A stretch of 64,000 nt of DNA from contig NZ_CANMTE010000009.1 of the NCBI RefSeq assembly GCF_947500795.1, positions 1-64,000 of the forward strand. The letters are read 5' to 3'. Below are positions 1 to 64,000 of the stretch, in pieces (the stretch's first letter is position 1; every line of letters starts with the position of its first letter). Position numbers and translations under genes: made by a program. A model generated the notes under the pieces. The model saw nothing but the letters and a program-made list of their open reading frames with translations. It was not told the DNA's origin and did no database searches. The DNA comes from an uncultured Gelidibacter sp. (GTDB taxonomy: Bacteria; Bacteroidota; Bacteroidia; Flavobacteriales; Flavobacteriaceae).

Positions 1-188
1 TGCTCTTTCTCATAATACTGTCTAAATTAAGATAATTATTCTACTTTTAAACAGTTCGGTTTTAGGGGAAGCTTACATTACGCCCAGTTGAATTATATTT
101 TAAAAAATAAACATGGTACAGCTACTTATAATGTTCTATCATTTATTTTCAAACACGTTTTTTTATTTTTAATGTTAAACTAAATACT
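1..188. other. Left-edge non-coding stretch
   Basis: I see no gene here. The stretch is AT-rich and precedes the first gene of the polysaccharide locus. No clear TAnnTTTG promoter box was found, so the locus may be transcribed from further left. Confidence 0.5.
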
Positions 189-974
189 ATGTTTGAGCTA
201 TTTAAAATATTTTATACTTATAAATATCAAGGTCTAAAGGAGTTTATTAAACTTCAACTTGGGCATATTAAGTATATGAAGTTTAAAGATGACACCACAA
301 TTACTATTTTTATCCCGCACTACAAACAAACTATCTACTTGCGGCGTTATACGTCCGATCAATCCACTTTTAGACAAATATTTGATGCTAAAGAATATGA
401 AATAGACTATCCCTTTATTCCACGAGTTATTATTGATGCTGGAGCCAACGTGGGTTTGGCAGCCGTGTATTATTCTCAACGTTATCCTAAAGCTAATATA
501 TATTCTATAGAGCCTGAACTTTCGAATATTTCGGTATTACAAAAGAATATAAAGTCCTATAACAATGTAATATGTTTGCAAAATGCCTTGCATCATACAG
601 AGAATAAAACTTTGGAAATTTTAGATGAGGGGTTAGGGAAATCGGGATTTATAACTAAATCGGCATCAGAAGTGAAGGAGGCTAAATCTATTGTAGCTTC
701 TGTTAAAACAATTAGTGTTCAGTCTTTGATGAAAAAAGAGCATATAGAAATTATAGATATATTGAAAATTGATATTGAGGGGGCAGAAATATCACTTTTT
801 GAAAAGAACTATGAAAGTTGGTTACCGAAAACACGTTGTTTGATTATAGAATTGCACGATAGGTTTTATCCAGGATGTCAAGATCGCGTTTTTTCTGCCA
901 TGAATAAATATAAATTCTCTCATTTTAAAAAAGGTGAAAATTTAGTATTTTTTAATGAGGAATTAATAAATTAG
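189..974 (+). CDS. FkbM family methyltransferase
   Basis: This is a SAM-dependent methyltransferase, probably methylating a hydroxyl of a sugar or other surface-glycan component in the cytoplasm. The nucleotide-binding motif I is clear at residues 82-89 (IDAGANVG), followed by an acidic strand end (SIEPE, 106-110) and the FkbM-type motif LKIDIEGAE at 192-200. The length of 261 aa is normal for the family. It opens a run of co-directional glycan genes; the next start lies 2 nt past its stop, so the two are surely co-transcribed. Family membership is well supported; the acceptor is unknown. Confidence 0.85.
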   Translation: MFELFKIFYTYKYQGLKEFIKLQLGHIKYMKFKDDTTITIFIPHYKQTIYLRRYTSDQSTFRQIFDAKEYEIDYPFIPRVIIDAGANVGLAAVYYSQRYPKANIYSIEPELSNISVLQKNIKSYNNVICLQNALHHTENKTLEILDEGLGKSGFITKSASEVKEAKSIVASVKTISVQSLMKKEHIEIIDILKIDIEGAEISLFEKNYESWLPKTRCLIIELHDRFYPGCQDRVFSAMNKYKFSHFKKGENLVFFNEELIN

Positions 975-975
975 A

Positions 976-2001
976 ATGATGCACGCACACCCCAAAATTA
1001 CGGTGGTCATGCCGGTTTATAATTGTGCTGCCTATGTAGCTGAAGCCATTGATAGTATTCTTGGTCAAACTTATTCTGATTTTGAGTTTATTATTATAGA
1101 CGATGCTTCTACAGATACTACGCTTTCTATAGTTAAATCTTTTAATGATTCACGAATCCAGATTGTTGAAAAACCCAAAAACACAGGGTTGACTAATAGT
1201 TTAAATATAGGGTTGTCCCTGGCAAAAGGGAGGTTTATTGCACGTATGGATGGTGATGACATAAGTTTGCCTAATAGATTTGAACTGCAAGTGGCTTTTA
1301 TGGAGCACCATACGCAAACAATTGCATGTGGAACTAATTACAGTATCCTGAACACAGGCGAAATCAAAAGTTTACCATTAAGTAATGAGGACACAAAGGC
1401 ACAGTTATTATATAAGAGTTGTTTTGCGCATCCCACTGTGATGCTTCGAAAGTCCAAGTTAGATCGTCATCATCTTGCTTATTCGCCCGAAAAAGAACCC
1501 TCTGAAGATTACGATTTTTGGGTACGGCTTATGCAGTTTGGAGAGTTACGAAATCTACCTGAAGTATTACTAAGGTATAGGGAGCATAAATGTCAAGTGT
1601 CGAAGAGCAGGCATCAGATAAAAAAAAGGCATAATTTAGAAATTAAATTGAATGCGTTATCATACATTGACTATAACTGGACTGATCAGGACATCTTCTT
1701 ATTAAGAAAACTGCTTTTTAGAGAAGAGATTTTAAGTAAGGATGAAATTGCCAAATATCAAGTTTTAAAAAGAAATATCGTTAATTCCAACACATTTTAC
1801 TCCAAGGAAGGACTTCTAAACTATTTTGATATTATAGAAACAAGGATGCTTAAGGATTATTTTCTTAAAAGAACATTATTTAATTTACAGACCTTTATGG
1901 ATTATATTAAAATAAACAAGATTTGGGGTTTTAGGTTGCCATTATTAGTTGAAATTAAGTTGTTAGTTAAATCGATTATTAAATACAAAATTTCACTTTG
2001 A
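976..2001 (+). CDS. Glycosyltransferase family 2
   Basis: An inverting GT-A glycosyltransferase that should move a sugar from a nucleotide donor onto a growing lipid-linked glycan. The N-terminal motif VVMPVYN (residues 10-16) is followed by DDAS at 42-45 and the metal-binding DGDD at 92-95; an EDYDFW motif near 177-182 matches the acceptor/base region of the family. The C-terminal 120 residues are lysine-rich and not assigned. ATG at 976 or 979 are both possible. It sits 2 nt after the FkbM gene. Donor and linkage cannot be predicted. Confidence 0.9.
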   Translation: MMHAHPKITVVMPVYNCAAYVAEAIDSILGQTYSDFEFIIIDDASTDTTLSIVKSFNDSRIQIVEKPKNTGLTNSLNIGLSLAKGRFIARMDGDDISLPNRFELQVAFMEHHTQTIACGTNYSILNTGEIKSLPLSNEDTKAQLLYKSCFAHPTVMLRKSKLDRHHLAYSPEKEPSEDYDFWVRLMQFGELRNLPEVLLRYREHKCQVSKSRHQIKKRHNLEIKLNALSYIDYNWTDQDIFLLRKLLFREEILSKDEIAKYQVLKRNIVNSNTFYSKEGLLNYFDIIETRMLKDYFLKRTLFNLQTFMDYIKINKIWGFRLPLLVEIKLLVKSIIKYKISL

Positions 2002-2096
2002 ATTAATTTAGTCCTACAGAGATATATTAATGTAGTATAAAACTGATAATTGGTTTTGTAGTGCATCATGACTAAATCTATTCTTATCTTCGCCTT

Positions 2097-3488
2097 ATGC
2101 CAGTTATAAAGACCTCTATATTACCTTCACAACAACAATTTGCTAAAACTAAAGCTAGTCATGAATTACATTTAGAAGCTCTATGCATTTTTGTGGCTAC
2201 AGGTTTTTTTATGGATGATGACACCCATTTAAAAAACGTGAAATGTCTTTTGCCAGCTCATGAATACACATTGGATTCTCAAGGTTACATAGTGGATAAA
2301 AACCAATATTTTAAATGGTATTATGAGCCTAAGAAAGCAAGTTTTGATGAGATACTTGAAGATTATATTGAGCTTTTAACTAAAATAATGAGTGAACAAT
2401 CTCAAGGAAGACAAATTATACTGCCCTTGTCAGGAGGGCTAGACAGTAGAAGTCAAGCTAAAGTTTTAAAAGATTTAGGAGCAAATGTCCAGTCTTATAG
2501 TTATGAATTTAAGGATGGTTACCCAGAAACCAAAATTGCAGAAAAAATAGCACAAAATTGCGGATTTGAATTTACGGCGCTCAAAATACCAAAGGGATAT
2601 TTATGGAATAAAATTGATGATATTGCAAAGCTAAATGGTTGTTTTTCAGAGTTTACACACCCCAGGCAAATGGCAGTTTTAGAACAGCTTAAGCAATTTA
2701 ATGGTGTGTTTTCTTTGGGACATTGGGGCGATGTGTTTTTCGACCGTGGAGCCCCAGAAGGTATTGGTCATGCAGATATAGTGCCGATGCTTTTAAAAAA
2801 AATGGTAAAACCTAAAGGGATGGAATTAGCCTCCATTTTATGGAATACTTGGGGGTTGGATGGTACCTTTAGCGACTTCCTTATTTCCCGAATTGAGGCC
2901 GCTTTGGCCAATATAGCCATAGATAATGTTAGCGCCAAAGTACGTGCATTTAAAACTAGCCAATGGGCACATCGGTGGACAACAACAAACCTCTCTGTTT
3001 TTGAGGCAGCCCACCCAATAACTTTACCGTACTACGATGATAGGATGTGTCGATTTATATGCACTATTCCAGAGTCTTATTTGGCTGATAGGAAGTTGCA
3101 AATTGCTCATTTACGTCAAGATAAAGTTCTTTCAAATATCACTTGGCAAGCTCAAAGACCCTTTAATTTAAATAATTACTCTTTTAATAGACCTCCTTAT
3201 AATTTGCCATATAGATTTGTTAATAAGTTACAACGGGAAACTAATCAGATGTTTGGCAGACATTATGTGCAGCGTAATTGGGAACTGCAATTTTTGGGCG
3301 ATACGAATGACCAAAAGTTGAGAGGTTTTTTGTTTTCCCAAGAGTTAAATGAATTGATACCTGAAAATATTGTCAGGGAATTTTATGATAAGTTTACAAA
3401 TTTGGATAGGGTTAAATACTCACATCCAATTAGTATGATGCTAACTTTGGCACTTTGGCAAAAACACTTTAATAACTTTAGCTCATGA
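2097..3488 (+). CDS. Asparagine-synthase-like protein (short N-terminal domain)
   Basis: It resembles the C-terminal synthetase half of class B asparagine synthetases. The PP-loop that binds ATP is clear (SGGLDS, residues 112-117). The first ~95 residues look like the tail of a glutamine amidotransferase domain (ATGFFMDDDT at 34-43), but the catalytic N-terminal Cys and the first two-thirds of that domain are absent, so glutamine hydrolysis is not expected. Such proteins occur in surface-glycan clusters, where they may amidate a uronic acid; that is inference. It overlaps the next gene by 4 nt (ATGA). A TATCTTCG box lies only about 10 nt before the start. Confidence 0.75.
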   Translation: MPVIKTSILPSQQQFAKTKASHELHLEALCIFVATGFFMDDDTHLKNVKCLLPAHEYTLDSQGYIVDKNQYFKWYYEPKKASFDEILEDYIELLTKIMSEQSQGRQIILPLSGGLDSRSQAKVLKDLGANVQSYSYEFKDGYPETKIAEKIAQNCGFEFTALKIPKGYLWNKIDDIAKLNGCFSEFTHPRQMAVLEQLKQFNGVFSLGHWGDVFFDRGAPEGIGHADIVPMLLKKMVKPKGMELASILWNTWGLDGTFSDFLISRIEAALANIAIDNVSAKVRAFKTSQWAHRWTTTNLSVFEAAHPITLPYYDDRMCRFICTIPESYLADRKLQIAHLRQDKVLSNITWQAQRPFNLNNYSFNRPPYNLPYRFVNKLQRETNQMFGRHYVQRNWELQFLGDTNDQKLRGFLFSQELNELIPENIVREFYDKFTNLDRVKYSHPISMMLTLALWQKHFNNFSS

Positions 3489-4477
3489 AGGTTTCTGTTA
3501 TTATTCCCGTCTACAATGGTGGCAAGTTTATAGAAAAGTCATATTATTCTATCATTAACCAAACTCTTGATGATTTTGAAATTATTTATGTAGATAACAA
3601 TTCTACAGATGACAGTGTTGAAAAAATCTTGAGATTAATTAATCAAAATCCTAAAGTAAGGCTCTTATACGAATCAAAACAAGGTGCCGCATCAGCAAGA
3701 AATATAGGCATTAAAAATGCTTTAGGAACGTACATTTATGTATTTGATGTTGATGATGAAATTTACCCTAATGCATTGAGTAAAATGGTTTCGGTTTTGG
3801 AGAAACACCAAAGCATAGAAGCCGTTTTTGGTAAGCTTGTTAAATCCGATGAAGGGATTGATAACACGCTAAAACCAACCGATGAGACCGACAATATAAT
3901 TTTTAAAGAAAAGCCTTTTTGGGGGTTAACTTGGTTTTATGATTTGAATACGGTCGTAGGGCCACCTGGTTTTCTGTATAGAAGAAACGTATTTGATAAA
4001 ATTGGATTTTATAATGAAGAATTAATTACAGTTGAAGATACAGCCCTAGATATTAGATTGGGGATGCTCTGTAATATAGCTTTTTTAGATACCTATGTCT
4101 ATCTATATTTCAAACACCAACAGTCTTCTATCGAAGTTTCTAAACGAGAAGGGACACAGATATTTCACTTATGGTCTAGATTGATAAAATCTGAATTGCA
4201 ATTGTATTTTGAACAAGAGGTTCCATTAGAATATAAACAACACTTATTTGGCCAATTATTTAGTACTATGGGCAAAATTGTAGGTAGGACTAAGGGATTT
4301 AAAAAACGGTTTAATGTCTATTATCAAATACCTTCAGACATACAGCCAATCCATTTGCCCAATATGATTCGTGTTTATTTAATTATTTTAGTTTTTTTTC
4401 CTTTTCAGATTTTACTTAAGTTTTATGTATATTACTTCTCTAAGTGGTATGTTAAAAACAATATCCAAAAATATTGA
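3485..4477 (+). CDS. Glycosyltransferase family 2
   Basis: A GT-A fold transferase with the family opening [10 protein letters not shown] (residues 4-13), the VDNNSTDDS nucleotide-binding strand end (36-44), and the metal-binding DVDD at 88-91. A conserved ED motif follows ([11 protein letters not shown]). A hydrophobic segment in the last 40 residues ([17 protein letters not shown]) suggests membrane association. Its start overlaps the previous stop (ATGA), a sign of translational coupling. Sugar specificity is unknown. Confidence 0.9.
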
Positions 4478-4478
4478 C

Positions 4479-5048
4479 ATGAAATTTATCAAACACATTT
4501 TAAAAAAAATAATTCTAAATCGTCTTTTTAAAAAGTATGTATTGAATGATGTCATAATAAAAGAAGATATTGAACAAACGATAAAAGTACGTGGCTGTAA
4601 TGTTAGGCCAGACTCACTTCAAAAACAGTATGAGCATCTCATGATTTATTATCCTGAATTTGTTGTTGTTTTCTTTTGGAGAATAAATCAAAAACCTAAA
4701 TATTGGACAAAACTTTTTTTTAAAGACTATCATTGTAAACTATTTGGGAGTTCGCAAATTAAAGGAGGCCTAAATTGCTATCACCCTTTTGCGACAGTTA
4801 TCAATGCGAAATCCATTGGTCAAAATTTCCAATTTAGGAATAGTTTGACAATAGGTAATAAATGCGATGATAATTCAATGCTGCCCGTTATTGGGGATAA
4901 TGTTACCGTAGGTGCGAATGTGGTTATAATTGGCGGTATAAATATAGGTAATCATGTCACAATCGGAGCTGGGTCGGTAGTTGTTAAAGATGTACCCTCC
5001 CATTGTGTGATTGCGGGTAATCCGGCAATGGTAATTAAAACATTGTAG
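4479..5048 (+). CDS. Serine-acetyltransferase-like hexapeptide acyltransferase
   Basis: A left-handed beta-helix acyltransferase. Imperfect hexapeptide repeats ([29 protein letters not shown]) end in the typical [16 protein letters not shown] tail, as in CysE- and WcaB-like proteins. It probably O-acetylates a glycan residue. I chose ATG 4479 (189 aa), one base after the previous gene's stop; an upstream in-frame ATG at 4425 would overlap that gene by 53 nt and adds only sequence that shadows its membrane tail. The next gene starts 3 nt after its stop. Confidence 0.85.
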
Positions 5049-5051
5049 AAT

Positions 5052-6143
5052 ATGGGGAAACGCATTCGTATTCTTTACACTATTCCTAATTTTAACACTG
5101 CAGGGAGCGGTAAAGTCCTTTATGATTTGGTAAATCATATTGACAAGGATAAGTTTGAAATAGAAATAGCTTGTGAAAATTCTGACGGCTATTTGTTTGA
5201 AACGATTGAGAGTCTAGGTGTGCCCATCAGGATTTTTAAAACTAAAACCACTTACAGACCTTATTCATCACTCTTATTTCGGATAGTGACAATTTCTAGG
5301 TTTTATCGAACACATCATTATGACATAGTACATTCTTGGCAATGGAGCAGTGATTGGACCGAAGCTTTGGCAGCAAAATTAGCCAGTACCAAATGGATTT
5401 ATACAAAAAAAGCCATGGGATTTGATAACAAGCACTGGCATATTAAAACGTTTCTTGCAGATTTTATCGTTACCATCAACGACGAGATGCATCATTATTT
5501 TCCATGGAAGAGGCGCCAAAGCTTAATTCCGCTTGGAATAGATACTGAATACTATAATCCGAAACAATTTAAAGTTAATAATCGACTAGATGATTCAGAA
5601 TTCCATATCATAACAGTTGCAAATTTAGTACCTGTAAAAGGGATTGAAATTTTAATAGAAGCTATTCTTATGCTAAATGATACAAATATAAAACTAACCG
5701 TTTTGGGTGATAACGATTCTGATTATGGACATATGATGATGGCCTTAATAGAAGATTTAAAGATTCAAGGACAAATTCAATTTTTAGGAAAAAAATTAGA
5801 TGTGCGTCCGTTTATAGCAGCGTCAGACCTCTACGTAATTCCTACTTTGAATGAAGGCAGAAAGGAAGGGATGCCAATGGCTTTAGTAGAGGCGATGAGC
5901 ATGGCGACACCCGTATTAGGATCAGATATATCAGGAATCAACTTTGTCTTGAAGGACTTTAAAGAATTACTGTTTCAAGCTGGAAATGCCGAACATTTAG
6001 CTGAAAAAATTCAAGGGATTCAGAAAAATAGTGTTGAAAAACGACAAGTTATAGGTGAAAAATTAAGAGTATATTGTGTTTCAAACTTTTCGATTGAATC
6101 ATTTATAAAAGCTCATGAACGATTATACAGTGAAATTGTTTAA
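5052..6143 (+). CDS. Glycosyltransferase family 4
   Basis: A retaining GT-B transferase of 363 aa. The N-terminal domain opens with a glycine-rich loop (NFNTAGSGKVLYDL, residues 13-26); the C-terminal domain has VPVKGIEILIEAI (193-204) and the GT4 E-x7-E motif EGMPMALVE (272-280), which binds the nucleotide-sugar donor. It lies 3 nt after the acyltransferase gene. A 130-nt gap then separates it from the next gene. Donor and acceptor are unknown. Confidence 0.9.
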   Translation: MGKRIRILYTIPNFNTAGSGKVLYDLVNHIDKDKFEIEIACENSDGYLFETIESLGVPIRIFKTKTTYRPYSSLLFRIVTISRFYRTHHYDIVHSWQWSSDWTEALAAKLASTKWIYTKKAMGFDNKHWHIKTFLADFIVTINDEMHHYFPWKRRQSLIPLGIDTEYYNPKQFKVNNRLDDSEFHIITVANLVPVKGIEILIEAILMLNDTNIKLTVLGDNDSDYGHMMMALIEDLKIQGQIQFLGKKLDVRPFIAASDLYVIPTLNEGRKEGMPMALVEAMSMATPVLGSDISGINFVLKDFKELLFQAGNAEHLAEKIQGIQKNSVEKRQVIGEKLRVYCVSNFSIESFIKAHERLYSEIV

Positions 6144-6273
6144 GTAGATTCATTATTGAATTACCAGTTTTAGATATACCTTCAAATTAGTACGAAGATT
6201 AGCTTTTTGAATTGGGGTTTAAATGATTGGTATTTAGTTTTTTTGTAAAAGTATTTAAACTAGTAAAATATTT

Positions 6274-7188
6274 ATGTTACATTTTTTATACAATCTATTT
6301 TTGGTTAGAAAAAATGTCAAGAAAGAGAACGGTCCACAAAAGTGGTGTTATTGGTACTTGTACAAATTTTTAAAAAGAGCTTTACCATTTTATTATAGGA
6401 ACCTTTCTAGTAGAAATCTAAAAACAGACTCAACAAGCAACATTATTGTTAGCTTGACTTCGTTTCCAGACAGAATCCCAATGGTATTTATAGCTATTAA
6501 AAGCATTATGCTACAAACTTATAAACCACAAAAAGTTGTACTATGGCTGGGAAGTAATAAATTCCCTAATAAAGAAAGGGATTTGCCTGAATCCTTATTG
6601 CAGTTAAGAAAAGTAGGGTTAGAGATTTTTTTTGTTGATGACTTAAAACCGCATACCAAATATTATTATGCTTTCAAAAAATACCCGAATAATCTTGTTG
6701 TTACCATTGATGACGATTGGATTTATCCAATTTCAATGTTAGAAACAGTGTTAATCCACCATCTAAAAAACCCTAATTGTGTTATTGCGAACCGCGTTCG
6801 TGAGATTGGTGTTTCAAATGGCATATTAACGAATTATAGGAGTTGGGATATAAACAAATTGAATCATAGTGAGCCTTCAACCAAATTATTGGCAACAGGA
6901 GTAGGAGGGGTGTTGTATCAGCCTTTCCTTTTTGATGAAGCACTATATGATATAACCAAAATTAAGAGGATGGCACTCAATGCTGACGATATATGGTTAA
7001 AAGCAAATGAGATGATCAGTCATATTCCTGTCGTTTTTACAAATCGTTATTTTTCATCATTTATAGAAATTCCAAATTCTCAATCCAATAGCTTATATAT
7101 GTCTAATGTTTTTGAGGCTCAAAATGATATGCAGATTGCAAATACCTTTAGTTTTTTTGGGATTACCGCAAAATCTTTTAACTCATGA
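6274..7188 (+). CDS. Glycosyltransferase, GT-A type
   Basis: Residues 57-66 (IIVSLTSFPD) and the acidic IDDDWIYP at 145-152 fit a GT-A fold glycosyltransferase of the 'SLTSFPxRI' type seen in many capsule clusters; the three consecutive Asp residues would bind the metal. It differs from ordinary GT2 proteins in lacking the VIIPxYN opening. 304 aa. The next gene starts inside its stop codon (ATGA overlap at 7185). The reaction is inferred from fold and context only. Confidence 0.7.
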   Translation: MLHFLYNLFLVRKNVKKENGPQKWCYWYLYKFLKRALPFYYRNLSSRNLKTDSTSNIIVSLTSFPDRIPMVFIAIKSIMLQTYKPQKVVLWLGSNKFPNKERDLPESLLQLRKVGLEIFFVDDLKPHTKYYYAFKKYPNNLVVTIDDDWIYPISMLETVLIHHLKNPNCVIANRVREIGVSNGILTNYRSWDINKLNHSEPSTKLLATGVGGVLYQPFLFDEALYDITKIKRMALNADDIWLKANEMISHIPVVFTNRYFSSFIEIPNSQSNSLYMSNVFEAQNDMQIANTFSFFGITAKSFNS

Positions 7189-8369
7189 AAATAGGTCTCG
7201 TTCTGCCAGCCCTACCGGGATATTCTGAGACGTTTTTCAGGAATAAAATTTTAGGATTGCAAAACCACGGAATTAAAGTTGTTTTGTTTGTTAATCATGA
7301 CAAAAATAGAACTCACTATTTAAATTGTAAGGTTTATCAAGCTCCGAAACTAAATGGCAGCATATTTACTAAAGTTTTCAATGTCATATGGGTGATGATG
7401 AGAGCACTGTTTATAACACCTAAAAAAACATATGCTTTATTTCTTTTAAATAAGCAAGACAATTTTTCATTAAAAGAAAATTTCAAGAATATCATCACAA
7501 ATCAGTTTTTATTATATCAAAAACTGGATTGGATTCATTTTGGTTTTGGGACAATTGCATTAGGCCGTGAAAATGTTGCAAAAGCAATTGGTGCCAAAAT
7601 GGCTGTAAGTTTTCGGGGCTTTGACATAGGAGTTTACCCCATTAAGTATCCCAATTGTTATAATAAATTATGGACAAAGCTCGATAAAATACATGTAATT
7701 TCAGATGACATAAAAGACTTGGTGTATAGCAATGGATTTAATGATGAATGTACAATTTCAAAAATTACTCCAGCAATTGATGTTTCTTTATTTAGTTTAG
7801 AGACCCCTGAAAAAGAAGATAATGATACAGTTCAATTACTTACAGTTAGTAGGTTGCATTGGAAAAAAGGTTTAATACATACGTTAGAAGCTCTGTCCAC
7901 ATTTCGAAAATTTGGAATAGCATTTCATTACACCATAATTGGAAGTGGATCAGAAGAAGAATCTATACAACATGCTATATTTCAATTAAATATGATGGAC
8001 TGTGTAACACTTTTAGGATTACAAACTCACGCTCAGATTAAAGAACAAATGAAATTGGCAGATATTTATATACAATACAGTGTCCATGAAGGCTTTTGTA
8101 ATGCAGTTTTAGAAGCTCAGTCAATGGGGCTTTTGTGTGTTGTTAGTGATGCTGAAGGACTTCCAGAAAATATACTCCACTTGGAAACAGGATGGGTTGT
8201 GCCAAAACGGAGTCCAAAACTTTTAGCAAATACGCTCCATGATATAATACTATTAGATTCGAGCAAAAAAGAGTTAATAAAACGTAATGCCATCAATAGG
8301 GTAAAAGAAAAGTTTAATTCCGAACTGCAAATCCAACAGTTTTTAAAATTTTACAACTATTCTATATGA
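7185..8369 (+). CDS. Glycosyltransferase family 4
   Basis: A GT-B transferase of 394 aa, similar in layout to the colanic-acid WcaL/AmsK group. It opens with IGLVLPALPGYSETF, a loop typical of that group. The C-terminal domain shows VSRLHWKKGLIHTLEAL and the E-x7-E donor site EGFCNAVLE. Translational coupling with both neighbours is likely, since it overlaps by 4 nt at each end. The presence of several GT4 and GT2 genes in one run indicates a long repeat unit. Confidence 0.88.
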   Translation: MKIGLVLPALPGYSETFFRNKILGLQNHGIKVVLFVNHDKNRTHYLNCKVYQAPKLNGSIFTKVFNVIWVMMRALFITPKKTYALFLLNKQDNFSLKENFKNIITNQFLLYQKLDWIHFGFGTIALGRENVAKAIGAKMAVSFRGFDIGVYPIKYPNCYNKLWTKLDKIHVISDDIKDLVYSNGFNDECTISKITPAIDVSLFSLETPEKEDNDTVQLLTVSRLHWKKGLIHTLEALSTFRKFGIAFHYTIIGSGSEEESIQHAIFQLNMMDCVTLLGLQTHAQIKEQMKLADIYIQYSVHEGFCNAVLEAQSMGLLCVVSDAEGLPENILHLETGWVVPKRSPKLLANTLHDIILLDSSKKELIKRNAINRVKEKFNSELQIQQFLKFYNYSI

Positions 8370-9208
8370 GAGTCACGATTGGTATACCAACATTTAATAG
8401 GGAAGATTTATTAAAAATCATGGCCAAGTCACTATATAATTCAGATTTGAGTGCTGAGACATCTATTAGAGTTTATGACGACTGTAGTACCGAGTATGAT
8501 AAAGAATATTTAAATTCGATATTCCCAACAGCGGCTTCAATAAATGTAAATTCTAACAATTTACGAGCAGATAAAAATATGTATTTTATGTATGCGGATT
8601 TCCTGAAAAATGGTGACGACTATTTTTTTAATGCCGATGCAGATTTGATTTTTAATAAGCATTGGTTAAAAAAGGGACTTGAATTAATTCAAAAAACTGA
8701 TGGAGTATTATCATTATTTAATACAAATGCACATAAATCATATCAACTTATTGATAATCAATTGTGCCTTAAGGAGACCATTGGAGCGGCTGGCACACTT
8801 TTTACTCGTGAACAAGTTTTGAATATAATGGTTTATTTTGATTCAATAGAAAAGGTACAGCGATTTGATTGGCAATGGTGCAACTATTTAAAAGTTATTG
8901 GTGTGAAAATTAATTGTGTAAATCAAAGTTTGGTTCAACATATTGGATATAAAGGTCAAAACTCCCGGTTGTATTTTGATGTTGGGAAAAATTACCAAAT
9001 TGAATCTCTAGAGGAAGGCCAAGTAGTTCATGATATTTTTGTCAACAGTATTGACGCTATAAGGATTAAGGAATCTGAAAGGGCGATAAAACTATCACAG
9101 TTAAATGCAGAAAGGGCAAATGATTTTTGGTATCATTTTAAGCGTTGCATCATTATAGTTTTAAAAGTAATTACACCTTCCAGTTTATATAATAAATTGA
9201 AATCATAA
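8366..9208 (+). CDS. Glycosyltransferase family 2
   Basis: A GT-A transferase of 280 aa. It has the opening ITIG-type strand (VTIGIPTFNR, residues 3-12), a DDCST motif at 38-42 and a DAD metal site at 91-93. A hydrophobic C-terminal stretch (IIIVLKVITP) may anchor it to the membrane. The start overlaps the previous stop by 4 nt. It ends the first tightly packed block of the glycan locus; a 524-nt gap with little coding follows. Confidence 0.85.
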   Translation: MRVTIGIPTFNREDLLKIMAKSLYNSDLSAETSIRVYDDCSTEYDKEYLNSIFPTAASINVNSNNLRADKNMYFMYADFLKNGDDYFFNADADLIFNKHWLKKGLELIQKTDGVLSLFNTNAHKSYQLIDNQLCLKETIGAAGTLFTREQVLNIMVYFDSIEKVQRFDWQWCNYLKVIGVKINCVNQSLVQHIGYKGQNSRLYFDVGKNYQIESLEEGQVVHDIFVNSIDAIRIKESERAIKLSQLNAERANDFWYHFKRCIIIVLKVITPSSLYNKLKS

Positions 9209-9732
9209 AATATTAAACTCATGATTTTATTATAACTTTTTAAAGAATTAGGTATTTGTAATAAATCTCAAAATGATATTATAAATGAATGTTGTTGAAT
9301 ATCCGAATGTTTAATACAATTCAAAAAAAGATAAATCATAGTTTTTATACCATTAAACCTTTTTTGGAGTGCTCTTTAGTATCTTGCAGCTGCCTATGGT
9401 GATGGTTCAGGTGATGAGGTGTTGGCGCTTGGTGGGTGAGGTGTAGAAACAGGGGGTATTTACTTGTGTCCGATACAATTGATTGGAAACGAAATATCGT
9501 ATGGTAGAGAATATAAGGAATGACATCAGTGGGTAATATTTTAATGGATTTCCCCAAACAATTAAATCAAGAAGGTTTAGATAATTTGTTTTTTTAAAAG
9601 CGTAAGTTGTAGATGGAAAAACTAACAATGTTAGGTTTTTTTGCAGCCCAAAATTATAAGCTACAACATGATTTTAATTGAAAATTAAACAAAATAATAC
9701 TAGTCAGAATTTTGAATTAAATCAATAGGAGG
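9209..9732. other. Non-coding gap inside the glycan locus, with a gene relic
   Basis: No intact gene is visible. The gap carries the pseudogene fragment at 9365-9439. The remainder is AT-rich and lacks recognisable motifs. It separates two blocks of tightly packed glycosyltransferase genes and is best read as a deletion or replacement scar. Confidence 0.6.
9365..9439 (+). pseudogene. Relic of the 3' end of a GT2 gene
   Basis: These 75 nt align without gaps to 12070-12144, near the 3' end of the glycosyltransferase at 10856-12181; by eye 66 of 75 positions match. The reading frame is kept across the match: it reads GVLFSILQLP then QVMRCWRL, against GVLLSILLLP and QVMRSWRL in the intact gene, and closes with TAG at about 9444. 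Just upstream the frame is broken (TAA at 9354). This is a leftover of a paralogue or an earlier copy. Confidence 0.75.
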
Positions 9733-10821
9733 TTGAAAATTTTAATTTTATACACCTACAATAAAGGTTTGTTATCTAGTTTTTTTCAGGAATTATCCAT
9801 GAAATTATCTTTGGAAGGTTATGATGTTGTCAACTTTTATTTAAAACATAAAACAGAGACGTTTATTCAAGACGGAGTCTCATTTTATGGAAAAAAACGG
9901 GGAGGCTATTTTAGGAATTATTTAAATATTTATAAAATAGTAAAACAAACACAGCCTGATATAATAGTGTCAAATTTTAGCTATGTTAATCCAGCTCTTT
10001 TATTTGGGAGTATTCTAGGTGTGAAGAAAAATATAGTTTGGTTTCATACTGTATACGGCCATAGTAGACCTAATAAGTTGAAAATTATTATTAAAAAGCG
10101 ATTCTTAAAATTGGCAGATTTAGTTATTGCTAATTCTGAAATACTTCAAAAAGAAATGCAAGAAGTTTATAACATGCCTAGCCATAAAACTTGTTCAATT
10201 GCTTTTTGGACAAATATTTCTAACCATCAATCAAATTCCGATCTTTTATACAGAGAGAGGAAAGAAAATGTTTTATACATAGGTTGTCCAGGTCGTTTAG
10301 TTGCTGATAAAAACCACGCTTTGGTAATAAAGGCAATTGCCGCACTAAAGCAAACAACAAATAAAACTCTGCGACTGTACATTGCGGGCAACGGTGTTTT
10401 TAAAAATGAATTACAACAGTTGGTAAAAGACTTACATTTAGAGGAAAATGTTGTATTCTTAGGGCTGCTAGATGTGAGCGAAATGATTGCATTTTATAAG
10501 GCAATGGATGTGGTTGTGTTGCCAAGTTTTCACGAAGCCTTCGGGCTGGTATTTATAGAAGCCATAGCCTTAGGGACTCCAGTTTTGGTATCCAATGCAT
10601 TTGGTGCATTAGATTTTATTGATAGGAATAGATTTCCATTGCAACACATGAGTTTTAATCCAGAGTCGGTGCAAGATTTATGTGAAAAATTAGATCCATA
10701 TGTAACGGGTAACGGTTTAGGGTCCAGTTATTTCAAAACCATGTATGAGGCAACTTTTGAAAAAGATGTTATTTATAATCAAGTGAAAACCGCAATTTTA
10801 AATAAAAACATGTCCACATAA
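9733..10821 (+). CDS. Glycosyltransferase family 4
   Basis: A GT-B transferase of 362 aa with GCPGRLVADKNH at 184-195 and the donor-binding EAFGLVFIE at 268-276. The start is TTG at 9733, giving the expected MKILILYTY opening; an AGGAGG sits directly in front of it, too close for a normal Shine-Dalgarno spacing, and no ATG gives a full domain. It follows the relic-bearing gap and precedes the truncated-looking GT2 gene by 34 nt. Confidence 0.85.
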   Translation: MKILILYTYNKGLLSSFFQELSMKLSLEGYDVVNFYLKHKTETFIQDGVSFYGKKRGGYFRNYLNIYKIVKQTQPDIIVSNFSYVNPALLFGSILGVKKNIVWFHTVYGHSRPNKLKIIIKKRFLKLADLVIANSEILQKEMQEVYNMPSHKTCSIAFWTNISNHQSNSDLLYRERKENVLYIGCPGRLVADKNHALVIKAIAALKQTTNKTLRLYIAGNGVFKNELQQLVKDLHLEENVVFLGLLDVSEMIAFYKAMDVVVLPSFHEAFGLVFIEAIALGTPVLVSNAFGALDFIDRNRFPLQHMSFNPESVQDLCEKLDPYVTGNGLGSSYFKTMYEATFEKDVIYNQVKTAILNKNMST

Positions 10822-10855
10822 CTTCTTTAATCAATACGCAAACAAGCTTCACTGA

Positions 10856-12181
10856 ATGCCCTTTATATTTTTAAAATATCTCCAACCTACACATTATTTT
10901 CGTTTGCCGACGAGGGCCGCCGAAACCGTGTTTCCTATAGTTGCTTGTTTGCCAGAGGAGGTTGTTAAGCAACTACAATGGGATGAAGGCTACACCTCCC
11001 AATTGGCTAGAGATTATGATTTTTCTTGGCAGGCTGTACAAGCAGGGTATAGTGGTGGTGCTGAAACGTACAGCAAATTCGAAGTAGTTTCAATACGAGA
11101 TAATTATCACTTTATTCGTAAACAATTTCATCCTGCTTGGGTGTTTTATGTTATGTTGATGCGTATTGTAACACTCCATAATCCGATTAAGGAGTTGCGT
11201 GCATGGTGGCAAACATCGTCTGTTAACCGATCTGATTTCAATTTAAAACCTATAGTTAATCCCGAATGGCAATCCTATACTTCAAATTTAATAGCCAAAC
11301 ACCCTTTGGTCAGCGTTGTCATTCCTACTTTAAATCGTTATGAGTATTTAAGCAATGTTTTAAAGGATTTTGAAAAACAGGATTATGGGCATTTTGAAAT
11401 TATAGTGGTAGACCAGTCGGAGCCCTTTCAATCTGATTTTTATAAAAGTTTTAATTTGAACCTTCGGGTCATTCGTCAGGAAGAAAAAGCTTTGTGGTTA
11501 GCACGGAATAGAGCCATACAGGAAGCTAATGGTGCGTTCATTGCGCTATCTGAGGATGATGTACGCATCCAACCTGATTGGATGTCGACACATTTGAAAG
11601 CGTTGGACTTTTTTAAGGCGCAAGTTTCGGCAGGCGTTTTTTATCCAGAAGGACAAAGCATCCCAAAAGAAAGGTCTTATTTTGCATTGGCAACACAGTT
11701 CGCTACAGGCAATGCCATGCTTTATAAATCAGTTTTTGAAAAGGTAGGATTGTTCGATCGGCAATTTGAAAAACAACGGATGGGTGATGGTGAGTTTGGT
11801 TTACGCTTATATCTAGCCGGCATTAAAAGTATTTCTAATCCGTATGCGAGTTGTATAGATGTTAAAGCAGGAACCGGTGGGTTAAGAGAAATGGGGAGTT
11901 GGGATGCTTTTCGACCATCCTCGTTTTTTGCTCCAAGACCAATCCCTAGCGTCTTGTATTATTTTAGAAAATATTACGGCAATTCGGCGGCCCGTGGGGC
12001 ATTGCTCCGTACGATACCTTTGTCCATTATGCCGTATCAGTTTAAAAAAAACAAACCACTGTTGTTGATTGGAGTGCTCTTAAGTATCTTGCTGCTGCCT
12101 GTGGTATTGATTCAGGTGATGAGGAGTTGGCGCTTGGCGAGTGAAAAGTTGAAGGAGGGGGCGCTGATTGATGTGTTGTGA
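10856..12181 (+). CDS. Glycosyltransferase family 2 with remnant of a second GT domain
   Basis: Residues 150-380 form a complete GT2 domain: SVVIPTLNRYEYL (153-165), VDQS (185-188) and SEDD (232-235). The first 140 residues look like the tail of another GT2 domain: WDEGYTSQLARDYDFSWQAVQAGY (42-65, quoted in parts WDEGY and RDYDFSWQAVQAGY) matches the usual C-terminal ED-D-F/L motif. An in-frame TGA lies immediately before the ATG. So this may be a two-domain enzyme that lost its first domain. A hydrophobic helix (LLLIGVLLSILLLPVVLI) is at the C-terminus. A decayed copy of its 3' end lies at 9365-9439. Confidence 0.75.
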   Translation: MPFIFLKYLQPTHYFRLPTRAAETVFPIVACLPEEVVKQLQWDEGYTSQLARDYDFSWQAVQAGYSGGAETYSKFEVVSIRDNYHFIRKQFHPAWVFYVMLMRIVTLHNPIKELRAWWQTSSVNRSDFNLKPIVNPEWQSYTSNLIAKHPLVSVVIPTLNRYEYLSNVLKDFEKQDYGHFEIIVVDQSEPFQSDFYKSFNLNLRVIRQEEKALWLARNRAIQEANGAFIALSEDDVRIQPDWMSTHLKALDFFKAQVSAGVFYPEGQSIPKERSYFALATQFATGNAMLYKSVFEKVGLFDRQFEKQRMGDGEFGLRLYLAGIKSISNPYASCIDVKAGTGGLREMGSWDAFRPSSFFAPRPIPSVLYYFRKYYGNSAARGALLRTIPLSIMPYQFKKNKPLLLIGVLLSILLLPVVLIQVMRSWRLASEKLKEGALIDVL

Positions 12182-12193
12182 GTTGTTGAACGG

Positions 12194-12303
12194 ATTGCCA
12201 CGCTGCGCTCGCAATGACGGTTGGTGGAGCTGCGCTCGCAATGACTGAGATTGCTTCGCTACGCTCGCAATGACTGAGATTGCTTCGCTACGCTCGCAAT
12301 GAC
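12194..12303. repeat. 29-nt palindromic tandem repeats, about 4 copies
   Basis: The core ATTGC-(TTCGCTACGCTC)-GCAATGAC is present at 12250-12274 and 12279-12303 (identical, 29-nt period), in a variant at 12194-12218, and as a shortened copy at 12227-12245. Each core is flanked by the inverted ATTGC/GCAAT pair and could form a small hairpin. The array lies between the stop at 12181 and the TTG start at 12324. It is much more GC-rich than its surroundings. Confidence 0.85.
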
Positions 12304-12323
12304 TGATTAAATAATTAAACGCG

Positions 12324-13415
12324 TTGAAGAAAAAGATACTTATCGTGACTTCAGAATTCCCACCACAGCCTGGAGGGATAGGGAATCATGCGTATCATTT
12401 GGCGTTGTATTTATCTAAAAACGATTATGAGGTAACTGTGATTGCGGATCAACGAGGGGTGAAACAAGAGGAGAGTGAGTTTGATGTGTGTCTACCGTTT
12501 GTAGTTAATCGAATTGCACTGCGTCATCTACGATTGCGGATGTATGTGCATCGGATTATAAAAACTTATAACGGCTTAAAAGGTTCGGATTTTGTGATTG
12601 CCACTGGAAAGTTTGCCTTATGGAATGTCGCTTTTTGTTCACTCTTTTACAAGCGCCCCAAAATGGCCGTTATTCATGGCACCGAAGTGAATTTTAAGTT
12701 AACTATTTTAAAAAAAACAATTGACCTATCGTTGAAACGTTTTGAAACTATTGTCGCTGTATCTCATTATACGAAACAATTAGTAGCGCATTTAAAACGA
12801 GACGTACACGTAATTCCTAATGGCATTGATATAAGCAAGTGGCAAATTGATAATGTCTCTAAAGTTTCATTGAAGGGTTCTCCTGCGTTAACTACAGTGG
12901 GGCGGGTGAGTTCTCGTAAAGGGCAATTACAAGTCATTCGATTGTTGCCAGAATTGAAAAATCAATTTCCTGATATTCATTACCATTGCATTGGAATTCC
13001 CACAGAAGCCGAAGCGTTTTTAAGTCAAGCGAAAGTGTTAGGAGTAGACGCCAATGTGACTTTTCATGGCGCTGTAGATGATGCCACTTTAAAAGCATCT
13101 CTTTTAGCGACGGATGTGTTTGTAATGCTAAGTACAGAGAGCGAGGCCGGCGATGTGGAAGGTTTTGGAATAGCAATTTTAGAGGCCAACGCTTTAGGAA
13201 TACCGAGCATCGGTTCTAAGGGGTGCGGGATAGAAGATGCCATCAATGATGGTGTTTCTGGGTTTTTGGTTGATGCTCAGGATGTGGCTGCCGTTAGAAC
13301 GAGTATTAGTGCAATAATAAATCATCCTCAAAAGTTTAAAACACAAGCAAAACATTGGGTTCAGCAACATAGTTGGGACCATATTATAAAACAGTATCTC
13401 ATACATTTGCCATGA
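12324..13415 (+). CDS. Glycosyltransferase family 4
   Basis: A GT-B transferase of 363 aa. The start is TTG at 12324, giving MKKKILIVTSEFPPQPGGIG, the standard GT4 N-terminal glycine-rich loop. The donor domain shows TVGRVSSRKGQLQVI and the E-x7-E motif EGFGIAILE, then GCGIEDAI. It begins 20 nt after the palindromic repeat array and overlaps the next gene by 4 nt (ATGA at 13412). Confidence 0.9.
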   Translation: MKKKILIVTSEFPPQPGGIGNHAYHLALYLSKNDYEVTVIADQRGVKQEESEFDVCLPFVVNRIALRHLRLRMYVHRIIKTYNGLKGSDFVIATGKFALWNVAFCSLFYKRPKMAVIHGTEVNFKLTILKKTIDLSLKRFETIVAVSHYTKQLVAHLKRDVHVIPNGIDISKWQIDNVSKVSLKGSPALTTVGRVSSRKGQLQVIRLLPELKNQFPDIHYHCIGIPTEAEAFLSQAKVLGVDANVTFHGAVDDATLKASLLATDVFVMLSTESEAGDVEGFGIAILEANALGIPSIGSKGCGIEDAINDGVSGFLVDAQDVAAVRTSISAIINHPQKFKTQAKHWVQQHSWDHIIKQYLIHLP

Positions 13416-14536
13416 AAACCTTAACCATAATCTCTCATACAGAACACTATCTGCTTCCTGACGGAAGTGTAGTAGGGTTGGGGTCTACAGTGACAGAAAT
13501 CAATCATCTTTTACAGATTTTCGATAGCATTACGCATGTCGCCATGTTGCACGATTCACCCGCACCACCCAACGCGATGCCTTATCTTTCTGATCAGATA
13601 AAATTTGTAGCATTACCTGCGGTTGGTGGGCGTACTGTGAGAGCTAAATTGGGAATCCTATTTCAATCTCCCAAAGTCATTGCGATAATACGTAAGGCTC
13701 TTAGAGAATCCGATTATTTTCAATTTAGGGCTCCTACAGGGATAGGTGTGTTTGTAATACCTTATTTATTAGTTTTCAACCGAAAAAAGGGATGGTTTAA
13801 ATATGCCGGGAACTGGAAACAAAGTGATGCGCCTCTTGCGTATTCAATTCAAAAATGGCTGTTAGAAAAACAATCACGCCCCGTCACTATTAATGGATTT
13901 TGGGAAGATCAACCAAAACACTGTTTAAGTTTTGAAAACCCGTGTTTAACTGAACAAGAAATTTTATCAGGGCAAATGGTAATGGCCTCCAAATCATTTC
14001 AGATTCCTTTGGAACTCTGTTTTGTCGGGCGGTTGGAAGCGGCTAAAGGTGTAGATCTAATTATTGCGGCAGTAGAGGAGCTAGAATTAGAGGCAAGACA
14101 AAAGATAGGTTTGATTCACTTAGTTGGTTCTGGGCCACAAATAGAAACCTATAAAAAACGTGTGGAGGCCTTAAAATTACCTTTTATAATTCATGGCCAT
14201 CTCTCTCGAACAGAAGTGCATCAAATTTACATGAAATCTCATGGCATTTTATTGCCATCAGAATCAGAAGGCTTTCCAAAAGTGATTGCCGAGGCCATGA
14301 ATTATGGCTGTATTCCTATAGTTTCTAATGTGTCTTCCATTAGTCATTATATCAAGGACGGTGAAAACGGTTATATAATGCCAACATTAGATGTTTTATC
14401 ATTGATGCATTGTCTCACCCAATTACTTACTATGGAAGTTACTGTTTATCAACAAATGAAAAACAATTCCGTGACCTATATAAAGCGCTTTAGTTATGAT
14501 TATTATAACCAACGTTTACTTCAAGAGGTTTTATAG
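13412..14536 (+). CDS. Glycosyltransferase family 4
   Basis: A GT-B transferase of 374 aa with FVGRLEAAKGVDLIIAAV and the donor site EGFPKVIAE. The start at 13412 overlaps the previous stop (ATGA) and yields MKTLTIISHTEHY; an in-frame ATG at 13373 is less likely because it lies well inside the previous gene. It ends the second packed block; an 83-nt gap follows. The N-terminal GSVVGLGSTVTEIN segment is unlike the usual GGI loop, so the acceptor side may differ from its neighbours. Confidence 0.85.
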   Translation: MKTLTIISHTEHYLLPDGSVVGLGSTVTEINHLLQIFDSITHVAMLHDSPAPPNAMPYLSDQIKFVALPAVGGRTVRAKLGILFQSPKVIAIIRKALRESDYFQFRAPTGIGVFVIPYLLVFNRKKGWFKYAGNWKQSDAPLAYSIQKWLLEKQSRPVTINGFWEDQPKHCLSFENPCLTEQEILSGQMVMASKSFQIPLELCFVGRLEAAKGVDLIIAAVEELELEARQKIGLIHLVGSGPQIETYKKRVEALKLPFIIHGHLSRTEVHQIYMKSHGILLPSESEGFPKVIAEAMNYGCIPIVSNVSSISHYIKDGENGYIMPTLDVLSLMHCLTQLLTMEVTVYQQMKNNSVTYIKRFSYDYYNQRLLQEVL

Positions 14537-14619
14537 TGATTCATTATATGGGAATATCCTTAGGCCTTTAAATAAAAAATCATATTTTTAACCTGAAGTA
14601 ATTCTATGTCATTTAGTTA

Positions 14620-15426
14620 ATGGTGCTTAAAAAACTACGTTGGATTTTAAAACGACATCCTTTTTTGTATATCTGCCGATTCTGGTTGTTGTCCAAAAAT
14701 TCTAGCATTACTGCTATAGAGCCTATTGCTTACAATACTTTGAATGACAAGGCCACCATTCCTAGTACATTTTTTGAAATTAATGACCTTATTTTTGAGT
14801 TAGAAAAACCGAGAACAGATCTCGATTGTGTCAAACACATGGTGTTGTGGTTATACCATCACACCAAAGTAGGTCCTGGACTGAGCACCTCGTCAGATCA
14901 AGCTCTTAAAATATTACTTTACGGAAAAGGAGGGGTCTGTAGTGATATTGCACAGGTATTCAATAATTTGTGTGTGATTAACGGCATTCAAGTAAGAGAA
15001 TGGGGTACCACAAGTGCGCCATTTAATAGAACGAATGGAGGTCATTCGTTTAATGAAATTTTTAGTAAGGAATTGCAAAAATGGATTTTAATTGATGCCT
15101 CATGGGGCATGTTGTTTTATAGTGAACAAAGCGAGCCTTTATCCGTGATAGAAGTATATAAGTTATCCAGAAATGGACAAAAGGTGCAACACCGTTCATT
15201 TGTAGAAGATGTCATTATTGATAAAGAACAAGTCATGAGAAATTACCTTAATTCAAATATTGTCCCATTTTTGATTTGTAATTATAAGAATACTACTTAT
15301 GATCGTTTTTTAAAATTTGGAAGGCCTTTTGTGCCTGTTTTTATTATCCATGCTACTGTCCTTTTGTTAGGAAAAAGCTACCATTACAAATTTCCATTAG
15401 ACGATTATAAAAAAATATTTTCCTAA
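14620..15426 (+). CDS. Transglutaminase-like protein
   Basis: A Cys-His-Asp triad of transglutaminase-like (papain-fold) enzymes is in place: C107 in GGVCSDIAQVF, H142 in NGGHSFNEIF and D159 in WILIDASWG. No signal peptide is evident; the N-terminus (MVLKKLRWILKRHPFLYICRFWLL) has one short hydrophobic stretch. 268 aa. It lies in the glycan locus between a GT4 and the polymerase. Family members can be transglutaminases, peptidases or peptide N-glycanase-like enzymes, so the reaction is open; a role in attaching or trimming a peptide or amide substituent is only a guess. Confidence 0.7.
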   Translation: MVLKKLRWILKRHPFLYICRFWLLSKNSSITAIEPIAYNTLNDKATIPSTFFEINDLIFELEKPRTDLDCVKHMVLWLYHHTKVGPGLSTSSDQALKILLYGKGGVCSDIAQVFNNLCVINGIQVREWGTTSAPFNRTNGGHSFNEIFSKELQKWILIDASWGMLFYSEQSEPLSVIEVYKLSRNGQKVQHRSFVEDVIIDKEQVMRNYLNSNIVPFLICNYKNTTYDRFLKFGRPFVPVFIIHATVLLLGKSYHYKFPLDDYKKIFS

Positions 15427-15517
15427 TTATGAACTTATTTACCCTAAGAACATAATGGAAACTAATTTAAAATAATTTGCAACCCTATATAAATTCAACG
15501 CCCTATAACATTTTAAA

Positions 15518-16882
15518 TTGAAGACTAATATTACCTATATCAGTGTTGTTGGGTTCCATGTGGCTCTAGGTATTTTAATTTATCTCAACGAGAGTCTTGC
15601 TAAACTTTATTTTTTTGCGGCACTATTTTATTTCACTTACCGCATTATAGTGGTTTCAGAAAAAGAAAAAACGTTTGAAGTTTTAAAGGCTTGTGCCTAT
15701 TTTGTTGGTGCTGAGGTGTTTTTAAGGACAACCAAAGGGGCTGTTTCTTATGAAGCAGGAAAATATATGGTCATCCTTTTTCTATTGATGGGGATGTTTT
15801 ATAAAGGGCTTTCAGGTAAAGGGTATCCCTATTTTATTTACCTCATGTTTTTGATTCCCTCAATTTTTGTTGCTTCTACGACTTTAAGTTTTGATGCCAA
15901 TTTTAGAACGAACATTGCTTTTGTGTTGAGTGGACCAGTATGTTTGGGACTATCTGCTCTATTTTGTTATGATAAGAAGGTTAGTTTTAAACAGATGTCA
16001 CATATATTATTATATATGCTGTTGCCTATAATTGCCCATACTGCATATGTGTATTTGTATGCTCCAGATTTGAAAGAAGTTTTGACGAGTACGGGTTCTA
16101 ACCGAGCGGCGGCTGGGGGCTTTGGGGCAAATCAAGTTGCAAGTGCCTTAGGGCTCGGGATGTTTCTTGTCGCTATTCGAATTTTAATACATTCACCTTC
16201 TCTTATAATTAGGTTGTTAAATGTTGGACTTTTAATAGTAATATCCTACAGAGCTGTTGTTACGTTTAGCAGAGGTGGTGTGATAACAGCCGTATTGTGT
16301 ATCACAATTTTTTTAATATTTTATTATTTTCAAGCAAAACCTAAGGTTAGAAATCAAGTAGTAGGGATTTTTGTTTTGGTAATAGGTTCATTGGCGCTAG
16401 CATGGGCTATCAGTTCTAATCAATCGAGTGGTTTGATAGATAAACGATATGCAAATCAAAATGCTGCAGGAATTAAGAAAGAAGATATAACCACAGGACG
16501 AATCGAATTATTTTCGAATGAAATAGAAGGTTTTATCGACAGCCCTTTTTTAGGGATAGGTTCAAGTCGCGCTAAAGATCAACGTATTGAAGACGATGGA
16601 CAAGAAGTTACTTCTCATAATGAAATAAGCCGGACTTTAGCGGAACACGGAATTTTTGGTGTGGTTATTTTGACTATATTGATTTTTAAACCATTGAATA
16701 TGAGGGTTAAAAATCTGAAAAATTATTATTTTTACGCACTTTTGGCCTTTTGGTTTGCTACAATAAACCATTCCTCTATGCGTATTGCAGCACCAGCCTT
16801 CATATATGGACTCGCCTTATTAAATGTAACCAATGAAAAACGTACTCTACGTAGGAAACCATCTCAAGAACTCACAGAGTAA
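15518..16882 (+). CDS. O-antigen polymerase/ligase-like membrane protein
   Basis: A polytopic membrane protein of 454 aa with about ten to eleven hydrophobic segments. The periplasmic loop ends with SHNEISRTLAEHGIFG, the Wzy_C/WaaL-type motif, and is preceded by SRGGVITAVL. It should join lipid-linked repeat units or ligate them to a carrier in the inner membrane. The start is TTG at 15518 (MKTNITYISV). It overlaps the next gene by 50 nt in another frame. Polymerase is favoured because it lies within the repeat-unit cluster. Confidence 0.8.
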   Translation: MKTNITYISVVGFHVALGILIYLNESLAKLYFFAALFYFTYRIIVVSEKEKTFEVLKACAYFVGAEVFLRTTKGAVSYEAGKYMVILFLLMGMFYKGLSGKGYPYFIYLMFLIPSIFVASTTLSFDANFRTNIAFVLSGPVCLGLSALFCYDKKVSFKQMSHILLYMLLPIIAHTAYVYLYAPDLKEVLTSTGSNRAAAGGFGANQVASALGLGMFLVAIRILIHSPSLIIRLLNVGLLIVISYRAVVTFSRGGVITAVLCITIFLIFYYFQAKPKVRNQVVGIFVLVIGSLALAWAISSNQSSGLIDKRYANQNAAGIKKEDITTGRIELFSNEIEGFIDSPFLGIGSSRAKDQRIEDDGQEVTSHNEISRTLAEHGIFGVVILTILIFKPLNMRVKNLKNYYFYALLAFWFATINHSSMRIAAPAFIYGLALLNVTNEKRTLRRKPSQELTE

Positions 16883-17852
16883 CATTGGTTACAGTGCTGT
16901 TTTGGGTCCTTTGCTAGAGCAAAGTGGTTACGCCGTGCGTTATACTTCTAGGAAGACTAATAAAGTGCTCAGACTATTGGAAATGTTATGGACAACATTC
17001 AGTACTCGTAAAAAAACGGACATCGTACTTATTGACACTTATAGTACTCAGAATTTTTATTATGCGGTGTTGGTGAGTCGATTATGCAAAATTTTGAAGT
17101 TGCCTTATGTTCCGATTCTTCATGGTGGTAATTTGCCACACCGTTTAAAGCACTCCCCAAAATTGTCTAAACAGCTTTTTGAACATGCTTCTGTAAGTGT
17201 GTCGCCCTCGTTATATTTAAAAGAACGTTTTGAAGCTTTTGGATTTAGAAACGTGGTTTATATTCCGAATGTCATCACCCTAGAAAACTACGCATACAGT
17301 CCAAAAACATTTGATTTTCCGAAATTGTTATGGGTGCGCTCCTTTTCTAAAATTTACAACCCTACATTAGCTATCGAGATACTGCATGAGCTCCGAAAAC
17401 GTGGTTCTAAGGCTAACCTAACCATGGTCGGACCAGATGCGGATGGAAGTTTAGCTGAGGTAAAAGCATTTGCCGATGCTCTTGATGTTGAGGTTACTTT
17501 TACTGGCAAACTTGCAAAGTCTGAGTGGATTGCACTTTCCAAAAACTATAATGTATTTATAAACACCACCAATTACGATAATACCCCGGTGAGTGTTATT
17601 GAAGCCATGGCATTGGGACTTCCTGTAGTGTCAACAAATGTGGGAGGGATGCCAAATTTAATCAATAATGGTGTGGATGGAATTTTGGTTCCGCCCGATG
17701 ATAAAGTAGCAATGGCAGATGCAATTTGTGCGCTTTTTGAGAACCCTTCTCATGCTGCGGCTTTAGCGGTTAACGCAAGACTTAAAGTTGAGCAATTTGA
17801 TTGGGGAAAGGTTCGGGGGCTTTGGGATGAGGTGTTGAGAATAAAGCAATAA
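16833..17852 (+). CDS. Glycosyltransferase family 4
   Basis: A GT-B transferase of 339 aa, starting inside the polymerase gene (MKNVLYVGNHLKN, then SQSNIGYSAV). The donor-binding domain shows a family-typical end: IEAMALGLPVVSTNVGGMPNLI. In place of the usual E-x7-E the stretch DNTPVSVIE keeps the second Glu but has Asp/Asn at the first. A heptad repeat array begins at the base after its TAA stop. Confidence 0.85.
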   Translation: MKNVLYVGNHLKNSQSNIGYSAVLGPLLEQSGYAVRYTSRKTNKVLRLLEMLWTTFSTRKKTDIVLIDTYSTQNFYYAVLVSRLCKILKLPYVPILHGGNLPHRLKHSPKLSKQLFEHASVSVSPSLYLKERFEAFGFRNVVYIPNVITLENYAYSPKTFDFPKLLWVRSFSKIYNPTLAIEILHELRKRGSKANLTMVGPDADGSLAEVKAFADALDVEVTFTGKLAKSEWIALSKNYNVFINTTNYDNTPVSVIEAMALGLPVVSTNVGGMPNLINNGVDGILVPPDDKVAMADAICALFENPSHAAALAVNARLKVEQFDWGKVRGLWDEVLRIKQ

Positions 17853-18027
17853 GAATAAAGAATAGAGAATAGAGAAAGGGGAATAACGAATACTGAATTT
17901 TGAATAGCGAATACTGAATTCTGAATACTGGATTCTGAATACTGGATTCTGAAGACTGAATACTGAGGACTGAATACTGAGGACTGAATACTGAGGACTG
18001 AAAACTGAATACTGAATACCGAATGGT
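17853..18027 (+). repeat. Heptad array A: 25 units, starting at the stop codon
   Basis: Twenty-five consecutive 7-nt units in a single register, without indels, begin at the base after the TAA of the glycosyltransferase. Early units are GAATAAA and GAATAGA; later ones are GAATACT alternating with GGATTCT and GAGGACT. All units begin with G. Nearly every unit carries TAA, TAG or, across the joint, TGA. Units 16-21 form a 14-nt higher-order repeat (GAATACT GAGGACT, three times). Confidence 0.9.
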
Positions 18028-18196
18028 TTTGAATTATTAACGGGAATTTCGAAGTCTTCCCAAAATAAAATTTTTATAAAATTTTAATCTTGTCAAAAGA
18101 GAAATTATTAATAATTAGACATTTTTTTATAAATTTCTCTAAATTCTTGCATAATTGTGAAGACTTATTATCTTCGCTTGAAGACTATCCTAACTA
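18028..18196. other. Upstream region of the priming transferase gene
   Basis: An AT-rich stretch between the heptad array and the priming transferase. It holds the promoter at 18147-18176 and no gene. Confidence 0.6.
18147..18176 (+). promoter_or_regulatory. Bacteroidota-type promoter for the priming transferase gene
   Basis: TTG (18147-18149), 19 nt, TATCTTCG (18169-18176), close to the consensus TTG-N19-TAnnTTTG. The ATG at 18197 lies about 14 nt past the expected start of transcription. Confidence 0.55.
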
Positions 18197-19588
18197 ATGT
18201 CAAAGAAAGCCATCCATTTTCAAGTTTCAGAGCGTAAACTTCTGCTCAGAGGTTTCGATTTGCTGATGGTGCTACTCGGACTTTATGTATTGGGACTCTT
18301 TTTTGAGAAGGAATTTTTAGAGATCAGTTGGAATAATCGTACGGCCGTTCTTATCCTTCTTTTTTACATCGCTGTTTTCGGGACCGTATTCGAACTCTAT
18401 GATCTACAGAAATCGAGCAGATTGGATGTAACCTTTAGGAATGTCGTATTTGCAGTTTCTACCGCTGCCATATTGTATTTTTTAACCCCCATATTAACGC
18501 CTTTCTTGCCGGATAAACGCCATCAGATCGTCTATTTTTATCTTACCATTATCTTTTCCATCTTTGCTTGGCGAACCGCTTACACAAAGTTAATTGCTTC
18601 GCCGCGATTTTATAAAAAGGTATTGTTGGTGGGCGAAGTGGCGCATTTGGACGATTTCGTGAAAGGGCTCGTTCAGGCAGATCCCAATTATAAGATTGTT
18701 GGATTTATCAATTGTCATGGTCCAAAGGAAAATGCTCAGAAATCGAGGACCATACAAGAGTACCCACCCCATGCTTTGATGCAGGTCATTAAAGCGCAGA
18801 GTATATCGGAAGTAGTTGTAGCGAGTTACGATTCGGAAACGATAACCACAGAAATTTACAACGATTTGATGCTGCTTTTAGAACGTGGATTTACCATTCG
18901 CGAGTATACCCAGGTGTATGAAGAAATTACCTATCGCGTTCCGCTACAGTTTATCGGTAAGGATTTTTATAAGTACTTCCCTTTCAGTCGCAGTAATCAG
19001 AATACCTTATACCTCTTTTTTAACCGTCTTTTTGATATCCTGTTTTCAGTGTTTGGCTTGTTTTGTGGGCTATTGATGCTGCCGTTTATTCTCGTCGGCA
19101 ATCTTTGCGGCAATAAAGGTCCTCTGTTTTACAGACAGGAACGCGTTGGTAAAAACGGAAAAGTTTTTAAGATTATTAAACTGCGCACAATGATTGTCAA
19201 TGCAGAAGCAAATGGGGCGAAGTGGGCTGAATTTAATGATTCCAGAATCACTAAATTTGGAAGGTTTCTAAGGCGCAGTCGGATTGATGAAATTCCTCAG
19301 TTTATAAACATACTCAAGGGCGACATGAGTGTTATTGGTCCGCGCCCTGAACGTCCATGCTTTATTAATGAACTCTCACAATCCATTCCGTTTTATGAAA
19401 CCCGACATATCGTAAAACCTGGACTCACCGGCTGGGCGCAGGTGAAAACAAGGTACGGTGCCTCTGTTGATGAAAGTCATGTAAAGTTACAGTACGATCT
19501 TTTCTACATTAAGCATAGAAGCTTCTTTTTGGATCTCAATATTATGGTGAAGACCTTGAGTACGGTGTTGTATTATAGGGGGCAGTAG
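18197..19588 (+). CDS. Exopolysaccharide priming glycosylphosphotransferase (WcaJ/WbaP type)
   Basis: This membrane enzyme transfers a hexose-1-phosphate to undecaprenyl phosphate and so starts the repeat unit. The N-terminal half has four hydrophobic segments and a Rossmann-like region (KVLLVGEVAHLDDFVK). The C-terminal sugar transferase domain has one membrane segment, then GPLFYRQERVGKNGK, KLRTM, SRIDEIPQFIN, KGDMSVIGPRPERP and KPGLTGWAQV, all hallmarks of the family. 463 aa, normal length. It has its own promoter and closes the glycan locus. Confidence 0.93.
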   Translation: MSKKAIHFQVSERKLLLRGFDLLMVLLGLYVLGLFFEKEFLEISWNNRTAVLILLFYIAVFGTVFELYDLQKSSRLDVTFRNVVFAVSTAAILYFLTPILTPFLPDKRHQIVYFYLTIIFSIFAWRTAYTKLIASPRFYKKVLLVGEVAHLDDFVKGLVQADPNYKIVGFINCHGPKENAQKSRTIQEYPPHALMQVIKAQSISEVVVASYDSETITTEIYNDLMLLLERGFTIREYTQVYEEITYRVPLQFIGKDFYKYFPFSRSNQNTLYLFFNRLFDILFSVFGLFCGLLMLPFILVGNLCGNKGPLFYRQERVGKNGKVFKIIKLRTMIVNAEANGAKWAEFNDSRITKFGRFLRRSRIDEIPQFINILKGDMSVIGPRPERPCFINELSQSIPFYETRHIVKPGLTGWAQVKTRYGASVDESHVKLQYDLFYIKHRSFFLDLNIMVKTLSTVLYYRGQ

Positions 19589-19612
19589 GGGAGTTGGGAT
19601 TTACGATTTACG

Positions 19613-19647
19613 ACCCGCCCGAACGTCCGTTTTCGGTACGGGCGGGT
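19613..19647 (+). terminator. GC-rich hairpin, possible terminator
   Basis: ACCCGCCCG (19613-19621) pairs with CGGGCGGGT (19639-19647); inside, CCG and CGG can pair around TTTT. No T-run follows, so a factor-independent terminator is not certain. It lies 24 nt after the priming transferase gene. Confidence 0.5.
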
Positions 19648-19656
19648 TGATGATTT

Positions 19657-19716
19657 TTGAAGTTGAAATTGAAGCAGAAATTGAAGTTGAAGCTGAATTT
19701 GAAAATGAAACTGAAA
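19657..19716 (+). repeat. Degenerate hexamer array, 10 units
   Basis: Ten 6-nt units in one register: TTGAAG, TTGAAA, TTGAAG, CAGAAA, TTGAAG, TTGAAG, CTGAAT, TTGAAA, ATGAAA, CTGAAA. The core TGAA is shared with the ACTGAAN heptads elsewhere in the window. Confidence 0.8.
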
Positions 19717-19802
19717 CCGATTTAAAGTTTATTTGTATAATTATAAGTTGTGATATGTAGTAAGTGTGTTTTCAAGAATTCAGAACGAAATTTCAAACTT
19801 AC

Positions 19803-19858
19803 ATAAACCCATAAACCCATAAACCCATAAACCCATAAACCCATAAACCCATAAACCC
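19803..19858. repeat. Octamer microsatellite ATAAACCC x7
   Basis: Seven perfect copies of ATAAACCC (19803-19858), running directly into the heptad array on the right through a partial eighth unit. Slippage could change the copy number. Confidence 0.92.
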
Positions 19859-19914
19859 ATAAACTCCTCAACTCACACCTCCAACCTCACACCTCCAACC
19901 TCCAACCTCACACC
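19859..19914 (-). repeat. Heptad array D after the lnt stop codon
   Basis: Read on the minus strand from the base after the TGA of the lnt gene: GGTGTGA GGTTGGA GGTTGGA GGTGTGA GGTTGGA GGTGTGA, then two diverged heptads, then the GGGTTTAT octamers. There is no gap between the stop codon and the first unit. Confidence 0.85.
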
Positions 19915-21504
19915 TCAAGAAACCCTACTCCTTCTAAACATCGTAATCAGAAACACAAATAGTGCTACGAAAATCGCGATGCGTGCTATATAATCGCCGG
20001 CGCGTGTGTAGAACGTGATTTTTTCGTTGGTGGTTAATGTGCCTGCCAAAGCGCCTTGTGTATTATAATCTAGGGAAGACATAATTTCTCCCTTGGCATT
20101 AATCAGCGCTGAGATGCCTGTGTTGGCACTTCTAACGATATCTCTACGGGTTTCTATCGCTCGTAAGCGGGCATAACTTAAATGTTGCTTATGACCTTGC
20201 GTTTCACCCCACCACGCATCGTTTGTGATGATAGCGAGAACAGTAGCGCCATTTTGGACATAACCGGTTACAAACTCGCCGTACACCGACTCATAACAAA
20301 TGATGGGCGCGGCAATTAAATTTGGATTGTCAGTAGTAAACACACCCCGCTCGTCTTGTGTGGTTTTCATAGCCAGTGTACCTCCTAAATCAATCATAAA
20401 ATCGCCAATGAGTGGTTTTATAATTTCTTGATACGGTAAAGTCTCGACGCCAACTACCAATTTCGATTTGTGATACAGTTGCACACTATCACTTTTGTTC
20501 AGCATCATCGCTGAATTGTAGTCATCATACCAAATTCCGCTGCTATGGTAATTGGACTGTTCTTTTATTTTCGATTTATCGGTAATGAAATTGATAAAAG
20601 AGATTCCTGTTAGCAGGTTCATATTGGGATGTTCCGATATGTATGCATCCAGTTTACTTTTAAAGTACATGTCTTCCAGCTGATTGATTTTGACATTATC
20701 TGCAAAAACGGTTTCAGGAGCAACCACTAGATCTGTTTTGGATGTGATTTTATCGTCCGTCAGGGTTAATAGCAAATCTGCTACCGCCTCGTTAGGCACA
20801 TTATACTTTTCAGAATAGGGGTCGATATTAGGTTGTAAAGCGATAACATTTACTTGTTCACCTTCAATGTTGTAACTGTGATAGATGCCTAAAGAGATTA
20901 GAATCGGTAAAAAAATTATGCTTACAACGATAATTCCATCTGTTTGAATCGACTTTACCGATTTTTCAGCGGCATACTTTAAGATTCCTTTGTAGATAAG
21001 AATATTCACTATCCAAACCCATAAGGTGCCGCCAAAAGTGCCTGTGTATTCGTACCATTGAATCCACGTAAAGTATTCTGAAAATCCATTGCCTAAATTC
21101 AACCATGGCCACGAAAAATCCCATCCTAAGTGTAGTTTTTCAAAGGCCATCCATAAACACATTAAAAACAATAAGCTGATGTTGGTTGTTGCACGCTTCG
21201 CAATGCTATGGTATAGCACCATCATAATGGACATCAACATGGAGTTGACCAATATGGCAAAACTAGCACCAAACACGTCCGCATATTGCAGCCAGTTTGT
21301 AGTAATATAATTCCAGATGACAAATCCGAAATAACTGTATCCGAATACGGCCAGTTTTTTCCAGCGAATTTCTGAAACCCTGACACGCTGTTCCATCATC
21401 AATAATGGGACAAAACCTATAAAAAGCAAGAGAGGAACGCCATAAGTAGGCCAACCTAAAGCTAAGATGAATCCTGAGAGTATGGCTAATAAGAAATTTT
21501 TCAT
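19915..21504 (-). CDS. lnt: Apolipoprotein N-acyltransferase
   Basis: Adds the third acyl chain to lipoproteins in the inner membrane. The first ~210 residues hold about six membrane segments; the nitrilase-type domain follows. The catalytic Glu-Lys-Cys set is visible: E264 in VVAPETVF, K346 in YHKSKLVVGVE and C403 in APIICYESVYGE. A final membrane helix closes the protein. 529 aa, the usual length. It stands alone on the minus strand, with repeat arrays on both sides; array D starts at its stop. Confidence 0.93.
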   Translation of the reverse strand: MKNFLLAILSGFILALGWPTYGVPLLLFIGFVPLLMMEQRVRVSEIRWKKLAVFGYSYFGFVIWNYITTNWLQYADVFGASFAILVNSMLMSIMMVLYHSIAKRATTNISLLFLMCLWMAFEKLHLGWDFSWPWLNLGNGFSEYFTWIQWYEYTGTFGGTLWVWIVNILIYKGILKYAAEKSVKSIQTDGIIVVSIIFLPILISLGIYHSYNIEGEQVNVIALQPNIDPYSEKYNVPNEAVADLLLTLTDDKITSKTDLVVAPETVFADNVKINQLEDMYFKSKLDAYISEHPNMNLLTGISFINFITDKSKIKEQSNYHSSGIWYDDYNSAMMLNKSDSVQLYHKSKLVVGVETLPYQEIIKPLIGDFMIDLGGTLAMKTTQDERGVFTTDNPNLIAAPIICYESVYGEFVTGYVQNGATVLAIITNDAWWGETQGHKQHLSYARLRAIETRRDIVRSANTGISALINAKGEIMSSLDYNTQGALAGTLTTNEKITFYTRAGDYIARIAIFVALFVFLITMFRRSRVS

Positions 21505-21552
21505 TGGGTAAATTTACAAACTAATTGGTTAGGATGGAATATGGAGGATTGG

Positions 21553-21692
21553 GAATATAGAATAGAGAATAGAGAATAGAGAATAGAGAATAAAGAATTA
21601 AGATACAAGTATTAAGAATTAAGAACCAAGAATCAAGAATCAAGAACCAAGAAACTTGAAACATAAAACCTGAAATCAAAAACCTGAAACAA
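21553..21692. repeat. Heptad array B: 20 units next to the PorV-like gene's stop
   Basis: Twenty 7-nt units in one register on the plus strand: GAATATA, GAATAGA (four times), GAATAAA, GAATTAA, then GAATCAA/GAACCAA and at the end GAAACAT, AAAACCT, GAAATCA, AAAACCT, GAAACAA. The array ends 2 nt from the stop codon (21695) of the minus-strand gene. It fills most of the gap between lnt and that gene. Confidence 0.88.
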
Positions 21693-21694
21693 AA

Positions 21695-22765
21695 TTATCT
21701 AAACACGCTGAAATCTAATTTTAATGAAAACACGTTAGAGTAGAGGGCAGCACTTTGATCGCCAATATCTGTAAACGCATAGTCGATTTGAATGCCTCGG
21801 TATTTGAATCCGACTCCAAAATTAGGCTGAAAGCTTAAATTTTCAGAATTATCAAGTTGGAGTTCATTTTGGAAATTACCCACGCCCGCTCTTAAAAATA
21901 CCAATTCAGTGTATCCAAATTCGAAACCTAAAGACGGGGTGATGCTTGCAAATGAGGTTGAAAACACATCATTATTTTGCTCAAAACGTACATTAAGATC
22001 TAATGCGGTGACTAGGGAATAATCATAGTGAAACACAAACTTTTTAGACATGCCTAGTTGTAATTTCGGAATAGTCAACTCGGTCGATTCAGGAACTTCC
22101 TGATTTTGGCCTTCCACAGCATCTTCAATGGCGGCGAGCTTTTCCTTATCGAAAGTCCAAGCGTTAAATGTCGTAGTAATATCTCTTGCCATCACTCCAA
22201 ATTTCCAATCGTTTTGAGATTGAAACTGAATGCCCGCATCGAGTCCGAATCCCCAGGACGAAGCAAAATCACCAATAATGCGTCGGATGACCTTGGCATT
22301 CACGCCATAGCTAAATCCGTCCAACGGAATCTTGCGCGCATAAGAAAAGGTTAGTCCATAATCGGCCGTAGAAAAGAGATTAATCCGATCATAATTAATG
22401 TTGCCTTGGTCGTCAAGCAACTGCGTGGTATCTAAAATATCATCTACTCCAAATCGTATCAACGAGATGCCTACCGCACTTCGGTCATCGATTGGCATCG
22501 CAAATGCGAGATAATTATAATTGGCAATATTCGCAAAATAACTCGAGTGCATCAACGCTATTTGGTTGTCCTCCAGCTTGGTCAATCCAGCAGGATTCCA
22601 ATACCCTGAGTTTACATCTGCAGATTGTGACACCACGGCATTACTCATTCCTAAGGCAGCAGCATCTACACCAATATTCATAAATTCATTGGAATATTTA
22701 CGTGCTTTCTGGCCATAAGCAAGAATTGTCAATAGGAAGACTACAACAAAGGCACGTGTTTTCAA
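21695..22765 (-). CDS. PorV/PorQ-family outer-membrane barrel protein
   Basis: A signal peptide (MKTRAFVVVFLLTILAYGQ) precedes a beta-rich sequence with the family start: GVDAAALGMSNAVVSQSADV then YWNPAGL. The rest alternates aromatic and polar residues as in an outer-membrane barrel, ending in the typical aromatic C-terminus (FSVFR). 356 aa. PorV and PorQ serve type IX secretion, but this family also has paralogues of unknown role; no other T9SS gene is near, so I keep the call at family level. Confidence 0.8.
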   Translation of the reverse strand: MKTRAFVVVFLLTILAYGQKARKYSNEFMNIGVDAAALGMSNAVVSQSADVNSGYWNPAGLTKLEDNQIALMHSSYFANIANYNYLAFAMPIDDRSAVGISLIRFGVDDILDTTQLLDDQGNINYDRINLFSTADYGLTFSYARKIPLDGFSYGVNAKVIRRIIGDFASSWGFGLDAGIQFQSQNDWKFGVMARDITTTFNAWTFDKEKLAAIEDAVEGQNQEVPESTELTIPKLQLGMSKKFVFHYDYSLVTALDLNVRFEQNNDVFSTSFASITPSLGFEFGYTELVFLRAGVGNFQNELQLDNSENLSFQPNFGVGFKYRGIQIDYAFTDIGDQSAALYSNVFSLKLDFSVFR

Positions 22766-22972
22766 TAGCGATAATTTTTACAAAGATGCATATTATTTTT
22801 ATTCTATATCACTTCAAGGGCACGGCAATGTTGTCGCTAAAAAAGGCATTTACGGTCAAAGAAAAAATTAAATAACGTAGACCGCCATTTTTTTGACGAA
22901 ATAAGCATTCAATTATGCCTCATAAGCATTTTCTTATAAAAATAGTTTGTTATTTTTACACAAACTTACACC

Positions 22973-23728
22973 ATGGCTATAAAAAGACATCTTCCGAATA
23001 TCATCACGCTACTCAATCTGTTTTGCGGTAGTATCGCGGTATTATTTGCCGTTCAGAATAATTTTGTTGCCGCAGCACTTTTTGTGTTTTTAGGCATCTT
23101 CTTCGACTTTTTTGATGGACTTGTTGCCAGAAAACTGAATGTCCAAAGTCCCTTAGGTCTCCAATTGGATTCCTTAGCGGACATGGTGACCAGCGGATTG
23201 GTGCCGGGGATTGTCATGTTCAAGTTACTGACTTTAGCAACCAATAGCAGCACTTTTATGATTGGTGACGAGTGGGGAAGTGCATTGCACTGGGTTTCTA
23301 TTAGTTTTTCGCCATTAGCATTAATAGGATTGTTTATAACCTTGGCGTCCGCATACCGATTGGCAAAATTCAATTTGGATGAAGATCAGCAGACGACATT
23401 TACCGGATTGCCAACACCTGCCAATGCCTTGTTGATTATTTCCCTGCCATTGATTATGGAATTCCAGAACAGCAATGCCATAAATGCTGTTATCTTAAAT
23501 CCATGGTTTCTGGTGGCCATGACATTTTTAAGCTGTTACTTGCTCAATGCGAACATCAAATTGTTTGCCTTGAAGTTTAAGGATTGGAGTTTTAAAAACA
23601 ATGCCGTCCGTTATATCTTCATTATTTTATGTGCGATTTTTATCATATTGTTCAAATTTGTTGCCATACCGATCATCATCGTTTTTTACGTCTTATTATC
23701 TTTGTTTTCTAAAACTTTAACAAGGTAA
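22973..23728 (+). CDS. pssA: CDP-diacylglycerol-serine O-phosphatidyltransferase
   Basis: A membrane CDP-alcohol phosphatidyltransferase. The catalytic signature DG-x2-AR-x8-G-x3-D-x3-D fits exactly at residues 48-70 (D48, G49, A52, R53, G62, D66, D70). About eight hydrophobic segments follow. It should make phosphatidylserine, the precursor of phosphatidylethanolamine. The N-terminus KRHLPNIITLLNLFCG is typical of PssA, which favours serine over glycerol-phosphate as the acceptor. 251 aa. The DUF808 gene begins 38 nt downstream. Confidence 0.9.
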   Translation: MAIKRHLPNIITLLNLFCGSIAVLFAVQNNFVAAALFVFLGIFFDFFDGLVARKLNVQSPLGLQLDSLADMVTSGLVPGIVMFKLLTLATNSSTFMIGDEWGSALHWVSISFSPLALIGLFITLASAYRLAKFNLDEDQQTTFTGLPTPANALLIISLPLIMEFQNSNAINAVILNPWFLVAMTFLSCYLLNANIKLFALKFKDWSFKNNAVRYIFIILCAIFIILFKFVAIPIIIVFYVLLSLFSKTLTR

Positions 23729-23766
23729 GTTTAAACAAACTCGTACTTACACTATAACAAGACGCT

Positions 23767-24642
23767 ATGGCTTCAGGATTTTTTGCATTACTAGATGATA
23801 TTGGTGCCCTTATGGACGATGTAGCCGCTATGGCTAAAATTTCTACTAAAAAAACTGCCGGAATTTTAGGTGATGATTTGGCTGTAAATGCGGAAAAAGC
23901 TTCTGGATTTGTAGCCTCACGAGAAATTCCTGTGCTTTGGGCCATAACAAAAGGCTCCTTTGTAAATAAACTCATTATTTTGCCTGTTGCTTTCTTGCTC
24001 AGTGCCTTTTTGCCTGTAGCAGTAACGGTCATCTTGATATTAGGAGGTATTTACTTGGCTTACGAGGGTGCAGAAAAAATTTATGAATATTTGGTTCCAC
24101 ATCACGATGGTGTTGAAGCGGTGCAGACTGAAGGCTTGTCAGAGGCTGATATCCTTGAAATAGAAAAAACCAAAATCAAGTCCGCTATTGTCACTGATTT
24201 TATTTTATCTGTAGAAATTGTAATTATCGCTTTGGGGAGTGTTGTTGGTCAATCGCTGCTCATTCAAATTTTAGTGGTGAGTATTGTGGCGCTGATTGCC
24301 ACTGTAGGTGTTTATGGAATTGTGGCTTTAATTGTCAGAATGGACGATTTTGGATACCGGTTGATCCGCTTAAATGATAAGGATAAGAGTACTTCTGATT
24401 TCTTCGGTCACTTATTGGTAAATGCCTTGCCTTGGGTGATTAAAAGCTTAGGTGTGATTGGAACAATAGCCTTAATCTTAGTGGCTGGTGGTATTTTTGC
24501 TCATAATTTAGAGTTTTTACACCATTTCTTAGAGTCTTGGCCATCCATCATTAAAGAGTTTGTGATTGGGCTTGCCTTTGGGGCAGTGGCTTTGTTGGTT
24601 TTTACGGGGGTAAAGAAGGTGATTGGGGGTTTTAGGAAGTAG
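23767..24642 (+). CDS. DUF808 family membrane protein (YedI-like)
   Basis: The opening MASGFFALLDDIGALMDDVAAM and the following KTAGILGDDLAVNAE region are the hallmark of DUF808 proteins such as E. coli YedI. Six or so membrane segments are evident (residues 75-110, 140-185, 220-250, 265-285). The function is unknown for the family. 291 aa. It probably shares a transcript with pssA. A 25-nt repeat begins 2 nt after its TAG. Confidence 0.88.
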   Translation: MASGFFALLDDIGALMDDVAAMAKISTKKTAGILGDDLAVNAEKASGFVASREIPVLWAITKGSFVNKLIILPVAFLLSAFLPVAVTVILILGGIYLAYEGAEKIYEYLVPHHDGVEAVQTEGLSEADILEIEKTKIKSAIVTDFILSVEIVIIALGSVVGQSLLIQILVVSIVALIATVGVYGIVALIVRMDDFGYRLIRLNDKDKSTSDFFGHLLVNALPWVIKSLGVIGTIALILVAGGIFAHNLEFLHHFLESWPSIIKEFVIGLAFGAVALLVFTGVKKVIGGFRK

Positions 24643-24643
24643 G

Positions 24644-24807
24644 AAGTTTAAAAGTTGAGGAGGTTTAGTGGGGCTAAAGTTTGCTGATTTACCCGGAATA
24701 ACAGCCTGTTAGGAACTAATATCTTCAGTCTAAAATAGTTTAGTAAGTTTAAAAGTTGAGGAGGTTTAGATGAAAGTTTAGGGAGTTTAAAAGTTTAGGA
24801 GGTTTAG
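24644..24807 (+). repeat. 25-nt repeat, three copies, next to a stop codon
   Basis: A unit beginning AAGTTTAAAAGTTGAGGAGG and ending TTTAG occurs at 24644-24668 and 24745-24769 (identical) and at 24783-24807 (two differences). The first copy begins one base past the stop of the DUF808 gene. The 76 nt between copies 1 and 2 are unique. Confidence 0.85.
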
Positions 24808-24868
24808 GCGTACGTGAGTTGAAAATTTAATCTGCCGAAAGATTCCTATAGCAATGTAAACTGCCACT

Positions 24869-25609
24869 CTAAAAAAGAATTTTCTTCTTACGTAGCTCGA
24901 AATTCTGACCTAAATAGACTTTACGGACCATTTCATCTTCAGCCAATTCTTCTGGCTTTCCTGCTTTTAGAATGTTACCTTCAAACATCAAATAGGTTCT
25001 GTCTGTAATCGCCAAGGTTTCCTGAACATTATGGTCGGTAATTAAAATACCGATGTTCTTTTTAGTCAATTGCGCTACAATACGCTGAATATCCTCAACC
25101 GCCACAGGGTCAACTCCCGCGAAAGGTTCGTCCAATAGAATAAAGTTAGGGTTCGTGGCTAGTGCGCGTGCAATTTCAGTACGACGACGCTCACCACCCG
25201 ATAATAAATCGCCTCTACTTTTTCTGATGTGTCCCAATCCGAACTCATCAATCAGAGATTCCATCTTATCAAACTGTTCTTTTTTTGACAATTTCGTCAT
25301 CTGAAGTACGCTCAGAATGTTGTCTTCAATGCTCAGTTTTCTAAACACTGATGCTTCTTGTGCCAAATAGCCAATACCGTGTTGTGCACGTTTGTACATC
25401 GGGAATTTAGTAATTTCCTGATTGTCTAAATGGATCTTTCCGCCATTAGGTTTAATCAAGCCTACAATCATGTAGAAAGAGGTGGTTTTACCCGCTCCAT
25501 TTGGGCCTAGTAAACCTACAATTTCTCCTTGATTGACTTCTAAAGAGACATTCTTAACCACTTGGCGCCCACCATAGGACTTCATTAAATTTGTTGCACT
25601 TAGCTTCAT
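24869..25609 (-). CDS. lptB: LPS export ABC transporter ATP-binding protein
   Basis: The ATPase that powers LPS transport from the inner membrane with LptFG. Walker A is GPNGAGKTT (residues 35-43), the signature LSGGERRRTEIARAL, Walker B FILLDEPFAGVD and the switch His in ITDHNV. 246 aa, as usual. The MKLSATNLMKSYGGRQVVK opening and the FRKLSIEDNI region are typical of LptB rather than other ABC ATPases. First of a co-directional minus-strand run going back to kpsF, whose product acts in Kdo synthesis, so two LPS genes lie close together. Confidence 0.93.
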   Translation of the reverse strand: MKLSATNLMKSYGGRQVVKNVSLEVNQGEIVGLLGPNGAGKTTSFYMIVGLIKPNGGKIHLDNQEITKFPMYKRAQHGIGYLAQEASVFRKLSIEDNILSVLQMTKLSKKEQFDKMESLIDEFGLGHIRKSRGDLLSGGERRRTEIARALATNPNFILLDEPFAGVDPVAVEDIQRIVAQLTKKNIGILITDHNVQETLAITDRTYLMFEGNILKAGKPEELAEDEMVRKVYLGQNFELRKKKILF

Positions 25610-25660
25610 TGACTTTGTTTAATAGAACAAACTTACAATTTTTAATTTTATTGAAACAGC

Positions 25661-26011
25661 TTAAGATTGTTGTTCCAATGCTTCCCAAAACTCGTAAGCC
25701 CTGCGTAAATGCGGTACAACTATCGTACCACCAACTAAAGTGGCAATTCCTAAAGCTTCATTGATTTCCGCTTTGGTAAGTCCGTGTTTGTAGCTGGTTT
25801 CTAAATGGTATTTAATGCAGTCATCACAGCGTAATACAGCGGAAGCTACCAAGCCTAAAAGCTCTTTTGTTTTAACATCTAGAGCACCTTCTGCGTAAGC
25901 ATTAGTGTCTAAATTGAAAATACGCTTGATGATTTTATTGTTGTCATCGGCCAAAATTTTATCATTCATTTTGGAGCGATAATCATTAAATTCTTTGACG
26001 ATATCAGACAT
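25661..26011 (-). CDS. Carboxymuconolactone decarboxylase/AhpD-like protein
   Basis: A small all-helical protein of 116 aa with the redox motif C62-x-x-C65-x3-H69 (RCDDCIKYH) of AhpD-type members, followed by GLTKAEINEALGIATLVGG. It is probably a peroxidase-linked disulfide reductase, or a protein of unknown redox role. Its start overlaps the end of tatC by 8 nt, so the two are co-transcribed. Confidence 0.85.
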   Translation of the reverse strand: MSDIVKEFNDYRSKMNDKILADDNNKIIKRIFNLDTNAYAEGALDVKTKELLGLVASAVLRCDDCIKYHLETSYKHGLTKAEINEALGIATLVGGTIVVPHLRRAYEFWEALEQQS

Positions 26012-26828
26012 GTTTCTTGGCTTTACGTTTTTGATTTCTAACTACTATAGCCGAAATATAAATACTTACTTGATATAAAATCAGGATTGGAATGGCAACA
26101 ATCACCTGACTCGCAACATCTGGAGGAGTGATAATAGCCGAAATAATTAGCACGCCCACTAAGGCGAATTTTCTATATTTTTTAAGGATTTCAGGGGTCA
26201 CCAATCCAACTTTCGTTAAGAAATAAATGATGATTGGCAATTCAAATACAAAACCGGCAGCAATGGATGAGGAGCGTACCAAACTGATATACGAACTGAT
26301 ATCAAATTGGTTGCTAATTTCACTACTGACCGAATAGGTTCCTAAAAAGTTAATCGATAATGGTGTGATGACATAATAGCCAAATAGCACGCCGATAAAG
26401 AATAATAGGGAGGAGATGATAATGAATCCGCGTGAACTTTTGCGTTCCTTATCGAGTAGTCCTGGACTTATAAATTTCCATAATTGATAGATGATATAGG
26501 GAAAGGCTATAATAAATCCTGCATAAATAGACGTCCAAATATCGGCAGAAAACTGACCACTCATGGTTCTACTTTGAATGGTAAACGGAAATGTTTCTGC
26601 GCAAAATGTAGAATCGAAGTTGAAAAATGTTGACAATTGACAGAGGTACTTATAGGTCGGGAAATCCATTCGTTTCGGACCGAAAATAATCACATCAAAA
26701 ATCCATCGTGAAAAAATGAATGCAACACCACCAGCAATAAATATGCTTAAGGTAATGCGGATTAAGTGCCAACGTAAATCTTCGAGATGATCTAAGAATG
26801 ACATCTCATTAATGTTCTTTTTCGCCAT
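26004..26828 (-). CDS. tatC: Sec-independent protein translocase TatC
   Basis: Membrane core of the twin-arginine translocase, which exports folded proteins. It has the N-terminal MSFLDHLEDLRWHLIR motif (conserved Glu and Arg) and six membrane segments. The loop FAETFPFTIQ lies in the first periplasmic region, which is longer than in E. coli. 274 aa. It overlaps kpsF by one base (26828) and the AhpD-like gene by 8 nt. No tatA is visible in the window. Confidence 0.93.
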   Translation of the reverse strand: MAKKNINEMSFLDHLEDLRWHLIRITLSIFIAGGVAFIFSRWIFDVIIFGPKRMDFPTYKYLCQLSTFFNFDSTFCAETFPFTIQSRTMSGQFSADIWTSIYAGFIIAFPYIIYQLWKFISPGLLDKERKSSRGFIIISSLLFFIGVLFGYYVITPLSINFLGTYSVSSEISNQFDISSYISLVRSSSIAAGFVFELPIIIYFLTKVGLVTPEILKKYRKFALVGVLIISAIITPPDVASQVIVAIPILILYQVSIYISAIVVRNQKRKAKKHV

Positions 26829-27793
26829 TATATGATGCCTTCTTTGATGAGGTCATGAATATGCACTACACCAGCATACTTACCTTCGTGTTCTACTAAT
26901 AGTTGAGAAATTCCATTACTTTCCATAAGTTCCTTGGCGTCTACAGCCATAGCTTCGTCGTCAATGCGCTTAGGATTTGAACTCATAATGTCTTTGGCAG
27001 TCAAATGAATAAATTCATCGCTTTTGGTCAACATGCGTCGCAAATCGCCATCTGTAATAATACCCACAATTTTATCGTCTTCAACAACGGCAGTGACGCC
27101 TAACATTTTTTCAGAAATTTCAACTATCACTTGTTTCACATTGGTATCCAAACCAACTTGAGGCTTCTGATTCATAGAAGACAAATCGTTGACGCGCATA
27201 TACAAGCGCTTGCCGAGGGCACCACCTGGGTGGTATTTTGCAAAATCAGTACTTGAGAAACCTCTCAATTCCAAAAGACAGATCGCTAACGCATCACCAA
27301 TAACCAATTGTGCAGTAGTACTCGTGGTAGGCGCGAGATTATTAGGGCAGGCTTCCTGAGCAACAAAAGCGTTTAAAACATAATCCGCTTGCTGGCCTAA
27401 AAAGGAAGTGGTATTCCCAGTAATAGCAATCATTTTATTTTTGGCATTCTTTATTAAAGGCACCAATACTTTGATTTCTGGCGTGTTCCCGCTTTTAGAG
27501 ATGCAAATAACCACATCATCCTGTAAAATAAGCCCTAAATCGCCGTGAATGGCATCAGCAGCGTGCATAAAAACAGCAGGCGTACCGGTAGAATTTAGTG
27601 TGGCGACAATTTTATTGGCGATAATGGCACTTTTTCCGATGCCTGTAATGATGACCCTTCCCTTAGATTTGTAAATGAGTTCTACAGCGTCGGCAAAATC
27701 ATCAGTTAATAGATTGGCAAGATTCGAAATTGCTGAACTCTCTAAGTCAATGGTTTTTTTAGCAGTACTTAGAATAGAATTTTTAATATTCAA
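26828..27793 (-). CDS. kpsF: D-arabinose 5-phosphate isomerase
   Basis: Converts ribulose 5-phosphate to arabinose 5-phosphate, the first step to Kdo. The N-terminal SIS domain has GKSAIIANKIVATLNSTGTP and the serine-rich CISKSGNTPE; two CBS domains follow (about residues 205-321). 321 aa. The family is KdsD/KpsF/GutQ; LPS context (lptB in the same run) supports the Kdo role. Expressed divergently from recQ across 86 nt. Confidence 0.9.
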   Translation of the reverse strand: MNIKNSILSTAKKTIDLESSAISNLANLLTDDFADAVELIYKSKGRVIITGIGKSAIIANKIVATLNSTGTPAVFMHAADAIHGDLGLILQDDVVICISKSGNTPEIKVLVPLIKNAKNKMIAITGNTTSFLGQQADYVLNAFVAQEACPNNLAPTTSTTAQLVIGDALAICLLELRGFSSTDFAKYHPGGALGKRLYMRVNDLSSMNQKPQVGLDTNVKQVIVEISEKMLGVTAVVEDDKIVGIITDGDLRRMLTKSDEFIHLTAKDIMSSNPKRIDDEAMAVDAKELMESNGISQLLVEHEGKYAGVVHIHDLIKEGII

Positions 27794-27811
27794 AATTTAT
27801 TATTTTTCGGT

Positions 27812-27841
27812 TTGATGCATATAAAGAATATTGTATCTTTA
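27812..27841 (+). promoter_or_regulatory. Promoter for recQ
   Basis: TTG (27812-27814), 19 nt, TATCTTTA (27834-27841), one base off TAnnTTTG. The recQ ATG is at 27880. Confidence 0.5.
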
Positions 27842-27849
27842 ATCCTATG

Positions 27850-27857
27850 CAAATGTA
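27850..27857 (-). promoter_or_regulatory. -7 box for the kpsF-tatC run
   Basis: TACATTTG on the minus strand, an exact TAnnTTTG, 57 nt before the kpsF start. No clear TTG was found at the expected distance. Confidence 0.4.
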
Positions 27858-27879
27858 TATAAAATACTAATAGGGATTA

Positions 27880-30081
27880 ATGAACAAAGAAGAAATTGAC
27901 TTACATGCATCACTAAAAAAATACTTTGGATTTTCTAAATTTAAAGGGCTCCAGGAAAGCGTTATAAAAAGCTTAGTCTCAGGAGATAATACTTTCGTGA
28001 TCATGCCAACCGGTGGTGGTAAATCTTTATGTTATCAGCTGCCAGCGCTTATTAAAGATGGAACTGCAATTATTGTTTCGCCACTAATTGCACTGATGAA
28101 GAACCAGGTGGATGCTATAAGAGCGGTCTCCCAAAATGATGGCATAGCCCATGTTTTAAACTCCTCGTTAAATAAAACCGAAATAAAACAGGTTAAAGAA
28201 GATATTACAAACGGTATTACCAAGCTGCTTTATGTGGCACCTGAGTCCTTGACAAAGGAAGAAAATGTACAGTTTTTAAGATCGGTAACCGTATCATTTA
28301 TGGCGGTAGATGAGGCCCATTGTATTAGTGAATGGGGCCATGATTTTAGACCGGAATACCGAAACCTCAGACATATTATAAAACGTATTGGAGATAATAT
28401 CCCGATTATTGGCTTAACCGCTACGGCGACGCCTAAAGTGCAGGAGGATATTCTTAAAAGTTTGGACATTACAGATGCCAATACTTTTAAAGCTTCTTTT
28501 AATAGGCCAAACCTCTATTATGAGGTGCGACCAAAAACAAAAAATGTAGATTCTGATATTATCCGTTTTGTGAAACAAAATGAAGGCAAGTCGGGCATTA
28601 TCTATTGTTTGAGTCGCAAGCGTGTTGAAGAATTGGCGCAGGTACTTCAAGTGAATGGTATAAAAGCCGTGCCTTATCACGCAGGATTGGATGCTAAAAC
28701 CCGAGTGAAACATCAGGATATGTTTTTGATGGAAGATGTGGATGTGGTTGTAGCAACCATTGCTTTCGGGATGGGGATTGATAAACCGGATGTCCGATTT
28801 GTAATTCACCATGATATTCCAAAAAGTATCGAAAGTTACTACCAAGAAACAGGACGTGCAGGACGTGATGGTGGCGAAGGCCACTGTTTAGCGTTTTACG
28901 CCTATAAGGATATAGAAAAATTAGAAAAATTCATGTCAGGAAAACCTGTTGCAGAACAGGAAATCGGACATGCTCTTTTACAGGAAGTGGTTGCTTTTGC
29001 TGAAAGCTCCTTGTCCAGACGTAAATTTATTCTCCATTATTTCGGTGAAGAATTCGACAACGAAACTGGTGAAGGCGGCGATATGGATGACAATGTACGT
29101 TATCCAAAGAAACAACACGAAGCGCAGGACGATGTTGTAGTGCTATTAGAAACAGTGGCGCACACCAACGATAAATATAAATCGAAAGATCTGGTGCATG
29201 TGATTACGGGCAAATCGAATGCCTTGATTTCTTCGCACAAAACAGATACAATGCCCTTTTTCGGGATTGGTCAGGATAAAGATAAACGTTATTGGATGGC
29301 GTTGATTCGTCAAGTATTGGTGGCTGGATTATTGAAAAAGGACATTGAAACCTATGGTGTACTACGATTGACTGAAGCCGGCAAGAACTTCTTGAAATCG
29401 CCGGAATCTTTTATGATGTCTGAAGACCATGTGTTTGATGAAACTACTGACGAAAGTATTATTACTGCAGCCAAAGGTGAAGGCGGCGTAGCTGATGAGC
29501 GTTTGATGACCATGTTAAAGGACCTCAGAAAGCGCAATGCTAAAAAACTGGGTGTACCTCCGTTTGTTATATTCCAGGATCCTTCTTTGGAAGATATGGC
29601 GCTTAAATATCCAATAACCTTAGAAGAGCTGAGTAATGTTCATGGTGTAGGTGACGGTAAAGCTAAAAAATACGGTCAGGATTTTGTTAATTTAATTGCT
29701 CAGTATGTTGAGGACAATGATATTATAAGGCCTGACGACTTGGTGGTGAAAAGTACCGGGATGAATTCGGCTTTAAAGCTCTATATCATTCAGAATATAG
29801 ATCGTAAATTACCTTTGGATGATATCGCATCTGCTAAGGGTATGAGCATGAAAGATTTTATTAAGGAGTTGGAGGCGATTGTCTATTCTGGAACTAAATT
29901 AAATATCAATTATTGGATTGATGATATTCTTGATGACGATCAGCAGGAGGAAATCCATGATTATTTTATGGAGTCTGATACCGATAAAATTGACGTTGCC
30001 ATAAATGAGTTTGATGGTGATTATGATGATGAAGAATTACGTTTATATCGCATTAAATTTATTAGTGAAGTAGCAAATTAA
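27880..30081 (+). CDS. recQ: ATP-dependent DNA helicase RecQ
   Basis: A 3'-5' helicase of the RecF-type repair and fork-rescue pathways. Walker A is TGGGKS (44-49), the DEAH box lies in MAVDEAHCISEWGHDFRPEYR (about 145), and the arginine-finger motif QETGRAGRDG follows. The RQC and HRDC regions lie in the last 250 residues (LGVPPFVIFQDPSLEDMA). The four zinc-binding Cys of E. coli RecQ are not present: the region reads SLSRRKFILHYFGEEFD and then GGDMDDN. 733 aa, longer than the E. coli protein. Confidence 0.93.
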   Translation: MNKEEIDLHASLKKYFGFSKFKGLQESVIKSLVSGDNTFVIMPTGGGKSLCYQLPALIKDGTAIIVSPLIALMKNQVDAIRAVSQNDGIAHVLNSSLNKTEIKQVKEDITNGITKLLYVAPESLTKEENVQFLRSVTVSFMAVDEAHCISEWGHDFRPEYRNLRHIIKRIGDNIPIIGLTATATPKVQEDILKSLDITDANTFKASFNRPNLYYEVRPKTKNVDSDIIRFVKQNEGKSGIIYCLSRKRVEELAQVLQVNGIKAVPYHAGLDAKTRVKHQDMFLMEDVDVVVATIAFGMGIDKPDVRFVIHHDIPKSIESYYQETGRAGRDGGEGHCLAFYAYKDIEKLEKFMSGKPVAEQEIGHALLQEVVAFAESSLSRRKFILHYFGEEFDNETGEGGDMDDNVRYPKKQHEAQDDVVVLLETVAHTNDKYKSKDLVHVITGKSNALISSHKTDTMPFFGIGQDKDKRYWMALIRQVLVAGLLKKDIETYGVLRLTEAGKNFLKSPESFMMSEDHVFDETTDESIITAAKGEGGVADERLMTMLKDLRKRNAKKLGVPPFVIFQDPSLEDMALKYPITLEELSNVHGVGDGKAKKYGQDFVNLIAQYVEDNDIIRPDDLVVKSTGMNSALKLYIIQNIDRKLPLDDIASAKGMSMKDFIKELEAIVYSGTKLNINYWIDDILDDDQQEEIHDYFMESDTDKIDVAINEFDGDYDDEELRLYRIKFISEVAN

Positions 30082-30102
30082 TGTTGTTGAATATATTGAA
30101 AG

Positions 30103-30141
30103 ATTCCGCCTGTAGCAGTTGCTGTAGGCGGAATTTTTTTA
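30103..30141. terminator. Strong terminator between convergent genes
   Basis: A 14-bp stem (ATTCCGCCTGTAGC with GCTGTAGGCGGAAT, two GU pairs) around the loop AGTT, followed by seven T. It serves recQ on the plus strand; the stem could also stop the opposing transcript. Confidence 0.9.
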
Positions 30142-30155
30142 TTTGAGGAATTTTT

Positions 30156-30674
30156 TTAAACTTCTTCCGCAGGTTTTTCTTCGGATTCATTTTCAGCACG
30201 AACACCCTGGGTTGACAAACCTTCATCATAACCACCTTCAATAATAGAAAATGTAATGTGATTCTTTTTTGCAATGAGTTCTATGCTTTCGATGGTCGTT
30301 TTTGAGATTTTGGAAATGTCGTCTTTGTCTATTTCAAAATCGATGCGTGTGATGCGGCGGTTAGACCCTATCGTAGTTTCAGATTCCAACTCTTCCATAT
30401 CTGATTTTAGCTCTAGTTTAAAATCGGTCCCGTTCACAATTAAGGTAGCACCTTTAAAGGTTTTAAGCTGTAGTGTGCCAATGGTGATGGTTTTGAAGTA
30501 GTGGTAACCTGCCAATTCGCTAAGACCAGCATATAAAACATTGGTTTCTGAAATCGCAAAAGCTACTCCTTCTACATCATTGATAATATCTTGAGTGTAG
30601 GTATCTGGTTCTGATGCTTCAGTAGTTTTAGTGTTGCTAAATGCTGTGCGTAGCTTTTTAATGGAAAATTTCAT
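30156..30674 (-). CDS. Conserved hypothetical protein
   Basis: I do not recognise this protein. From ATG 30674 it has 172 aa, beginning MKFSIKKLRTAFSNTKT; an in-frame start at 30725 adds 17 residues. It is soluble, with alternating beta-rich segments (residues 30-110, e.g. TITIGTLQLKTFKGATLIV) and a charged, Glu-rich C-terminal tail (EESEEKPAEEV in part). No signal peptide. It faces recQ and shares the terminator between them. Expression as a single gene is likely. Confidence 0.6.
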   Translation of the reverse strand: MKFSIKKLRTAFSNTKTTEASEPDTYTQDIINDVEGVAFAISETNVLYAGLSELAGYHYFKTITIGTLQLKTFKGATLIVNGTDFKLELKSDMEELESETTIGSNRRITRIDFEIDKDDISKISKTTIESIELIAKKNHITFSIIEGGYDEGLSTQGVRAENESEEKPAEEV

Positions 30675-30858
30675 GGTGTTGGGATTCAATTTTGGTAAAA
30701 CTAACTTTAATAATTGAAAATCCAAAACGCACTAATTTGAAAACCTAAGCCATCACAACATCATTTTCCAGAATGCTTTTATTAGATACGTGTAATTCAA
30801 CGTAGTTTAAGCGTTTAAATCGTTGGTTCAATTCTGCCAATTCCTCTATTCAATTAAT

Positions 30859-30866
30859 TATCTTTG
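30859..30866 (+). promoter_or_regulatory. -7 box for lplA
   Basis: TATCTTTG, an exact match, 18 nt before the ATG at 30885. No well-spaced TTG upstream. Confidence 0.45.
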
Positions 30867-30884
30867 TGTTAAACTTAATGATCC

Positions 30885-31886
30885 ATGATATTTATAGAGA
30901 ACGAAGGCAATACCAATCCGAAGTTAAATTTGGCTTTGGAAGAGTATATTTTGCGACATTTCAGTGCAGATAATGATTATTTGTTGTTTTACATAAATGA
31001 GCCTTCCATCATTATTGGTCGGAATCAGAACACGTTGGAAGAAATAAATCACAACTATGTGGAGGAGAATAACATTCATATTGTGAGACGTATCTCTGGT
31101 GGTGGAGCGGTGTATCATGATTTCGGTAATCTGAACTTTAGTTTTATCACCAATCACGATGTAAAAAGCTTGAATAATTTCAAAAAATTTACAGCGCCCG
31201 TCATTAAGGTTTTAAATAATTTAGGATTAAATGCGGAGTTGAAAGGCAGAAACGATATTCAGGTAGATGAAAAGAAAATCTCGGGGACAGCACAATTCTC
31301 TACGGGCAAGCGTATGGTGAGTCACGGGACGTTATTGTTGGATACCGATTTGGGTGAAGTGGTAAACGCCCTCAATGTGAAAATGAGTAAAATCCAATCG
31401 AAAGGTCATAAATCTGTTAGAAGTCGTGTAGCTAATATTTCCGAATTCTTAAAAGAGCCCTTAGCCATTGAAGATTTCCGTCAATTGGTTTTGGAGGGAC
31501 TTTATGAAGAAAGTGAACCTTTTGAAACATATCATTTAACCTTGGAAGAATGGAGCGGGGTGCATCAATTAAAAGCGGAAAAATATGATACTTGGGATTG
31601 GAATTATGGCCGTTCTCCAAAATTTAACATCCACCGAACCAAACGTTTTCCAGTAGGGGAAATCGACCTCAGGATTTTTGTTGAGAAAGGGTATATAAAA
31701 GAGTTTAAGATTTTTGGTGACTTTTTTGGAAAAGAGCCTGTAGAACATTTGGAACAATTACTTACTGATATACGCTATGATCACAGTACAATTTCCGAAG
31801 TATTGAAAGATGTAGATTTAAACGAGTATTTTGGCGACGTTCAAAAAGAAGAAGTCATCGATTTGATATATGGAGAAGATGCGTAA
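30885..31886 (+). CDS. lplA: Lipoate-protein ligase
   Basis: Activates lipoate with ATP and attaches it to lysine of 2-oxoacid dehydrogenase and glycine cleavage proteins. The lipoate-binding RRISGGGAVYHDFGNLNFS segment is complete, as are the catalytic lysine region (DEKKISGTAQ) and the C-terminal accessory domain. 333 aa, near the length of E. coli LplA. It stands alone and is followed by a repeat-rich gap. Confidence 0.92.
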   Translation: MIFIENEGNTNPKLNLALEEYILRHFSADNDYLLFYINEPSIIIGRNQNTLEEINHNYVEENNIHIVRRISGGGAVYHDFGNLNFSFITNHDVKSLNNFKKFTAPVIKVLNNLGLNAELKGRNDIQVDEKKISGTAQFSTGKRMVSHGTLLLDTDLGEVVNALNVKMSKIQSKGHKSVRSRVANISEFLKEPLAIEDFRQLVLEGLYEESEPFETYHLTLEEWSGVHQLKAEKYDTWDWNYGRSPKFNIHRTKRFPVGEIDLRIFVEKGYIKEFKIFGDFFGKEPVEHLEQLLTDIRYDHSTISEVLKDVDLNEYFGDVQKEEVIDLIYGEDA

Positions 31887-32001
31887 ATAAACGTTTGAAT
31901 TGTACCTAAATGCCAATTTGAAGTAATAAGTTATAGAGGACTATCTACAATCTCCATATAGAGAGAATGTCAGTTTGAGCGCCATTGACAAATAAAAAAA
32001 T

Positions 32002-32178
32002 AACAAAAATGTCAGTTTGAGCGCAGTCGAAAACCTTAAATAGACAAAGCGGTTCATCTAAAATCCTTTTATGAAAAAGAAGGTCCGTTTTGATCGCGAT
32101 CCACTAATAATCATTAGTGTACCAAAAAAATGCCTATTAAAACAAAAATGTCAGTTTGAGCGCAGTCGAAAACCTTAA
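32002..32178 (+). repeat. 38-nt dispersed repeat, two perfect copies
   Basis: A 38-nt unit, from AACAAAAATGTCAG to AAACCTTAA with GTTTGAGCGCAGTCGAAA inside, is identical at 32002-32039 and 32141-32178. A third copy from 31967 matches only the ATGTCAGTTTGAGCGC half. The core recurs in both orientations at 59405-59489. TCAAACTGACAT at 32206-32217 is the inverse of the start of the second copy. Confidence 0.88.
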
Positions 32179-32220
32179 TGTGTTATTAAAGAAATTCATT
32201 TGCTATCAAACTGACATGAT

Positions 32221-32246
32221 AAATGGCTTTTATAAAGCCATTTTTT
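32221..32246 (+). terminator. Terminator hairpin
   Basis: AAATGGCTTT and AAAGCCATTT form a 10-bp stem around three bases, with six T at the end (plus strand). It lies 12 nt from the azurin stop on the other strand and may act in both directions. Confidence 0.7.
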
Positions 32247-32258
32247 GTGTAACAGAGT

Positions 32259-32771
32259 TTATTCAACAATAAATTTACCCTGCATCAACGCATAATGCCC
32301 AGGGAATGTACACATAAAAATGTAAGTTCCAGGTTCTGGAGCTTCAAACTCTATGGTTTGACTTTCGCCACCACCAAGCATTTTGGTATGCACAATAAAC
32401 TTGTCTGCCATATCCTTAGGGATATAATCATTGTCAGCAGCAGAAACAGCAGCATTACCTACAGTAGCCACATCGGCATCTTTTGTAAGTAGAGCCCAGT
32501 TATGACCCATGACCGCTTTATCCATTTTACCAACATGTTTTAAAGTCAGTTTTACGGTTTGTCCAGCTTTAACACGGATCTCAGTTTTATTGTATTTCAT
32601 TGCGTCATTACCTTCAATGGTCACAACCGCTACATTAGCGTCAGCAGTTTCAACAGGAGTGGATTTTTGTTCCACTTCTTGACCACCATAGACTTCTGTT
32701 GGAGTTTCCTTCTTTTTTTCGCCACAGCTAAACGCTACAGCAGCTAAGCATACTAAGATTAATTTTTTCAT
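32259..32771 (-). CDS. Azurin, lipoprotein form
   Basis: A blue copper electron carrier. The N-terminus is a lipoprotein signal with Cys16 (AVAFSC), then a linker rich in K, E and T, then the cupredoxin domain (from about residue 48). The copper ligands are visible: H90 (MGHNW), C154 (FMCTFPGH), H159 and M163. 170 aa, longer than soluble azurins because of the signal and linker. It is probably anchored in the periplasm and passes electrons to a cytochrome oxidase. Single gene with its own -7 box. Confidence 0.92.
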   Translation of the reverse strand: MKKLILVCLAAVAFSCGEKKKETPTEVYGGQEVEQKSTPVETADANVAVVTIEGNDAMKYNKTEIRVKAGQTVKLTLKHVGKMDKAVMGHNWALLTKDADVATVGNAAVSAADNDYIPKDMADKFIVHTKMLGGGESQTIEFEAPEPGTYIFMCTFPGHYALMQGKFIVE

Positions 32772-32806
32772 ATTTACTTAAATTTTAGATTACTACTAAG
32801 TTACTA

Positions 32807-32814
32807 CAAAATTA
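32807..32814 (-). promoter_or_regulatory. -7 box for the azurin gene
   Basis: TAATTTTG on the minus strand, an exact TAnnTTTG, 35 nt before the azurin start. No clear TTG at the usual distance. Confidence 0.45.
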
Positions 32815-32981
32815 GGGCTATTTTCAGTATTGTAATATGATTAACATCATTTGTTAATTTTAATATTTAACAGCGCGGCATTAATTATTCGGATAAATGA
32901 TGATTATTGTCAAATAATTCTGAAGGTATTCACTTTAAATGGGAAAACAGTATTGATAAATCATTTTTCCTAATCAATTTG

Positions 32982-32989
32982 TATCTTTG
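32982..32989 (+). promoter_or_regulatory. -7 box for the cyclophilin-FKBP gene
   Basis: TATCTTTG followed by CAAC. Transcription should begin near 32996, which rules out any start upstream and supports the ATG at 33015. The nearest TTG is 26 nt away, longer than usual. Confidence 0.5.
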
Positions 32990-33014
32990 CAACTTGAAAC
33001 AAAAACAAAACACA

Positions 33015-33947
33015 ATGCAAGACGGCTTATATGCGAAATTCATCACCAATAAAGGTGAGATTTTGGTGAATTTAGAATACAAAAGAACCCCAGGAACAGT
33101 TGGAAATTTTGTGGCTTTAGCGGAAGGAGATTTAGAAAATTCTGCAAAACCACAAGGGAAACCTTATTATAATGGTTTGAAGTTTCACCGTGTGATTCCT
33201 GATTTTATGATTCAAGGAGGATGTCCTTTAGGGACAGGAACTGGTGGTCCAGGTTATAAATTTGAAGATGAATTTCATCACGATTTAAGACATGATGGCC
33301 CAGGTGTTTTATCTATGGCAAACGCAGGTCCAGGGTCAAATGGAAGTCAATTTTTCATTACCCATATTGCTACTCCATGGTTAGATGATAAACACACTGT
33401 ATTTGGAAATGTGGTTGAAGGACAGGATGTTGTTGATGCTATTGCTCAAGGTGATGTTATAGAAGCTATAGAAATTGTAAGACAAGGCGAAGAGGCTGAG
33501 AATTTCAATGCTGTTGAGGCATTTAGAACTTTTGAAGGCTCAAGAGAACAACGTTTGGCTGAAGCTCGCAAAGCGAATGAAGCTGAGTTAGATAAATTGG
33601 CAGCTGGTTTTGAAAGAACAAATAGCGGATTGCGTTACCAAATTCTTCAAAAAGGAAACGGTAAAGCAGCTGAAAAAGGCAAAATGGTTTCTGTACATTA
33701 TAAAGGCCAATTAGCTGATGGTACTGTATTCGATTCTTCTTATAAGCGTAAACAACCGTTAGACTTTCAAGTAGGTGTTGGTCAGGTTATTGCTGGATGG
33801 GATGAAGGTATTTGCTTATTAAATGTAGGTGATAAAGCACGTTTGGTTATTCCTAGTGATTTAGGTTATGGCGCACAAGGTGCAGGTGGCGTTATTCCTC
33901 CAAATGCTATTTTGGTATTTGATGTGGAATTGATGGATGTAAAATAA
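33015..33947 (+). CDS. Cyclophilin-FKBP fusion peptidyl-prolyl isomerase
   Basis: Two different prolyl isomerase folds in one chain of 310 aa. The cyclophilin domain covers about residues 1-150 ([19 protein letters not shown] and [10 protein letters not shown] carry active-site residues); the FKBP domain covers about 215-310 ([18 protein letters not shown], then [18 protein letters not shown]). Dual immunophilins of this order are known from Flavobacterium. No signal peptide, so it should act in the cytoplasm. I took ATG 33015, since the -7 box at 32982 lies inside the longer frame that starts at 32907. Confidence 0.9.
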
Positions 33948-33970
33948 TCATCGATATTATATAAAATGAA

Positions 33971-33999
33971 AAACGCAACTTTTAGGGTTGCGTTTTTTT
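33971..33999 (+). terminator. Terminator of the cyclophilin-FKBP gene
   Basis: AAACGCAAC and GTTGCGTTT form a 9-bp stem with a 7-nt loop, and T residues continue to 33999. It starts 23 nt after the stop. Confidence 0.9.
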
Positions 34000-34011
34000 G
34001 TTTAATTTCTT

Positions 34012-34046
34012 GAAAAGAGAGAATAGAACGGAGAAAAGAGAATAGA
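34012..34046 (+). repeat. Short heptad array, 5 units
   Basis: GAAAAGA GAGAATA GAACGGA GAAAAGA GAATAGA in one register, similar to the units of array B. It begins 12 nt after the terminator. Confidence 0.65.
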
Positions 34047-34108
34047 GTCGTAGTTCAGATCAGTATCGTATCAACATTCATTTTACATAATTACTACAAA
34101 TTGAACTT

Positions 34109-34206
34109 CTCAGTCTTCAGTCTTCAGTCTTCAGTCTTCAGTTTTCAGTTTTCAGTTTTCAGTCTTCAATCTTCAATCTTCAGTCTTCAATCTTCAATCT
34201 TCATCC
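34109..34206 (-). repeat. Heptad array C: 14 units, starting at a stop codon
   Basis: On the minus strand, directly after the TGA (34209-34207) of the small gene: GGATGAA, GATTGAA, GATTGAA, GACTGAA, GATTGAA, GATTGAA, GACTGAA, AACTGAA three times, GACTGAA three times, GACTGAG. Fourteen units without an indel, each holding TGA. It shares the ACTGAAN core with array A. Confidence 0.92.
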
Positions 34207-34446
34207 TCACTCCTCACTATACACTTGTCCCCGGTGCGGTTTTAAAGCATCCCGTAATGGTTTCATTTGATCTTCTGGCACCACTAAATAAGCAATGGCG
34301 TGGAATTCATTTAGCGCTTCAAATCCCGTCAAGAGATTCTCATAGTTTTCAATTTGAAGAAATTCTTTTAAATGAATAGCGTGGTGTTCTGCTATTTTTA
34401 TTCCCTCGGGACCTTTAAAATCCCATATTAGTTTGAGTTTACGCAT
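34207..34446 (-). CDS. Small conserved hypothetical protein
   Basis: I do not recognise a named family. From ATG 34446 it is 79 aa (MRKLKLIWDFKGPEG...), soluble, with a histidine pair in IAEHHAIHLKEFL and a C-terminal segment ending RGQVYSEE. An in-frame start at 34473 is possible. It overlaps the end of the SRPBCC gene by 8 nt, so the pair is co-transcribed and probably works together. Heptad array C starts immediately after its stop. Confidence 0.65.
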   Translation of the reverse strand: MRKLKLIWDFKGPEGIKIAEHHAIHLKEFLQIENYENLLTGFEALNEFHAIAYLVVPEDQMKPLRDALKPHRGQVYSEE

Positions 34447-34894
34447 GAGCAACGGAAATTCCTTTTTCCGCAAAGGTCTTAAAATCTTTCATGTATTGCA
34501 AAGACTGCTTTTTGAATGTTCTGGGCATGATCCAAATCATTAAGCGCATCATAAAATTTAATGGAACAAATTCGTTGATGCTCGTCCAATGGGTATGGTT
34601 TTCAGGAGTAGACTTAAAGTAGTTTTCCTGAATGTTATCCATGCCGTCGGTAGCGTATATGGCATGCCATTCGTGTGGTAAATGTTTATGGGTGATGGTT
34701 TCAATAAGGGCCATATGGCGTTTCCCTATTTTATATTGCATCTTCATTTTAGCCCCAAATTCGCCAGGTGTTCCTGACACATGTTCCATTGAGATCAATC
34801 CACGTTGCCAATGTTTCAAGTTTTCTAAATTGACAAACTTCTCCATGCAAATGTTTAACGGCTGCTCAATGATGATGTCAAGAGTATATTTCAT
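34439..34894 (-). CDS. SRPBCC (START/Bet v1-like) family protein
   Basis: A 151-aa protein with the pattern of the polyketide-cyclase/START fold: an opening strand (YTLDIIIEQPLNICMEKFVN), a helix with HWQRGL, then beta strands (MKMQYKIGKRHMALIETI, YATDGMDNIQENYF) and a long C-terminal helix. It should bind a hydrophobic ligand; which one is unknown. It overlaps the small gene downstream. Confidence 0.75.
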   Translation of the reverse strand: MKYTLDIIIEQPLNICMEKFVNLENLKHWQRGLISMEHVSGTPGEFGAKMKMQYKIGKRHMALIETITHKHLPHEWHAIYATDGMDNIQENYFKSTPENHTHWTSINEFVPLNFMMRLMIWIMPRTFKKQSLQYMKDFKTFAEKGISVAHA

Positions 34895-35110
34895 GACTGA
34901 CTAAAATTAGTTTTCGAGCAAATATACAATCGATAGTGCAAAGAATGCACGTATGAGAGTTCAATAGTTAAAAAGGGCTGCTCAGTGGTTTGTTTGAGTG
35001 AGATAGTTTAGAAATGGAGCAATAATTACCATCATTTGGTTATTCCAGATGTTGTTCAAGGAGAGCGATTGCATACTAAATTGAAATATAAGCCGTTTGA
35101 AAAAAGCAAC

Positions 35111-35140
35111 TTGTTTAATAGGCTAATTGTATTATTTTTG
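35111..35140 (+). promoter_or_regulatory. Promoter of the foldase operon
   Basis: TTG (35111-35113), 19 nt, TATTTTTG (35133-35140), then CAAC: an excellent Bacteroidota promoter. It places the transcript start near 35147 and excludes the upstream start at 35127. Confidence 0.7.
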
Positions 35141-35237
35141 CAACCATTGCCAATCTAGATTTATTAAAAAGTTGAGGTTGTTCATTCATAATCGATTAGG
35201 AATGCCATATCTTAATTTAACAATATCAAAAAAGCAC

Positions 35238-37184
35238 ATGAAATTATATGTCTGTTTAGCGCTGGTTTGGCTTAGTGTCTTCGTAAATGCACAAGTATCT
35301 TCAACGGATGTTTTGTTCACAGTTGATGGTGATCCAATTAAAGCGGAAGAATTTATCAGGGTTTATAATAAGAATTTAGACTTGGTAAAGGATGAAGCCC
35401 AGAAGGATATCGATGCTTACCTTAATCTTTTCATTAATTATCAATTAAAAATCAAAGAAGCGAAACGTTTAGGTTTGGATAAAGATCCAAGTTACCTAAA
35501 GGAGTTTGCTAGCTATAAGGATCCCTTAATTAAAAATTATTTATCCGATTCAAAAGTCACTGAAGCATTAGTGAAAGAAGCATACGATAGAATGGGATAC
35601 GATATTAAGGCGTCTCACATTTTGATCCGTTTGGATGAAAATGAAACTGATACTTTAAAAGTGTATCAAGATTTAAACGCATTAAGAGATCGTGTGATTA
35701 ATGAAGGATTTGATAAGGTCAAAGCTGAGGTTCACGATGGCGAAACCATTTTTGCTGAAGAATTAGGATATTTCTCAGCCTTTAAAATGGTCTATGAATT
35801 TGAATCTGCTGCCTATAATACCAAGGTGGGCGCTATTTCAAAACCATTTAGAACGCAGTTTGGGTATCATATTGTAAAAGTTGAGGATAAACGTCCTTCA
35901 TTAGGAGAGGTTACTGTAGCCCATATTATGGTGATGAACGCGGAAAATGATTCGTTAGCTGATCCTAAAACGCGAATCAATGAGATTTATAAGAAAATCA
36001 ATCAAGGTGAAAACTTCGAGTCTTTAGCCAAGCAGTTTTCTGATGATAAAAGTTCAGCAAGTAGAGGTGGCGAATTAGCGCCATTTACCGGTGGACAATT
36101 GAATGCTCCGGAATTCGAATCTGTAGCTTTCGGATTAAAATCGGTAGGAGAGATTTCAAAACCATTTCAAACAAATTACGGTTGGCACATTGTAAAATTG
36201 TTGGACAAAAAAGGAATTCCGACTTATGAGGACGCTAAATCTGAAATTGAAAATAAAATAAAGCGCGACTCACGTTCTAAACTTATCAATACGACGTTGG
36301 CTAATGATTTACGTGCAAAATATCAAATAACCATCAATCCGAAGGCTAAAGCGTATTTTGAGTCTCTTCTGAATCCTACATTTTTCAATAGAGCATGGGA
36401 ATTACCTGAGAATTTTAAAAAGGATCAGACCTTGCTTACCATAGAAAAAGACACCCTTACATATGAGGCCTTTGGCGATCGGTTAATGCGTGTACAACAA
36501 ATGTATGTGGGCAAGACATTGCCGTTTAAATCTGTGATTGAAAAGGAATACAGCGAATTTGAAGAAGACGCCATTTTGGAATATCATAAAGAGCATTTAG
36601 AGTTTGAAAATGAGGAATTTGGATCTATACTTAGAGAATATAGAGACGGCTTATTGCTATTTGACCTTATGGAAAAAGAAGTTTGGAATGCTGCAGCAGT
36701 AGATACTTTGGGGCTGGAAAACTATTATAATACACATAAGGATGCTTATTTTTGGGATGATCGGTTAGATGTGGTCATTGCTACTTCGGCGAATGAAAAG
36801 GATATCAAGAAAGTTGAAAAACTGTTACAAAAAGGAAAGTCACTTGAAGTTATTAGTAAGGAATTGAATACCGATTCCGAGCAAAAAGTTATCTTTACCG
36901 AAGGTATTAAACCTATCGATTATCAAGGTTTTCCAAGTGATGAGGTTTTGAAAAAAGGACTTTCAAAAGTTTATTTTTATAATGATGCCTACCATATTAT
37001 TGATGTGAAAGCGGTGCTTCCAAAAACAAATAAAACCTTTAAAGAGGCAAAAGGGAAGGTGATCAGTGATTATCAAAATGTGTTGGAAGAAAATTGGTTG
37101 AACGAACTTAACAAGCGTTATAATGTGAGCGTGAATGCCGAAGTTTTACAAAAAGTAAAATCGCAAATTAACATGTCAAACTAA
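35238..37184 (+). CDS. Periplasmic parvulin-type peptidyl-prolyl isomerase
   Basis: A secreted foldase of 648 aa. The signal peptide is MKLYVCLALVWLSVFVNAQ. Two parvulin (rotamase) domains are visible: one from IKASHILIRLDE to QFGYHIVKVEDK, the other from VTVAHIMVMNAE to NYGWHIVKLLDKK; the remaining 280 residues are charged and helical. By analogy with SurA and PpiD it would chaperone outer-membrane proteins. I chose ATG 35238 because of the signal peptide and the promoter at 35133. Two more foldase-type genes follow. Confidence 0.85.
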   Translation: MKLYVCLALVWLSVFVNAQVSSTDVLFTVDGDPIKAEEFIRVYNKNLDLVKDEAQKDIDAYLNLFINYQLKIKEAKRLGLDKDPSYLKEFASYKDPLIKNYLSDSKVTEALVKEAYDRMGYDIKASHILIRLDENETDTLKVYQDLNALRDRVINEGFDKVKAEVHDGETIFAEELGYFSAFKMVYEFESAAYNTKVGAISKPFRTQFGYHIVKVEDKRPSLGEVTVAHIMVMNAENDSLADPKTRINEIYKKINQGENFESLAKQFSDDKSSASRGGELAPFTGGQLNAPEFESVAFGLKSVGEISKPFQTNYGWHIVKLLDKKGIPTYEDAKSEIENKIKRDSRSKLINTTLANDLRAKYQITINPKAKAYFESLLNPTFFNRAWELPENFKKDQTLLTIEKDTLTYEAFGDRLMRVQQMYVGKTLPFKSVIEKEYSEFEEDAILEYHKEHLEFENEEFGSILREYRDGLLLFDLMEKEVWNAAAVDTLGLENYYNTHKDAYFWDDRLDVVIATSANEKDIKKVEKLLQKGKSLEVISKELNTDSEQKVIFTEGIKPIDYQGFPSDEVLKKGLSKVYFYNDAYHIIDVKAVLPKTNKTFKEAKGKVISDYQNVLEENWLNELNKRYNVSVNAEVLQKVKSQINMSN

Positions 37185-37193
37185 ATATACAAA

Positions 37194-38048
37194 TTGATTA
37201 AACACACTGTTTTAGTAGTATTAGCAAGTTGTTTTCTTGTCTCCTGTGATTTTTTTAGGCAGTCAGATGACAGAACACCTATTGCGAGAGTTGGCGAATT
37301 TTATCTTTATGAAGATGATGTAAAGGATTTGGTTGTAGAAGGCACATCCGTTGAAGACAGCACGCTTTTAGTCAATGGTTATATAACACGTTGGGCAACG
37401 CAACTCTTATTGGTTGATGGTGCCAAAAGAAACTTACCTGAAGATATACAAGATGATTTTGATAAATTGGTCAATCAGTATCGAAATGATCTCTTTACCA
37501 AAGCCTATGTTGAAGCCTTGGTGAAACGTAATATAGACACTGCGGTTACGATATCTGAAGCCCAAAGATTCTATGAAAACAACAAGGAATCCTTTAAACT
37601 TAATGAAGAATTGATAAAGTTGCGTTATATCAATATACTTCAGAATGCCATAAATAAGGATGAAATAGAAAAGCGATTCAAAAGATTTAATGACAAAGAC
37701 AAGCGCTACCTCGATTCGCTACACGTTCAATTTAAATCGTATTCCTTGAATGATTCGGTGTGGATTAAGGCTGCGCAGGTGGTTCAAAAAATCCCAGTAG
37801 TAAACGCTGAAAACAAAAAAGAACTGTTAAAAAAATCTAATTTTATACAACTCAAAGACTCAATAGGACTATATTTGATCCAAATTAATGAGGTCTTAAA
37901 ACAAAATGATTATGCACCTTTGGAATATGTTAAACCAACAGTAAATCAAATCATAATCAACCGTAGAAAACTAGAACTCATCAAGCAATTTGAAAAAGAT
38001 ATTACAAGAGATGCCATTAAAAACAATCAATTTGAAATTTATAACTAA
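37194..38048 (+). CDS. Putative lipoprotein, SurA/PpiD chaperone-like
   Basis: The start is TTG at 37194 and yields a lipoprotein signal (MIKHTVLVVLASCFLVSC, Cys18). The mature part is helical and charged, resembling the N-terminal chaperone half of SurA-like proteins (ARVGEFYLYEDDVKDLV, then NEELIKLRYINIL), but I see no rotamase domain. 284 aa. It lies 9 nt after the parvulin gene, and the next gene begins inside it. I take it as a non-catalytic partner; a role in outer-membrane protein traffic is inferred. Confidence 0.65.
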   Translation: MIKHTVLVVLASCFLVSCDFFRQSDDRTPIARVGEFYLYEDDVKDLVVEGTSVEDSTLLVNGYITRWATQLLLVDGAKRNLPEDIQDDFDKLVNQYRNDLFTKAYVEALVKRNIDTAVTISEAQRFYENNKESFKLNEELIKLRYINILQNAINKDEIEKRFKRFNDKDKRYLDSLHVQFKSYSLNDSVWIKAAQVVQKIPVVNAENKKELLKKSNFIQLKDSIGLYLIQINEVLKQNDYAPLEYVKPTVNQIIINRRKLELIKQFEKDITRDAIKNNQFEIYN

Positions 38049-39462
38049 ACTGAGGTTCGCCTTAACATTCGCTGTCCTATTATCTTATACATTTAGTACT
38101 GCACAAGAAGTCATTGAAGACGCCATTGTAAAAACGGAAGTCGTTAAGGACACATCAACTCAAAAACGTGTGAAAATTGATGGGGTAGTGGCTGTCGTTG
38201 GAGATTATATCGTATTAGATTCTGATCTCGATAAGCAATTTGCACAGTTGGAAGCTTCAGGTGTTTCAAAATCAGATTTACCTACCCGTTGCCAATTATT
38301 CGGAAAGTTGTTGGAGGATAAATTGTATGCGCATCACGCCATTCAAGATAGTATTGTAGTTAATGATTTGGAAGTTCGTTCTCAAATTGATCAACAGTTC
38401 AATTATATTTTAGAGCAGATGGATGGCAATCTTGATAAGATGCTGAAGTTCTATAATAAAGATACAGAGAAGAGTCTGCGCGACGAGATGTTCGAAATTA
38501 ATAAAAGTCAGCAGCTTGCGGCGCGTATGAAAGAAAAAATTGTTGATGATATTGAGGTCACTCCAGAAGAAGTGAGACAATATTTTAATGAGATTCCTAA
38601 AGCTGAACGCCCATTCTTTGGAACTGAGTTAAAGGTAGCTCAAATTGTGGTTATCCCTAAAATTGGCCAAGAAGAGAAACAAAAAGTTATTGACCGATTA
38701 AAAGAATTTAAAGCCGATGTTGTTGAGCGTGGCGCAAGTTTTACCTCTAAAGTAGTATTGTATACAGATGATGTTGCTTCTCGTAAAACAGGAGGTTTAT
38801 ATACGTTGAACAGAAAGCGTCCACAAATGGTTAAGGAGTTTAGAGATGTTGCATTCTCTATGCAGGAAGGTGAGATTTCGGAGCCTTTTGAAACCGATTT
38901 TGGATACCATATCATTTATTTGGAAAAAATTAGAGGTCAGGAATATGATGTACGTCACATTTTATTGCGTCCTGAAGTCACTCAAAAAGCAATCAAAGAA
39001 GCTAAGGAAAAGATTGATTTGGTTAGAAAGCGTATTACCGATGGTGAAATTACGTTTGCGCAAGCAGCGAGAGAATTTAGTGATGAAGAAGAAACTCGTA
39101 ATGATGGCGGACAGTTGATCAATCCAAGAACTCAAGATTATAGCTTTGAATTGACAAAGATGGATCCGGAATTATATACTCAAATTCAGAGTCTAAAAGA
39201 TAATGAAATTACTCAAGTACTTCAAGATGAAGACCGTGTTAATCCTATCAAATTTAAGATTATGACCGTTACGGATCGTATTGATGAACATGAGGCTGAT
39301 TTCGCAAAAGATTATCTTAAGATCAAAAATTTAACAGAACAGGATAAACAGTTTAAAGCCATTGAAAAGTGGGTGAATGAGAAAATCATGGATACCTATA
39401 TCAACATTAATGGCGATTATAGAGATTGTGATTTTAACAGTAACTGGTTAAAAAAGGAATAA
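38032..39462 (+). CDS. SurA-like peptidyl-prolyl isomerase
   Basis: A secreted foldase with SurA layout: an N-terminal chaperone domain (GVVAVVGDYIVLDSDLDKQF, then KLLEDKLYAHHAI) and two parvulin domains (TELKVAQIVVIPK to DFGYHIIYLEK, and YDVRHILLRPEV to FSDEEETRNDGGQL). The likely start is TTG 38032, giving the signal peptide MKFITKLRFALTFAVLLS and so on to TAQ; ATG 38011 or 37990 would overlap the previous gene more and give a longer N-terminus. 476 aa from TTG. Third of three genes of one envelope-folding operon. Confidence 0.88.
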   Translation: MKFITKLRFALTFAVLLSYTFSTAQEVIEDAIVKTEVVKDTSTQKRVKIDGVVAVVGDYIVLDSDLDKQFAQLEASGVSKSDLPTRCQLFGKLLEDKLYAHHAIQDSIVVNDLEVRSQIDQQFNYILEQMDGNLDKMLKFYNKDTEKSLRDEMFEINKSQQLAARMKEKIVDDIEVTPEEVRQYFNEIPKAERPFFGTELKVAQIVVIPKIGQEEKQKVIDRLKEFKADVVERGASFTSKVVLYTDDVASRKTGGLYTLNRKRPQMVKEFRDVAFSMQEGEISEPFETDFGYHIIYLEKIRGQEYDVRHILLRPEVTQKAIKEAKEKIDLVRKRITDGEITFAQAAREFSDEEETRNDGGQLINPRTQDYSFELTKMDPELYTQIQSLKDNEITQVLQDEDRVNPIKFKIMTVTDRIDEHEADFAKDYLKIKNLTEQDKQFKAIEKWVNEKIMDTYININGDYRDCDFNSNWLKKE

Positions 39463-39466
39463 TAAT

Positions 39467-40420
39467 ATGTCAGATGTTGCTGCCGTAGAACAATTTGTCA
39501 AAAAATATAAAGCCTTAAAAAGTGAAGTAGCCAAAGTAATTGTAGGGCAGGATGAGGTGGTCAACCAAATCTTGATTTCTATTTTTTCTGGCGGACATGC
39601 TCTTTTAATAGGCGTTCCCGGCCTAGCAAAAACATTAATGGTCAATACTATTGCGCAGGCTTTAGGTCTTGACTTTAAACGTATTCAGTTTACACCAGAT
39701 TTAATGCCAAGTGATATTCTTGGTAGTGAAATTTTGGATGAAAATCGCCATTTCAAATTCATAAAAGGTCCTATTTTCGGCAATATTATACTTGCCGATG
39801 AGATTAATAGAACACCTCCAAAAACCCAAGCAGCATTATTGGAAGCCATGCAAGAGCGTGCGGTAACCGTTGCGGGACATCATTATCAGCTTAGCTTACC
39901 ATATTTTGTATTGGCTACTCAAAATCCGATTGAGCAGGAGGGAACGTACCCGTTGCCAGAAGCGCAGTTGGATCGTTTTATGTTTGCCATTACCTTGGCG
40001 TATCCTTCGTTTGCAGAAGAAGTGCAAGTGGTTAAATCGACTACTACAGATATTAAGACCACGGTCAATCCATTATTTACAGCCCAGGAAATCACCAATT
40101 TTCAAAATTTAATCCGTCGTATTCCGGTTGCCGATAATGTGATTGAATATGCGGTAACTATGGTTGGTAAAACACGGCCTAAAGAAGCTACTGCTTCTAA
40201 TTTGGTGAAAGAGTTTGTCGATTGGGGAGCAGGCCCAAGAGCATCTCAAAACTTAATTTTGGCGGCCAAAACACATGCAGCTATACGCGGTAAATTTTCG
40301 CCAGATATAGAAGATGTTCAAGCTGTTGCGAATGGCATTCTTCGTCACCGAATTATCAAAAACTACAAAGCGGAAGCCGAAGGTATTACAGACGAGCAGA
40401 TTATTGAGAGTTTGTTTTAG
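39467..40420 (+). CDS. MoxR family AAA+ ATPase
   Basis: A 317-aa chaperone-like AAA+ ATPase. Walker A lies in GVPGLAKT (residues about 45-52), Walker B in IILADEINRTPP, and sensor 1 in LATQNPIEQEGTYPLPEAQLDRF (conserved in two parts). MoxR genes usually precede a DUF58 and VWA genes, but here an aconitase gene follows after 310 nt, so it stands apart from its usual partners. It starts 4 nt after the surA-like stop, probably in the same transcript. Confidence 0.9.
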   Translation: MSDVAAVEQFVKKYKALKSEVAKVIVGQDEVVNQILISIFSGGHALLIGVPGLAKTLMVNTIAQALGLDFKRIQFTPDLMPSDILGSEILDENRHFKFIKGPIFGNIILADEINRTPPKTQAALLEAMQERAVTVAGHHYQLSLPYFVLATQNPIEQEGTYPLPEAQLDRFMFAITLAYPSFAEEVQVVKSTTTDIKTTVNPLFTAQEITNFQNLIRRIPVADNVIEYAVTMVGKTRPKEATASNLVKEFVDWGAGPRASQNLILAAKTHAAIRGKFSPDIEDVQAVANGILRHRIIKNYKAEAEGITDEQIIESLF

Positions 40421-40670
40421 GTGCTTTTAGTTGTTTTAATTTTATAATCTATCATTTTGATTTGAGTTTATAAGGTCAACTGTACTCAAAATAACATCGC
40501 TGTTGAATTCGAAAGTTGTTTTCTTACCCTTGTAAATTAATAATTTAGGATTTTCTCTACATTAATTTTGCAAAAAGGCTGATTATATGCTTAATAAATC
40601 ATCATTTACTGAATTATGTGCAATGCTTTTTTGATTTCTCTACTTATTTTTAAAAGTCCTTGAAATTTTG

Positions 40671-40678
40671 TAAATTTG
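40671..40678 (+). promoter_or_regulatory. -7 box of the aconitase gene
   Basis: TAAATTTG followed by CACAC. The -33 region shows only a weak T-rich match. Transcription should start near 40685. Confidence 0.5.
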
Positions 40679-40683
40679 CACAC

Positions 40684-40697
40684 CTCGAGACCTCGAG
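40684..40697. promoter_or_regulatory. CTCGAG-N2-CTCGAG inverted repeat at the transcription start
   Basis: Two palindromic CTCGAG hexamers separated by AC, lying over the expected transcription start of the aconitase gene and 34 nt before its ATG. It could be an operator or a 5'-leader hairpin. Confidence 0.4.
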
Positions 40698-40730
40698 CAC
40701 TAAATAAACAACAACCTTAAAATATACTCT

Positions 40731-42995
40731 ATGGCATTTGATATTGACATGATTAAAAAAGTTTACAAAACTATGCCTGAACGTGTGGATAAAGCGCGTC
40801 AAATAGTTGGTAAACCTTTAACATTATCTGAAAAGATTTTATACACCCACCTTTGGGATGGAGAACCAACTAAAGCATTTACTAGAGGTAAAGATTATGT
40901 AGACTTTGCACCAGACAGAATTGCATGTCAAGATGCTACGGCCCAAATGGCATTGTTGCAGTTTATGCAAGCTGGCAAAGCTAAAGTTGCGGTGCCTACA
41001 ACGGTACACTGTGATCACTTGATTCAAGCTAAACAAGGTGCTGCACCAGATTTAAAGCGTGCGAATGAAACAAGTAGTGAGGTTTTTGACTTTTTAGCAT
41101 CAGTATCTAATAAATATGGTATCGGTTTCTGGAAACCAGGAGCAGGTATTATTCACCAAGTAGTTTTAGAAAATTATGCGTTCCCTGGCGGAATGATGAT
41201 TGGTACCGATTCGCACACTGTGAACGCAGGTGGATTAGGAATGGTAGCAATTGGTGTTGGTGGTGCAGATGCTGTTGATGTGATGGCAGGAATGGCTTGG
41301 GAATTGAAATTCCCTAAGCTTATCGGTGTCAAATTAACAGGAAGTCTTAACGGATGGACTGCATCTAAGGATGTGATCTTAAAAGTGGCTGGTATCTTAA
41401 CTGTAAAAGGTGGTACTGGTGCGATCGTAGAATATTTTGGCCCAGGTGCTAAAAATCTATCTTGTACAGGGAAAGGAACCATTTGTAATATGGGTGCTGA
41501 AATTGGAGCAACGACTTCAACTTTTGGCTATGACGATTCTATGGAGCGTTTCTTAAGAGCTACTGACCGTTCTGAGATTGCTGATGAAGCTAACAAAATC
41601 CGTGAATATCTTACTGGAGATCCTGAAGTTTACGAAAATCCAGAACAATATTTTGACCAAGTTATTGAAATTGATTTAGGTACCTTACGTCCACACTTAA
41701 ATGGACCTTTTACGCCAGATTTAGCTACTCCAGTTGGGGAACTTGGTAAACTTGCAAGAGAAAAAGGATGGCCAATTAAAGTAGATTGGGGATTGATCGG
41801 ATCTTGTACCAACTCGTCTTATGAAGATTTAACGCGTGCTGCTTCTATTGCGAAACAGGCGGTAGATAAAAAGATTATCGCTAAATCAGACTTTGGTATC
41901 AACCCAGGTTCTGAGCAAATCCGTTATACAGCGGAACGCGACGGTATCTTGAAAGTTTTTGAAGATTTAAATGCTACTATTTTCACTAATGCTTGTGGAC
42001 CATGTATCGGTCAGTGGGATAGAAGTGATTTGAAAGGTGAAGAAAAAAATACAATTGTACACTCGTTTAACCGTAACTTCTCAAAACGTGCTGACGGAAA
42101 CCCAAATACCCATGCCTTTGTAGGTTCTCCAGAAATGGTTGCTGCAATTGCAATTTCAGGTCGTTTGGATTTTGATCCGATGAATGATACACTAATCAAT
42201 GAAGATGGTGAAGAAGTGAAATTGGATGCACCACAAGGTATTGAATTACCTCCAAGAGGTTTTGATGTTGAAGATGCAGGTTATGTTGAGCCAGTTGAAG
42301 ATGGAAGTAAAGTAGATGTATCTGTAAGTCCAACTTCTGAACGTTTACAATTATTGACACCATTTGAGCCAATAGGAAATTCTATTAAAGGAGCTAAACT
42401 ATTAATTAAGGCATTTGGTAAATGTACAACTGACCATATTTCTATGGCGGGACCTTGGTTGCGTTACAGAGGACATTTAGATAATATTTCTAACAATATG
42501 CTTATCGGAGCGGTTAACGCTTTCGGTATGAAAACCAACTTCGTTAAAAATCAATTGACAGGTGAGTACGGTGGTGTTCCTGACGTTGCTAGAGATTACA
42601 AAGCTAAAGGCATCTATTCTATAGTTGTGGGAGATCATAACTACGGTGAAGGTTCTTCTCGTGAGCACGCGGCAATGGAGCCAAGACATTTAGGTGTTGC
42701 GGCAGTATTGGTAAAATCGTTTGCTCGTATCCACGAAACAAACCTTAAGAAACAAGGGATGTTAGGATTGACCTTCGCTAATGAAAGTGATTATGATTTA
42801 ATTCAAGAAGATGATACTATCAATTTCTTAGATTTAGATCAATTCTCTCCAGAGAAGCCTCTAACATTAGAGTTTGTACATGCTGATGGCACAAAAGATA
42901 TCATCGTTGCAAATCATACTTATAACCAGTCTCAAATTGATTGGTATAATGAAGGATCTGCTTTAAACTTGATTAAAAAAGAGAATGCGTCTTAA
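40731..42995 (+). CDS. acn: Aconitate hydratase (mitochondrial type)
   Basis: Converts citrate to isocitrate in the TCA cycle. The [4Fe-4S] ligands are present in [10 protein letters not shown] and ACGPCIGQW; the swivel domain has [19 protein letters not shown] (quoted in parts: [19 protein letters not shown]). 754 aa, the size of the mitochondrial-type enzyme rather than E. coli AcnA (about 890) or AcnB. It stands alone with its own promoter and a strong terminator. Confidence 0.95.
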
Positions 42996-43020
42996 TTTGA
43001 GACCATAAATAATTTCTAAA

Positions 43021-43047
43021 AAACTCCCGATAGCTATCGGGAGTTTT
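43021..43047 (+). terminator. Terminator of the aconitase gene
   Basis: A perfect palindrome centred on TAGCTA, with arms AAACTCCCGATAG and CTATCGGGAGTTT, continued by T residues. It lies 25 nt after the stop and just before the next gene. Confidence 0.9.
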
Positions 43048-43061
43048 TTTATTTTAAGCCT

Positions 43062-43628
43062 ATGAAAATTTCAAAAAGTCAGCGTAACAATATTATTTTT
43101 TTGGGTATCATTTTGATCATGATCATTCCGCAAACGCGACAACCTATTCAAGTGTTCTTGCAAAAAGGTTTGGCCATGTTCAGTCCGTCTATTGTGGATG
43201 AAGAAGACCGCATCACTTTAACGGATTACAATTGGCAATTGGTAGATGAAAACGGTTTGCGCTACGATTTTAATGAGGCCAAAGGGAAAGTGGTTTTTAT
43301 CAACTTTTGGGCAACCTGGTGTCCGCCCTGTATTGCTGAAATGCCAAGTATGGAAGAACTCTATCAAGACTATAAAGACGAGGTAGTATTTCTTTTCGTG
43401 TCAACCGAACAGCAAGAAGTCATTTCAAAATTTAAGCAGAAAAATGCCTACGACTTTGTAGTACATGCTTCAATTACGGCCAATCCAGCACAATTGGAAA
43501 CTTCAGCCATTCCGAGAACCTTCGTTATCGATCAACAAGGACATATTCTAATTGATAAAACGGGTGCTGCAGACTGGAATAGTAAAAAAGTTAGAGGTTT
43601 ATTGGATGAACTTTTAAAATTTGAATAG
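43062..43628 (+). CDS. TlpA/ResA-like membrane-anchored thioredoxin
   Basis: A thiol-disulfide oxidoreductase held in the inner membrane by an N-terminal helix (NIIFLGIILIMII). The active site is WCPPC with C87 and C90, within FWATWCPPCIAEMPSMEEL; a cis-Pro follows in AIPRTFVID. 188 aa. It should act in the periplasm, perhaps in cytochrome c maturation or disulfide reduction. Its last 15 nt overlap the end of crtY on the opposite strand. Confidence 0.9.
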   Translation: MKISKSQRNNIIFLGIILIMIIPQTRQPIQVFLQKGLAMFSPSIVDEEDRITLTDYNWQLVDENGLRYDFNEAKGKVVFINFWATWCPPCIAEMPSMEELYQDYKDEVVFLFVSTEQQEVISKFKQKNAYDFVVHASITANPAQLETSAIPRTFVIDQQGHILIDKTGAADWNSKKVRGLLDELLKFE

Positions 43629-44771
43629 CACTTTAAAGAAAGCCTTGATAAACGCCATTGAAAATAAAGATTTCATAATGGCGAGATCTTCTGAAAATGA
43701 GGTTTCTTCATCTAAGAACCGAAACATGGTTTGAATGGTGTTTTTTGAATAAAACCGTTCAAAAATCCATACGCCTTTTTCGTTTTCATCATGAAGTACT
43801 TTTAGAAATATCTTGTCGTAAAATTTATATTTCCTTTTGAATAGTTTGTGCGATGGAGCATTGCCAGCTTTAATGTTTGCAATCAGCTTGACGACGTTTT
43901 TTTCGGTATGCTTAAAGGAATAACCCGTAGAGCCCTTAACCCAACCGCCACCGGTGCCAATTTTGGTGACGTTTTTTGTGTGATGCTTCCAAAAGGGGAA
44001 ATCCGTCATCGGGATATTGCCCACTTCAGTTTCGATTATTCTGAAGCTTTCAATTTTATGTTTTTCTAAAAGATAACGTTTTATAGCCGCTTCATAGACT
44101 TCCGGTGCTACAGTAAACGGCGTGAAAAAGGTATATTCCACAAGCGCTTTTGTTTCAGAAAACGGCAGTACATAAATAAAACTTGTCGAGTCTTTGTATT
44201 GAAATCTGTAATCCATCATCGTAAAAGCTTCCGGATTGAAACGCGGTGTATCGGTTTCAATAATCCAACCTTTAAAATGTTGGTGTATTAGCGTATGTGA
44301 AGCATTTGCTGCATAAAATTCTTTCGGGACTCTACTGTCAAAAATATGAGTTGCATCATAGGTCTGTTTATTTCCTTTAACTTGAGAAGTTGGGCCTTCT
44401 TGAATTTCTTCTACCGTATCTACTATAAATTTAATATTGGGATGACTTAATAGTCGGGTTTTTGCAGCCTCATAAAATTCTAGCGATCTTATGGTTTTGT
44501 AATTGTAGTCTTGAAGTGGAATTTCTAAAGATATTTCAGGCGATTCAAATTTTGCAGTGTGCCAAGTCTTTTCAACAATTGAATCCCATTTGCCAGCACT
44601 TATTTCCCAAAAACTCCAGGTTTTATCGTTAATGTCTTTTAGGAAGGGATCAATGAGTCCAATGGTGTGGGATTTGAAAAACGGGTCTTTGGCCAGTTCT
44701 AGGGCCAATTGCAAGCCGGCAAGACCATTTCCTATGATAATGTAATCAAAAGACGTCCTGTCTTGCATCAT
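43614..44771 (-). CDS. crtY: Lycopene beta-cyclase
   Basis: Forms the beta rings of beta-carotene from lycopene. The FAD-binding N-terminus is YIIIGNGLAGLQLALELA (residues 10-27); further typical patches are DKTWSFWE and DYRFQYKDSTSFIYVLPF. 385 aa, the size of bacterial CrtY. Last gene of the carotenoid operon, 19 nt after crtZ. It converges with the thioredoxin gene, and their 3' ends overlap by 15 nt. Confidence 0.92.
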   Translation of the reverse strand: MMQDRTSFDYIIIGNGLAGLQLALELAKDPFFKSHTIGLIDPFLKDINDKTWSFWEISAGKWDSIVEKTWHTAKFESPEISLEIPLQDYNYKTIRSLEFYEAAKTRLLSHPNIKFIVDTVEEIQEGPTSQVKGNKQTYDATHIFDSRVPKEFYAANASHTLIHQHFKGWIIETDTPRFNPEAFTMMDYRFQYKDSTSFIYVLPFSETKALVEYTFFTPFTVAPEVYEAAIKRYLLEKHKIESFRIIETEVGNIPMTDFPFWKHHTKNVTKIGTGGGWVKGSTGYSFKHTEKNVVKLIANIKAGNAPSHKLFKRKYKFYDKIFLKVLHDENEKGVWIFERFYSKNTIQTMFRFLDEETSFSEDLAIMKSLFSMAFIKAFFKVLFKF

Positions 44772-44790
44772 GATAACCGACCTAAACTGT

Positions 44791-45240
44791 TTATTTTTTG
44801 AAGTATTTAAATGGAACTACCAACATCCCGAAGCATTCCCCATCTTCTTTACCTAAATGTTTATGGTGCATTTTATGCGCACGTCTCACGCCTTTGGCGT
44901 ACCAATTATTAGCGTTTCTAAAGATTTTAAAGCGTTGGTGGATAAAGATGTCGTGCACCGTAAAATAAGCAATGCCGTAGGCTAAAATGCCCAATGCTAA
45001 TGGCAGGCAATACCAAAGGTCTTCATAGCTCCATAAGTAGAAACAGGTCATGCTGATCACCGCATAGAATATAAAAAAAGCATCATTACGCTCAAACCAA
45101 CTTTTATGATCTTTATGGTGATGGTCCTTATGAAGGCTCCATAAAAAGCCGTGCATGATGTACTTATGCGTAAACCACGCATTAAATTCCATAATGGCAA
45201 ACGTGCCAAAAAATATCAGTATCCAAAGAAAAATTTGCAT
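44791..45240 (-). CDS. crtZ: Beta-carotene hydroxylase
   Basis: A diiron membrane hydroxylase that turns beta-carotene into zeaxanthin. The histidine boxes are complete: H25-x4-H30, the HKDHHHKDH cluster (37-45), VHDIFIH and AHKMHHKH. Four membrane segments. 149 aa, a typical size. It lies 8 nt after crtB. With no ketolase in the operon, zeaxanthin is the expected end product. Confidence 0.93.
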   Translation of the reverse strand: MQIFLWILIFFGTFAIMEFNAWFTHKYIMHGFLWSLHKDHHHKDHKSWFERNDAFFIFYAVISMTCFYLWSYEDLWYCLPLALGILAYGIAYFTVHDIFIHQRFKIFRNANNWYAKGVRRAHKMHHKHLGKEDGECFGMLVVPFKYFKK

Positions 45241-45248
45241 GTCTAAAC

Positions 45249-46088
45249 TTACATTAAATTGAGTTGATATTTGACGTAACTTCGGGTTAAAAGTTCAAAC
45301 TTTTTGTAGTTTGGCACCCTGATTCTGGTCGATTTAATATCTAACGCAGGTGTATTCTTTAGTTTCTTGAGAAGTTGGTTGTAATATCTATAAGCCATAA
45401 ATACACCAAATTTGGCTTCAATTGGCAATTCCTTAATGCCTTTTAATCCCAAGGCAAAATCATGTTCAATATCATCGATGATGGCTTTTTTAGATGCTTC
45501 ATCCAAATGGTTCAAATTGGTGTTCGGAAAATACGTGCGACTTAAATCTTCATAATCGGCTTTTAAATCCCGCAGAAAGTTGACTTTCTGGAAGGCGGAG
45601 CCCAAACTCATCGCACTTTCCTTTAAGGTCTCGTACTTATTTTGATCGCCTTTTACAAAAACCTTTAAACACATTAAACCCACCACGTCAGCCGAACCGT
45701 AGATGTACATCTTATAATCAGCCTCGGTGAGGTAATCGCTTTTGTGCAAATCTAAGCGCATACTTTTCATAAAGGCGTCCACAAGATGCTTGTCTAGGCT
45801 GTATTTATGAAAGGTTTCTTGAAAAGAATTAAGAATCGGGTTTAAACTTATTTTTTGTGTAAGTGCCATTTCTAAGTCTTCTTCAAAACGGTCAAAAAGC
45901 ATTTGTTTGTCATAATCGTGGAAAGAATCGACAATCTCGTCTGCAAAACGCACAAAGCCATAGATATTGTAGATATCCTGACGGATGCTATTGGCCAGCA
46001 TTTTGGTGGCAAGCGAAAAAGATGTGCTGTAAGAGTTGGTCACGGCCTTACTACATCGATGTGAAACGGTATCAAATAGCTGTTTCAT
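45249..46088 (-). CDS. crtB: Phytoene synthase
   Basis: Joins two geranylgeranyl diphosphates head-to-head. Both aspartate-rich motifs are present: DEIVDSFHD (about residues 52-60) and DLKADYEDLSRTYFP (FLRDLKADYEDL region). 279 aa. It overlaps crtI by 17 nt, so the two are translated in a coupled way. Confidence 0.93.
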   Translation of the reverse strand: MKQLFDTVSHRCSKAVTNSYSTSFSLATKMLANSIRQDIYNIYGFVRFADEIVDSFHDYDKQMLFDRFEEDLEMALTQKISLNPILNSFQETFHKYSLDKHLVDAFMKSMRLDLHKSDYLTEADYKMYIYGSADVVGLMCLKVFVKGDQNKYETLKESAMSLGSAFQKVNFLRDLKADYEDLSRTYFPNTNLNHLDEASKKAIIDDIEHDFALGLKGIKELPIEAKFGVFMAYRYYNQLLKKLKNTPALDIKSTRIRVPNYKKFELLTRSYVKYQLNLM

Positions 46089-47559
46089 AATTTTTGAGGG
46101 TATGATGTTTCTTAATAAGCTCTGAAACCAATTTTCCAGAAATAAGTGATGGTGGCACTCCGGGTCCTGGTACGGTTAACTGTCCTGTAAAATACAGGTT
46201 ATTTACTTTTTTACTTTTCAATTTAGGTCTTAAAAAGGCTGTTTGCAATAGTGTATTTGCCATTCCGTAGGCGTTGCCCTTGTAAGAATTATAATCTTTA
46301 ATAAAGTCATTTACGCAAAACGACTCTTTAAATATAATATTTTTTTGAACACTTTGGGAGGTTAAGTTCTCAAACCGTGAGATAATCTTGTCAAAATAAA
46401 GGGCTCTCAATTCAGGAGTATCTTCCAATCCTGGAGCCAGCGGAATTAAAAAGATTCCCGCTTCCTGACCTTCAGGAGCCACACTTTGGTCAGTTAAGGA
46501 TGGGAAACTTGCGTAAAATAACGGGTCTTTAGGCCATTGTGGCGTGTCATATATTTCTTTGGCGTGGACTTCAAAATCGACGTCAAAAAATAGCGTATGG
46601 TGGTTAACGTTAATTAATTTCTTATCAAAGCCCACATAAAATAGGAGCGAAGAGGGCGCAAACACCTTCTTTTCCCAATACGTTTCAGAATATTGGCGAT
46701 AAGAGGGCTCTAATAATGTTTCGGTGTGATGGTAATCGGCACCACTTAAGACAATATCAAATGGAAGTTTTTTGCCATTTGCGGTGATGCTCGTCACGTT
46801 GGCATCAGACACACTAACCTTATCGACAGATTGTTCTGTTTTGATTGTAACGCCTAGGCTTAGTGCTAATCGCTCTATTGCTAAAATAACTTGATACATT
46901 CCTTTTTTAGGATGAAAGGTGCCAATTCCGAAATCAGCATAATTCATAAAACTGTAAAAGGATGGTGTATTATCAGGTTTAGCACCTAAAAAGAGGACAG
47001 GAAATTCTAAAATTTTGGCCAAGCGCTCATTTTTGAACTCTTTACGCACATCTTTTTTGATCGTACTAAAAAACTGATCTAATTTTTTGATTGTCACCGG
47101 CGTCATCAATTCAAAAGGCGTCACTCCCGGTCTGTATACTAAATCTTTAATGGCAACCTCATAATTGTGTTGCGCGTTGGCAATAAATTTTCTGAGTTTT
47201 TGGGAGCTTCCCGGTTCTTCCTGTTCAAAAGTTTCGCAGATTTTCTCTAAAGTATCTTCAATGGTGATGTAATCGTCTTTCCCGAAATACACGCTATAGG
47301 CTGGATTTAACTTTTCAAGCTGATAGTAATCAGACGGTAGTTTACCAAAATCGGCAAAAAAGCGTTCAAACACATCAGGCATCCAATACCAGGTTGGACC
47401 AATATCAAAGGTAAATCCGTCTTTTTTTAGTTGTCGGGCGCGACCTCCAATAGTTTTATTCTTTTCAAAAATAGTCACGTTGTAGCCGTCTTTCGCAAGA
47501 TAGCAGGCTGCGGATAGTGCAGAGAAACCAGAACCAATTATAGCAATACGTTTTTTCAT
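46072..47559 (-). CDS. crtI: Phytoene desaturase
   Basis: An FAD-dependent desaturase that makes lycopene from phytoene. The dinucleotide motif IIGSGFSALSAACYLAKDGY is at residues 6-25, with the R-rich IGGRARQL and FDIGPTWYWMP after it; the C-terminal YFTGQLTVPGPGVPPSLISG closes the family pattern (quoted parts). 495 aa. It starts 48 nt after the B12-binding regulator gene, whose product presumably controls it. Confidence 0.93.
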   Translation of the reverse strand: MKKRIAIIGSGFSALSAACYLAKDGYNVTIFEKNKTIGGRARQLKKDGFTFDIGPTWYWMPDVFERFFADFGKLPSDYYQLEKLNPAYSVYFGKDDYITIEDTLEKICETFEQEEPGSSQKLRKFIANAQHNYEVAIKDLVYRPGVTPFELMTPVTIKKLDQFFSTIKKDVRKEFKNERLAKILEFPVLFLGAKPDNTPSFYSFMNYADFGIGTFHPKKGMYQVILAIERLALSLGVTIKTEQSVDKVSVSDANVTSITANGKKLPFDIVLSGADYHHTETLLEPSYRQYSETYWEKKVFAPSSLLFYVGFDKKLINVNHHTLFFDVDFEVHAKEIYDTPQWPKDPLFYASFPSLTDQSVAPEGQEAGIFLIPLAPGLEDTPELRALYFDKIISRFENLTSQSVQKNIIFKESFCVNDFIKDYNSYKGNAYGMANTLLQTAFLRPKLKSKKVNNLYFTGQLTVPGPGVPPSLISGKLVSELIKKHHTLKNYETAI

Positions 47560-47607
47560 TGTTTAACAAATATACTTAAAAGTTAAACAAAAAACAATTT
47601 TGATACT

Positions 47608-48507
47608 CTAAATCGCTGCTATTAAACTGTCAATTGTTTTAAAGGTTGTAATTGATTTTGGTAAGGATTGGCTGTCAATGTGTTGTGTCATCTGACCAAG
47701 TACCCATAAATTATTGCTAGTGCCTTTTAGTAGATTTGATTCGAACTCTGCAAAATAGTTTGAGAGTTCTTCCTTTTCAGGCTTAATTGTAAAGTAGGAA
47801 ATAAAAGTGATCTCCTTAAAATAAGGCAAAACGTCAGTTAAACTGGTGATGGGAACGCTAGAGCCTAGAAAAATGGCGCGATGGCCTTTCGCTACTAATT
47901 CGTAATTGACAAACATCAATCCTATTTCATGAATTTCATTATCGGGAAGAAACAATACAAAGGCATTCTTGTGTTCTATTTTATTTTGCGATTGTAAAAG
48001 TTCTGTATTAATCAAGATTTTTTGTCGAATCAGTGACGATATAAAATGTTCATGCGCCGGAGTGATGGTGTCTGTTTGCCATAGCGTGCCAATTTCCGAG
48101 AGTAAGGGCAAGAACAATTCATAAAACACCTCGGAAAATGATTTTGTCTTTATCAGCGCGTTATAGGTTTCATAGAACAGCTCCTGATCAAAATCTAACA
48201 TGGCCAACTTGAACGTATTGATGGCATGATTCTGAAGATGTCCTTTGCCAACCAATTCCCTCACTTGGTGGTGAATGTCTTCAGTAGATAACGATGCTAT
48301 TTTCGAAATTTTATGACCGTTATTGTTGAGGAAACTGATGTTCAACAACTTCTTAAGATGGCTTAAATTGTAGTAGCGGATATTCGTTTCTGTACGCTCA
48401 GGTTCGAGCAACTGATACCTTTTTTCCCAGATTCTGATAGTATGTGCCTTTATTCCCGTAAGATGTTCAAGATCTTTTATACTGAATATGGTCTTAATAT
48501 TGTTCAT
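47608..48507 (-). CDS. carH: MerR-family regulator with B12-binding domain (CarH/LitR type)
   Basis: An N-terminal MerR helix-turn-helix (FSIKDLEHLTGIKAHTIRIW, then KRYQLLEPERTE) is followed by a cobalamin-binding module. The motif W-x9-EH of adenosylcobalamin photoreceptors is present (W143, E153, H154), and the B12-ligand motif E-x-H-x-x-G (E191, H193, G196) follows in NEIHEIGL. In Thermus and Myxococcus such proteins repress crt genes in the dark and release DNA in light. I chose ATG 48507 (299 aa): a TTG at 48531 lies before the expected transcript start. It heads the crt operon. A distinct B12-binding LitR-like role without light sensing remains possible. Confidence 0.82.
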   Translation of the reverse strand: MNNIKTIFSIKDLEHLTGIKAHTIRIWEKRYQLLEPERTETNIRYYNLSHLKKLLNISFLNNNGHKISKIASLSTEDIHHQVRELVGKGHLQNHAINTFKLAMLDFDQELFYETYNALIKTKSFSEVFYELFLPLLSEIGTLWQTDTITPAHEHFISSLIRQKILINTELLQSQNKIEHKNAFVLFLPDNEIHEIGLMFVNYELVAKGHRAIFLGSSVPITSLTDVLPYFKEITFISYFTIKPEKEELSNYFAEFESNLLKGTSNNLWVLGQMTQHIDSQSLPKSITTFKTIDSLIAAI

Positions 48508-48528
48508 TCTTTTATCGAAAATATGAAA

Positions 48529-48568
48529 CAAAATTACGTTAAAATATCACATGATGTTTAATTATGTG
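48529..48568 (-). promoter_or_regulatory. Promoter and putative operator of the carotenoid operon
   Basis: TAATTTTG on the minus strand (48536-48529) is an exact -7 box, 22 nt before the regulator's ATG. The inverted repeat CACAT-N11-ATGTG (48548-48568) covers the -33 region, where a repressor would block transcription. Consistent with self-control by the MerR/B12 regulator. Confidence 0.5.
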
Positions 48569-48650
48569 GTTTTTATAAAATTGAAGGCAAAAAGAATAGT
48601 GAAAAAGAATAGAAATCAATCTAACTTGTAGGAAATAAGTTGCTATAAAG

Positions 48651-48735
48651 TGCGCACGAGAAGACTCGAACTTCCACGATCTAAGCGATCACCAGCCCCT
48701 CAAGCTGGCGCGTCTACCAATTCCGCCACGTGCGC
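48651..48735 (-). tRNA. tRNA-Leu (anticodon GAG)
   Basis: An 85-nt class II tRNA on the minus strand. The acceptor GCGCACG pairs with CGTGCGC; the anticodon stem CCAGC/GCTGG holds the loop TTGAGGG, anticodon GAG; a long variable arm and the TTCGAGT T-loop follow. The CCA end is not encoded. Confidence 0.93.
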
Positions 48736-49113
48736 ATTAAAATAAGTGTCAAAGGATTTGAAAATTAAGAGTGTTCTCAATTTTTCAAGTAGTTTTTGGT
48801 ACCCAATACAAATCCTAAAAGAACTTTAGCGGTGCAAATATAAAAAATCAATTATTTTAATTTAGATATTTTCAATTTACTTTTCGGTAAAGTCATCTTT
48901 ATTTCCCTGAATCTCTATTTTATCTGCAACTCTTGATTGGGCTACAAAAAAAATGCTTTGCAATCATTCGCTAAGATGAGAAGTCTTAAATTTTATCGGG
49001 CAAATTAGTCGTGATAGTAAAATGCTTGGGATAGTTCTATAATTAGTAAGATAGCTCAAGCCCGAACATCATGTAACGGTATTTGCACTTGTAGAATAAT
49101 TAAACTTCAGAAT
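48736..49113. other. Gap between tRNA-Leu and ku
   Basis: No gene seen. It holds the -7 box of the tRNA at 48835-48842. Further right is AT-rich sequence leading to ku; a GGTATTTGCAC at about 49078-49088 resembles the -7 region but misses the TA. Confidence 0.6.
48835..48842 (-). promoter_or_regulatory. -7 box for tRNA-Leu
   Basis: TATATTTG on the minus strand, followed by CACC, about 100 nt upstream of the tRNA. The same 15 bases, GGTGCAAATATAAAA on the plus strand, occur upstream of the tRNA-Lys pair. Confidence 0.5.
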
Positions 49114-49887
49114 ATGAAATCAGTTTGGAATGGCACCGTAAGTTTTGGCCTTGTATCAATCCCCATAAAAATGTATTCGGCTTCAGAAAGTCGCAATTTA
49201 GACTTGGATATGCTCGATAAACATGACCATGCGCGCATTCGGTATAAGCGTGTCAATGAAGATACGGGCGAAGAAGTGGAGTGGAAGGACATCGTTAAAG
49301 GTTATAAAAAAGATGACGCTTACATTGTTCTGGAAAAAGAGGATTTTGAGAATGCTAATGTCAAGAAAAGTAAGACAATAGATATCGAGGAATTTGTTGA
49401 TGAAACCGAAGTGGCGGATATGCTTTTTAAGAACCCGTATTATCTTGAACCTCAAAAGGAGGGTGGCAAAGCTTATAATTTATTGCGCGATGCCCTTAAG
49501 AAAACGGGCAAACTGGGGGTCGCTACTTTTGTAATGCGTCAAAAGGAAAATTTATCGCTTATCGGGGTTTATAAAAATGTGATTGTATTGCACGTCATTC
49601 GGTTTGCTGATGAAATTCGCGATCCTAAAGATGTGAAAATCCCTTCTACTAAAACATCTGCAAAAGAAATTGCGATGGCTGAAGACTTGATCGAAAACTA
49701 CACGGAAAAATTCGATTTCACAAAATATAAAGATGTGTATAATAGTCAGTTGCTTAAAATTATCGAGTCGAAAGCTTCAGGTAAAAAGGTGAAGGTTGAA
49801 AAAACAAAGAGTGAGCCAACAGCAGCTAAAGATTTGATGGCCAAATTAAAAGCGAGTTTAGAGCAGCGTAAAAAGAAAGCCTCCTAA
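49114..49887 (+). CDS. ku: Ku homodimer protein of bacterial NHEJ
   Basis: Binds DNA double-strand ends and recruits LigD. The N-terminal core MKSVWNGTVSFGLVSIP (residues 1-17) is diagnostic; the following YSASESRNLDLDMLDKHDH and FKNPYYLEPQKEGGKAY segments match the Ku ring. The last 40 residues are basic (KKVKVEKTKSEPTAAKD and a KK-rich end), which fits a DNA-binding tail. 257 aa, a usual size. LigD begins 2 nt after its stop. Confidence 0.95.
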   Translation: MKSVWNGTVSFGLVSIPIKMYSASESRNLDLDMLDKHDHARIRYKRVNEDTGEEVEWKDIVKGYKKDDAYIVLEKEDFENANVKKSKTIDIEEFVDETEVADMLFKNPYYLEPQKEGGKAYNLLRDALKKTGKLGVATFVMRQKENLSLIGVYKNVIVLHVIRFADEIRDPKDVKIPSTKTSAKEIAMAEDLIENYTEKFDFTKYKDVYNSQLLKIIESKASGKKVKVEKTKSEPTAAKDLMAKLKASLEQRKKKAS

Positions 49888-49889
49888 TC

Positions 49890-52310
49890 ATGGGTCTGGA
49901 AGACTACCGGAAGAAACGTAATTTTAAGAATACACCTGAACCTCAGGATATTCTGAATGACGATGATGCCTATCGCTTTGTCATCCAACGGCATCGTGCC
50001 AGTCATTTACATTATGACTTGCGTTTGGAGATGGAAGGTGTGCTCAAAAGTTGGGCGGTCCCGAAAGGACCTTCCATGAATCCAAAGGATAAGCGATTGG
50101 CGGTGCACACGGAAGATCATCCCGTTGATTACTTAACCTTTGAGGGTGTCATTCCTAAAGGCAATTACGGCGCTGGTAAAATGAGCATATGGGATTCAGG
50201 CGTTTATGAAAATCTTTATAAGGAGCAAACCCTTTCCGCAGATTATGCAGATGGGAAGTTGAAAATTATTTTTCACGGCGAAAAGTTAAAAGGAATTTTC
50301 ACTTTGGTACGTTCCTCTTCAATGAATAAAAAAGACCAGTGGCTGCTCATCAAACATGCCGATCAATTTGCAACAGATCTTAATTATGATGCGGAAGACT
50401 ACAAGTTGGAGGAGTTTTCAAATGATAATACAGCCCACGGATCGCAACTCGATTTAAAATCCCTAATAAAACCGATGCTTGCATCGCCAGGCACAAAGAT
50501 TTTTAACGATAAGAATTGGATTTACGAACTGAAATACGATGGGTATCGCGCGGTGTCCACCATTGCAAATGGCAAAGTAGAGTTGTATTCGAGAAATGGT
50601 ATTAGTTTAAACGAAAAATTCAAAGTCATCCATCAACAATTGGGCTACTTGGAACATACGGCCATTTTAGATGGTGAAATAGTGGTTTTGGACCGTAACG
50701 GTTTGCCACAATTTAATGCCTTGCAAAAGTATGATCCAGAACGTACAGAAGGTGCATTGGTCTATTATATTTTTGATTTGCTCCATCTCAACGGACACGA
50801 TACTCTCGATTTACCTTTATTGGATAGAAAGGAGTTGTTAAAAGAGTTATTGCCAGATTTGCCGCATTTGCAATACTGTGATCATGTGGAATCTATGGGG
50901 GTTACCGTCTACGAGAAAGCAATTGACATGGGGATGGAAGGGGTTATTGCTAAGAAATCCGATTCAAAATACGAACCAAATGTGCGTTCTTCAGATTGGT
51001 TAAAATTCAAAAAAATGGAAAATACCGAAACTATTATTTGTGGATATACCCGATCTAAAACGAAATCTCGAAAGTTCGCTTCTTTAATATTAGGGATGGT
51101 TGAAGCTGATGAAATGGTGTATGTGGGCACTTGCGGTTCTGGATTTTCAGAGCAACAAATTGATGAGCTTTACAATAAATTTAAAGTATTGGAAACGGAT
51201 ACTCCTTTCTTCGATATTCGCAAGCACCTTAAAGGTCGTGAGGCCGTATGGCTAATTCCCAAGCTTGTGTGCGAGGTAAAATTTTCTGAATGGACGCCAT
51301 CAAATATTATGCGGCATCCTGTTTTTTTAAGAATGAGAGAAGATAAAACTATAGACTTTGATAGTATTCCCAAGTCTGATCAATCTGAAGAAAAGCACAA
51401 ACAATCAGACTCTAAATTCTCATTGGAGATTGATGGCATTGAAGTTCAAATTACCAATCCTGATAAATTATACTGGCCAAATCCGCCGTTGACAAAGTAT
51501 GATCTGCTCGATTATTATATTAAAATGTCCGACTATATTTTGCCTTACCTTAAAGACCGTCCTGAAAGTCTGCATCGGCATCCCAACGGTATTTTAGGGG
51601 ATTCCTTTTATCAGAAAGATCATGAGAATCTTCCAAGTTGGATTGAGACTATCGAAATTCCATCAAAATCATCAAATAAGACTATTAACTATCTGCTATG
51701 TCAAAATGAGGCCACCTTGGTTTACATGAATAATTTGGGATGTATTGAGTTGCATCCTTGGCACTCTACCATATATCAACTCAATAATCCTGATTATGCC
51801 ATCATCGACTTAGATCCGTCATCAGAAAATACATTTGAAGAAGTTATAGAGACCGCTTTGGTTGTTAAAAGTGTTTTAGATCGGGCAAAAATAAAAGGCT
51901 TTTGTAAAACATCTGGAGCTTCCGGACTCCACATTTATATTCCCATGGGAGGTTTATATACCTATGAAGAAGCGCGCGATTTCACAAAACTGTTCTGCGT
52001 GTATGTAAATGAAGCGTTACCTAAATTAACAACATTAGAGCGCTCACTTAAAAAAAGAGGCCCAAAAATCTATTTGGATTATTTGCAGAATAGGCAAGGT
52101 CAGACCATTGCTTCAGCTTATAGCGTGCGTCCTGAAAAGTTGGCCACTGTATCGACGCCATTGAAGTGGACCGAGGTTAAGTCCGGTTTACGCATTAGTG
52201 ATTTTACGCTAAAAACAGTACCTGACAGGGTGCTTAAATCTAAAGATATTTTTAAAGGTATTTTAGGAAAAGGCATTAATATGGAACAAGCTATAAATCA
52301 TCTGACATAA
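49890..52310 (+). CDS. ligD: ATP-dependent DNA ligase D (PE-Lig-Pol)
   Basis: The multi-domain end-joining enzyme. Order here is 3'-phosphoesterase (about 1-165, with HRASHLHYDLRLEME), ligase (about 190-500, active Lys in ELKYDGYR, K215) and primase-polymerase (about 515-806, metal site in IDLDPSS). Thus the domains run PE-Lig-Pol, not Pol-PE-Lig as in Mycobacterium. 806 aa. Co-transcribed with ku. The three catalytic motifs are intact. Confidence 0.95.
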   Translation: MGLEDYRKKRNFKNTPEPQDILNDDDAYRFVIQRHRASHLHYDLRLEMEGVLKSWAVPKGPSMNPKDKRLAVHTEDHPVDYLTFEGVIPKGNYGAGKMSIWDSGVYENLYKEQTLSADYADGKLKIIFHGEKLKGIFTLVRSSSMNKKDQWLLIKHADQFATDLNYDAEDYKLEEFSNDNTAHGSQLDLKSLIKPMLASPGTKIFNDKNWIYELKYDGYRAVSTIANGKVELYSRNGISLNEKFKVIHQQLGYLEHTAILDGEIVVLDRNGLPQFNALQKYDPERTEGALVYYIFDLLHLNGHDTLDLPLLDRKELLKELLPDLPHLQYCDHVESMGVTVYEKAIDMGMEGVIAKKSDSKYEPNVRSSDWLKFKKMENTETIICGYTRSKTKSRKFASLILGMVEADEMVYVGTCGSGFSEQQIDELYNKFKVLETDTPFFDIRKHLKGREAVWLIPKLVCEVKFSEWTPSNIMRHPVFLRMREDKTIDFDSIPKSDQSEEKHKQSDSKFSLEIDGIEVQITNPDKLYWPNPPLTKYDLLDYYIKMSDYILPYLKDRPESLHRHPNGILGDSFYQKDHENLPSWIETIEIPSKSSNKTINYLLCQNEATLVYMNNLGCIELHPWHSTIYQLNNPDYAIIDLDPSSENTFEEVIETALVVKSVLDRAKIKGFCKTSGASGLHIYIPMGGLYTYEEARDFTKLFCVYVNEALPKLTTLERSLKKRGPKIYLDYLQNRQGQTIASAYSVRPEKLATVSTPLKWTEVKSGLRISDFTLKTVPDRVLKSKDIFKGILGKGINMEQAINHLT

Positions 52311-52402
52311 TCTTGAATCTTGTATTTTTTGAGTTCTAATTTTGATTTATGGGATACTATGCTCATGCGGTTAATGGCTAATTTTATTTCGAACTTTAAA
52401 AT

Positions 52403-52522
52403 ATGTTTAAAATGAGCACTCAAGACAAGAATCCAAAAAAAGATGCGCCTAAAAAATCAGATCAGAAAAAAGATCCCAAAAAAGCGCCAGCTTCTGGTAA
52501 ATCAGGAGCTTCGAAGAAATAA
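52403..52522 (+). CDS. Small lysine-rich protein next to ligD
   Basis: A 39-residue frame (MFKMSTQDKNPKKDAPKK then SDQKKDPKKAPASGKSGASKK) between ligD and a strong terminator. It has about fifteen lysines, with Pro, Asp, Ser and Ala, and no hydrophobic core, so it is disordered and resembles a histone H1-type tail. The internal ATG at 52412 gives 36 aa. The context (93 nt after ligD and 30 nt before the terminator) suggests real translation; function is unknown. DNA binding is a guess from charge. Confidence 0.6.
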   Translation: MFKMSTQDKNPKKDAPKKSDQKKDPKKAPASGKSGASKK

Positions 52523-52863
52523 TAATTTATTAGTTTCTTCTAATTTCTAATAACTCCTAATCGCATGTTGATTAGGAGTTTTTTTGTGGCTCCATTTTAA
52601 GAATTATTGGCAAAGGTATAGGGCGTTTTAAATTAGGGTTAAAAATTGCAATCAGAGTTGTTGTGTTCTGTTTATGAATCTGAATTCTAAATGGTTACTT
52701 CAATATGTGTTTCTTTAATGTTGATATTTGTAGGAGTCTTTTTATATAATTTTTTTAAATAGGTATTGCGTTATTTTTTAAAGGCATTGAGGTAGTTGTC
52801 ATCTAAAAATAATTGCAAATTTGCTTCCCTGACTGAATTCATAAGTGCTAAAAATATTTTGTT
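52523..52863. other. Gap with terminator, before the AraC gene
   Basis: No gene is seen apart from the terminator at 52552-52585. The AT-rich remainder shows a TGCAAATTTGC palindrome at about 52813-52823, close to a -7 box but without TA. Confidence 0.55.
52552..52585 (+). terminator. Terminator of the ku-ligD operon
   Basis: AACTCCTAATC and GATTAGGAGTT form a perfect 11-bp stem around GCATGTT, then seven T. It lies 30 nt past the small lysine-rich gene. Confidence 0.9.
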
Positions 52864-53817
52864 ATGAATGATTTATTTAGTTTTGAGATTCGAAATGGTC
52901 ATACCAAAAATGACCGCTATTTTCAGGGGTATATTGAAAAACACAAACTCACAGATAAATTGGAGTATCATGGATTTCATTTAAACTGTATTCATGATTA
53001 TACCATTAATTTAAAAGCAGAAAAAGAGTCTTCAGTCTATTTGTGCATCAATTTGGCGGACAGATCTCCTTTGCTGATGACTTGTGGTAATAGCTCTATT
53101 TCTGTTCCTTCCTTTACGAGCGTATTGGTCCCTTTTAAAAATGCAGAAACTATCGCGATAAAGTGTAAATCGCACAAAGGCTATGATTTTTTGTTGCTAA
53201 AAATTGAGAAATCAGATCTTGACCAGGAGCAGAGGGAATTGCTGCATAACTTACAGGATCAGGATATGTTGTTAGATCCATTTATCAACCCCAATATTTT
53301 AACGCCAAATCTCAGTATGTGTGAAATGGCAAGGATTTTAAAAGGCCTTGACAAGACGACTTGCGAAAATAAATTTATTGCAAAGGGTTATTGTAATATT
53401 CTGTTCGGATTAAAATTAAAGGAACTTCTTGAAGGCAACGACTGTTATGCAAAGAATACTGGTCTTCGAAATTTTGAAATTCAGCAGTTAGAAGCACTCA
53501 CCAATACAATTAAAGCCAATCCGCAGCAACAATACAGCATAAAAGCTTTATGTAAACAAACGGGATTATCTGTTTCCAAACTTCAAACAGGATTCAAGGA
53601 AATGCATAATTGTACGGTAGCAATTTTTATTAGAAACATACGCTTGGAAAAAGCTCTAGATATGTTACGAAACACAGATTTGAATGTTTCTGAAATAGTA
53701 TATTCTGTAGGGCTTACGAGTAGAAGTTACTTTTGTAGAATATTTAAAAAACGTTTTAAATGTTCGCCTAAATCGTATCAGCAACAATTGCGTACTACAA
53801 TTAAAGTAGCGTCTTAG
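52864..53817 (+). CDS. AraC family transcriptional regulator
   Basis: The C-terminal 90 residues form the double helix-turn-helix of AraC: SIKALCKQTGLSVSKLQTGF, then VSEIVYSVGLTSRSYFCRIFK and the closing KCSPKSY. The N-terminal 200 residues resemble a cupin-like sensor without a recognisable ligand. 317 aa. It faces the SRAP-like gene on the other strand, their stops 5 nt apart. Target genes are unknown; neighbouring stress genes are natural candidates. Confidence 0.88.
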   Translation: MNDLFSFEIRNGHTKNDRYFQGYIEKHKLTDKLEYHGFHLNCIHDYTINLKAEKESSVYLCINLADRSPLLMTCGNSSISVPSFTSVLVPFKNAETIAIKCKSHKGYDFLLLKIEKSDLDQEQRELLHNLQDQDMLLDPFINPNILTPNLSMCEMARILKGLDKTTCENKFIAKGYCNILFGLKLKELLEGNDCYAKNTGLRNFEIQQLEALTNTIKANPQQQYSIKALCKQTGLSVSKLQTGFKEMHNCTVAIFIRNIRLEKALDMLRNTDLNVSEIVYSVGLTSRSYFCRIFKKRFKCSPKSYQQQLRTTIKVAS

Positions 53818-53822
53818 TTTGG

Positions 53823-54476
53823 TTATTGGAGGTTTTTATAAGAATATAATCTGTTTTCATCGTAGATTTCTTGTTGCATAAATTCGCTTGTATCAATTTC
53901 AAATGCTGAAATACAAAGCTCTCCTAACGGAATTCGTTTTGTTAAAAAGTCAGTATAGTTGTTCTTAGAAATGATAATAGGTCTTGGGCCTTTTAAATGG
54001 TAAGTCGATGATCCGTTGGAATGTGTAAGGATACTGCAGGTTATAAATCCATCTTCCAACACATTATAAATTCCAGCAAAGCAGAATATGCCATGGTTTT
54101 TTAAAGAATTTAAATAAGGGTGCATACTATGATTCTCTAATTCAGAAGTGAAGAAACCTGTTGCCACTATTAAACAACGCCTATAATTTAAGGCTTCATA
54201 AAGCCACGATGTTTGTGAGATGGATTCACATTCAATCTCTAGAGTGTTATGGATGGATTGAAAGCTTTTCCAACTGTCCATATAACCATTTGGTAAGATT
54301 CCCCATATACCATATTGAATGCGATGTGGTGCTTGAGCGGTTATCATACAGACCGTAGCTTCTTTCCATCCGTTAATGATATTGGTTGGTTCATAGAGAT
54401 AGTCATAGTCAAATTTTGAATTTAGCTGAAGTTCTATTTCTTTAAGAGACGCACTATTTGATATTCTCGACAACAT
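53823..54476 (-). CDS. SRAP (YedK/HMCES)-like protein without catalytic Cys
   Basis: The overall pattern is that of SRAP proteins, which crosslink to abasic sites in single-stranded DNA: IQYGIWGILPNGY, HNTLEIE, RRCLIVATGFF and the His-containing YHLKGPRPII. However, the universally conserved Cys2 is Leu here (MLSRIS), and the Glu after GF(Y/F) is Thr (GFFTSE). The Asn (HNT) and His are kept. So normal crosslinking is not expected; it may bind DNA without reacting. 217 aa. ATG 54476 is well placed. Located among DNA-repair and stress genes. Confidence 0.72.
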   Translation of the reverse strand: MLSRISNSASLKEIELQLNSKFDYDYLYEPTNIINGWKEATVCMITAQAPHRIQYGIWGILPNGYMDSWKSFQSIHNTLEIECESISQTSWLYEALNYRRCLIVATGFFTSELENHSMHPYLNSLKNHGIFCFAGIYNVLEDGFITCSILTHSNGSSTYHLKGPRPIIISKNNYTDFLTKRIPLGELCISAFEIDTSEFMQQEIYDENRLYSYKNLQ

Positions 54477-54744
54477 ACTACGAAGTAAAGGATTAGAATT
54501 AAATAAGGTTTGTTGTAAAAAACCATTTTTTAACCTTTCACATCTTTATTTATGTCAGAAAATGTCTCCAGCTTGAAAAGATGAAGAGTCTTTGTTTAAA
54601 TTCTTGATAATTAATTTACAGATTAAGTGGCGAATGCAATTGATTGTAATTTATCACTTTTAGAGAACTTATTTTGAAGAATAGGGCTCAAGATGCTGAT
54701 GATATAAGCGTAAATTCATACTCTGAATTAAAAAACTATGTATC

Positions 54745-55005
54745 ATGGAAGGACATCAAAATTCAAAACAGGACAAAACTCATTTTGGTATCAATGGCGA
54801 TCATTTTGATGCCAAATATAATGATGCATTAGAAGACCGTTGGTTAAGTATTAATGCAGACTATAGAAAACAGTATACGACTATTACCGATGATGATGTT
54901 AGTTATAGAACCGGAGAGTTTGATATGATGACTCAAAAGATTGCCAGACGAACTAATAGGAGTCGTGATCAGGTCCTCGAAGAAATTAAAAATTGGCACT
55001 TGTAA
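54745..55005 (+). CDS. CsbD-like stress protein
   Basis: An 86-aa, highly polar protein. Its second half follows the CsbD pattern: RWLSINADYRKQYTTITDDD, then GEFDMMTQKIARRTNRSRDQ and VLEEIKNW. CsbD proteins are small stress-induced proteins with unknown mechanism. No signal peptide. It is the first of three plus-strand genes encoding a stress-type cell-envelope set. Confidence 0.7.
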   Translation: MEGHQNSKQDKTHFGINGDHFDAKYNDALEDRWLSINADYRKQYTTITDDDVSYRTGEFDMMTQKIARRTNRSRDQVLEEIKNWHL

Positions 55006-55137
55006 AAATCACACTTGACTAATAAGAGGTGAACTGTTTTGTTGTGCCATCTTAATTACCAAGGTGCTCATATTGTAATTAGTTCAAGTAATATAAGAAC
55101 ATTTAAAACCACATAAAATCAATCTAAAACTAGTATT

Positions 55138-55770
55138 ATGGCAGAAATTAAAATTGAAAAGAAAAAACCAATATGGCCGTGGGTCATTCTAATGCTTGTT
55201 GTTTTAGCAATAATTGCTTACCTAATTTATGCGAATGATGATGATGATATTAACGACGATTTTGATGATGACTATAATAATGAGCAAGTAATTGATACTA
55301 CTGACAATACATCGGCTTATGATCCTTACAGCACAAGTACTTCCTACGACCAGTTTACGGCGTTTGATCAATCCATAACTGATTCGACCCGAGTAGCTGT
55401 AGATTCGTCCTATACCAAGGTAGCGTTCGCCAATTTAACGAAAGCAGTAGTGCATAAAGCAGATGAAAATTATATAGAAGATTCTGAGGCTTTGAACGAT
55501 TTAAGAGATTTTTCATCGCAGTATACTGCAATTTCCACAGCTACTAAGGATACTAAAGGATTTAAAAACTTTAAAACAGCCAGTGATAAAGTCGTTAAAG
55601 TGATGGAGGATATTCAGAAAAAAAGCTTTCCATCGCTACAAACACAAGTGGCAGATTTAAAAAATGCTGCTTCAAAAATTAATGGTTCTGTAACTATGAA
55701 CAAGCAGCAAGCTCAAATTTATGCATTCCTGAGACAGAGCCGAGATGTATTACAATCTATGAATAACTAA
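55138..55770 (+). CDS. Single-pass membrane protein with acidic linker
   Basis: I do not recognise a family. The short basic N-terminus (MAEIKIEKKKPIWPW) is followed by one membrane helix (VILMLVVLAIIAYLIYA, about residues 16-32). Then comes an Asp-rich stretch (NDDDDINDDFDDDYNN), a Thr/Ser/Tyr-rich linker and a helical domain (about 95-210). 210 aa. The helical domain should lie outside the cytoplasm. It is 11 nt ahead of the PRC-barrel gene, with which it surely forms an operon. Confidence 0.65.
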   Translation: MAEIKIEKKKPIWPWVILMLVVLAIIAYLIYANDDDDINDDFDDDYNNEQVIDTTDNTSAYDPYSTSTSYDQFTAFDQSITDSTRVAVDSSYTKVAFANLTKAVVHKADENYIEDSEALNDLRDFSSQYTAISTATKDTKGFKNFKTASDKVVKVMEDIQKKSFPSLQTQVADLKNAASKINGSVTMNKQQAQIYAFLRQSRDVLQSMNN

Positions 55771-55781
55771 AATTAAATATT

Positions 55782-56669
55782 ATGGCAGAGCAAGATAAAC
55801 ACCTCTATTATATTACGGAGCTTTCAGATTATAAAATTTCAGATGGTTACCCTGACGTAAGGGGTTGGGATGTGAAAGATGTAGACAATCGTGTGATTGG
55901 TAAAGTGGATAATCTCTTGGTTAATAAATACGCTGAGCGCGTGGTGTATTTAGATGTTGAAGTGGATAAAAGTATTATTGACGCCAAGCATGATCCATAT
56001 GGAAGGCCAACTCAAACTGAAATTCGAGAATTTGTGAATAAAGAAGGCGAAAATCATATAATTGTGCCTATAGGATTGGTAGATGTCAATGAAGATTCAA
56101 AATATATTTATACGGATATAATTGACCACCGCACATTTTCTGAAACTAAAAGATATCGCAAAGGCGACAACATCAATAGAAGTTATGAGAATCAAGTTTT
56201 AAATTCTTACGAACGTCGACAAAATTGGAGAGATACTGATGACGTCAATGTGGTGTCTAATGATAGCCATCTTTATGATGATAATCGGGTACTGGATGAA
56301 AATCGATTTACAGATACCCGGCGTTTTGATGATAATGACAATGATCTTGTTGATGATAATAACCTAGTTGATGATGAAAATTTTAGGGACAGAGTTCAGC
56401 GTCAAGACAATTATTTACAAGATGAGGATCGTCTTCGGGAAATCATTCGTGAAGAAATCAGAAAGTACCATTATGACGCTAATAAACTAGAAACTTATGG
56501 TACGGCGGAAGATTCCTATCCGCCTATTGATGATAACCAGGTCTTTTCAAATGATGAAAAGGAAATGAGACTCCGAAGAGAAAATAATGATGTTTACGAC
56601 AACGATAATTTTTACAAACGTCGCGAATTTGATGACCGACGTTTTAATAGACGCACACCAGGGTTGTAG
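55782..56669 (+). CDS. PRC-barrel domain protein
   Basis: The N-terminal ~110 residues match the PRC-barrel: DVRGWDVKDVDNRVIGKVDN, VVYLDVEVD and HIIVPIGLVDV. PRC barrels occur in photosynthetic reaction centres and in RimM, and as stress proteins of unknown role. The C-terminal 180 residues are extremely rich in Asp, Asn, Arg and Tyr (for example RRFDDNDNDLVDDNNLVDDE in sequence) and presumably disordered. 295 aa. A strong terminator follows 28 nt after the stop. Confidence 0.8.
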   Translation: MAEQDKHLYYITELSDYKISDGYPDVRGWDVKDVDNRVIGKVDNLLVNKYAERVVYLDVEVDKSIIDAKHDPYGRPTQTEIREFVNKEGENHIIVPIGLVDVNEDSKYIYTDIIDHRTFSETKRYRKGDNINRSYENQVLNSYERRQNWRDTDDVNVVSNDSHLYDDNRVLDENRFTDTRRFDDNDNDLVDDNNLVDDENFRDRVQRQDNYLQDEDRLREIIREEIRKYHYDANKLETYGTAEDSYPPIDDNQVFSNDEKEMRLRRENNDVYDNDNFYKRREFDDRRFNRRTPGL

Positions 56670-56696
56670 AGTTAGTTTTGATGCGCTCTGGAGCAA

Positions 56697-56733
56697 AAAA
56701 AGGAGAATTTACGTTACGTAAATTCTCCTTTTT
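56697..56733 (+). terminator. Terminator after the PRC-barrel gene
   Basis: A long inverted repeat, AAAAAGGAGAATTTACG against CGTAAATTCTCCTTTTT, with a 1-3 nt centre. The T-run at the right fits termination on the plus strand; the run of A at the left allows termination on the minus strand too, for the gene coming from 57950. Confidence 0.88.
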
Positions 56734-56792
56734 GATGTATTCCCTTTCCCATTGCTTAAAAATTGAGCCTGTGGGATGAAATTATGGCTTAT

Positions 56793-57950
56793 CTAATATC
56801 TGTATAAGGCATTCACTCTTGAATTTGGATTAGGCATTTCATCCTTTTCTAATAAATACACATCGCCACCATTAAGAAAGGTTTGAATAGCAGCCAAATT
56901 CATCAAGGAAATATTTGATCCATCGTCATTCCCTTCAGTAACATTAATAGCATCATTATCTTTAGTGTACGAACCAAAAATATCTTCATTGTTCTCACAA
57001 AACAACGCTTCTATTTGTCCATTGATTGCTGCTGGTAAAATTTTACCTATCCCAATTGAAGTTGTTCCATTGCCTTGGTTTTCCAAAAACTGTGCTATCT
57101 GGTCTTTACGATTTTGGTCAAATACAGGCGCCATGTGTTCCCAGGCCATTTCATGAATGTCAAATATGTCCGTACTGCTAAAATCCACCACAAGATTCTC
57201 ATCCATAAGGTTATTATAGGTATTGACTTCTTTATAAATATCGAACAGTGGTGTTTGTGCAGCTATCAGTAATGGCATGTTTTGGTCTTTAAAAATTGTC
57301 GCAAGTCCGTCATTTATTGCCCTGAAATACTTTTTGATCTCATTTTTCCTTTTCCCAGTAGCTGCTTCCTGACCGTGGTACATCGTCTGGCCTGAACCGG
57401 TAGCACCTGATCTAAACTGTAAGTTTTTTTCTTCATAATCAAAACCTACACGATCTTGTTTGGTTTCTGGTATCAAATCCTCAATTTCAAATTCAGTGAA
57501 GCTGTGTTGGGTGCATTCGTATAATTTCACATTATCCCTATCAAGAGTCATCAAAAAGAAACTCCCATCGCCAACAAACATAGGCATTAATGGTTTTAAA
57601 TAGAATGAATCCGAGATGTAGTTATGCTCTTGGAAGTACACTGGCAGCGTGTAATATTTGAAAAAGCCATCCGCTACAAAAATGGCCAAACCGTCTGATT
57701 GCTCTCTCCAAAAGGAGCCATCATCAATTAGTTCCTGAATTGGATGAGTTATTTTAGTGACGTCATCTGCATTTAGCCCTTTTTTAGATAGCTTTTGCTT
57801 GACGTCTTTTAATTGGTTCTTTAATGATAGTGGATCTTCCTCTTGCAGTACTTTTTTGCCTCCTCTATGTGTAGGAATAAAAATGGAAATACAATGGTCT
57901 CCCTTGATATTGTTTAATGTCTCAATTTCCTTTTTCGTTATCAATGTCAT
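56793..57950 (-). CDS. baeRF7-like (bacterial eRF1-fold) protein
   Basis: A 385-aa soluble protein that resembles the baeRF7 family, bacterial relatives of the release-factor eRF1 domain. It opens HCISIFIPTHRGGKKVLQ (conserved FIPTHR) and has LKNQLKDVKQKL, DGLAIFVADGFF and, in the middle, a LMTLDRDNVKLYE strand. The C-terminal third carries the GGDVYLLEKDEMP segment. Function unknown; roles on ribosomes or in RNA metabolism have been proposed for the group from gene context. It converges with the PRC-barrel gene across a shared terminator. Confidence 0.7.
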   Translation of the reverse strand: MTLITKKEIETLNNIKGDHCISIFIPTHRGGKKVLQEEDPLSLKNQLKDVKQKLSKKGLNADDVTKITHPIQELIDDGSFWREQSDGLAIFVADGFFKYYTLPVYFQEHNYISDSFYLKPLMPMFVGDGSFFLMTLDRDNVKLYECTQHSFTEFEIEDLIPETKQDRVGFDYEEKNLQFRSGATGSGQTMYHGQEAATGKRKNEIKKYFRAINDGLATIFKDQNMPLLIAAQTPLFDIYKEVNTYNNLMDENLVVDFSSTDIFDIHEMAWEHMAPVFDQNRKDQIAQFLENQGNGTTSIGIGKILPAAINGQIEALFCENNEDIFGSYTKDNDAINVTEGNDDGSNISLMNLAAIQTFLNGGDVYLLEKDEMPNPNSRVNALYRY

Positions 57951-58146
57951 ATCTTTTATTTTAACGGTTAATAATTCAAAAAATCTCAGTAATTCTCTAG
58001 TAGTCTTACATAAAAATCAAATTTGTTATAAATATTTAAAATGTTGATTGTCAGTCTATAATATAATCAATTATTATCGATTTTCATAAGCTATTGCTGA
58101 ATAAATGCTTCATTGGGAGTTTGATGATAGAAGTGCTGTACTTAGG

Positions 58147-58177
58147 TTGAATTATGTTTAAATTAACCTTAGTTTTG
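58147..58177 (+). promoter_or_regulatory. Promoter of the MFS transporter gene
   Basis: TTG (58147-58149), 20 nt, TAGTTTTG (58170-58177), an exact TAnnTTTG. It gives a start near 58184 and excludes the ATG at 58154 in favour of 58211. Confidence 0.6.
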
Positions 58178-58210
58178 ACATCAATCCACCATTTTGAAAT
58201 TACGATTATA

Positions 58211-59386
58211 ATGAGCAAACCAATTTCTGCTGAGCAATCCACAACTGTTTTTCCATGGCTTATCATGCTGCTGATGTCTTCAGTAACTTTTGTAGGTCTC
58301 CTCTCTGAATTAATGCCGTCGGGCGTTTTACCTCAAATGATGGCCGATTTAAATATCAGCGAAGTGCAAACAGGTAATTTGGTGGGTTATTACGCTATCG
58401 CCTCTGCTATTTTCGCAATACCGCTTATCACCATGACCATGCGGTTTAATCGTAAATATTTATTGATGATTTTGTTGGGTGGCTTCTCAGTTTCAAACAT
58501 CATGGCGGGGTTACTTCATGACCACACCATTATAATAATTCTAAGAGTTATCGGAGGTATCTGTGCTGGAGTAATGTGGCCCATGATTGCCGCCTACGGA
58601 ATGCGCTTGGTAAGCGAAAAGGAGCATGGCAAGGCTATCGCTGTAATTATGGCCGGAAATACGTTAGGCATCAGTATAGGGATGCCTGTGATGACTTATA
58701 TTGGTAACACCTATGGCTGGCGCACAGAATTTATCGGGTTGGGTGTGGTTATTTTAATTATTGCCATTATTAGTCTTTTTGCATTGCCATCCACACCAGG
58801 AGAAAAACTTACCAAAAGTTCATCACCCTTTGCGCTATTAAAAATCCCGGCGGTTTTAATTGTTTTAATGCTTACGCTACTCGGAGTAATAGCCCATTAT
58901 GGAGTGTATGTCTATATTACGAGTCTTGTAGAAGAAATTCAACTGGCAGGAGGCATTGAAAGCGCCTTGTTATTGTTTGGCATTGGATCTTTAATTTCTG
59001 TGCTATTAGCCATAAAATACACAGATCAGCATTTAAGAGTGCTCACCATTGCCATGTTTGGCTTGCTCATTATGTCTATGGCGATGTTTCTGCTATTAGG
59101 AGGAGTTACAGGCATGGGGCATGTGGCATTTTTTATATGGGGATTATCATTCGGTCCATTGGTAACGTTGCTACAAGCTGCTGTAAGTAGGCAAGTGGAA
59201 ACTGCCAAAGATGTGGCGACCTCGGTGCAGTCGTCAGTCTTCAACTTGTCGATAATGATTGCAACGTCAGTTGCAGGAATATTACTTGGGATTTATTCGC
59301 CTATGAGTTTGATTTATTTTGCTATTATCCTAGCCATTCCAGGATTGATCATTTCATTTTTTGCCAAGAATGCTTTGGGGAAATAA
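58211..59386 (+). CDS. MFS transporter (DHA1/sugar-efflux-like)
   Basis: Twelve hydrophobic segments of a major facilitator. The first loop has LMPSGVLPQMMADLNISEVQ, and segment 4-5 carries RVIGGICAGVMWPMIAAYG with the KEHGKAIAV motif; this is the pattern of the AraJ/SotB-type efflux permeases. It exports sugars or drugs; the substrate is unknown. 391 aa from ATG 58211, chosen by the promoter at 58170; an upstream ATG at 58154 would precede it. A dispersed inverted repeat follows. Confidence 0.88.
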   Translation: MSKPISAEQSTTVFPWLIMLLMSSVTFVGLLSELMPSGVLPQMMADLNISEVQTGNLVGYYAIASAIFAIPLITMTMRFNRKYLLMILLGGFSVSNIMAGLLHDHTIIIILRVIGGICAGVMWPMIAAYGMRLVSEKEHGKAIAVIMAGNTLGISIGMPVMTYIGNTYGWRTEFIGLGVVILIIAIISLFALPSTPGEKLTKSSSPFALLKIPAVLIVLMLTLLGVIAHYGVYVYITSLVEEIQLAGGIESALLLFGIGSLISVLLAIKYTDQHLRVLTIAMFGLLIMSMAMFLLLGGVTGMGHVAFFIWGLSFGPLVTLLQAAVSRQVETAKDVATSVQSSVFNLSIMIATSVAGILLGIYSPMSLIYFAIILAIPGLIISFFAKNALGK

Positions 59387-59404
59387 TCAGAATCGTTGTC
59401 AAAC

Positions 59405-59489
59405 TGAGCGCAGTCGAAGTTTAGGAATATGTTGAGGTTTTGAAGATATGAAATTGTGTGGTTAGTTCGAAGCATTTCGACTGCGCTCA
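59405..59489. repeat. Inverted pair of the GAGCGCAGTCGAA repeat
   Basis: TGAGCGCAGTCGAA (59405-59418) and TTCGACTGCGCTCA (59476-59489) are perfect inverses, with TGTCA/TGACA further out, so the 57-nt interval could form a large stem. The same 13-nt core occurs at 32002-32178. Confidence 0.85.
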
Positions 59490-59652
59490 ATGTGACAGAA
59501 AGCTTTTCTTCCCTTATTCTGACAATCTCAATGGCTTTTCCGTGCCCACTTCCAATCCATAAGTATCCTGAATATTGAATATCAATAAATTCTTTACTCG
59601 ATTGTTCTCAACCCTAAAGGTCTCGTAATTGTTTTGGAAACGTAATCCGGTG

Positions 59653-60501
59653 TTAAATCCGATGTTTTAAGACCAAAACAGGAACACTGGACTGATACCC
59701 TAATTCTTGAACCAACGGTTTATAGAGCATTCTGGTGAAAAAGTTGCGTTTTTGGTTGATAAATGCTACCATGTCGCTATTTTGACCGTCAATAAACTTA
59801 TTGATGCCTTCATGGACGGTCATATTTTCCACCTCATGAAACGTGTGGGTTATGGTTTTAAAAATTTGTCCGAGCAGCTCCTTGTTTGCTTGTTGTGCCT
59901 TATTTAGATGTGCACTTTCTTTTACATGTAACACACTGATTTTTGACTTGTGAAGTTCTGCGATGTTCATCAAATATTTTAGTTCTCTGCGTTTAAATGA
60001 GATTTTAAAGTCAGTAGGAAACACAATTTCCTTGGGCGCTTTGAAACTCACATCTTCAGGTATTGCCATTACAGGACAAGCCGTAATGTTTTCCATAATA
60101 TTGACCGTATTCATCCCAAAGACAACGGTACGTGAACTAGTCATGCCTTTTGATCCCATAATCACGATGTCAATATCATATCTGGAGATGACATCATTTA
60201 CACCATCGAGCAAGGTGTCGCTGGCTGCAATTGTATAGTAATTGTGTTTCGGATTTTTGTCGTGTAACCGCAATTGTTCAACCAATTTTCTGAATTTTAT
60301 CTGTCTGTTGGGTTGCTCGATGTTATAGTTGCGATGGCCTGAATAATTAAAGGAATAGCCCTCAATGGTATAGCTGTCCGCATGATAGGTGTTGAGAAAA
60401 TGAAAACTGCATTCGTAATCCGCATAAAGATCTAGCGCATACCGTGCCGCATTGAGTGCAGTCTTTGAAAAATCGGTAAGTAAGAGTATTCTTTTCTCCA
60501 T
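59653..60501 (-). CDS. Universal stress protein, two UspA domains
   Basis: Two tandem UspA-like domains (residues 1-145 and 150-282). The first keeps the ATP-binding signature G-x2-G-x9-G in MGSKGMTSSRTVVFGMNT; the second is diverged and lacks it. 282 aa, the double-domain size usual in Bacteroidota. Cytoplasmic; such proteins respond to nutrient limits and oxidative or osmotic stress. It closes the stress island. No terminator was recognised past its stop. Confidence 0.9.
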   Translation of the reverse strand: MEKRILLLTDFSKTALNAARYALDLYADYECSFHFLNTYHADSYTIEGYSFNYSGHRNYNIEQPNRQIKFRKLVEQLRLHDKNPKHNYYTIAASDTLLDGVNDVISRYDIDIVIMGSKGMTSSRTVVFGMNTVNIMENITACPVMAIPEDVSFKAPKEIVFPTDFKISFKRRELKYLMNIAELHKSKISVLHVKESAHLNKAQQANKELLGQIFKTITHTFHEVENMTVHEGINKFIDGQNSDMVAFINQKRNFFTRMLYKPLVQELGYQSSVPVLVLKHRI

Positions 60502-60710
60502 AGGTATAACGTGTTGGGCTATATAAAAGGCGTCTTATAATAATTTAACTCCAAAATAAATTAACTGATAAGATACTGATTTTAATCCTATTTTTAAATG
60601 AAATAAACATAATCTTAACGAAATTGCAATGGCATCTGACTTTAAAATTCTAAATTTTAACCGTCGTTAATGGTGTTGGTTGTGAGAGGTTTAATTAATT
60701 CTATAAATTG

Positions 60711-60741
60711 AAAAACCTTGCTGATTTTTAAATTAACAAGG
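60711..60741 (-). terminator. Terminator after the GH110-like gene
   Basis: On the minus strand CCTTG and CAAGG (60716-60720 and 60737-60741 on plus) close a stem, followed by five T. The same core occurs twice beside the tRNA-Lys genes. Confidence 0.7.
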
Positions 60742-60792
60742 CTTTTAAAGAGAACGTTTTCGGTTCAATAAAATTGAAAATTATTTTGTCTG

Positions 60793-62631
60793 CTATTCTT
60801 GAGAATTAGTTTCTTGATTTAAAAAATCAACAGTTCTTCCGTTTAATTGATTGTCATCAACATCAGCATTTAGCACGCGTTCAAAAAGAATGACGTTTTT
60901 ATTGGAATGAAATGCAGGGTATTCCTGATTGGTTATCACTGTATTGTTTTTAAAAGTCAACCCATTTACTGATTTGGCGTATAGTATCGGGTTGTCGAAG
61001 GTTTCAAATTCATTATTTTCAATACGAATGCCTGAGTGAAAATACGTTGTTTGATTTTCTAAATCCGGAATCTCTGGATAGATGGATATAACAGCCGTAG
61101 TAAATTGGTACATACTGGTAAGTGCATTCACAAACTTATTATCACGGATGGTAACATCCATACAAGCTCCAGTTTCATACCAGCCATTGCTGTCTCCGCA
61201 CAGTAAAATGGCACATCCTGAAGTATGATCAAATAAATTGTTGGCAATAAGAGTTGGTTTAGGAGTGCTAAATAAAGCGCCTCTCGCTCTGTTATTGCGG
61301 ATGGTATTGCCCGTAAAGATTACTGAAGGTGTCCATGTCAGGTTTTCAATGCCAATATCAAAATTTGCGGGATCAATCTCATTGCCAAGCTCCTTTGCGA
61401 ATTCAATTTTGAATTCTTTAATCGGCTCATTCTGATCCGCACGTATTGGTGTTATGGAAACAATTGTATTCTTATGGTCCCAAAGATCCATGGTTTTCGA
61501 CTTTACAAACTGTACGGAATCTCCCGCATATCCCCAATCAAATCCGTAAGCTTGATGATGCATATATTTAGCTGTAACCGTTCGAGTATCGATTTTCTTC
61601 AGCATTTTAAGATAAGTGCCGTGAATGTTAATGGCATCATCCATCATCCCTTCATAAAAACCGTCCACAGAAGTAATAACGCCTTTACAGCCTGAAAAAT
61701 GAGTGGCATCGGCTTGAGTTGTAAAATATCTTGGGTCGTCTTTCCCTTTGAGCGCCACTTCAAATCCATCTAAAGCGATATTTTCAGTCAGTTGTGCTAA
61801 AAGCCCCATCCCTTCAGCATAATGTACCTTTACATTTTTAAAGTTTATATTTTTTCCTTTGTGAATAAAAATCCCAGGGGTAGGACGGTAATAACTTCTC
61901 ATGGCTATTACGGTGCCCGGTATGAGCTTACTGTTCTTCCAATTATGGGCTTTAATTAGGCCCGGAGCTAGTTCGCTTACACGAGATGTGCCCACGGCAA
62001 TATCGCCACTATTGTATACGATGCGTTTGGTGTGTTCCTCAAAAGCAATTCCTGCAATAGGTTGCATTTCCCATCCTTCACCTCGATTATAAAAAATACT
62101 GTCTTTTATGGTATAGGATACCCATGGCGCAGTTTTAAAAACGATACTCCCGGCTACGGTGTCATTTTCAACAATCTTCACTTGGGCAATGTGCGGTTTT
62201 TCAAAATCGATACTCAGGTTTTGAACAGTTACACCACTATTTTCAATTAGTGCTAAAGGCAACATTCTTCCGTGAAAAACAAGCTCTGAACCATTTCCGT
62301 CCAGGGTTACATTCTTGAAGCCGTCTAATTCTATACCCACAATTTTAGGGTTATCCTGATCATGATTGGAGACATAATATTCCCTTCTCAGCGCCTTTTC
62401 AGGATGAAAGTCATATCTACCTTTTTTAAATTGAATGATTATGGAGTCAGAAGTAGCGATTTGACTTTTAATTTTTTTAAGGGCGGCCTCCAAAATTGGA
62501 GCGCTATTCTTTTTGTTATCTGGCAAAACGCCATAAGACTCCAATTTGAAGATTTTTGCTTTCGTTTGTGCCTGAATTGTAAAAGTCAAACCAAGTACGA
62601 ATAAGATAAGAACGGTGATTTTTTTTAACAT
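60793..62631 (-). CDS. GH110-like alpha-1,3-galactosidase, parallel beta-helix
   Basis: A secreted right-handed beta-helix protein of 612 aa. The signal peptide is MLKKITVLILFVLGLTFTIQAQ; helix turns such as GFKNVTLDGNGSELVF and FTGNTIRNNRARGALF follow. The segment MMDDAINIHGTYLKML has the paired Asp and the HGTY pattern of GH110 alpha-1,3-galactosidases, which cleave terminal galactose from glycans, including algal galactans. ATG 62631 gives the signal peptide; a longer frame to 62703 does not. Single gene, own terminator. The substrate is not certain; other beta-helix hydrolases or lyases are possible. Confidence 0.78.
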   Translation of the reverse strand: MLKKITVLILFVLGLTFTIQAQTKAKIFKLESYGVLPDNKKNSAPILEAALKKIKSQIATSDSIIIQFKKGRYDFHPEKALRREYYVSNHDQDNPKIVGIELDGFKNVTLDGNGSELVFHGRMLPLALIENSGVTVQNLSIDFEKPHIAQVKIVENDTVAGSIVFKTAPWVSYTIKDSIFYNRGEGWEMQPIAGIAFEEHTKRIVYNSGDIAVGTSRVSELAPGLIKAHNWKNSKLIPGTVIAMRSYYRPTPGIFIHKGKNINFKNVKVHYAEGMGLLAQLTENIALDGFEVALKGKDDPRYFTTQADATHFSGCKGVITSVDGFYEGMMDDAINIHGTYLKMLKKIDTRTVTAKYMHHQAYGFDWGYAGDSVQFVKSKTMDLWDHKNTIVSITPIRADQNEPIKEFKIEFAKELGNEIDPANFDIGIENLTWTPSVIFTGNTIRNNRARGALFSTPKPTLIANNLFDHTSGCAILLCGDSNGWYETGACMDVTIRDNKFVNALTSMYQFTTAVISIYPEIPDLENQTTYFHSGIRIENNEFETFDNPILYAKSVNGLTFKNNTVITNQEYPAFHSNKNVILFERVLNADVDDNQLNGRTVDFLNQETNSQE

Positions 62632-62703
62632 TTTGATTTTGAATGAGATATGTTTTAGGGCTGTTTTAGTGAGACAAAATAATGAATAAAGCTCATGGGG
62701 CAA

Positions 62704-62809
62704 AGACGAAGCATTTTTATTTCTTTCGATGCCATGACGGTGTCATTTTTAAGTTCAAACATCTATGTTTTTAGCAATTGATGGCACTAAAAGGGGGGGG
62801 TGTAGAAAC
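62704..62809. other. Short gap with an eight-G tract
   Basis: No gene. It contains eight consecutive G (62793-62800), unusual in this AT-rich sequence. Confidence 0.7.
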
Positions 62810-62842
62810 AAAAAAACCTTGCTAATTATTCAATTAACAAGG
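62810..62842 (-). terminator. Terminator of tRNA-Lys copy 1
   Basis: Minus strand: CCTTGTTAATTG and CAATAATTAGCAAGG-type arms (CCTTG 62817-62821, CAAGG 62838-62842 on plus) followed by seven T. It is 25 nt past the tRNA. Confidence 0.85.
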
Positions 62843-62866
62843 TTTGTAATACGTGTTTCCACGTTG

Positions 62867-62939
62867 TGACCCGACTGGGGCTCGAACCCAGGACCCTAAC
62901 ATTAAAAGTGTTATGCTCTACCAACTGAGCTATCGAGTC
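62867..62939 (-). tRNA. tRNA-Lys (TTT), copy 1
   Basis: A 73-nt tRNA on the minus strand: acceptor GACTCGA pairs with TCGGGTC, D-arm AGCTCAGTTGGTAGAGC, anticodon stem TAACA/TGTTA with loop CTTTTAA (anticodon TTT) and T-arm with GGTTCGAGCCC. CCA is not encoded. Confidence 0.95.
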
Positions 62940-63012
62940 ATTGTCCCTAATAAGGGCAAAATAATAATTTCAATACTAAAACTTTGTAGGATAAAGTTCT
63001 ATTTTTTAAAGG

Positions 63013-63045
63013 AAAAAAACCTTGCTAATTTTTAAATTAACAAGG
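63013..63045 (-). terminator. Terminator between the two tRNA-Lys copies
   Basis: On the minus strand the same CCTTG...CAAGG hairpin (63020-63024 with 63041-63045 on plus) and seven T, located 22 nt past copy 2. Confidence 0.85.
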
Positions 63046-63067
63046 TTTAACTAGTGTTTCCACTTTG

Positions 63068-63140
63068 TGACCCGACTGGGGCTCGAACCCAGGACCCTAA
63101 CATTAAAAGTGTTATGCTCTACCAACTGAGCTATCGAGTC
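63068..63140 (-). tRNA. tRNA-Lys (TTT), copy 2
   Basis: Identical to the copy at 62867-62939 over all 73 nt that I compared, 201 nt apart. The arms and the TTT anticodon are the same. It is nearest the promoter at 63159-63189. Confidence 0.95.
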
Positions 63141-63158
63141 ATTTCCTTAATGAGGGTG

Positions 63159-63189
63159 CAAATATAAAAGCTTTTATCAATATACCAAA
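63159..63189 (-). promoter_or_regulatory. Promoter of the tRNA-Lys pair
   Basis: On the minus strand TTTG (63189-63186), 19 nt, TATATTTG (63166-63159), then CACCC: a perfect Bacteroidota promoter 19 nt upstream of copy 2. The same GGTGCAAATATAAAA stretch lies upstream of tRNA-Leu. Confidence 0.65.
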
Positions 63190-63266
63190 CCCTTTTTTAA
63201 AATAATTTTTTGTTTTTTTGCACTCGCTAAGGCTATGTTTTTAAGAATCAATTTATAAGGGGAGTT

Positions 63267-63785
63267 ATGAATATTATATTAATTGGATATATGGGGTCTG
63301 GAAAATCAACAATTGGTAAAAAATTGTCTGAACAGCTCAATTTTGACTTTGTTGATTTGGATGATTACATTCAAGAAAAGGAAGGATTGACGATTCCAGA
63401 AATTTTTAAAACGAAGGGTGAAATCTATTTCAGAAAAAAAGAAAACACCTATTTAAAAGAGGTTTTAGAGCTTAACAATGTTGTCGTGTCACTTGGAGGT
63501 GGAACGCCGTGCTATGGAAGTAATATGGAGGCTATTTTGAACGCTAAAGATGCCCATAGCATTTATCTGAAACTTTCAATTCCAAATTTAGTGCAACGGT
63601 TGTCCTCTGAAAAATCACAAAGGCCTTTAATCGCGCATTTGGAGACGGATGAAGATTTAACAGAGTTTATCGGTAAGCATCTTTTTGAACGCTCGTTTTA
63701 TTACCGACAAAGCAATCAGACGCTCTTAACAGATGGAAAATCTGTTGAAGCAATAACCGAAGAAATAATCGCTGGACTATTTTAG
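63267..63785 (+). CDS. aroK: Shikimate kinase
   Basis: Phosphorylates shikimate with ATP in aromatic amino-acid synthesis. Walker A is GYMGSGKST (residues 7-15), the shikimate-binding VDLDDYIQEKEG follows, and the GGGTPC loop lies at about 77-82. 172 aa, the usual length. Its last 9 nt overlap the end of the gene on the other strand. Confidence 0.94.
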   Translation: MNIILIGYMGSGKSTIGKKLSEQLNFDFVDLDDYIQEKEGLTIPEIFKTKGEIYFRKKENTYLKEVLELNNVVVSLGGGTPCYGSNMEAILNAKDAHSIYLKLSIPNLVQRLSSEKSQRPLIAHLETDEDLTEFIGKHLFERSFYYRQSNQTLLTDGKSVEAITEEIIAGLF

Positions 63786-64000
63786 GTAGGCTTCAAAAGC
63801 TTTTCCGGTTAAAATAACTTCTACATGCTCGTGTAGGGAAGTAGATAGCGAAATGCCCTTATAATCTGCCTTAACAGGAAATTTTTTGTGGTTTCGGTTC
63901 ACTAATACTGCCGTCTTAAATTGTTTTAAAGGCACGTTTAAAAAATGTTTAACACCATAAATAAGCGTGCTTCCAGAATTTAGGACGTCGTCAATAAGCA
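63777..64000 (-). CDS. Phosphoribosyltransferase (C-terminal part)
   Basis: Only the last 74 codons lie in the window; the start lies beyond 64000. Reading from the edge, LLIDDVLNSGSTLIYGV is the PRPP-binding motif of type I phosphoribosyltransferases, and NRNHKKFPVKADYKGIS then the closing GKAFEAYLK follow. It could be a PyrR-like protein or a purine/pyrimidine salvage enzyme. It overlaps aroK by 9 nt at the 3' ends. Confidence 0.8.
   Translation of the reverse strand, partial: LIDDVLNSGSTLIYGVKHFLNVPLKQFKTAVLVNRNHKKFPVKADYKGISLSTSLHEHVEVILTGKAFEAYLK

Follow-up and report, generated by a model that had tools for sequence, protein, structure and literature searches.

Heptad repeat arrays that lie flush with stop codons mostly carry more G than C when read in the sense of the preceding gene, and this strand bias, a new result of our sequence analysis, suggests that the arrays are tied to the transcript. 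In four species, 37 of 43 stop-flush arrays were G-over-C in sense and 3 were the reverse; 936 array-free stretches past stops were neutral on average (mean -0.014). The polarity followed the strand of the gene (25 versus 5 of 31 arrays after plus-strand genes and 25 versus 4 of 31 after minus-strand genes, counted in five species with the array edge within 30 nt) and persisted in arrays lacking the ACTG core (20 versus 2 of 23). In base content, flush arrays had 0.245 G versus 0.154 and 0.133 C versus 0.162, so that the gain of G exceeds the loss of C. In tandem spaces, arrays lying over 30 nt past the stop and no more than 60 nt ahead of the next start leaned the opposite way (27 C-over-G, 9 G-over-C), and at named loci the skew form of the polarity was weaker (40 versus 18 of 79). 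Such one-way facing near gene ends suggests that transcription into RNA shapes the arrays.

The window, the whole stretch of 64,000 nucleotides of Gelidibacter DNA that was analyzed, holds four arrays, A to D, all found where the preliminary description had placed them. A lag scan requiring at least 32 matches in 42 picked out lags 7 and 14 at these four sites alone within the window, lag 21 at A, B, and C, and lag 28 at A and C. At its lowest threshold, Tandem Repeats Finder listed a few more short period-7 rows, for example at 34012-34047. Array A (17838..18024, plus strand, 25 units) follows a group 1 glycosyltransferase gene (16833..17852, plus strand; Pfam PF13692 and PF00534) whose stop codon occupies 17850-17852; it is built of GAATAGA/GAATAAA heptads, then ACTG-AAT, ACTG-AGG, and ACTG-AAA, with a sense GC skew of +0.35. 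Array D (19862..19917, minus strand, 8 units) reads GAGGTGT/GAGGTTG in sense, with a skew of +1.0, past the stop of the apolipoprotein N-acyltransferase gene lnt (19915..21504, minus strand; Pfam LNT_N and CN_hydrolase), relatives of which had 79-86% identity in the 8 other genomes of the genus searched. It is prolonged by an octamer array (19802..19864, minus strand; CATAAACC x 7.9, in sense GGTTTATG; 100% matches in Tandem Repeats Finder, also detected at lag 8) that places GGG every 8 nt. A hexamer array, TTGAAG/TTGAAA (19657..19716, plus strand), lies in the same space, about 70 nt past the stop of a sugar transferase gene; hexamer arrays likewise occur in the lnt loci of G005 (L042) and G001 (L043). 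Array B (21531..21694, minus strand, 20 units) is flush with the stop of a gene for a PorV-like type IX secretion protein (21695..22765, minus strand; Pfam PF19572) and reads TTGATTC/TTGGTTC and then TCTATTC in sense. Array C (34110..34225, minus strand, 14 units), with sense units GAAGATT/GAAGACT and a sense skew of +0.50, is flush with the stop of a small ORF of 79 amino acids (34207..34446, minus strand) that was called by a codon model and gave no match in a Pfam search.

A, C, and D obey the G-over-C rule in sense and B breaks it, with a sense skew of -0.19 over 21553-21694 and of -0.36 over the extent used in the five-species comparison; B and its counterpart in G005 are C-over-G or neutral. 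The arrays had been described as starting 0-2 nt past stops in one register without indels. They do lie at stops, but the periodicity of A, D, and C enters the coding end, beginning in A at 17838 (15 nt before the stop codon ends at 17852) and reaching 19917 in D (3 nt) and 34225 in C (19 nt). The single register was confirmed in four segments with 0% indels (A 17888-18024, B 21553-21653, C 34110-34203, and D 19872-19918), whereas the first part of A had 6-11% indels and B 21651-21694 had 9-11%. No intrinsic terminator (GC stem plus T run) was found in A-D, the one site in the space of C lying at 33968-33998. Nor did A-D show the palindromic unit of 20-40 nt that characterizes REP/BIME elements: six folds (the A-D stretches in sense and A and C also in antisense, with A cut to 138 nt and D including the octamer) gave z values of -0.3 to -1.4.

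Beyond the window, 864 kb of the genome contained 23 lag-7 arrays versus 0.3 per shuffle; lags 4, 5, 8, 10, 11, and 13 gave 0-3 arrays each, and lags 3, 6, 9, and 12 gave 3-6 each. A 19-mer heptad pattern with up to three mismatches matched 112 times genome-wide versus 2 with the pattern reversed. The units run head to tail beyond chance, as in the heptanucleotide tandem class, and in the sample of this genome 24 arrays were intergenic and 2 within genes. Array density differed more than tenfold within the genus, from 170 per Mb in G007 to 10 per Mb in G003.

In this genome, genes showed a lag-7 excess of 0.0 over their final 60 nt; bins spanning 0-100 nt past stops reached +1.7 to +2.4 points, and the 100 nt ahead of starts had +0.1 to +1.0. 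G000, G001, G005, and G007 showed a step at the stop and then a plateau rather than a peak; in G003, of the same genus, the post-stop excess was absent. Among spaces of at least 60 nt, 78 of 1088 held an array (61 of 717 tandem, 13 of 153 convergent, and 4 of 218 divergent spaces). When arrays were slid within their own space, the 13 of 23 lying within 15 nt of a stop compared with a mean of 7.6 and a maximum of 13 in 200 trials, a weaker result, and in G007 arrays were barely closer to stops than chance (4 of 35 versus 2.2). Start-proximal arrays were not depleted in this test (7 of 20 within 15 nt of a start versus 5.8 expected), and no species showed clear depletion at that distance. The proposed tie between arrays and stop codons holds, and the refutation test set beforehand, on lag-7 enrichment near stops, does not overturn it.

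The ACTG/CAGT core is oriented as well. All 45 core runs of at least four units starting 0-10 nt past a stop read CAGT in sense; 35 of these come from 33 named loci in many phyla, and 19 of 20 sampled genes preceding such named arrays carry Pfam domains. The orientation held at wider distances (61/62 at 0-20 nt and 65/67 at 0-30 nt) and for runs of at least two units at 0-10 nt (53/54). With flush arrays (30 nt) defined by the edge of the periodic array rather than by the exact core run, the count was 16 CAGT and 6 ACTG. Arrays A and C read ACTG in sense, farther from the stop: the first core lies 39 nt past it in A (core run 17913-18014) and 22 nt past it in C (34111-34163). CAGT in sense was absent from the spaces of A, B, and C, and that of D has one copy, 201 nt out. 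The ACTG core recurs among named records of many phyla. It is possible, though doubtful, that ACTG/CAGT heptads form one cross-phylum class of transcript-oriented elements, in which CAGU would recur in the mRNA at 7-base intervals right past the stop, the three intervening bases being free. What is conserved would be the constant core and not the whole unit, either through a conserved factor that reads CAGU or through the ability of the core to pair arms in any register; Beggiatoa TAACTGA, the Microcystis and Nostoc heptads, and the present arrays would then be dialects of one system.

Between species, arrays persist and their words change. Among reciprocal-best gene pairs from five species, a post-stop array was present in both members of 9 pairs, in one member of 40, and in neither of 620 (Fisher p 5.8e-7, odds ratio 14.9); 5 places account for the 9 pairs, which are not independent. 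At these 5 places, polarity was G-over-C throughout only at A and D. Past lnt the words differ in part, with GAGGTGT in the genome itself, GAGGTGT and GAAGTGA in G005, and GGAGTGC/TTTGCAG in G001, all C-poor in sense. The lnt locus of G008 showed the same pattern by eye. Array A has its AAT/AGG/AAA words in common with G001 and the order of its parts in common with G005. That an array is kept after the same gene at 5 places with partly other words indicates that some arrays are old and re-written in place; the suggestion of a spreading repeat inserting at gene ends was not borne out. Unlinked loci have words in common (identity 0.124 when runs within one genome are compared), which leaves room for exchange between loci. 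In G001, word identity at two units' distance was 0.393 versus 0.235 shuffled, an echo at 14 nt, and at one unit's distance it was below the shuffle (0.188 versus 0.234), so the main step in that genome is not simple slippage by 7 nt.

The explanation we favor, at about even confidence, is that the arrays are heptanucleotide simple-sequence tracts of the STRR or long-SSR class, grown by slippage in the untranslated, ribosome-free, transcribed space past genes, with a transcript-linked bias; this is a reading of sequence patterns. Copies would be gained and lost through slipped-strand synthesis in steps of 7 and 14 nt. Mismatch repair should overlook loops as large as these. Slippage would require about four contiguous bases (ACTG here and AATC/GATT in one sister species) to re-pair, and this core would be kept as the remaining three positions of the unit change. 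The array edge would lie at the stop codon because the RNA ahead of it is covered by ribosomes and a period of 7 is incompatible with the code; past it, RNA would be free to re-pair with the template. G-rich, purine-rich RNA would re-pair best, producing the one-way strand bias. The last causal step, an RNA:DNA hybrid aiding slippage, is a guess and the weakest link. The arrays would mostly be by-products tolerated by genes, not fail-safe stops.

A fail-safe against readthrough had been put forward on the grounds that nearly every unit of A and C holds a stop triplet. This was so for all units of C (14/14 versus 8.3 in shuffles) and for 20 of 25 in A (versus 15.2), an excess in both, but B (6/20 versus 4.8) and D (4/8 versus 3.4) showed no clear excess, and one frame of B is open over its whole length. 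All three frames were closed within 63 nt in 25 of the 49 stop-flush arrays from four species (18 expected from same-letter shuffles), and 5 have no stop in any frame. Tandem fail-safe stops are thus unsupported as a general role, and we consider them extremely improbable. A selected 3'-UTR element, which we rate as rather unlikely, would be either a transcript tail rich in G and with little structure or a CAGU tract of regular period, acting through protein binding, exclusion of Rho from the RNA, or protection or destabilization of the mRNA. It would fit the gene-tied polarity, the presence of arrays past the same gene at 5 places, two of which (A and D) also keep the polarity, the predicted RNA near shuffles in all six folds, and the ACTG core in many phyla; yet most spaces of at least 60 nt lack an array, the preceding genes are of many kinds, density spreads widely within the genus, and flush arrays gain G more than they lose C.

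An ACTG arm follows 30 of the 89 CAGT arrays found past stops, and some of these pair along almost their entire length. In tandem spaces, 29 arrays lying more than 30 nt out read ACTG and are preceded by a CAGT partner; no case of the opposite order was seen. Rehm et al. (2015, PMC4692102) reported 70 and 75 convergent pairs in two Xanthomonas genomes. Such arms could belong to an inverted-pair element of CAGT arm, spacer, and ACTG arm, a BIME-like stem-loop whose constant core pairs the arms in any 7-nt register and of which single arrays are remnants. Within the genus, however, just 3 of 19 post-stop CAGT arrays have a partner, the sense CAGT is missing from the spaces of A, B, and C and distant in that of D, unpaired far arrays are weakly ordered (26 ACTG versus 16 CAGT), and divergent spaces of named loci have no clear bias near starts (7 versus 5), which makes this element distinctly unlikely. 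Neutral slippage alone, sited where code and promoters permit and with no transcription-linked cause, would account for the post-stop plateau and the poverty of divergent spaces, and accords with the proposal of Mrazek et al., as cited in PMC4679880, that 7 nt fits polymerase contact. It predicts neither the 45:0 orientation nor the gene-strand-tied 37:3 skew; unless it is an artefact of ORF calling, the polarity refutes this reading, which we regard as highly unlikely.

We found no accepted explanation for the prevalence of heptads in the literature examined. The near-absolute orientation at stops in many phyla offers a concrete handle, pointing either to a bias in repeat growth caused by transcription past the stop or to selection of one strand for a transcript-level role, and sister species differing so widely in array density provide natural comparisons.

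Heptameric repeats are a class already known, and this placement and polarity are known for quadruplex-forming heptads. Rehm et al. (PMC4692102) described such G-rich heptads, GGGAATC in Xanthomonas and GGGGA(C/T)T in Nostoc, near or overlapping stop codons on the sense strand and on the opposite strand upstream of ORFs. The present arrays resemble them in the 7-nt unit, intergenic location, rarity between divergent ORFs, placement at stops in sense (G-rich strand in sense for 37 of 43 flush arrays; in the window for A, C, and D, not B), opposite strand ahead of ORFs, a gene context that species share although array length changes, and inverted pairs. Unlike them, the present words are more varied, and the window arrays have 25, 20, 14, and 8 units where the Rehm arrays prefer four. 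The heptads of A-D also have no regular GGG: B and C contain none, A has one GGGG, and D has only GG outside its adjoining octamer. Regular quadruplex tracts are therefore absent from A-C, and since arrays without them share the placement and polarity once tied to G-quadruplexes, quadruplexes are not needed.

MacGregor (2015, PMC4679880) reported TAACTGA direct repeats, found in Gramella forsetii and Aequorivita sublithincola with other heptamers. TAACTGA likewise has a 7-nt unit and, as ACTG-ATA, the core common to A and C; the unit itself is absent from all four array spaces. In Maribeggiatoa it lies mostly just upstream of start codons, whereas A-D are flush with stops. For Cyanothece, the same paper describes strains whose differences are mostly indels in steps of 7 nt, in line with slippage.

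The likeness to cyanobacterial STRR heptads, named beforehand as the nearest analogue, stands as one between heptad repeats: both are intergenic with lineage-specific words, and the words are not the same. Mazel et al. in 1990 reportedly found the STRR heptads in intergenic DNA with such lineage-specific words. To our knowledge, they did not describe placement by stop and strand. As cited in PMC4679880, Mrazek et al. (2007) found heptads to be the commonest class of long simple sequence repeats of 5-11 nt in most genomes and proposed slippage; by that account, the ten richest genomes include no Bacteroidetes. As far as that citation describes those repeats, the present arrays resemble them in being heptads and in the slippage that may build them.

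Tandem Repeats Finder returned period 7 at each of the four arrays of the preliminary description: A (17838-18024, plus strand, past a glycosyltransferase gene), D (19862-19917, minus, past lnt), B (21531-21694, minus, past a gene for a PorV-like type IX secretion protein) and C (34110-34225, minus, past a 79-aa ORF). A direct scan for 7-nt and 14-nt self-match (lag 7 and lag 14) found these four places alone in the window. The claimed lack of indels held through the bulk of each array and failed at the start of A and the end of B. The space of D holds an octamer array and a hexamer array besides the heptads. The octamer array, 7.9 perfect copies of CATAAACC (19802-19864), directly continues D. 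Its lnt-sense strand is GGTTTATG, and because GGG recurs at 8-nt spacing this part could form quadruplexes. The hexamer array, of TTGAAG and TTGAAA (19657-19716), has counterparts of its type close to lnt in the sister genomes G005 and G001. A palindrome, CCCGCCCGAACGT...GGGCGGG, is flanked by GATTNNN heptads (GATTTAC, GATTAAC; 19598-19650); by eye it recurs in several spaces of the sister G007 (L091-L100), so palindrome and heptads may spread together. Tandem Repeats Finder also reported four copies of a REP-like 29-nt unit, GATTGCTTCGCTACGCTCGCAATGACTGA (12193-12306), and similar sequence was seen by eye, dispersed in spaces of G001 and G007. A weak heptad tract, GAAAAGA (34012-34047), faces C from past a terminator-like site behind a cyclophilin/FKBP gene. 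An intrinsic terminator or a folded RNA was not supported as an explanation of the arrays.

Period 7 was then counted in 864 kb of the 3.46-Mb genome (800 kb of the largest contig plus the window). An array-finder threshold of 26 was too strict and was replaced by 15 (14 for orthology). The lag-7 scan gave 23 arrays, against 0.3 per dinucleotide shuffle (three shuffles; period tests used only three to five). Lags 3, 6, 9 and 12 gave 3-6 arrays, and lags 4, 5, 8, 10, 11 and 13 gave 0-3. Among the sisters, lag-7 arrays numbered 13 in 196 kb of G005 (N excluded), 22 in 189 kb of G001, 34 in 200 kb of G007 and 2 in 200 kb of G003; two other genera (G026 and G021, 200 kb each) had 0 and 3. The 10,796 N of G005 produced one false array per lag in the period count and were left out of later tests. 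Arrays within one genome, or common by descent, are not independent in any of these counts.

Genes were called with a simple dicodon model, and all gene ends depend on such simple callers. Across 1.45 Mb of the own genome, G001, G005 and G007, the lag-7 excess was +2.4 to +4.7 points in the first 20 nt past stops and +0.8 to +6.6 further out, up to 250 nt. Ahead of the stop it was 0.0 to +0.9 between 60 and 30 nt away and 0.0 to +2.3 over the final 30 nt. G003 had no lag-7 excess past stops. The 100 nt before starts gave values around zero to small (+0.1 to +1.0 in both the own genome and G007, -0.2 to +2.5 in G001, -2.9 to +2.0 in G005), and the excess at 150-250 nt before starts reached +8.0 in G001. 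Among spaces of at least 60 nt (2.25 Mb in total, with a larger G001 sample), an array was present in 61 of 717 tandem spaces, in 13 of 153 convergent ones and in 4 of 218 divergent ones. Of 116 arrays, 49 lay no more than 30 nt from a stop. Among these 49, 21 began within the coding end, and in 15 the overlap exceeded 7 nt.

When each array was moved inside its own space (200 trials, N excluded), placement within 15 nt of a stop exceeded the mean in the own genome (13 of 23 against 7.6, maximum 13), G005 (4 of 13 against 1.1, maximum 4) and the 189-kb sample of G001 (6 of 15 against 1.5, maximum 5). There was little excess in G007 (4 of 35 against 2.2, maximum 6), and G003 had 1 of 2 against 0.35. 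The same test revealed no clear depletion near starts in any of the five species: 7 of 20 against 5.8 in the own genome, 0 of 11 against 0.8 (G005), 0 of 14 against 1.2 (G001), 1 of 27 against 1.6 (G007) and 0 of 2 against 0.35 (G003). Since the excess forms a plateau and the sliding enrichment is moderate, exact anchoring at the stop was rejected. The arrays are indeed linked to stop codons, as first described; they fill the space up to the stop and in many cases reach a little way into the coding sequence.

Arrays no more than 10 nt from a stop were polar. Read along the preceding gene, their mean GC skew was +0.47 (above +0.1 in 37 of 43, below -0.1 in 3 of 43), against -0.014 for the 60 nt past 936 array-free stops and -0.21 for 32 arrays more than 200 nt away. 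Flush arrays differed from background in both bases (G, 0.245 vs 0.154; C, 0.133 vs 0.162). Polarity was counted over the same 2.25 Mb; with edges within 30 nt in five species, G exceeded C by 25 vs 5 of 31 arrays past plus-strand genes and by 25 vs 4 of 31 past minus-strand genes. Because polarity follows plus and minus genes alike, replication strand is disfavoured as its cause. Arrays lacking an ACTG core were also polar (20 vs 2 of 23). In the window, A, C and D obey the rule and B does not. The rule was weaker within 10 nt of stops at the named loci, drawn from many phyla by the ACTG pattern (among the matches listed, 79 arrays, of which 40 lay above and 18 below).

The most conserved four-mer among 93 arrays found by periodicity was ACTG in 18 and AATC in another 18; the AATC arrays come mostly from G007, and several are near-copies of one dispersed block. 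Four consecutive ACTG cores occurred in four species at periods 7 and 14 and at no other between 4 and 16. The free triplets beside ACTG form a small vocabulary (AAT, CCA, AAG, AAA, AAC and others) common to different loci. In G001, CCN and AAN words alternate (CC to AA 32, AA to CC 32, CC to CC 4), and word identity was 0.393 two units apart (0.235 shuffled) and 0.188 one unit apart (0.234 shuffled); 14-nt steps therefore seem to contribute more to local duplication there than 7-nt steps do. Five consecutive ACTG cores were present in all nine genomes of the genus, in 18 of 59 relatives and in 36 of 148 Bacteroidota genomes. The reversed control, GTCA, had fewer hits in each genome of the genus, yet was found in six of the nine, with G006 near parity (7 vs 4). 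Among the Bacteroidota it occurred in 23 of 148 genomes by hand count, and in some of them its hits outnumbered those of ACTG. At phylum level, where the control is not rare, the counts thus do not support ACTG as a universally unique core. Three other Bacteroidota (G169, G177 and G192) carry a heptad dialect of TGAC-GAG and TGAC-AAG, likewise a fixed four-mer plus a free triplet, with one strand richer in G than in C.

When named genomes were scanned without regard to strand for six ACTG cores spaced at period 7, at least 118 stretches emerged, selected by that pattern. Record titles of those listed include cyanobacteria, acidobacteria, planctomycetes, chloroflexi, bacteroidetes, proteobacteria, lentisphaerae, firmicutes and actinobacteria, among others. 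Of the first 80, 45 had at least three different triplets in the longest run and the rest were nearly or wholly perfect. Orientation was counted for runs of at least four cores beside ORFs of at least 100 codons, among the matches listed throughout. With the edge within 10 nt of the stop, overlaps included, the core read CAGT in the sense of the preceding gene 65 times and ACTG 6 times (genus 12:0, named genomes 53:6). The CAGT:ACTG ratio was 20:1 at 11-30 nt, 15:37 at 31-100 nt and 22:60 beyond 100 nt; an array in a convergent space counts for both stops, so the far bins are not independent of the near ones. Each of the six ACTG cases overlaps the end of its ORF, where the stop can come from ACTGA itself, and may be an ORF-calling artefact. 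Runs starting 0-10 nt past the stop gave 45:0 (10 from the genus and 35 at 33 named loci); wider cut-offs gave 61:1 (0-20 nt) and 65:2 (0-30 nt), and runs of at least two units 53:1 (0-10 nt) and 82:7 (0-30 nt). By the looser measure of periodic-array edges, flush arrays of the genus comprised 16 CAGT and 6 ACTG. Arrays A and C read ACTG in sense; their runs begin 60 and 43 nt past the stop, and they therefore belong with the outer zone instead of following the near rule. Of the genes preceding the 35 named cases, 20 were sampled and 19 had a Pfam domain (DAHP synthase, GAPDH, NusG and others), indicating that these genes are real and of many kinds. Near start codons of the named loci (within 10 nt), 16 listed matches point into the gene and 4 away; as ACTGA contains TGA, this was set aside as a possible ORF-calling artefact.

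The counts show the bias itself. In our reading the arrays are heptad tracts that probably grew by slippage, are confined to space that is transcribed but free of ribosomes, and have a bias linked to the transcript; our best guess is that an RNA:DNA hybrid on a G-rich transcript would aid slippage and so produce the bias. One of the two main rivals is an inverted-pair element. Among the matches listed, tandem spaces had, beyond 30 nt from the stop, 29 ACTG runs preceded by a CAGT partner and no CAGT run preceded by an ACTG partner; unpaired runs there were 26 ACTG and 16 CAGT. Some partners pair almost base for base. Post-stop CAGT arrays had an ACTG partner in 30 of 89 cases among the matches listed, and in only 3 of 19 in the genus. 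At L187, L190, L195 and L240 the two arrays form long, nearly continuous hairpins, and at L195 a terminator-like hairpin lies inside the loop.

The other main rival to slippage growth is a transcript tail maintained by selection. Reciprocal-best gene pairs of five species had a post-stop array in both members in 9 cases, in one in 40 and in neither in 620 (odds ratio 14.9, p 5.8e-7), the nine pairs coming from 5 places only. This table is preferred to a smaller first one (both 14, one 10, none 152), because the latter includes some AT-rich or uncalled-gene matches. The lnt locus was taken from 30 genomes, and the nine of the genus were read. Heptads lie flush with the lnt stop in three of eight sisters: G005 has GAGGTGT in common with the window, plus GAAGTGA, and G001 and G008 have other words. 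They begin further out in G002 (from about 134 nt past the stop) and G007 (about 142 nt), and the weak tract of G003 is more distant still; none were listed past the lnt stop of G004 and G006. Array B keeps its words (AAGAAnC-type) in G005, G001 and G004, and more loosely in G008; array A has words in common with G001 and its order of parts with G005. G exceeds C in every species compared at A and D, two of the five places, and not throughout at B, at the place at C1 181725 and at one G001/G005 place. Presence and period thus outlast the words at the five places, and polarity likewise at two. A fail-safe against readthrough, proposed in the preliminary description, is disfavoured and was rejected as a general role.

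This kind of repeat is already known, as it was described in 2015 by both Rehm et al. and MacGregor. The open-licence literature searched, which leaves most subscription journals outside, yielded no report of polarity in heptads without regular G-tracts, of a constant four-base core with a free triplet, or of the CAGT-in-sense rule across phyla. MacGregor 2015 (PMC4679880) describes TAACTGA repeats and mentions arrays of heptads in Gramella forsetii, Aequorivita sublithincola and Elizabethkingia. Rehm et al. 2015 (PMC4692102) describe heptads of Xanthomonas (GGGAATC) and Nostoc (GGGGA(C/T)T) that are rare between divergent ORFs, lie no more than 50 bp from stops when in sense or from starts when in antisense, occur in inverted pairs, keep the same context in a second species in 83% of cases and are mostly transcribed; they formed quadruplexes in vitro, and a regulatory role could not be identified. 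In our tandem spaces, C-over-G arrays predominate close to the next start (27 vs 9), and mid-space arrays have no preference (30 vs 27); for divergent spaces of the named loci the count near starts was 7 vs 5 among the matches listed. The lean near the next start mirrors the G-rich heptads upstream of ORFs described by Rehm et al.
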